27,811 bases of DNA from Saccoglossus kowalevskii (taxonomy: Eukaryota > Hemichordata > Enteropneusta > Harrimaniidae), in assembly GCF_000003605.2 (NCBI RefSeq), contig NW_003139904.1:1-27811 (forward strand), written 5' to 3'. How positions within the stretch are numbered: position 1 is the stretch's first letter; the number at the start of each line of letters is the position of its first letter. This document shows positions 1-27,811 of the stretch, in pieces. Position numbers and translations under genes: made by a program. The notes below the pieces were generated by a model, which worked only from the letters and a program-made list of their open reading frames with translations, searched no databases and was not told where the DNA came from.

Positions 1-167
1 CATTATTAGTCTCGATTTCGACTTCCGAAAGTTAAAGTTACGAAACCCGGGCAACCCACATGTTATGTTATTTAAAAAACATATACTATGTATTAGGTCT
101 TGTGGTACAGATTATTTCGAATTCAATTTCCCAAACTCGAGGTTGAGAACAGTGTTAATGCTTCAAT

Positions 168-238
168 GGCTTGTTGGTCTAGTGGTACGATTCCTGTTTC
201 GGGTATAGGAGGTCCTTGTTCGAACCGCGGACAAGCCC
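168..238 (+). pseudogene. tRNA-Pro(CGG) copy 1, T arm broken
   Basis: The acceptor stem and CGG anticodon loop are intact, but the T arm has lost one base and has substitutions (CTTGTTCGAACCGCGG), so the T stem cannot pair normally. The downstream T-run has decayed to GTTTATAAC, leaving no good Pol III terminator. Family 'a' flank. Confidence 0.75.
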
Positions 239-596
239 TTAGTTTATAACTGGAACGGTACTTCACCTTATCATTTAACAATGAAGTAATTTGTATAAAC
301 TTGCAGATTGTTGCAATATAAAGTAACATATGTTGCACAGGTTTCCAACTCCAGTAAAGCATATTCGCTCTCTGAAAGTAATTGATGCTATGTAAATTCA
401 TAGAATAAGTGATCACAACTGTATCAAAGACTTATTAATCTCGATTTCGACTTCCAGAAGTTGAGATAAGGAACCGCGGGCAACCCACATGTTATGTTAT
501 TTAGAAAACTTATACTATGTATTAGGTCTTGTGGTACAATTTATTTCTAATTCAATTTCTGAAACTCAAGGTTGAGAATTCTGTTAATGCGTCATT

Positions 597-668
597 GGCT
601 TGTTGGTCTAGTGGCACGATTCCTGTTTTGGGTACAGGAGCTCCCGGGTTCGAACCCCGGACAAGCCC
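597..668 (+). tRNA. tRNA-Pro(TGG), copy 2
   Basis: All stems pair as in the array consensus, but the anticodon loop is TTTGGGT, so bases 629-631 read TGG, which decodes CCA/CCG. Two further marks, GTGGCACG in the D loop and AGCTC in the variable loop, are shared only with copy 12 (4947). Both A and B boxes are intact and a T7 terminator follows. This is a well-formed proline isoacceptor different from the rest of the array. Confidence 0.9.
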
Positions 669-1026
669 TTGTTTTTTTAACTGGAATGGAATGGTACTTC
701 ATCTTATCATTTAACAATTATGTAATTTGTATAAACTTGCAGATTGTTCCAATATAAAGTAACACATGTTGGACAGGTTTCCAACTCCAGTAAAACATAT
801 TTGCTCTCTGAAACTAATTGATGCTATGTAAATTCATAGAATATGTGATCACAATTGTATCAAAGACTTATTAATCTCGATTTCGACTCCCAAAAGTTGA
901 GATAACGAACCCAGGCAACTCACATGTAATGTTATTTAGAAAACATATACTATGTATTAGGTCTTGTGTACATTTATTTTCTAATTCAATTTTCCAACTC
1001 GAGTTGAGACACTTTTATGCGTCATT

Positions 1027-1096
1027 GGCTTGTTGTCTAGTGTACGATTCCTGTTTCGGGTACAGAAGGTCCCGCGTTCGAACCCTGCACAATCCC
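1027..1096 (+). pseudogene. tRNA-Pro(CGG) copy 3, decayed
   Basis: Two one-base deletions shorten the D arm (TTGTCTAGTGTACG), damaging the A box. The T stem (CCGCG/CCTGC) and acceptor 3' strand (ACAATCC) carry the family 'd' mismatches. A T6 run follows. The spacer upstream (about 885-930, CGACTCCCAAAAGTTGAG) belongs to a rare divergent unit type shared with copies 46 and 65. Confidence 0.8.
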
Positions 1097-1460
1097 TGTG
1101 TTTTTTAACTGGAATGGAATGGTACTTCAGTTTATCATTTAACAAGTATGTAATTTGTATAAACTTGCAGATTGTTGCAATATAAAGTAACAAATGTTGG
1201 ACAGGTTTCCAACTCCAGTAAAAAATATTCGCTCTCTGAAAGTAATTGATGCTATGTAAATTCATAGAATAAGTGATCACAATTGTATCAAAGACTTACT
1301 AATCTCGATTTCGACTTCCAGAAGTTTAGATTAGGAACCGCCGGCAACCCACATGTTATGTTATTTAGAAAACATGTACTATGTATTAGGTCTTGTGGTA
1401 CAATTTATTTCTAATTCAATTTCCCAAACTCGAGGTTGAGAACAGTGTTAATGCTTCAAT

Positions 1461-1532
1461 GGCTTGTTGGTCTAGTGGTACGATTCTTGTTTCGGGTACA
1501 GGAGGTCCCGGGTTCGAACCCCGGACAAGCCC
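1461..1532 (+). tRNA. tRNA-Pro(CGG) copy 4
   Basis: Full cloverleaf with one wobble in the anticodon stem (CTTGT against ACAGG, T28-G42). Family 'a' flank and tail; T5 terminator. Confidence 0.92.
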
Positions 1533-1890
1533 TTAGTTTTTAACTGGAACGGTACTTCACCTTATCATTTAACAATTAAGTAATTTGTATAAACTTGCAG
1601 ATTGTTGCAATATAAAGTAACACATGTTGGACAGGTTTCCAACTCCAGTAAAACATATTCGCTCTCTGAAAGTAATTGATGCTATGTAAATTCATAGAAT
1701 AAGTGATCACAATTGTATCAAAGACTTATTAGTCTCGATTTCGACTTCCAAAAGTTAAAGTTACGAACCCCGGGCAACCCACATGTTATGTTATTTAGAA
1801 AACATATACTATGTATTAGGTCTTGTGGTACAGATTATTTCGAATTCAATTTACCAAACTCGGGATTGAGAACAGTGTTAATGCTTCAAT

Positions 1891-1962
1891 GGCTTGTTGG
1901 TCTAGTGGTACGATTCCTGTTTCGGGTACAGGAGGTCCCGGGTTCGAACCCCGGACAAGCCC
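1891..1962 (+). tRNA. tRNA-Pro(CGG) copy 5, consensus gene
   Basis: Reference copy. It decodes CCG as proline during cytosolic translation. Acceptor GGCTTGT (1-7) pairs perfectly with ACAAGCC; position 73 is C. The D arm begins GTC and has the invariant GG. Anticodon stem CCTGT/ACAGG encloses TTCGGGT, with T33, CGG at 34-36 and G37. The variable loop is AGGTC and the T arm is CCGGG-TTCGAAC-CCCGG. Internal A box TGGTCTAGTGG is at 1898-1908 and B box GGTTCGAACCC at 1941-1951. No intron and no encoded CCA. T5 run downstream. Nuclear tRNA-Pro with C73 is typical of eukaryotes. Confidence 0.96.
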
Positions 1963-2315
1963 TTAGTTTTTAACTGGAACGGTACTTCACCTTATCATTT
2001 AACAATTAAGTAATTTGTATGAACTTGCAGATTGTTGCAATATAAAGTAACACACGTTGCACAGGTTTCCAACTCCAGTAAAACATATTCGCTCTCTGAA
2101 AGTAATTGATGCTATGTAAATTCATAGAATAAGTGATCACAACTGTATCAAAGACTTATTAATCTCGATTTCAACTTCCCGAAGTTGAGATTAGGAACCG
2201 CGGGCAACCGTTATGTTATTTAGAAAACATATACTATGTATTAGGTCTTGTAGTACAATTTATTTCTAATTCAATTTCTAAAACTCGAGGTTGAGAATTC
2301 TGTTAATGCGTCATT

Positions 2316-2387
2316 GGCTTGTTGGTCTAGTGGTACGATTCCTGTTTCGGGTACAGGAGGTCCCGGGTTCGAACCCCGGACAAGCCC
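2316..2387 (+). tRNA. tRNA-Pro(CGG) copy 6
   Basis: Same 72 bases as the consensus, in a family 'b' flank (ATTCTGTTAATGCG) with a T7 terminator. Confidence 0.95.
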
Positions 2388-2751
2388 TGGTTTTTTTAAC
2401 TGGAATGGAATGGTACTTCAACTTATCATTTAACAATTATGTAATTTGTATAAACTTGCAGATTGTTGCAATATAAAGTAACAAATGTTGGAGAGGTTTC
2501 CAACACCAGTAAAAAATATTTGCTATTTGAAAGTAATTGATGCTATGTAAATTCATAGAATAAGTGATCACAATTGTATCAAAGACTTATTAATCTCGAT
2601 TTCGACTTCCAGAAGTTTAGATTAGGAACCGCCGGCAACCCACATGTTATGTTATTTAGTAAACATGTACTATGTATTAGGTCTTGTGGTACAATTGATT
2701 TCTAATTCAATTTCTGAAACTTGAGGTTGAGCCTTCTGTTAATGCGTCATT

Positions 2752-2823
2752 GGCTTGTTGGTCTAGTGGTACGATTCCTGTTTCGGGTACAGGAGGTCCC
2801 GGGTTCAAACCCCGGACAAGCCC
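2752..2823 (+). tRNA. tRNA-Pro(CGG) copy 7
   Basis: All stems pair; the T loop is TTCAAAC, so the B box is GGTTCAAACCC. Family 'e' flank (GCCTTCTGTTAATGCG), shared with copies 13 and 16. T5 terminator. Confidence 0.94.
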
Positions 2824-3191
2824 ATGCTTTTTAACTGGACTGGAATGGAATGGTACTTCATCTTATCATTTAACAATTATGTAATTTGTATAAACTTGCA
2901 GATTGTTGCAATATAAAGTAACAAATGTTGGAGAGGTTTCCAACACCAGTAAAAAATATTTGCTATTTGAAAGTAATTGATGCTATGTAAATTCATAGAA
3001 TAAGTGATCACAATTGTATCAAAGACTTATTAATCTCGATTTCGACTTCCAGAAGTTTAGATTAGGAACCGCCGGCAACCCACATGTTATGTTATTTAGT
3101 AAACATGTACTATGTATTAGGTCTTGGGGTACAATTGATTTCTAATTCAATTTCCCAAACTCGAGGTTGAGAACACTTCTAATGCGTCATT

Positions 3192-3263
3192 GGCTTGTTG
3201 GTCTAGTGGTACGATTCCTGTTTCGAGTACAGGAGGTCCCGGCTTCAAACCCCGGACAAGCTC
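3192..3263 (+). pseudogene. tRNA-Pro body with CGA (Ser) anticodon, copy 8
   Basis: One substitution turns the anticodon loop into TTCGAGT, so 3224-3226 read CGA, which would pair with the serine codon UCG. The rest is a proline tRNA body and lacks the long variable arm of tRNA-Ser. The T stem has a C53-C61 mismatch (CCGGC/CCCGG), and T72 makes a G-U at the acceptor end (ACAAGCT). T5 run follows. Probably a defective copy; if expressed it could mis-decode, but that is speculation. Confidence 0.7.
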
Positions 3264-3631
3264 TTGCTTTTTAACTGGACTGGAATGGAATGGTACTTCA
3301 TCTTATCATTTAACAATTATGTAATTTGTATAAACGTTTTCATTGTTGCAATATAAAGTAACACATGTTGGACAGGTTTCCAACTCCAGTAAAAATATTC
3401 GCTCTCTGAAAGTAAATTATGCTATGTAAATTCATAGAATATGTGATCATAATTGTATCAAAGACTTATTAGTCTCGATTTCGACTTCCAAAAGTTAAAG
3501 TTAGGAACCGCGGGCAACCCCACATGTTATGTTATTTAGAAAAACATATACTATGTATTAGGTCTTGTGGTACAATTAATTTCTAATTCAATTCTGAAAC
3601 TCGAGGTTGAGAATTCTGTTAATGGGTCATT

Positions 3632-3703
3632 GGCTTGTTGGTCTAGAGGTACGATTCCTGTTTCGGGTACAGGAGGTCCCGCGTTCGAACCCTGCACAAT
3701 CCC
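3632..3703 (+). pseudogene. tRNA-Pro(CGG)-like family 'd', copy 9
   Basis: Typical member of a defective subfamily. T stem CCGCG/CCTGC has two mismatches plus one G-U, and acceptor ACAATCC mismatches at 3-70. The A box (TGGTCTAGAGG), anticodon CGG and B-box core GTTCGAACCC remain. The flank reads TTAATGGGTCATT and the tail is a long T8 run. Shared defects with copies 28, 29, 49 and 56 show that it was amplified after it broke. Confidence 0.85.
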
Positions 3704-4067
3704 TGTTTTTTTTAACTGGAATGGAATGGTACTTCAGTTTATCATTTAACAAGTATGTAATTTGTATAAACTTGCAGATTGTTGCAATATAAAGTAACAA
3801 ATGTTGGACAGGTTTCCAACTCCAGTAAAAAATATTCGCTCTCTGAAAGTAATTGATGCTATGTAAATTCATAGAATAAGTGATCACAACTGTATCAAAG
3901 ACTTATTAATCTCGATTTCGACTTCCAGAAGTTGAGATTAGGAACCGCGGGCAACCCACATGTTATGTTATTAAGAAAACATTTACTATGTATTAGGTCT
4001 TGTGGTACAATTTATTTCTAATTCAATTTCTGAAACTCGAGGTTGAGAATTCTGTTAATGCGTCATT

Positions 4068-4139
4068 GGCTTGTTGGTCTAGTGGTACGATTCCTGTTTC
4101 GGGTACAGGACATCTCGGGTTCGAACCCCGGACAAGCCC
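4068..4139 (+). tRNA. tRNA-Pro(CGG) copy 10
   Basis: Variable/T region is ACATC-TCGGG, giving a T49-G65 wobble; all other stems pair. T6 terminator, followed by three GGAAT repeats (4153-4167) where most units have two. Confidence 0.9.
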
Positions 4140-4507
4140 TAGTTTTTTAACTGGAATGGAATGGAATGGTACTTCATCTTATCATTTAACAATTATGTAA
4201 TTTGTATAAACTTGCAGATTGTTGCAATATAAAGTAACAAATGTTGGACAGGTTTCCAAATCCAGTAAAAAATATTCGCTCTCTGAAAGTAATTGATGCT
4301 ATGTAAATTCATAGAATAAGTGATCACAATTGTATCAAAGACTTATTAATCTCGATTTCGACTTCCAGAAGTTTAGATTAGGAACCGCCGGCAACCCACA
4401 TGTTATGTTATTTAGAAAACATGTACTATGTATTAGGTCTTGTGGTACAGATTATTTCGAATTCAATTTCCCAAACTCGAGGTTGAGAACACTTCTAATG
4501 CGTCATT

Positions 4508-4579
4508 GGCTTGTTGGTCTAGTGGTACGATTCCTGTTTCGGGTACAGGAGGTCACGGGTTCAAACCCCGGACAAGCCC
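4508..4579 (+). tRNA. tRNA-Pro(CGG) copy 11
   Basis: Family 'c' gene with A49 (GGTCACGGG), which mismatches G65 at the end of the T stem; otherwise intact. The upstream spacer has the CAGATTATTTCG marker normally found in family 'a', a mosaic also seen at copy 58 (24708). T5. Confidence 0.85.
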
Positions 4580-4946
4580 TTGCTTTTTAACTGGACTGGA
4601 ATGGAATGGTACTTCATCTTATCATTTAACAATTATGTAATTTGTATAAACGTTTTCATTGTTGCAATATAAAGTAACACATGTTGGACAGGTTTCCAAC
4701 TCCAGTAAAATATTCGCTCTCTGAAAGTAATTTATGCTATGTAAATTCATAGAATATGTGGATCACAATTGTATCAAAGACTTATAATCTCGATTTCGAC
4801 TTCCCGAAGTTAAAGTAAGGAACGGCGGGGCAACCCACATGTTATGTTATTTAGAAAACTTATACTATGTATTAGGTCTTGTGGTACAATTTATTTCTAA
4901 TTCAATTTTTGAAACTCAAGGTTGAGAATTCTGTTAATGCGTCATT

Positions 4947-5018
4947 GGCTTGTTGGTCTAGTGGCACGATTCCTGTTTGGGGTACAGGAGCTCCCGGGTT
5001 CGAACCCCGGACAAGCTC
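4947..5018 (+). tRNA. tRNA-Pro(GGG), copy 12
   Basis: Anticodon loop TTGGGGT, so 4979-4981 read GGG, which would decode CCC/CCU. It shares GTGGCACG and AGCTC with copy 2, so the two are sister copies with different changes at base 34. T72 gives a G1-U72 wobble (ACAAGCTC); all other stems pair. T7 terminator. Confidence 0.87.
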
Positions 5019-5382
5019 TTGTTTTTTTAACTGGAATGGAATGGTACTTCACCTTATCATTTAACAATTATGTAATTTGTATAAACTTGCAGATTGTTGC
5101 AATATAAAGTAACAAATGTTGGAGAGGTTTCCAACATCAGTAAAAAATATTTGCTATTTGAAAGTAATTGATGCTATGTAAATTCATAGAATAAGTGATC
5201 ACAATTGTATCAAAGACTTATTAATCTCGATTTCGACTTCCAGAATTTTAGATTAGGAACCGCCGGCAACCCACATGTTATGTTATTTAGTAAACATGTA
5301 CTATGTATTAGGTCTTGTGGTACAATTGATTTCTAATTCAATTTCTGAAACTTGAGGTTGAGCCTTCTGTTAATGCGTCATT

Positions 5383-5454
5383 GGCTTGTTGGTCTAGTGG
5401 TACGATTCCTGTTTCGGGTACAGGAGGTCCCGGGTTCAAACCCCGGACAAGCCC
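5383..5454 (+). tRNA. tRNA-Pro(CGG) copy 13
   Basis: Intact, T loop TTCAAAC, family 'e' flank, T5. Copies 13-14 and 16-17 form matching pairs at an offset of 1302 bp. Confidence 0.94.
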
Positions 5455-5821
5455 TTGCTTTTTAACTGGACTGGAATGGAATGGTACTTCATCTTATCAT
5501 TTAACAATTATGTAATTTGTATAAACGTTTTCATTGTTGCAATATAAAGTAACACATGTTGCACAGGTTTCCAACTCCAGTAAAAATATTCGCTCTCTGA
5601 AAGTAAATTATGCTATGTAAATTCATAGAATATGTGATCATAATTGTATCAAAGACTTATTAGTCTCGATTTCGACTTCCAAAAGTTAAAGTTAGGAACC
5701 GCGGGCAACCCACATGTTATGTTATTTAGAAAACTTATACTATGTATTAGGTCTTGTGGTACAGATTATTTCGAATTCAATTTCCCAAACTCGAGGTTGA
5801 AAACAGTGTTAATGCTTCAAT

Positions 5822-5893
5822 GGCTTGTTGGTCTAGTGGTACGATTCCTGTTTCGGGTACAGGAGGTCCCGGGTTCGAACCCCGGACAAGCCC
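5822..5893 (+). tRNA. tRNA-Pro(CGG) copy 14
   Basis: Consensus sequence; family 'a' flank (TTGAAAACAG instead of TTGAGAACAG); T6 terminator. Confidence 0.95.
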
Positions 5894-6180
5894 TTAGTTT
5901 TTTAACTGGAACGGTACTTCACCTTATCATTTAACAATTAAGTATTTTGTATAAACTTGCAGATTGTTGCAATATAAAGTAACACATGTTGCACAGGTTT
6001 CCAACTCCAGTAAAAACATATTCGCTCTCTGAAAGTAATTGATGCTATGTAAATTCATAGAATATGTGATCATAATTGTATCAAAGACTTATTAGTCTCG
6101 ATTTCGACTTCCAAAAGTTAAAGTTACGAACCCCGGGCAACCCACATGTTATGTTATTTAGAAAACATATACTATGTATT

Positions 6181-6236
6181 AGGTCTTGTGGTACAGATTA
6201 TTTCGAATTCAATTTACCAAACTCGAGGTTGAGAAC
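6181..6236 (+). pseudogene. Relic tRNA-like A/B-box pair upstream of copy 15 (family 'a' form)
   Basis: AGGTCTTGTGG (6181-6191) differs from the tRNA A box at two of 11 positions and is followed by TAC, GATT and TTTCG in tRNA order. GGTTGAGAAC (6227-6236) sits where a B box would be. Both elements lie 80 and 77 bp upstream of their counterparts in copy 15. This version keeps more tRNA-like bases than the more common ACAATTTATTTC form. A decayed tandem tRNA copy is an inference. Confidence 0.5.
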
Positions 6237-6253
6237 AGTGTTAATGCTTCAAT

Positions 6254-6325
6254 GGCTTGTTGGTCTAGTGGTACGATTCCTGTTTCGGGTACAGGAGGTC
6301 CCGGGTTCGAACCCCGGACAAGCCC
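6254..6325 (+). tRNA. tRNA-Pro(CGG) copy 15
   Basis: Consensus sequence, family 'a', T5. The tail has an extra T (GTACTTTCACC). Confidence 0.95.
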
Positions 6326-6684
6326 TTAGTTTTTAACTGGAACGGTACTTTCACCTTATCATTTAACAATTAAGTAATTTGTATGAACTTGCAGATTGTT
6401 GCAATATAAAGTAACACATGTTGCACAGGTTTCCAACTCCAGTAAAACATATTCGCTCTCTGAAAGTAATTGATGCTATGTAAATTCATAGAATAAGTGA
6501 TCACAACTGTATCAAAGACTTATTAATCTCGATTTCGACTTCCAGAAGTTGAGATTAGGAACCGCCGGCAACCCACATGTTATGTTATTTAGTAAACATG
6601 TACTATGTATTAGGTCTTGTGGTACAATTGATTTCTAATTCAATTTCTGAAACTTGAGGTTGAGCCTTCTGTTAATGCGTCATT

Positions 6685-6756
6685 GGCTTGTTGGTCTAGT
6701 GGTACGATTCCTGTTTCGGGTACAGGAGGTCCCGGGTTCAAACCCCGGACAAGCCC
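6685..6756 (+). tRNA. tRNA-Pro(CGG) copy 16
   Basis: Intact, T loop TTCAAAC, family 'e' flank, T5 terminator. Confidence 0.94.
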
Positions 6757-7123
6757 TTGCTTTTTAACTGGACTGGAATGGAATGGTACTTTATCTTATC
6801 ATTTAACAATTATGTAATTTGTATAAACGTTTTCATTGTTGCAATATAAAGTAACACATGTTGGACAGGTTTCCAACTCCAGTAAAAATATTCGCTCTCT
6901 GAAAGTAAATTATGCTATGTAAATTCATAGAATATGTGATCATAATTGTATCAAAGACTTATTAGTCTCGACTTCGACTTCCAAAAGTTAAAGTTAGGAA
7001 CCGCGGGCAACCCACATGTTATGTTATTTAGAAAACACATACTATGTATTAGGTCTTGTGGTACAGATTATTTCGAATTCAATTTACCAAACTCGGGATT
7101 GAGAACAGTGTTAATGCTTCAAT

Positions 7124-7195
7124 GGCTTGTTGGTCTAGTGGTACGATTCCTGTTTCGGGTACAGGAGGTCCCGGGTTCGAACCCTGGACAAGCCC
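7124..7195 (+). tRNA. tRNA-Pro(CGG) copy 17
   Basis: Intact apart from a G51-U63 wobble in the T stem (CCTGG). Family 'a', T5. Confidence 0.92.
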
Positions 7196-7548
7196 TTAGT
7201 TTTTAACTGGAACGGTACTTCACCTTATCATTTAACAATTAAGTAATTTGTATGAACTTGCAGATTGTTGCAATATAAAGTAACACACGTTGCACAGGTT
7301 TCCAACTCCAGTAAAACATATTCGCTCTCTGAAAGTAATTGATGCTATGTAAATTCATAGAATAAGTGATCACAACTGTATCAAAGACTTATTAATCTCG
7401 ATTTCAACTTCCCGAAGTTGAGATTAGGAACCGCGGGCAACCGTTATGTTATTTAGAAAACATATACTATGTATTAGGTCTTGTAGTACAATTTATTTCT
7501 AATTCAATTTCTAAAACTCGAGGTTGAGAATTCTGTTAATGCGTCATT

Positions 7549-7620
7549 GGCTTGTTGGTCTAGTGGTACGATTCCTGTTTCGGGTACAGGAGGTCCCGGG
7601 TTCGAACCCCGGACAAGCCC
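7549..7620 (+). tRNA. tRNA-Pro(CGG) copy 18
   Basis: Consensus sequence, family 'b', T6 terminator. Confidence 0.95.
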
Positions 7621-7982
7621 TGGTTTTTTAACTGGAATGGAATGGTACTTCAACTTATCATTTAACAATTATGTAATTTGTATAAACTGCAGATTGTTGC
7701 AATATAAAGTAACAAATGTTGGACAGGTTTCCAACTCCAGTAAAAAACATTCGCTCTCTGAAAGTAATTGATGCTATGTAAATTCATAGAATAAGTGATC
7801 ACAATTGTATCAAAGACTTATTAATCTCGATTTCGACTTCCAGAAGTTTAGATTAGGAACCGCCGGCAACCCACATGTTATGTTATTTAGAAAACATGTA
7901 CTATGTATTAGGTCTTGTGGTACAATTTATTTCTAATTCAATTTCCCAAACTCGAGGTTGAGAACACTTCTAATGCGTCATT

Positions 7983-8054
7983 GGCTTGTTGGTCTAGTGG
8001 TACGATTCTTGTTTCGGGTACAGGAGGTCCCGGGTTCAAACCCCGGACAAGCCC
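7983..8054 (+). tRNA. tRNA-Pro(CGG) copy 19
   Basis: Family 'c': T loop TTCAAAC, anticodon stem CTTGT with T28-G42 wobble, T5. Confidence 0.93.
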
Positions 8055-8065
8055 TTGCTTTTTAA
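8055..8065 (+). terminator. Pol III T-run terminator (representative)
   Basis: TTGCTTTTTAA directly follows copy 19; the T5 tract is enough for RNA polymerase III. Across the array the tract is T5-T9 in nearly all units, T4 after copy 29, and lost after copies 1 and 51. Confidence 0.85.
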
Positions 8066-8157
8066 CTGGACTGGAATGGAATGGTACTTCATCTTATCAT
8101 TTAACAATTATGTAATTTGTATAAACGTTTTCATTGTTGCAATATAAAGTAACACAT

Positions 8158-8175
8158 GTTGGACAGGTTTCCAAC
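8158..8175. repeat. Inverted repeat GTTGGA-6-TCCAAC (representative)
   Basis: A perfect 6-bp stem with loop CAGGTT, present in most units; in units reading GTTGCACAGG it has one mismatch. Function unknown. Confidence 0.6.
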
Positions 8176-8312
8176 TCCAGTAAAACATATTCGCTCTCTG
8201 AAAGTAATTGATGCTATGTAAATTCATAGAATAAGTGATCACAATTGTATCAAAGACTTATTAATCTCGATTTCGACTTCCAGAAGTTTAGATTAGGAAC
8301 CGCCGGCAACCC

Positions 8313-8339
8313 ACATGTTATGTTATTTAGAAAACATGT
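8313..8339. repeat. Inverted repeat ACATGTT-13-AACATGT (representative)
   Basis: A 7-bp stem around a 13-base loop. It is perfect in units ending AACATGTAC; in the many units with AACATATAC one stem pair is lost, so strong selection on the hairpin is unlikely. Confidence 0.55.
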
Positions 8340-8349
8340 ACTATGTATT

Positions 8350-8405
8350 AGGTCTTGTGGTACAATTTATTTCTAATTCAATTTCCCAAACTCGAGGTTG
8401 AGAAC
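8350..8405 (+). pseudogene. Relic tRNA-like A/B-box pair upstream of copy 20 (common form)
   Basis: AGGTCTTGTGG-TAC-AATT at 8350-8367 matches the tRNA stretch TGGTCTAGTGG-TAC-GATT with three differences in 18. GGTTGAGAAC begins at 8396, 46 bp from the A-like start; the real boxes are 43 bp apart. The pair lies 80/77 bp upstream of the boxes of copy 20. Similar sequence precedes nearly every tRNA in the array. No stems are preserved. Confidence 0.5.
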
Positions 8406-8422
8406 ACTTCTAATGCGTCATT

Positions 8423-8494
8423 GGCTTGTTGGTCTAGTGGTACGATTCTTGTTTCGGGTACAGGAGGTCCCGGGTTCAAACCCCGGACAAGCCC
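8423..8494 (+). tRNA. tRNA-Pro(CGG) copy 20
   Basis: Identical to copy 19 (family 'c', CTTGT anticodon stem, TTCAAAC T loop, T5). Confidence 0.93.
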
Positions 8495-8861
8495 TTGCTT
8501 TTTAACTGGACTGGAATGGAATGGTACTTCATCTTATCATTTAACAATTATGTAATTTGTATAAACGTTTTCATTGTTGCAATATAAAGTAACACATGTT
8601 GGACAGGTTTCCAACTCCAGTAAAAATATTCGCTCTCTGAAAGTAAATTATGCTATGTAAATTCATAGAATATGTGATCACATTTGTATCAATGACTTAT
8701 TAGTCTCGATTTCGACTTCCAAAAGTTAAAGTTACGAACCCCGGGCAACCCACATGTTATGCTATTTAGAAAACATATACTATGTATTAGGTCTTGTGGT
8801 ACAGATTATTTCGAATTCAATTTCCCAAACTCGATGTTGAGAACAGTGTTAATGCTTCAAT

Positions 8862-8933
8862 GGCTTGTTGGTCTAGTGGTACGATTCCTGTTTCGGGTAC
8901 AGGAGGTCCCGGGTTCGAACCCAGGGCAAGCCC
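8862..8933 (+). tRNA. tRNA-Pro(CGG) copy 21, T-stem mismatch
   Basis: The 3' half reads CCAGG-GCAAGCC, giving a G51-A63 mismatch and a T7-G66 wobble. The spacer upstream carries CACATTTGTATCAATGAC and GTTATGCTATTTAG, shared with copies 25, 40 and 54. T5. Confidence 0.75.
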
Positions 8934-9291
8934 TTAGTTTTTAACTGGAACGGTACTTCACCTTATCATTTAACAATTAAGTAATTTGTATAAACTTGCA
9001 GATTGTTGCAATATAAAGTAACACATGATGCACAGGTTTCCAACTCCAGTAAAACATATTCGCTCTCTGAAAGTAATTGATGCTATGTAAATTCATAGAA
9101 TAAGTGATCACAACTGTATCAAAGACTTATTAATCTCGATTTCGACTTCCAGAAGTTGAGATTAGGAACCGCGGGCAACCCACATGTTATGTTATTTAGA
9201 AAACATATACTATGTATTAGGTCTTGTGGTACAATTTATTTCTAATTCAATTTCTGAAACTCGAGGTTGAGAATTCTGTTAATGCGTCATT

Positions 9292-9363
9292 GGCTTGTTG
9301 GTCTAGTGGTACGATTCCTGTTACGGGTACAGGAGGTCCCGGGTTCGAACCCCGGACAAGCCC
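9292..9363 (+). tRNA. tRNA-Pro(CGG) copy 22 lacking U33
   Basis: All stems pair, but the anticodon loop is TACGGGT: base 33 (9323) is A, not the near-invariant U that makes the anticodon U-turn. Translation activity would be expected to drop. T5. Confidence 0.8.
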
Positions 9364-9731
9364 TTGCTTTTTAACTGGACTGGAATGGAATGGTACTTCA
9401 TCTTATCATTTAACAATTATGTAATTTGTATAAACTTGCAGATTGTTGCAATATAAAGTAACAAATGTTGGACAGGTTTCCAACTCCAGTAAAAAATATT
9501 CGCTCTCTGAAAGTAATTGATGCTATGTAAATTCATAGAATAAGTGATCACAATTGTATCAAAGACTTATTAATCTCGATTTCGACTTCCAGAAGTTTGG
9601 ATTAGGAACCGCCGGCAACCCACATGTTATGTTATTTAGAAAACATGTACTATGTATTAGGTCTTGTGGTACAATTTATTTCTAATTCAATTTCCCAAAC
9701 TCGAGGTTGAGAACACTTCTAATGCGTCATT

Positions 9732-9803
9732 GGCTTGTTGGTCTAGTAGTACGATTCTTGTTTCGGGTACAGGAGGTCCCGGGTTCAAACCCCGGACAAG
9801 CCC
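9732..9803 (+). tRNA. tRNA-Pro(CGG) copy 23, D-loop GG lost
   Basis: Stems pair, but the D loop reads TAGTAGTAC, replacing the first G of the conserved GG that contacts the T loop and lies in the A box. CTTGT anticodon stem, T5. Copies 23-25 repeat the order and spacing of 19-21 at an offset of about 1749 bp. Confidence 0.8.
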
Positions 9804-10171
9804 TTGCTTTTTAACTGGACTGGAATGGAATGGTACTTCATCTTATCATTTAACAATTATGTAATTTGTATAAACGTTTTCATTGTTGCAATATAAAGTA
9901 ACACATGTTGGACAGGTTTCCAACTCCAGTAAAACATATTCGCTCTCTGAAAGTAATTGATGCTATGTAAATTCATAGAATAAGTGATCACAATTGTATC
10001 AAAGACTTATTAATCTCGATTTCGACTTCCAGAAGTTTAGATTAGGAACCGCCGGCAACCCACATGTTATGTTATTTAGAAAACATGTACTATGTATTAG
10101 GTCTTGTGGTACAATTTATTTCTAATTCAATTTCCCAAACTCGAGGTTGAGAACACTTCTAATGCGTCATT

Positions 10172-10243
10172 GGCTTGTTGGTCTAGTGGTACGATTCCTG
10201 TTTCGGGTACAGGAGGTCCCGGGTTCAAACCCCGGACAAGCCC
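10172..10243 (+). tRNA. tRNA-Pro(CGG) copy 24
   Basis: Intact family 'c' gene with CCTGT anticodon stem and TTCAAAC T loop; T5. Confidence 0.94.
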
Positions 10244-10609
10244 TTGCTTTTTAACTGGACTGGAATGGAATGGTACTTCATCTTATTATTTAACAATTAT
10301 GTAATTTGTATAAACGTTTTCATTGTTCAATATAAAGTAACACATGTTGGACAGGTTTCCAACTCCAGTAAAAATATTCGCTCTCTGAAAGTAAATTATG
10401 CTATGTAAATTCATAGAATATGTGATCACATTTGTATCAATGACTTATTAGTCTCGATTTCGACTTCCAAAAGTTAAAGTTACGAACCCCGGGCAACCCA
10501 CATGTTATGCTATTTAGAAAACATATACTATGTATTAGGTCTTGTGGTACAGATAATTTCGAATTCAATTTCCCAAACTCGAGGTTGAGAACAGTGTTAA
10601 TGCTTCAAT

Positions 10610-10681
10610 GGCTTGTTGGTCTAGTGGTACGATTCTTGTTTCGGGTACAGGAGGTCCCGGGTTCGAAACACGGACAAGCCC
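10610..10681 (+). tRNA. tRNA-Pro(CGG) copy 25, T-arm variant
   Basis: T arm reads TTCGAAA-CACGG, giving a G52-A62 mismatch and A60. The same variant recurs in copies 35 and 57. CTTGT anticodon stem; T6. Confidence 0.75.
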
Positions 10682-11044
10682 TAGTTTTTTAACTGGAATG
10701 GAATGGTACTTCATCTTATCATTTAACAATTATGTAATTTGTATAAACTTGCAGATTGTTGCAATATAAAGTAACAAATGTTGGACAGATTTCCAACTCA
10801 AGTAAAACATATTCGCTCTCTGAAAGTAATTGATGCTATGTAAATTCATAGAATAAGTGATCACAACTGTATCAAAGACTTATTAATCTCGATTTCGACT
10901 TCCAGAAGTTGGGATTAGGAACCGCGGGCAACCCACATGTTATGTTATTTAGAAAACATATACTATGTATTAGGTCTTGTGGTACAATTTATTTCTAATT
11001 CAATTTCTGAAACTCGAGGTTGAGAATTCTGTTAATGCGTCATT

Positions 11045-11116
11045 GGCTTGTTGGTCTAGTGGTACGATTCCTGTTTCGGGTACAGGACGTCTCGGGTTCG
11101 AACCCCGGACAAGCCC
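11045..11116 (+). tRNA. tRNA-Pro(CGG) copy 26
   Basis: Variable/T region is ACGTC-TCGGG (T49-G65 wobble), a mark shared with copies 32, 38, 43 and 52. Other stems perfect. T6. Confidence 0.92.
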
Positions 11117-11478
11117 TGTTTTTTAACTGGAATGGAATGGTACTACATCTTATCATTTAACAATTATGTAATTTGTATAAACTTGCAGATTGTTGCAATA
11201 TAAAGTAACAAATGTTGGACAGGTTTCCAACTCCAGTAAAAAATATTCGCTCTCTGAAAGTAATTGATGCTATGTAAATTCATAGAATAAGTGATCACAA
11301 TTGTATCAAAGACTTATTAATCTCGATTTCGACTTCCAGAAGTTTAGATTAGGAACCGCCGGCAACCCACATGTTATGTTATTTAGAAAACATGTACTAT
11401 GTATTAGGTCTTGTGGTACAATTTATTTCGAATTCAATTTCCCAAACTCGAGGTTGAGAACAGTGTTAATGCTTCAAT

Positions 11479-11550
11479 GGCTTGTTGGTCTAGTGGTACG
11501 ATTCCTGTTTCGGGTACAGGAGGTCCCGGGTTCAAACCCCGGACAAGCCC
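11479..11550 (+). tRNA. tRNA-Pro(CGG) copy 27, mosaic flanks
   Basis: Intact gene with a family 'a' 5' flank (CAGTGTTAATGCTTC) but a family 'c' 3' half and tail (TTCAAAC, GTTTTCATTG). This suggests exchange inside the tRNA. T5. Confidence 0.93.
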
Positions 11551-11918
11551 TTGCTTTTTAACTGGACTGGAATGGAATGGTACTTCATCTTATCATTTAA
11601 CAATTATGTAATTTGTATAAACGTTTTCATTGTTGCAATATAAAGTAACACATGTTGGACAGGTTTCCAACTCCAGTAAAAATATTCGCTCTCTGAAAGT
11701 AAATTATACTATGTAAATTCATAGAATATGTGATCACAATTGTATCAAAGACTTATTAGTCTCGATTTCGACTTCCAAAAGTTAAAGTTAGGAACCGCGG
11801 GCAACCCACATGTTATATTTATTTAGAAAACATATACTATGTATTAGGTCTTGTGGTACAATTAATTTCTAATTCAATTTCTGAAACTCGAGGTTGAGAA
11901 TTCTGTTAATGGGTCATT

Positions 11919-11990
11919 GGCTTGTTGGTCTAGAGGTACGATTCCTGTTTCGGGTACAGGAGGTCCCGCGTTCGAACCCTGCACAATCCC
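11919..11990 (+). pseudogene. tRNA-Pro(CGG)-like family 'd', copy 28
   Basis: Same T-stem (CCGCG/CCTGC) and acceptor (ACAATCC) defects as copy 9. T9 run, the longest in the array. Confidence 0.85.
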
Positions 11991-12354
11991 TGTTTTTTTT
12001 TAACTGGAATGGAATGGTACTTCAGTTTATCATTTAACAAGTATGTAATTTGTATAAACTTGCAGATTGTTGCAATATAAAGTAACAAATGTTGGACAGG
12101 TTTCCAACTCCAGTAAAAATATTCGCTCTCTGAAAGTAAATTATGCTATGTAAATTCATAGAATATGTGATCACAATTGTATCAAAGACTTATTAGTCTC
12201 GATTTCGACTTCCAAAAGTTAAAGTTAGGAACCGCGGGCAACCCACATGTTATGTTATTTAGAAAACATATACTATGTATTAGGTCTTGTGGTACAATTA
12301 ATTTCTAATTCAATTTCTGAAACTCGAGGTTGAGAATTCTGTTAATGGGTCATT

Positions 12355-12426
12355 GGCTTGTTGGTCTAGAGGTACGATTCCTGTTTCGGGTACAGGAGGT
12401 CCCGCGTTCGAACCCTGCACAATCCC
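12355..12426 (+). pseudogene. tRNA-Pro(CGG)-like family 'd', copy 29
   Basis: Same defects as copy 28, next to it. The tail lost about 30 bp including the GGAAT repeats, so TGTTTTATCATTTAAC leaves only T4. Confidence 0.85.
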
Positions 12427-12615
12427 TGTTTTATCATTTAACAATTAAGTAATTTGTATAAACTTGCAGATTGTTGCAATATAAAGTAACACATGTTGCA
12501 CAGGTTTCCAACTCCAGTAAAAATATTCGCTCTCTGAAAGTAAATTATGCTATGTAAATTCATAGAATATGTGATCACAATTGTATCAAATACTTATTAG
12601 TCTCGATTTCGACTT

Positions 12616-12668
12616 NNNNNNNNNNNNNNNNNNNNNNNNNNNNNNNNNNNNNNNNNNNNNNNNNNCCC
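12616..12668 (+). other. Assembly gap hiding one or more tRNA units
   Basis: Fifty Ns (12616-12665) run from the spacer motif CGACTT straight to CCC, the last three bases of a tRNA. In a full unit these points are about 245 bp apart, so at least about 195 bp is missing and 50 looks like a placeholder. The body of copy 30 lies in the gap, and whole extra units may as well. Confidence 0.9.
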
Positions 12669-13031
12669 TTGTTTTTTAACTGGAATGGAATGGTACTTCA
12701 TCTTATCATTTAACAATTATGGAATTTGTATAAACTTGCAGATTGTTGCAATATAAAGTAACAAATGTTGGACAGGTTTCCAACTCCATTAAAAAATATT
12801 CGCTCTCTGAAAGTAATTGATGCTATGTAAATTCATAGAATAAGTGATCACAATTGTATCAAAGACTTATTAATCTCGATTTCGACTTCCAGAAGTTTAG
12901 ATTAGGAACCGCCGGCATCCCACATGTTATGTTATTTAGAGAACATATACTATGTATTAGGTCTTGTGGTACAATTTATTTCTAATTCAATTTCCCAAAC
13001 TCGAGGTTGAGAACACTTCTAATGCGTCATT

Positions 13032-13103
13032 GGCTTGTTGGTCTAGTGGTACGATTCCTGTTTCGGGTACGGGAGGTCCCGGGTTCAAACCCCGGACTAG
13101 CCT
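13032..13103 (+). tRNA. tRNA-Pro(CGG) copy 31, acceptor mismatch
   Basis: Acceptor ACTAGCC mismatches T5 with T68, base 73 is T, and the anticodon stem ACGGG has a T-G wobble. T5. Confidence 0.75.
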
Positions 13104-13468
13104 TTGCTTTTTAACTGGACTGGAATGGAATTGTACTTCATCTTATCATTTAACAATTATGTAATTTGTATAAACTTGCAGTTTGTTGCAATATAAAGTA
13201 ACATATGTTGCACAGGTTTCCAACTCCAGTAAAACATATTCGCTCTCTGAAAGTAATTGATGCTATGTAAATTCATATAATAATTGATCACAACTGTATC
13301 AAAGACTTATTAATCTCGATTTCGACTTCCAGAAGTTGAGATTAGGAACCGCGGGCAACCCACATGTTATGTTATTTAGAAAACATATACAATGTATTAG
13401 TCTTGTGGTACATTTATTTCTAATTCAATTTCTGAACTCGAGGTTGAGAATTCTGTTAATGCGTCATT

Positions 13469-13540
13469 GGCTTGTTGGTCTAGTGGTACGATTCCTGTTT
13501 CGGGTACAGGACGTCTCGGGTTCGAACCCCGGACAAGCCC
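13469..13540 (+). tRNA. tRNA-Pro(CGG) copy 32
   Basis: ACGTC-TCGGG type, all stems paired with wobble; T6. Confidence 0.92.
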
Positions 13541-13903
13541 TGGTTTTTTAACTGGAATGGAATGGTACTTCATCTTATCATTTAACAATTATGTAATTTG
13601 TATAAACTTGCAGATTGTTGTAATATAAAGTAACAAATGTTGGACAGGTTTCCAACTCCAGTAAAAAATATTCGCTCTCTGAAAGTAATTGATGCTATGT
13701 AAATTCATAGAATAAGTGATCACAATTGTATCAAAGACTTATTAATCTCGATTTCGACTTCCAGAAGTTTAGATTAGGAACCGCCGGCAACCCACATGTT
13801 ATGTTATTTAGAAAACATGTACTATGTATTAGGTCTTGTGGTACAATTTATTTCTAATTCAATTTCCCAAACTCGAGGTTGAGAACACTTCTAATGCGTC
13901 ATT

Positions 13904-13975
13904 GGCTTGTTGGTCTAGTGGTACGATTCTTGTTTCGGGTACAGGAGGTCCCGGGTTCAAACCCCGGACAAGCCC
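13904..13975 (+). tRNA. tRNA-Pro(CGG) copy 33
   Basis: Family 'c', CTTGT stem, T5. Copies 33-34, 36-37 and 50-51 are three versions of the same pair (439-bp spacing). Confidence 0.93.
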
Positions 13976-14342
13976 TTGCTTTTTAACTGGACTGGAATGG
14001 AATGGTACTTCATCTTATCATTTAACAATTATGTAATTTGTATAAACGTTTTCATTGTTGCAATATAAAGTAACACATGTTGGACAGGTTTCCAACTCCA
14101 GTAAAAATATTCGCTCTCTGAAAGTAAATTATGCTATGTAAATTCATAGAATATGTGTTCACAATTGTATCAAAGACTTATTAGTCTCGATTTCGACTTC
14201 CAAAAGTTAAAGTTAGGAACCGCGGGCAACCCACATGTTATGTTATTTAGAAAACATATACTATGTATTAGGTCTTGTGGTACAATTAATTTCTAATTCG
14301 ATTTCTGAAACTCGAGGTTGAAAATTCTGTTAATGCGTCATT

Positions 14343-14414
14343 GGCTTGTTGGTCTAGAGGTACGATTCCTGTTTCGGATACAGGAGGTCCCGGGTTCGAA
14401 CCCTGGACAATCCC
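14343..14414 (+). tRNA. tRNA-Pro(CGG) copy 34, family 'd-prime'
   Basis: Acceptor ACAATCC gives a C3-U70 mismatch, and the anticodon loop TTCGGAT has A37 in place of G37. T stem CCGGG/CCTGG pairs with one wobble. D loop TCTAGAGG. T6 after TGGTA. Confidence 0.7.
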
Positions 14415-14778
14415 TGGTATTTTTTAACTGGAATGGAATGGTACTTCATCTTATCATTTAACAAGTATGTAATTTGTATAAACTTGCAGATTGTTGCAAT
14501 ATAAAGTAACAAATGTTGGACAGGTTTCCAACTCCAGTAAAAAATATTCGCTCTCTGAAAGTAATTGATGCTATGTAAATTCATAGAATAAGTGATCACA
14601 ATTGTATCAAAGACTTATTAATCTCGATTTCGACTTCAGAAGTTTAGATTAGGAACCGCCGGCAACCCACATGTTATGTTATTTAGAAAACATGTACTAT
14701 GTATTAGGTCTTGTGGTACAATTTATTTCTAATTCAATTTCCCAAACTCGAGGTTGAGAACAGTGTTAATGCTTCAAT

Positions 14779-14850
14779 GGCTTGTTGGTCTAGTGGTACG
14801 ATTCTTGTTTCGGGTACAGGAGGTCCCGGGTTCGAAACACGGACAAGCCC
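14779..14850 (+). tRNA. tRNA-Pro(CGG) copy 35, T-arm variant
   Basis: Same TTCGAAA-CACGG T arm as copies 25 and 57; T6. Confidence 0.75.
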
Positions 14851-15213
14851 TAGTTTTTTAACTGGAATGGAATGGTACTTCATCTTATCATTTAACAATT
14901 ATGTAATTTGTATAAACTTGCAGATTGTTGCAATATAAAGTAACAAATGTTGGACAGGTTTCCAAATCCAGTAAAAAATATTCGCTCTCTGAAAGTAATT
15001 GATGCTATGTAAACTCATAGAATAAGTGATCACAATTGTATCAAAGACTTATTAATCTCGATTTCGACTTCCAGAAGTTTAGATTAGGAACCGCCGGCAA
15101 CCCACATGTTATGTTATTTAGAAAACATGTACTATGTATTAGGTCTTGTGGTACAATTTATTTCTAATTCAATTTCCCAAACTCGAGGTTGAGAACACTT
15201 CTAATGCGTCATT

Positions 15214-15285
15214 GGCTTGTTGGTCTAGTGGTACGATTCTTGTTTCGGGTACAGGAGGTCCCGGGTTCAAACCCCGGACAAGCCT
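15214..15285 (+). tRNA. tRNA-Pro(CGG) copy 36
   Basis: Stems intact (CTTGT wobble), but base 73 is T instead of C. T5. Confidence 0.88.
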
Positions 15286-15652
15286 TTGCTTTTTAACTGG
15301 ACTGGAATGGAATGGTACTTCATCTTATCATTTAACAATTATGTAATTTGTATAAACGTTTTCATTGTTGCTATATAAAGTAACACATGTTGGACAGGTT
15401 TCCAACTCCAGTAAAAATATTCGCTCTCTGAAAGTAAATTATGCTATGTAAATTCATAGAATATGTGATCACAATTGTATCAAAGACTTATTAGTCTCGA
15501 TTTCGACTTCCAAAAGTTAAAGTTAGGAACCGCGGGCAACCCACATGTTATGTTATTTAGAAAACATATACTATGTATTAGGTCTTGTGGTACAATTAAT
15601 TTCTAATTCGATTTCTGAAACTCGAGGTTGAAAATTCTGTTAATGCGTCATT

Positions 15653-15724
15653 GGCTTGTTGGTCTAGAGGTACGATTCCTGTTTCGGGTACAGGAGGTCC
15701 CGGGTTCGAACCCTGGACAATCCC
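15653..15724 (+). tRNA. tRNA-Pro(CGG) copy 37, family 'd-prime'
   Basis: C3-U70 acceptor mismatch (ACAATCC) and T-stem G51-U63; otherwise intact with G37. T6. Confidence 0.75.
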
Positions 15725-16089
15725 TGGTATTTTTTAACTGGAATGGAATGGTACTTCATCTTATCATTTAACAAGTATGTAATTTGTATAAACTTGCAGA
15801 TTGTTGCAATATAAAGTAACAAATGTTGGACAGGTTTCCAACTCCAGTAAAAAATATTCGCTCTCTGAAAGTAATTGATGCTATGTAAATTCATAGAATA
15901 AGTGATCACAACTGTATCAAAGACTTATTAATCTCGATTTCGACTTACAGAAGTTGAGATTAGGAACCGCGGGCAACCCACATGTTATGTTATTTAGAAA
16001 ACATATACTATGTATTAGGTCTTGTGGTACAATTTATTTCTAATTCAATTTCTGAAACTCGAGGTTGAGAATTCTGTTAAAGCGTCATT

Positions 16090-16161
16090 GGCTTGTTGGT
16101 CTAGTGGTACGATTCCTGTTTCGGGTACAGGACGTCTCGGGTTCGAACCCCGGACAACCCC
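16090..16161 (+). tRNA. tRNA-Pro(CGG) copy 38, acceptor mismatch
   Basis: ACGTC-TCGGG type; acceptor ACAACCC gives a C3-C70 mismatch. T6, then the GGAAT repeats are missing (AACTGGTACTTC). Confidence 0.75.
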
Positions 16162-16514
16162 TGGTTTTTTAACTGGTACTTCATCTTATCATTTAACAAT
16201 TATGTAATTTGTATAAACTTGCAGATTGTTGCAATATAAAGTAACAAATGTTGGACAGGTTTCCAACTCCAGTAAAAAATATTCGCTCTCTGAAAGTAAT
16301 TGATGCTATGTAAATTCATAGAATAAGTGATCACAATTGTATCAAAGACTTATTAATCTCGATTTCGACTTCCAGAAGTTTAGATTAGGAACCGCCGGCA
16401 ACCCACATGTTATGTTATTTAGAAAACATGTACTATGTATTAGGTCTTGTGGTACAATTTATTTCTAATTCAATTTCCCAAACTCGAGGTTGAGAACACT
16501 TCTAATGCGTCATT

Positions 16515-16586
16515 GGCTTGTTGGTCTAGTGGTACGATTCCTGTTTCGGGTACAGGAGGTCCCGGGTTCAAACCCCGGACAAGCCC
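16515..16586 (+). tRNA. tRNA-Pro(CGG) copy 39
   Basis: Intact family 'c' gene, T5. Confidence 0.94.
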
Positions 16587-16953
16587 TTGCTTTTTAACTG
16601 GACTGGAATGGAATGGTACTTCATCTTATCATTTAACAATTATGTAATTTGTATAAACGTTTTCATTGTTGCAATATAAAGTAACACATGTTGGACAGGT
16701 TTCCAACTCCAGTAAAAATATTCGCTCTCTGAAAGTAAATTATGCTATGTAAATTCATAGAATATGTGATCACATTTGTATCAATGACTTATTAGTCTCG
16801 ATTTCGACTTCCAAAAGTTAAAGTTACGAACCCCGGGCAACCCACATGTTATGCTATTTAGAAAACATATACTATGTATTAGGTCTTGTGGTACAGATTA
16901 TTTCGAATTCAATTTCCCAAACTCGAGGTTGAGAACAGTGTTAATGCTTCAAT

Positions 16954-17025
16954 GGCTTGTTGGTCTAGTGGTACGATTCCTGTTTCGGGTGCAGGAGGTC
17001 CTGGGTTCGAACCCCGGACAAGCCC
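16954..17025 (+). tRNA. tRNA-Pro(CGG) copy 40
   Basis: Anticodon stem GCAGG (T31-G39 wobble) and T stem CTGGG (T50-G64 wobble); all paired. Family 'a', T5. The same variant is copy 54. Confidence 0.9.
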
Positions 17026-17383
17026 TTAGTTTTTAACTGGAACGGTACTTCTTCTTATCATTTAACAATTAAGTAATTTGTATAAACTTGCAGATTGTTG
17101 CAATATAAAGTAACACATGATGCACAGGTTTCCAACTCCAGTAAAACATATTCGCTCTCTGAAAGTAATTGATGCTATGTAAATTCATAGAATAAGTGAT
17201 CACAACTGTATCAAAGACTTATTAATCTCGATTTCGACTTCCAGAAGTTGAGATTAGGAACCGCGGGCAACCCACATGTTATGTTATTTAGAAAACATAT
17301 ACTATGTATTAGGTCTTGTGGTACAATTAATTTCTAATTCAATTTCTGAAACTCGAGGTTGAGAATTCTGTTAATGGGTCATT

Positions 17384-17455
17384 GGCTTGTTGGTCTAGAG
17401 GTAGGATTCCTGTTTCGGGTACAGGAGGTCCCGCGTTCGAACCCTGGACAAACCC
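17384..17455 (+). pseudogene. tRNA-Pro(CGG)-like family 'd', copy 41
   Basis: T stem CCGCG/CCTGG keeps the C52-C62 mismatch; acceptor ACAAACC mismatches at 3-70; the D arm reads GTAGGATT. T8. Confidence 0.82.
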
Positions 17456-17819
17456 TGTTTTTTTTAACTGGAATGGAATGGTACTTCAGTTTATCATTTA
17501 ACAAGTATGTAATTTGTATAAACTTGCAGATTGTTGCAATATAAAGCAACAAATGTTGGACAGGTTTCCAACTCCAGTAAAAAATATTCGCTCTCTGAAA
17601 GTAATTGATGCTATGTAAATTCATAGAATAAGTGATCACAATTGTATCAAAGACTTATTAATCTCGATTACGACTTCCAGAAGTTTAGATTAGGAACCGC
17701 CGGCAACCCACATGTTATGTTATTTAGAAAACATGTACTATGTATTAGGTCTTGTGGTACACTTTATTTCTAATTCAATTTCCCAAACTCGAGGTTGAGA
17801 ACACTTCTAATGCGTCATT

Positions 17820-17891
17820 GGCTTGTTGGTCTAGTGGTACGATTCTTGTTTCGGGTACAGGAGGTCCCGGGTTCAAACCCCGGCCAAGCAT
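17820..17891 (+). pseudogene. tRNA-Pro(CGG) copy 42, acceptor damaged
   Basis: The acceptor 3' strand is CCAAGCA followed by T73, breaking pairs 1-72 and 7-66. Anticodon and T arms are intact; T5. Confidence 0.75.
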
Positions 17892-18258
17892 TTGCTTTTT
17901 AACTGGACTGGAATGGAATGGTACTTCATCTTATCATTTAACAATTATGTAATTTGTATAAACGTTTTCATTGTTGCAATATAAAGTAACACATGTTGGA
18001 CAGGTTTCCAACTCCAGTAAAAATATTCGCTCTCTGAAAGTAAATTATGCTATGTAAATTCATAGAATATGTGATCACAATTGTATCAAAGACTTATTAG
18101 TCTCGATTTCGACTTCCAAAAGTTAAAGTTAGGAACCGCGGGCAACCCACATGTTATGTTATTTAGAAAACATATACTATGTATTAGGTCTTGTTGTACA
18201 ATTAATTTCTAATTCGATTTCTGAAACTCGAGGTTGAGAATTCTGTTAATACGTCATT

Positions 18259-18330
18259 GGCTTGTTGGTCTAGTGGTACGATTCCTGTTTCGGGTACAGG
18301 ACGTCTCGGGTTCGAACCCCGGACAAGTCC
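18259..18330 (+). tRNA. tRNA-Pro(CGG) copy 43
   Basis: ACGTC-TCGGG type with a G2-U71 wobble (ACAAGTC). The 5' flank is a mosaic (TTAATACGTCATT), as at copy 59. T6. Confidence 0.88.
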
Positions 18331-18693
18331 TGGTTTTTTAACTGGAATGGAATGGTACTTCATCTTATCATTTAACAATTATGTAATTTGTATAAACTTG
18401 CAGATTGTTGCAATATAAAGTAACAAATGTTGGACAGGTCTCCAACTCCAGTAAAAAATATTCGCTCTCTGAAAGTAATTGATGCTATGTAAATTCATAG
18501 AATAAGTGATCACAATTGTATCAAACACTTATTAATCTCGATTTCGACTTCCAGAAGTTTAGATTAGGAACCGCCGGCAACCCACATGTTATGTTATTTA
18601 GAAAACATATACTATGTATTAGGTCTTGTGGTACAATTTATTTCTAATTCAATTTCCCAAACTCGAGGTTGAGAACACTTTTAATGCGTCATT

Positions 18694-18765
18694 GGCTTGT
18701 TGGTCTAGTGGTACGATTCCTGTTTCGGGTACAGGAGGTCCCGGGTTCAAACCCCGGACAAACCC
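18694..18765 (+). tRNA. tRNA-Pro(CGG) copy 44, acceptor mismatch
   Basis: C3-A70 mismatch (ACAAACC). Flank ACACTTTTAATGCG, a family 'c' variant shared with copies 45 and 47. T5. Confidence 0.75.
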
Positions 18766-19133
18766 TTGCTTTTTAACTGGACTGAAATGGAATTTTACTT
18801 CATCTTATCATTTAACAATTATGTAATTTGTATAAACGTTTTCATTGTTGCAATATAAAGTAACAAATGTTGGACATGTTTCCAACTCCAGTAAAAAATA
18901 TTCGCTCTCTGAAAGTAATTGATGCTATGTAAATTCATAGAATAAGTGATCACAATTGTATCAAAGACTTATTAATCTCGATTTCGACTTCCAGAAGTTT
19001 AGATTAGGAACCGCCGGCAACCCACATGTTATGTTATTTAGAAAACATATACTATGTATTAGGTCTTGTGGTAAAATTTATTTCTAATTCAATTTCCCAA
19101 ACTCGAGGTTGAGAACACTTTTAATGCGTCAAT

Positions 19134-19204
19134 GGCTTGTTGGTCTAGTGGTACGATTCCTGTTTCGGGTACTGGAGGTCCCAGTTCGAACCTCGGACAA
19201 GCCC
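19134..19204 (+). pseudogene. tRNA-Pro(CGG) copy 45, broken
   Basis: One base is missing from the T arm (CCCAGTTCGAACCTCGG), and ACTGG mismatches the anticodon stem. The tail joins CCC directly to T7 and then has an atypical spacer (CTTAACAATGATGAATTATG). Confidence 0.8.
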
Positions 19205-19557
19205 TTTTTTTAACTGGAATGGTGCTTCATCTTAACAATGATGAATTATGTAATTTGTATAAACTTGCAGTTTGTTGCAATATAAAGTAACACATGTTGG
19301 ACAGGTTTCCAACTCCAGTAAAACATATTCGCTCTCTGAAACTAATGATGCTATGTAAATTCATAGAATAAGTGATCACAACTGTATCAAAGACTTATAT
19401 CTCGATTTCGACTCCCAAAAGTTGAGATAAGGAACCCAGGGCAACCCGCATGTTATGTTATTTAGAAAACATATACTATGTATAGGTGTTGGGGTACAAT
19501 TTAATTCTAATTCAATTTCAGAAACTCGAGGCTTGAGAACACAGTTAATGCGTCATT

Positions 19558-19584
19558 GGCTTGTCGGTCTAGTTGTACGATTCC
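19558..19584 (+). pseudogene. tRNA-Pro copy 46, 5' fragment
   Basis: Only about the first 27 bases remain (GGCTTGTCGGTCTAG onward, with G9-region and D-loop changes). The sequence then jumps at CGATTCC into the spacer motif AATTATGTAATTTG. About 90 bp, covering the anticodon, T arm, terminator and GGAAT repeats, was deleted, shortening this unit to 344 bp. The unit upstream is the rare CGACTCCCAAAAGTTGAG type. Confidence 0.88.
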
Positions 19585-19901
19585 AATTATGTAATTTGTA
19601 TAAACTTGCAGATTGTTGCAATATAAAGTAACAAATTTTGGACAGGTTTCCAACTCCAGTAAATAATATTCGCTCTCTGAAAGTAATTGATGCTATGTAA
19701 ATTCATAGAATAAGTGATCACAATTGTATCAAACACTTATTAATCTCGATTTCGACTTCCAGAAGTTTAGATTAGGAACCGCCGGCAACCCACATGTTAT
19801 GTTATTTAGAAAACATATACTATGTATTAGGTCTTGTGGTACAATTTATTTCTAATTCAATTTCCCAAACTCGAGGTTGAGAACACTTTTAATGCGTCAT
19901 T

Positions 19902-19973
19902 GGCTTGTTGGTCTAGTGGTACGATTCCTGTTTCGGGTACAGGAGGTCCCGGGTTCAAACCCCGGACAAGCCC
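19902..19973 (+). tRNA. tRNA-Pro(CGG) copy 47
   Basis: Intact, T loop TTCAAAC, flank ACACTTTTAATGCG, T5. Confidence 0.94.
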
Positions 19974-20341
19974 TTGCTTTTTAACTGGACTGGAATGGAA
20001 TGGTACTTCATCTTATCATTTAACAATTATGTAATTTGTATAAACGTTTTCATTGTTGCAATATAAAGTAACAAATGTTGGACAGGTTTCCAACTCCAGT
20101 AAAAAATATTCGCTCTCTGAAAGTAATTGATGCTATGTAAATTCATAGAATAAGTGATCACAATTGTATCAAAGACTTATTAATCTCGATTTCGACTTCC
20201 AGAAGTTTAGATTAGGAACCGCCGGCAACCCACATGTTATGTTATTTAGAAAACATGTACTATGTATTAGGTCTTGTGGTACAATTTATTTCTAATTCAA
20301 TTTCCCAAACTCGAGGTTGAGAACACTTCTAATGCGTCATT

Positions 20342-20413
20342 GGCTTGTTGGTCTAGTGGTACGATTCCTGTTTCGGGTACAGGAGGTCCCGGGTTCAAAC
20401 CCCGGACAAGCCC
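20342..20413 (+). tRNA. tRNA-Pro(CGG) copy 48
   Basis: Intact family 'c' gene; tail TTGATTTTTAAC (T5). Confidence 0.94.
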
Positions 20414-20781
20414 TTGATTTTTAACTGAACTGGAATGGAATGGTACTTCATCTTATCATTTAACAATTATGTAATTTGTATAAACGTTTTCATTGTTGCA
20501 ATATAAAGTAACACATGTTGGACATGTTTCCAACTCCAGTAAAAAATATTCGCTCTTTGAAAGTAAATTATGCTATGTAAATTCATAGAATATGTGATCA
20601 CAATTGTATCAAAGACTTATTAGTCTAGATTTCGACTTCCAAAAGTTAAAGTTAGGAACCGCGGGCAACCCACATGTTATGTTATTTAGAAAACATATAC
20701 TATGTATAAGGTCTTGTGGTACAATTAATTTCTAATTCAATTTCTGAAACTCGAGGTTGAGAATTCTGTTAATGGGTCATT

Positions 20782-20853
20782 GGCTTGTTGGTCTAGAGGT
20801 ACGATTCCTGTTTCGGGTACAGGAGGTCCCGCGTTCGAACCCTGGACAATCCC
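20782..20853 (+). pseudogene. tRNA-Pro(CGG)-like family 'd', copy 49
   Basis: T stem CCGCG/CCTGG with the C52-C62 mismatch, acceptor ACAATCC mismatch at 3-70, D loop TCTAGAGG; T8. Confidence 0.83.
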
Positions 20854-21217
20854 TGTTTTTTTTAACTGGAATGGAATGGTACTTCAGTTTATCATTTAAC
20901 AAGTATGTAATTTGTATAAACTTGCAGATTGTTGTAATATAAAGTAACAAATGTTGGACAGGTTTCCAACTCCAGTAAAAAATATTCGCTCTCTGAAAGT
21001 AATTGATGCTATGTAAATTCATAGAATAAGTGATCACAATTGTATCAAAGACTTATTAATCTCGATTTCGACTTCCAGAAGTTTAGATTAGGAACCGCCG
21101 GCAACCCACATGTTATGTTATTTAGAAAACATGTACTATGTATTAGGTCTTGTGGTACAATTTATTTCTAATTCAATTTCCCAAACTCGAGGTTGAGAAC
21201 ACTTCTAATGCGTCATT

Positions 21218-21289
21218 GGCTTGTTGGTCTAGTGGTACGATTCTTGTTTCGGGTACAGGAGGTCCCGGGTTCAAACCCCGGACAAGCCC
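21218..21289 (+). tRNA. tRNA-Pro(CGG) copy 50
   Basis: Family 'c' with CTTGT anticodon stem, C73, T5. Confidence 0.93.
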
Positions 21290-21656
21290 TTGCTTTTTAA
21301 CTGGACTGGAATGGAATGGTACTTCATCTTATCATTTAACAATTATGTAATTTGTATAAACGTTTTCATTGTTGCAATATAAAGTAACACATGTTGGACA
21401 GGTTTCCAACTCCAGTAAAAATATTCGCTCTCTGAAAGTAAATTATGCTATGTAAATTCATAGAATATGTGTTCACAATTGTATCAAAGACTTATTAGTC
21501 TCGATTTCGACTTCCAAAAGTTAAAGTTAGGAACCGCGGGCAACCCACATGTTATGTTATTTAGAAAACATATACTATGTATTAGGTCTTGTGGTACAAT
21601 TAATTTCTAATTCGATTTCTGAAACTCGAGGTTGAAAATTCTGTTAATGCGTCATT

Positions 21657-21728
21657 GGCTTGTTGGTCTAGAGGTACGATTCCTGTTTCGGGTACAGGAG
21701 GTCCCGGGTTCGAACCCTGGACAATCCC
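21657..21728 (+). tRNA. tRNA-Pro(CGG) copy 51, family 'd-prime', no terminator
   Basis: C3-U70 acceptor mismatch as in copies 34 and 37. The T-run is interrupted (GGTATTTGTTAAC), so transcripts would probably read into the spacer. Confidence 0.72.
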
Positions 21729-22093
21729 TGGTATTTGTTAACTGGAATGGAATGGTACTTCATCTTATCATTTAACAAGTATGTAATTTGTATAAACTTG
21801 CAGATTGTTGCAATATAAAGTAACAAATGTTGGACAGGTTTCCAACTCCAGTAAAAAATATTCGCTCTCTGAAAGCAATTGGTGCTATGTAAATTCATAG
21901 AATAAGTGATCACAACTGTATCAAAGACTTATTAATCTCGATTTCGACTTACAGAAGTTAAGATTAGGAACTGCGGGCAACCCACATGTTATGTTATTTA
22001 GAAAACATATACTATGTATTAGGTCTTGTGGTACAATTTATTTCTAATTCAATTTCTGAAACTCGAGGTTGAGAATTCTGTTAATGCGTCATT

Positions 22094-22165
22094 GGCTTGT
22101 TGGTCTAGTGGTACGATTCCTGTTTCGGGTACAGGACGTCTCGGGTTCGAACCCCGGACAAGCCG
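22094..22165 (+). tRNA. tRNA-Pro(CGG) copy 52
   Basis: ACGTC-TCGGG type with all stems paired; base 73 is G instead of C. T6. Confidence 0.87.
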
Positions 22166-22528
22166 TGGTTTTTTAACTGGAATGGAATGGTACTTCATCT
22201 TATCATTTAACAATTATGTAATTTGTATGAACTTGCAGATTGTTGCAATATAAAGTAACAAATGTTGGACAGGTTTCCAACTCCAGTAAAAAATATTCGC
22301 TCTCTGAAAGTAATTGATGCTATGTAAATTCATAGATTAAGTGATCACAATTGTATCAAAGACTTATTAATCTCGATTTTGACTTCCAGAAGTTTAGATT
22401 AGGAACCGCCGGCATCCCACATGTTATGTTATTTAGAAAACATGTACTATGTATTAGGTCTTGTGGTACAATTTATTTCTAATTCAATTTCCCAAACTCG
22501 AGATTGAGAACACTTCTAATGCGTCATT

Positions 22529-22600
22529 GGCTTGTTGGTCTAGTCGTACGATTCCTGTTTCGGGTACAGGAGGTCCCGGGTTCAAACCCCGGACAAGCCC
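22529..22600 (+). tRNA. tRNA-Pro(CGG) copy 53, D-loop GG lost
   Basis: D loop TAGTCGTAC replaces the first G of the conserved GG; stems are intact. T5. Confidence 0.8.
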
Positions 22601-22967
22601 TTGCTTTTTAACTGGACTGGAATGGAATGGTACTTCATCTTATCATTTAACAATTATGTAATTTGTATAAACGTTTTCATTGTTGCAATATAAAGTAACA
22701 CATGTTGGACAGGTTTCCAACTCCAGTAAAAATATTCGCTCTCTGAAAGTAAATTATGCTATGTAAATTCATAGAATATGTGATCACATTTGTATCAATG
22801 ACTTATTAGTCTCGATTTCGACTTCCAAAAGTTAAAGTTACGAACCCCGGGCAACCCACATGTTATGCTATTTAGAAAACATATACTATGTATTAGGTCT
22901 TGTGGTACAGATTATTTCGAATTCAATTTCCCAAACTCGAGGTTGAGAACAGTGTTAATGCTTCAAT

Positions 22968-23039
22968 GGCTTGTTGGTCTAGTGGTACGATTCCTGTTTC
23001 GGGTGCAGGAGGTCCTGGGTTCGAACCCCGGACAAGCCC
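22968..23039 (+). tRNA. tRNA-Pro(CGG) copy 54
   Basis: Same sequence as copy 40 (GCAGG and CTGGG wobbles), T5. Confidence 0.9.
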
Positions 23040-23397
23040 TTAGTTTTTAACTGGAACGGTACTTCTTCTTATCATTTAACAATTAAGTAATTTGTATAAA
23101 CTTGCAGATTGTTGCAATATAAAGTAACAAATGTTGGACAGGTTTCCAACTCCAGTAAAAAATATTCGCTCTCTGAAAGTAATTGATGCTATGTAAATTC
23201 ATAGAATAAGTGATCACAATTGTATCAAAGACTTATTAATCTCGATTTTGACTTCCAGAAGTTTAGATTAGGAACCGCCGGCATCCCACATGTTATGTTA
23301 TTTAGAAAACATGTACTATGTATTAGGTCTTGTGGTACAATTTATTTCTAATTCAATTTCCCAAACTCGAGGTTGAGAACACTTCTAATGCGTCATT

Positions 23398-23469
23398 GGC
23401 TTGTTGGTCTAGTGGTACGATTCCTGTTTCGGGTACAGGAGGTCCCGGGTTCAAACCCCGGACAAGCCT
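23398..23469 (+). tRNA. tRNA-Pro(CGG) copy 55
   Basis: Intact stems, T73 instead of C73, T5. Confidence 0.88.
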
Positions 23470-23836
23470 TTGCTTTTTAACTGGACTGGAATGGAATGGT
23501 ACTTCATCTTATCATTTAACAATTATGTAATTTGTATAAACGTTTTCATTGTTGCAATATAAAGTAACACATGTTGGTCAGGTTTCCAACTCCAGTAAAA
23601 ATATTCGCTCTCTGAAAGTAAATTATGCTATGTAAATTCATAGAATATGTGATCACAATTGTATCAAAGACTTATTAGTCTCGATTTCGACTTCCAAAAG
23701 TTAAAGTTAGGAACCGCGGGCAACCCACATGTTATGTTATTTAGAAAACATATACTATGTATTAGGTCTTGTGGTACAATTAATTTCTAATTCAATTTCT
23801 GAAACTCGAGGTTGAGAATTCCGTTAATGGGTCATT

Positions 23837-23908
23837 GGCTTGTTGGTCTAGAGCTAAGATTCCTGTTTCGGGTACAGAAGGTCCCGCGTTCGAACCCTGC
23901 ACAATCCC
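23837..23908 (+). pseudogene. tRNA-Pro(CGG)-like family 'd', copy 56
   Basis: The most decayed family 'd' copy: D arm GAGCTAAGATT damages the A box, the variable loop is AAGTC, and the T stem (CCGCG/CCTGC) and acceptor are defective. T8. Confidence 0.83.
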
Positions 23909-24272
23909 TGTTTTTTTTAACTGGAATGGAATGGTACTTCAGTTTATCATTTAACAAGTATGTAATTTGTATAAACTTGCAGATTGTTGCAATATAAAGT
24001 AACAAATGTTGGACAGGTTTCCAACTCCAGTAAAAAATATTCGCTCTCTGAAAGTAATTGATGCTATGTAAATTCATAGAATAAGTGATCACAATTGTAT
24101 CAAAGACTTATTAATCTCGATTTCGACTTCCAGAAGTTTAGATTAGGAACCGCCGGCAACCCACATGTTATGTTATTTAGAAAGCATGTACTATGTATTA
24201 GGTCTTGTGGTACAATTTATTTCTAATTCAATTTCCCAAACTCGAGGTTGAGAACAGTGTTAATGCTTCAAT

Positions 24273-24344
24273 GGCTTGTTGGTCTAGTGGTACGATTCTT
24301 GTTTCGGGTACAGGAGGTCCCGGGTTCGAAACACGGACAAGCCC
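24273..24344 (+). tRNA. tRNA-Pro(CGG) copy 57, T-arm variant
   Basis: TTCGAAA-CACGG T arm as in copies 25 and 35; T6. Confidence 0.75.
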
Positions 24345-24707
24345 TAGTTTTTTAACTGGAATGGAATGGTACTTCATCTTATCATTTAACAATTATGTAA
24401 TTTGTATAAACTTGCAGATTGTTGCAATATAAAGTAACAAATGTTGGACAGGTTTCCAAATCCAGTAAAAAATATTCGCTCTCTGAAAGTAATTGATGCT
24501 ATGTAAATTCATAGAATAAGTGATCACAATTGTATCAAAGACTTATTAATCTCGATTTCGACTTCCAGAAGTTTAGATTAGGAACCGCCGGCAACCCACA
24601 TGTTATGTTATTTAGAAAACATGTACTATGTATTAGGTCTTGTGGTACAGATTATTTCGAATTCAATTTCCCAAACTCGAGGTTGAGAACACTTCTAATG
24701 CGTCATT

Positions 24708-24779
24708 GGCTTGTTGGTCTAGTGGTACGATTCCTGTTTCGGGTACAGGAGGTCCCGGGTTCAAACCCCGGACAAGCCC
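24708..24779 (+). tRNA. tRNA-Pro(CGG) copy 58
   Basis: Intact family 'c' gene with a CAGATTATTTCG upstream marker. The unit is nearly the twin of copy 11, 20,200 bp away. T5. Confidence 0.93.
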
Positions 24780-25146
24780 TTGCTTTTTAACTGGACTGGA
24801 ATGGAATGGTACTTCATCTTATCATTTAACAATTATGTAATTTGTATAAACGTTTTCATTGTTGCAATATAAAGTAACAAATGTTGGACAGGTTTCCAAC
24901 TCCAGTAAAAATATTCGCTCTCTGAAAGTAAATTATGCAATGTAAATTCATAGAATATGTGATCACAATTGTATCAAAGACTTATTAGTCTCGATTTCGA
25001 CTTCCAAAAGTTAATGTTAGGAACCGCGGGCAACCCACATGTTATGTTATTTAGAAAACATATACTATGTATTAGGTCTTGTGGTACAATTAATTTCTAA
25101 TTCGATTTCTGAAACTCGAGGTTGAGAATTCTGTTAATACGTCATT

Positions 25147-25218
25147 GGCTTGTTGGTCTAGTGGTACGATTCCTGTTTCGGGTACAGGAGGTCCCGGGTT
25201 CGAACTGCGGACAAGCCC
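25147..25218 (+). pseudogene. tRNA-Pro(CGG) copy 59, T stem damaged
   Basis: The 3' side of the T arm reads TTCGAAC-TGCGG, giving G52-G62 and G53-U61. Other stems are intact. T5. Confidence 0.7.
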
Positions 25219-25576
25219 TTAGTTTTTAACTGGAATGGTACTTCACCTTATCATTTAACAATTATGCAATTTGTATAAACTTGCAGATTGTTGCAATATA
25301 AAGTAACATATGTTGCACAGGTTTCCAACTCCAGTAAAACATATTCGCTCTCTGAAAGTAATTGATGCTATGTAAATTCATAGAATAAGTGATCACAACT
25401 GTATCAAAGACTTATTAATCTCGATTTCGACTTCCAGAAGTTGAGATTAGGAACCGCGGGCAACCCGCATGTTATGTTATTTAGAAAACATATACTATGT
25501 AATAGGTCTTGTGGTACAATTTATTTCTAATTCAATTTCTGAAACTCGAGGTTGAGAATTCTGTTAATGCGTCATT

Positions 25577-25648
25577 GGCTTGTTAGTCTATTGGTACGAT
25601 TCCTGTTTCGGGTACAGGAGGTCCCGGTTTCGAACCCCGGACAAGCCC
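25577..25648 (+). pseudogene. tRNA-Pro(CGG) copy 60, A box and T stem damaged
   Basis: D arm TTAGTCTATTGG changes two A-box positions, including G10, and T53 mismatches C61 (CCGGT/CCCGG). T5. Confidence 0.72.
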
Positions 25649-26011
25649 TGGTTTTTAAACTGGAATGGAATGGTACTTCATCTTATCATTTAACAATTAT
25701 GTAATTTGTATAAACTTGCAGATTGTTGCAATATAAAGTAACAAATGTTGGACAGGTCTCCAACTCCAGTAAAAAATATTCGCTCTCTGAAAGTAATTGA
25801 TGCTATGTAAATTCATAGAATAAGTGATCACAATTGTATCAAAGACTTATTAATCTCGATTTCGACTTCCAGAAGTTTAGATTAGGAACCGCCGGCAACC
25901 CACATGTTATGTTATTTAGAAAACATGTACTATGTATTAGGTCTTGTGGTACAATTTATTTCTAATTCAATTTCTGAAACTCGAGGTTGAGAATTCTGTT
26001 AATGCGTCATT

Positions 26012-26082
26012 GGCTTGTTGGTCTACTTGTACGATTCCTGTTTCGGGTACAGGACGTCCCGGGTTCAAACCCCGACAAGCCC
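26012..26082 (+). pseudogene. tRNA-Pro(CGG) copy 61, one base short
   Basis: The T stem has lost a G (CCCGACAAGCCC), and the D loop reads TCTACTTGTACG, losing conserved A14/G15 and the GG. T5. Confidence 0.78.
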
Positions 26083-26450
26083 TTGCTTTTTAACTGGACT
26101 GGAATGGAATGGTACTTCATCTTATCATTTAACAATTATGTAATTTGTATAAACTTGCAGATTGTTGCAATATAAAGTAACAAATGTTGGACAGGTTTCC
26201 AACTCCAGTAAAAAATATTCGCTCTCTGAAAGTAATTGATGCTATGTAAATTCATAGAATAAGTGATCACAATTGTATCAAAGACTTATTAATCTCGATT
26301 TCGACTTCCAGAAGTTTGGATTAGGAACCGCCGGCAACCCACATGTTATGTTATTTAGAAAACATGTACTATGTATTAGGTCTTGTGGTACAATTTATTT
26401 CTAATTCAATTTCCCAAACTCGAGGTTGAGAACACTTCTAATGCGTCATT

Positions 26451-26522
26451 GGCTTGTTGGTCTAGTGGTACGATTCCTGTTTCGGGTACAGGAGGTCCCG
26501 GGTTCAAACCCCGGACAAGCCC
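26451..26522 (+). tRNA. tRNA-Pro(CGG) copy 62
   Basis: Intact family 'c' gene, T5. Confidence 0.94.
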
Positions 26523-26889
26523 TTGCTTTTTAACTGGACTGGAATGGAATGGTACTTCATCTTATCATTTAACAATGATGTAATTTGTATAAACGTTTTC
26601 ATTGTTGCAATATAAAGTAACACATGTTGGACAGGTTTCCAACTCCAGTAAAAATATTCGCTCTCTGAAAGTAAATTATGCTATGTAAATTCATAGAATA
26701 TGTGATCACATTTGTATCAATGACTTATTAGTCTCGATTTCGACTTCCAAAAGTTAAAGTTACGAACCCCGGGCAACCCACATGTTATGTTATTTAGAAA
26801 ACATATACTATGTATTAGGTCTTGTGGTACAATTTATTTCTAATTCAATTTCTGAAACTCGAGGTTGAGAATTCTGTTAATGCGTCATT

Positions 26890-26961
26890 GGCTTGTTGGT
26901 CTAGTGGTACGATTCCTGTTTCGGGTACAGGAGGTCCCGGGTTCAAACCCCGGACAAGCCC
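26890..26961 (+). tRNA. tRNA-Pro(CGG) copy 63, mosaic flanks
   Basis: Intact, with a family 'b' 5' flank and a TTCAAAC T loop/TTGC tail, and behind an upstream spacer of the CACATTTGTATCAATGAC type that elsewhere precedes family 'a'. T5. Confidence 0.93.
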
Positions 26962-27329
26962 TTGCTTTTTAACTGGACTGGAATGGAATGGTACTTCATC
27001 TTATCATTTAACAATTATGTAATTTGTATAAACTTGCAGATTGTTGCAATATAAAGTAACAAATGTTGGACAGGTTTCCAACTCCAGTAAAAAATATTCG
27101 CTCTCTGAAAGTAATTGATGCTATGTAAATTCATAGAATAAGTGATCACAATTGTATCAAAGACTTATTAATCTCGATTTCGACTTCCTGAAGTTTAGAT
27201 TAGGAACCGCCGGCAACCCACATGTTAAGTTATTTAGAAAACATATACTATGTATTAGGTCTTGTGGTACAATTTATTTCTAATTCAATTTCCCAAACTC
27301 GAGGTTAAGAACACGTCTAATGCGTCATT

Positions 27330-27401
27330 GGCTTGTTGGTCTCGTGGTACGATTCCTGTTTCGGGTACGGGAGGTCCTGGGTTCAAACCCCGGACAAGCC
27401 C
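27330..27401 (+). tRNA. tRNA-Pro(CGG) copy 64, A14 replaced
   Basis: The D loop reads TGGTCTCGTGG, so the invariant A14 (also an A-box base) is C. Stems pair with wobbles (ACGGG, CTGGG). T6. Confidence 0.78.
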
Positions 27402-27768
27402 TTGTTTTTTAACTGGACTGGAATGGAATGGTACTTCATCTTATCATTTAAGAATTATGTAATTTGTATAAACGTTTTCATTGTTGCAATATAAAGTAAC
27501 ACATGTTGGACAGGTTTCCTACTCCAGTAAAAAATATTCGATCTCTGAAAGTAATTGATGCTATGTAAATTCATAGAATAAGTGATCACAACTGTATCAA
27601 AGACTTATTAATCTCGATTTCGACTCCCAAAAGTTGAGATAAGGAACCCAGGGCAACCCACATGTAATGTTATTTAGAAAACATATACAATGTATTAGTT
27701 TTGTGGTACAATTTATTTCTAATTCAATTTCAGACACTCGAGGTTGAGAACATGGTTAATGCGTCATT

Positions 27769-27811
27769 GGCTTGTTGGTCTAGTGGTACGATTATGTTTC
27801 GGGTACAGGAG
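27769..27811 (+). pseudogene. tRNA-Pro(CGG) copy 65, cut by window end
   Basis: The first 43 bases are visible. GATTATGTTTCGGG lacks one base and breaks the 5' side of the anticodon stem, so this copy is already damaged. The unit upstream is the rare CGACTCCCAAAAGTTGAG type of copies 3 and 46. Confidence 0.75.

Follow-up and report, generated by a model that had tools for sequence, protein, structure and literature searches.

In animals, tRNA genes have mostly been reported to lie dispersed through the genome or grouped in small clusters. A tandem tDNA family is known from Xenopus, in which a 3.18-kb repeat unit carries several tRNAs. In Entamoeba, most tRNA genes lie in long tandem arrays with units of one to five tRNA types, short tandem repeats are found in all units of E. 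histolytica and E. dispar, and homogenisation of the units has been ascribed to concerted evolution (PMC2652664). Arabidopsis possesses Pro and Ser-Tyr-Tyr tDNA clusters, with 27 tandem tRNA-Pro copies reported on chromosome 1 (PMC12652284, PMC12308677). Tandem tRNA arrays have also been published for Hydractinia and Nematostella (PMC11067881), and the human tRNA VNTR at 1q23.3 has a GC-rich unit of 7.3 kb which binds CTCF and is present in 9–43 units per allele (PMC4041453). A first-pass annotation of the DNA studied here had named Entamoeba, Xenopus and Arabidopsis as organisms with documented tandem tRNA arrays.

Organisation of the array

The window, meaning the whole stretch of 27,811 bp that was analysed, is the entire contig C3110 (1–27811, forward strand) and was found to be a head-to-tail array of approximately 65 units with one tRNA-Pro gene per unit (Table 1). 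All units share one strand, and together they span bases 3–27811 (nhmmer, 67 match rows). In agreement with the first-pass count of about 65 tRNA-Pro(CGG) units across the whole window, 64 unit starts were found and one more lies inside a 50-N gap, giving 65, a copy number which rests on one assembly. Of these 64 starts, 61 open full units; the others belong to a unit interrupted by the gap (12355), a truncated unit (19558) and a unit that runs off the contig end (~27769). It is also true that the array ends in neither direction, although the window coincides with the full contig. The 437-bp unit proposed earlier holds as a tandem unit but not as a single length, with full units spanning 424–440 bp and lengths of 439 (15/61) and 440 bp (11/61) being the commonest. 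Nor is the array uninterrupted, as it contains the gap and a 344-bp deletion unit.

Table 1. Coordinates of representative features of the array in contig C3110
Feature	Position	Strand	Remarks
Decayed tRNA-like relic in spacer, A-box-like	92–139	+	Ends ~30 bp before the tRNA at 168
Full array unit (example)	1461–1890	+	tRNA-Pro(CGG) at 1461–1532, then ~360 bp of spacer
Copy with mutated anticodon (CGA; Ser by ARAGORN), tRNA-Pro body	3192–3263	+	
50-N gap within the array	12616–12665	.	
Commonest tRNA haplotype, tRNA-Pro(CGG)	16515–16586	+	11 of 61 copies; Rfam tRNA, 54.1 bits
Spacer of the unit with its tRNA at 16515–16586	16587–16953	+	Oligo-T run after the tRNA, candidate Pol III terminator
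Deletion unit, 344 bp	19558–19901	+	tRNA broken off after ~26 nt and fused to mid-spacer

Sixty of the 61 full units are distinct in sequence, with pairwise identities averaging 93.4% and reaching a minimum of 87%. One pair of units is identical, and an exact repeat of 788 bp has its copies 7314 bp apart. Adjacent units were not more similar than remote ones (mean of 0.926 at lag 1 vs 0.934 for all pairs). Three monomer classes could be distinguished: A is mostly followed by C or B, C by B and B by A. This order is non-random (chi-square of 29.0, reached by none of 5000 shuffles). The contig therefore displays both the long tandem array and the class structure of a satellite.

The spacer contains the tRNA-like relic listed in Table 1, corresponding to positions 362–408 of the unit consensus and placed on the window by eye. 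Its local score of 35.0 was attained by one of 2000 shuffles (mean 21.6, sd 3.1). Sub-threshold Rfam matches to MIR7502, RAGATH-20, CC0196 and RUF1 in the spacer, from one 901-base stretch of the array, were taken as chance.

Gene features and descent of the array tRNA

ARAGORN predicted 61 tRNAs on the contig, namely 58 Pro(CGG) and one each of Pro(TGG), Pro(GGG) and Ser(CGA), the three non-CGG anticodons each differing from CGG by a single base; the program made no call in the full unit at 1027. The Rfam tRNA gathering score was reached by 52 copies, with a top score of 55.1 bits. The consensus tRNA forms a cloverleaf with 20/20 pairs. Among the 61 copies, the CGG anticodon is kept in 58 and all 20 stem pairs in 37, with both kept in 35 (45/83 when the copies of a second contig, C2846, are pooled) and at least one stem pair broken in 24. 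Of the internal promoter elements, an exact A box is present in 47 of the 61 full units and a B box in 58, while 59 have a terminator-like run of at least four T starting at most six bases from the tRNA end. A polymorphic A/G site occurs at tRNA position 56 (26 and 35 of 61 copies). The array tRNA thus has the sequence features of a tRNA gene, namely a cloverleaf, both internal promoter boxes and a Pol III terminator.

The assembly searched comprises 572.1 Mb in 4830 contigs. Scanning its searchable part with an exact pattern of the Pro(CGG) anticodon arm gave 78 matches, against none for the reversed-pattern control. By this pattern the array contigs carry most copies of the isoacceptor (71/78; 53 on C3110 and 18 on C2846), with the seven remaining matches being located on C271 (4), C2507 (1), C712 (1) and C2127 (1). 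C2846 (10,251 bp, of which 10,000 bases were examined) has the same unit as C3110, with 23 tRNAs in the examined part, and is a further part of the array. As its identity to C3110 is only ~92% over 10 kb, it is not a copy of that contig. Unique flanks were found neither on C3110 nor in the examined part of C2846.

Three copies with 100% identity to the array tRNA (72–73 nt) lie elsewhere, two of them on C271 and the third on C2507, and beyond the tRNA they show no alignment to the array unit at E 1e-3. The CGG consensus differs from the Pro(AGG) tRNA of the same genome at 15 positions and from Pro(TGG) at 14. Eight differing positions make up four fully compensated stem pairs (5:67, 27:41, 28:40 and 30:38), with no pair broken. 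These compensated pairs, together with the recurrence of the unchanged tRNA on C271 and C2507, where its flanks are unrelated, indicate that the array tRNA descends from a real gene. No match to the array was detected in a search of a plasmid collection or in an exact-pattern scan of a viral collection.

The first-pass annotation had called a pure array for one isoacceptor on this scale unusual. The arrangement is not peculiar to this isoacceptor, because other tRNAs of the genome are arrayed too. Contigs C117, C4053 and C712 have 506 ARAGORN tRNAs, 463 of which are Pro(TGG) or Pro(AGG). Among 63 scored genomic tRNA matches, 29 were on C237, sampled as Arg(TCG) at four positions, and 22 on C926, sampled as Cys(GCA) at one position only. 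Besides Pro(CGG), the isotypes arrayed in this way therefore include Pro(AGG/TGG) and Arg(TCG), and also Cys(GCA) as judged from its single sampled position.

Constraint, turnover and alternative explanations

Within the array, the tRNA showed no clear sign of purifying selection, as judged from C3110 and, for stem changes, from C3110 with C2846. Private substitutions per bp per unit amount to 0.0125 in the tRNA vs 0.0080 in the rest of the unit, and the tRNA value is not exceeded in 92% of the 72-base windows along the unit. Shared substitutions (0.0214 vs 0.0370) and diversity (0.058 vs 0.066) are somewhat lower in the tRNA, yet unexceptional, with 13% and 28% of windows, respectively, being equally low or lower. 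Stem-breaking changes were not depleted relative to spacer rates, at 18 observed vs 18.0 expected in C3110 and 21 vs 21.5 with C2846 added. In the two contigs together their share of all tRNA changes is slightly low (p 0.10). The spread of stem-breaking alleles is not significantly below that of spacer alleles (p 0.25), while that of alleles at unpaired sites is marginally lower (p 0.048, one among several tests).

Variability in the tRNA and its adjoining flanks exceeds that of the distal spacer. This excess is reached by 26 of 435 circular shifts when distinct changes are counted and by 47 of 435 when private changes are; as the bins were picked after the profile had been seen, it is only a hint of transcription-associated mutation. 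The profile of the Pro(AGG) and Pro(TGG) arrays is partly similar. Diversity of the tRNA in these arrays (0.052 and 0.056; 216 and 295 aligned copies, respectively, out of 516 anchored, with five dropped at stretch ends or for N) is no higher than that of the flanks (0.135 and 0.054; 0.083 and 0.192) and private substitutions are higher in the tRNA, a comparison which is not clean since monomer and dimer forms are mixed in those flanks.

It is considered probable that the window is part of a tandem tRNA-Pro(CGG) gene family in a bilaterian genome that arranges several of its tRNA families as long arrays. Each unit would represent one Pol III-type gene, with internal A and B boxes and an oligo-T terminator, followed by ~360 bp of spacer. 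Unequal exchange and gene conversion may expand, contract and homogenise the array, and turnover by unequal exchange is inferred alongside the class order and the identical distant units. At least some copies would be transcribed, and the surviving intact copies could suffice for most of the tRNA-Pro(CGG) supply, so that single copies would be nearly free to decay. It should also be noted that Pro(TGG) tRNAs might read CCG by wobble, in which case the CGG genes may not be essential. A bolder and distinctly tentative extension is that one isoacceptor is supplied almost wholly from a satellite-like array, whose copies are individually under no measurable constraint and whose function is kept array-wide by copy number and exchange, with the weak excess of variation in and beside the tRNA being the trace of mutations incurred through heavy Pol III transcription.

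The first-pass annotation had suggested a tRNA-derived satellite rather than a device for tRNA supply. A single-isoacceptor tandem array with satellite-like dynamics is indeed what was found, given the non-random classes, the 24/61 broken copies and the lack of clear tRNA protection within the array; what is not supported is the idea of a satellite instead of a tRNA source. In its strict form, a captured tRNA-Pro(CGG) gene would now be a silent repeat, with the real supply coming from C2507, C271 and C2127. The unprotected and frequently broken tRNA copies, the monomer classes ordered as in a higher-order repeat and the absence of unique flanks from C3110 and the examined bases of C2846 would suit such a satellite, as would the location of clustered Arabidopsis tDNAs, Pro clusters included, in regions which silence them in seedlings (PMC12308677). 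It is nevertheless judged unlikely, as 71 of the 78 anticodon-arm matches fall within the array, the stem differences are compensated, the array consensus is matched exactly by three copies on C271 and C2507, and the B box (58/61) and T-run (59/61) are retained. Arrays of other isotypes also argue against a satellite arising by chance capture, which would not predict them.

Multiplication of a few true units by the assembler is very improbable: the contig is purely repeat with a 50-N gap and has one identical unit pair and the 788-bp exact repeat, but 60 of the 61 units are distinct, their identity falls as low as 87% (mean 93.4%), C2846 is only ~92% similar over 10 kb and the same assembly has long arrays of other tRNAs. 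Least credible of all is a SINE or other tRNA-headed retroelement in tandem, which the tRNA head with its unrelated body, the decayed tRNA-like stretch in the spacer and the case of Schistosoma (tRNA-Gln SINEs inflating tRNA counts in S. mansoni, and ~650 S. japonicum tRNA pseudogenes deriving from tRNA-Pro-CGG; PMC2770079) might bring to mind, but the units are strictly head to tail on one strand and dispersed whole-unit copies were not found, the spacer query matching only C3110 and C2846 (40 scored of 88 candidates) and the full-unit query hitting only the tRNA and a few bases on other contigs (52 matches; 38 scored of 196 candidates).

Relationship to known tRNA arrays

The array was not met in the literature searched, which left most subscription journals outside its scope, and absence from print is not claimed. 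The tandem gene family favoured here offers a natural test of the upkeep of a tRNA family inside satellite-like DNA, as array-specific variants would be traceable in mature tRNA. With respect to the published descriptions, C3110 resembles the arrays of Hydractinia and Entamoeba in having many head-to-tail tRNA units with homologous spacers, but has one tRNA gene per unit as opposed to the one to five tRNA types in Entamoeba and the several tRNAs in Xenopus. It shares tandem tRNA-Pro genes with Arabidopsis, which is however a plant with fewer copies that are silenced in seedlings, and it shares a tandem tRNA-bearing unit in an animal with the human 1q23.3 VNTR, the unit of which is different (7.3 kb, GC-rich, CTCF-binding). 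Hydractinia is a cnidarian, whereas the genome studied here is apparently bilaterian based on one let-7 match in the assembly (57 scored of 51,344 candidates), let-7 being presumed to mark bilaterians and not cnidarians, and Hydractinia was rejected as its source. A search for bantam gave no match, but neither did its controls. COX1 on C4830, translated with table 5 for the longest open frame, uses TGA for Trp and ATA for Met, contains a single AAA compatible with Lys and lacks AGR codons, which argues against the echinoderm and flatworm codes but points to no particular phylum. Long tRNA arrays are already known in a few organisms, and C3110 adds a further, apparently bilaterian, genome which widens this small set of published cases.

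Array structure and probable unit turnover

The window makes up all of contig C3110 of the assembly (572,110,611 bases in 4830 contigs), and its units were found to lie head-to-tail on one strand throughout (67 match rows). There were 64 unit starts, 61 of them opening full units of 424-440 bp, with one further start inside an N gap, and ARAGORN predicted 61 tRNAs with 58 called as Pro(CGG), which upholds the approximately 65 tandem tRNA-Pro units proposed by the first-pass annotation. The Rfam gathering score was passed by 52 of the tRNA copies.

Features interrupting the regular unit order
Feature	Position	Contig	Remark
50-N gap	12616-12665	C3110	hides one further unit start
Deletion-form unit, 344 bp	19558-19901	C3110	

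Pairwise identity among the 61 full units averaged 93.4% (range 87.4-100%), with 60 distinct sequences. Downstream of the tRNA, at approximately positions 84-96 of the unit consensus, a TGGAA duplication was present in 47 of the 61 units as TGGAATGGAATGG, with three carrying TGGAATGG alone. It should also be noted that consensus positions 362-408 resemble the 5' part of the unit's tRNA with a score of 35.0 (shuffles: mean 21.6, sd 3.1), a value reached by 1 of 2000 shuffles, and this stretch may be a decayed older tRNA copy.

Clustering on variable columns gave three monomer classes, A (19 units), B (26) and C (16), the number of classes being picked after looking. Over 58 adjacent pairs, A was succeeded by C nine times, B seven times and A once; C by B 11 times, C three times and A once; and B by A 17 times, B seven times and C twice (chi-square of 29.0, reached by 0 of 5000 shuffles). 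Units 31 and 47 are identical and lie inside a 788-bp exact repeat whose copies are 7314 bp apart. This repeat and the class order are consistent with exchange in blocks that each span a few units.

Related tRNA genes across the assembly

The array of C3110 continues on a second contig, C2846. All 40 scored matches (of 88 candidates) to a 101-base spacer query lay on one or the other contig. In 10,000 of the 10,251 bp of C2846, ARAGORN predicted 23 tRNAs on one strand, 22 being Pro(CGG). Alignments to the window reach approximately 92% at most over 10 kb, and C2846 is therefore not its duplicate.

An exact anticodon-arm pattern covering both the window type and the genome's AGG/TGG tRNA type, with CGG in the loop, gave 78 matches: 53 on C3110, where mutated arms were missed (58 Pro(CGG) by ARAGORN), 18 on C2846, four on C271 and one each on C2507, C712 and C2127. 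The reversed pattern gave none. The match on C712 falls inside the AGG/TGG array, in a copy that carries several changes. Three copies on C271 and C2507 are identical to the array tRNA across 72-73 nt and the alignments end where the tRNA ends, so that the gene is conserved, with flanks that show no relation. C271 itself carries a larger repeat of approximately 7.35 kb, each with three full Pro-type tRNAs and several partial fragments.

Other contigs also carry tRNA arrays. Across the first 70,000 of 70,907 bases of C117 and parts of C4053 and C712, ARAGORN predicted 192, 182 and 132 tRNAs (506 in total), of which 182, 163 and 118 were Pro(TGG) or Pro(AGG) by standard anticodon calls, on a single strand with usual spacings of approximately 460, 450 and 200 bp, respectively. 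The two gene types partly alternate. An Rfam tRNA search of the assembly yielded 25,204 first-look candidates, which is not a gene count, and of the 63 scored, 29 lay on C237 and 22 on C926, with matches spread across most of each contig (36.6 and 28.9 kb). Sampling one position on each of nine contigs identified Arg(TCG) on C237, C1937, C3484 and C3006, Cys(GCA) on C926, C682 and C4368, Trp on C4826 and Thr on C4103. Three adjacent genes on C237, approximately 565 bp apart, were all Arg(TCG), and an alignment of two of its units has 545 agreeing positions, 18 mismatches and 6 gaps. Elsewhere, let-7 gave one match in the assembly (67.4 bits), which points to a bilaterian animal, and COX1 on C4830 reads TGA as Trp.

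Constraint on the tRNA and comparison with known arrays

The consensus CGG tRNA of the array was compared with the TGG and AGG tRNAs of this genome and differs at 14 and 15 positions, respectively. Eight of these differences form both sides of four stem pairs, all still Watson-Crick, one additional pair changes from T-G to C-G relative to TGG, and no stem pair is broken relative to either. This compensated pattern is interpreted as past selection on the cloverleaf.

Protection of the tRNA within the array is not clear. Private substitutions per bp per unit were 0.0125 in the tRNA versus 0.0080 in the rest of the unit, shared substitutions 0.0214 versus 0.0370 and diversity 0.058 versus 0.066; 92%, 13% and 28% of 72-base unit windows, respectively, lay at or below the tRNA value, which is exceptional in none of the three. 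Stem-breaking changes were not depleted in the 61 units (18 seen, 18.0 expected) or in 83 units with C2846 added (21 seen, 21.5 expected). Complete stem pairs were retained in 37 of 61 copies, and together with CGG in 35 of 61, or 45 of 83 with C2846 included. Before any correction for multiple looks, the 61 full units showed zero substitutions at tRNA positions 1-8 (4.0 distinct changes expected in 1-7 from spacer rates) and 11 distinct changes versus 4.6 expected at positions 65-72, which cover the 3' strand of the acceptor stem and the final base.

Judged from sequence, the array of C3110 is most likely a working, redundant and homogenised tRNA-Pro(CGG) gene family. The main alternative, a silent version of the tRNA-derived satellite contemplated in the first-pass annotation, appears unlikely; relaxed constraint is expected of a highly redundant family and also of such a satellite, and does not discriminate between them. 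Published accounts, as cited here, cover the tRNA arrays of Entamoeba, which are the classic case (PMC2652664), Pro clusters of tRNA genes in plants (PMC12652284, PMC12308677), one tRNA VNTR in human (PMC4041453) and the organisation of tRNA genes as surveyed in 74 eukaryotic genomes (PMC2888827), and the kind of arrangement seen in C3110 is therefore already known.
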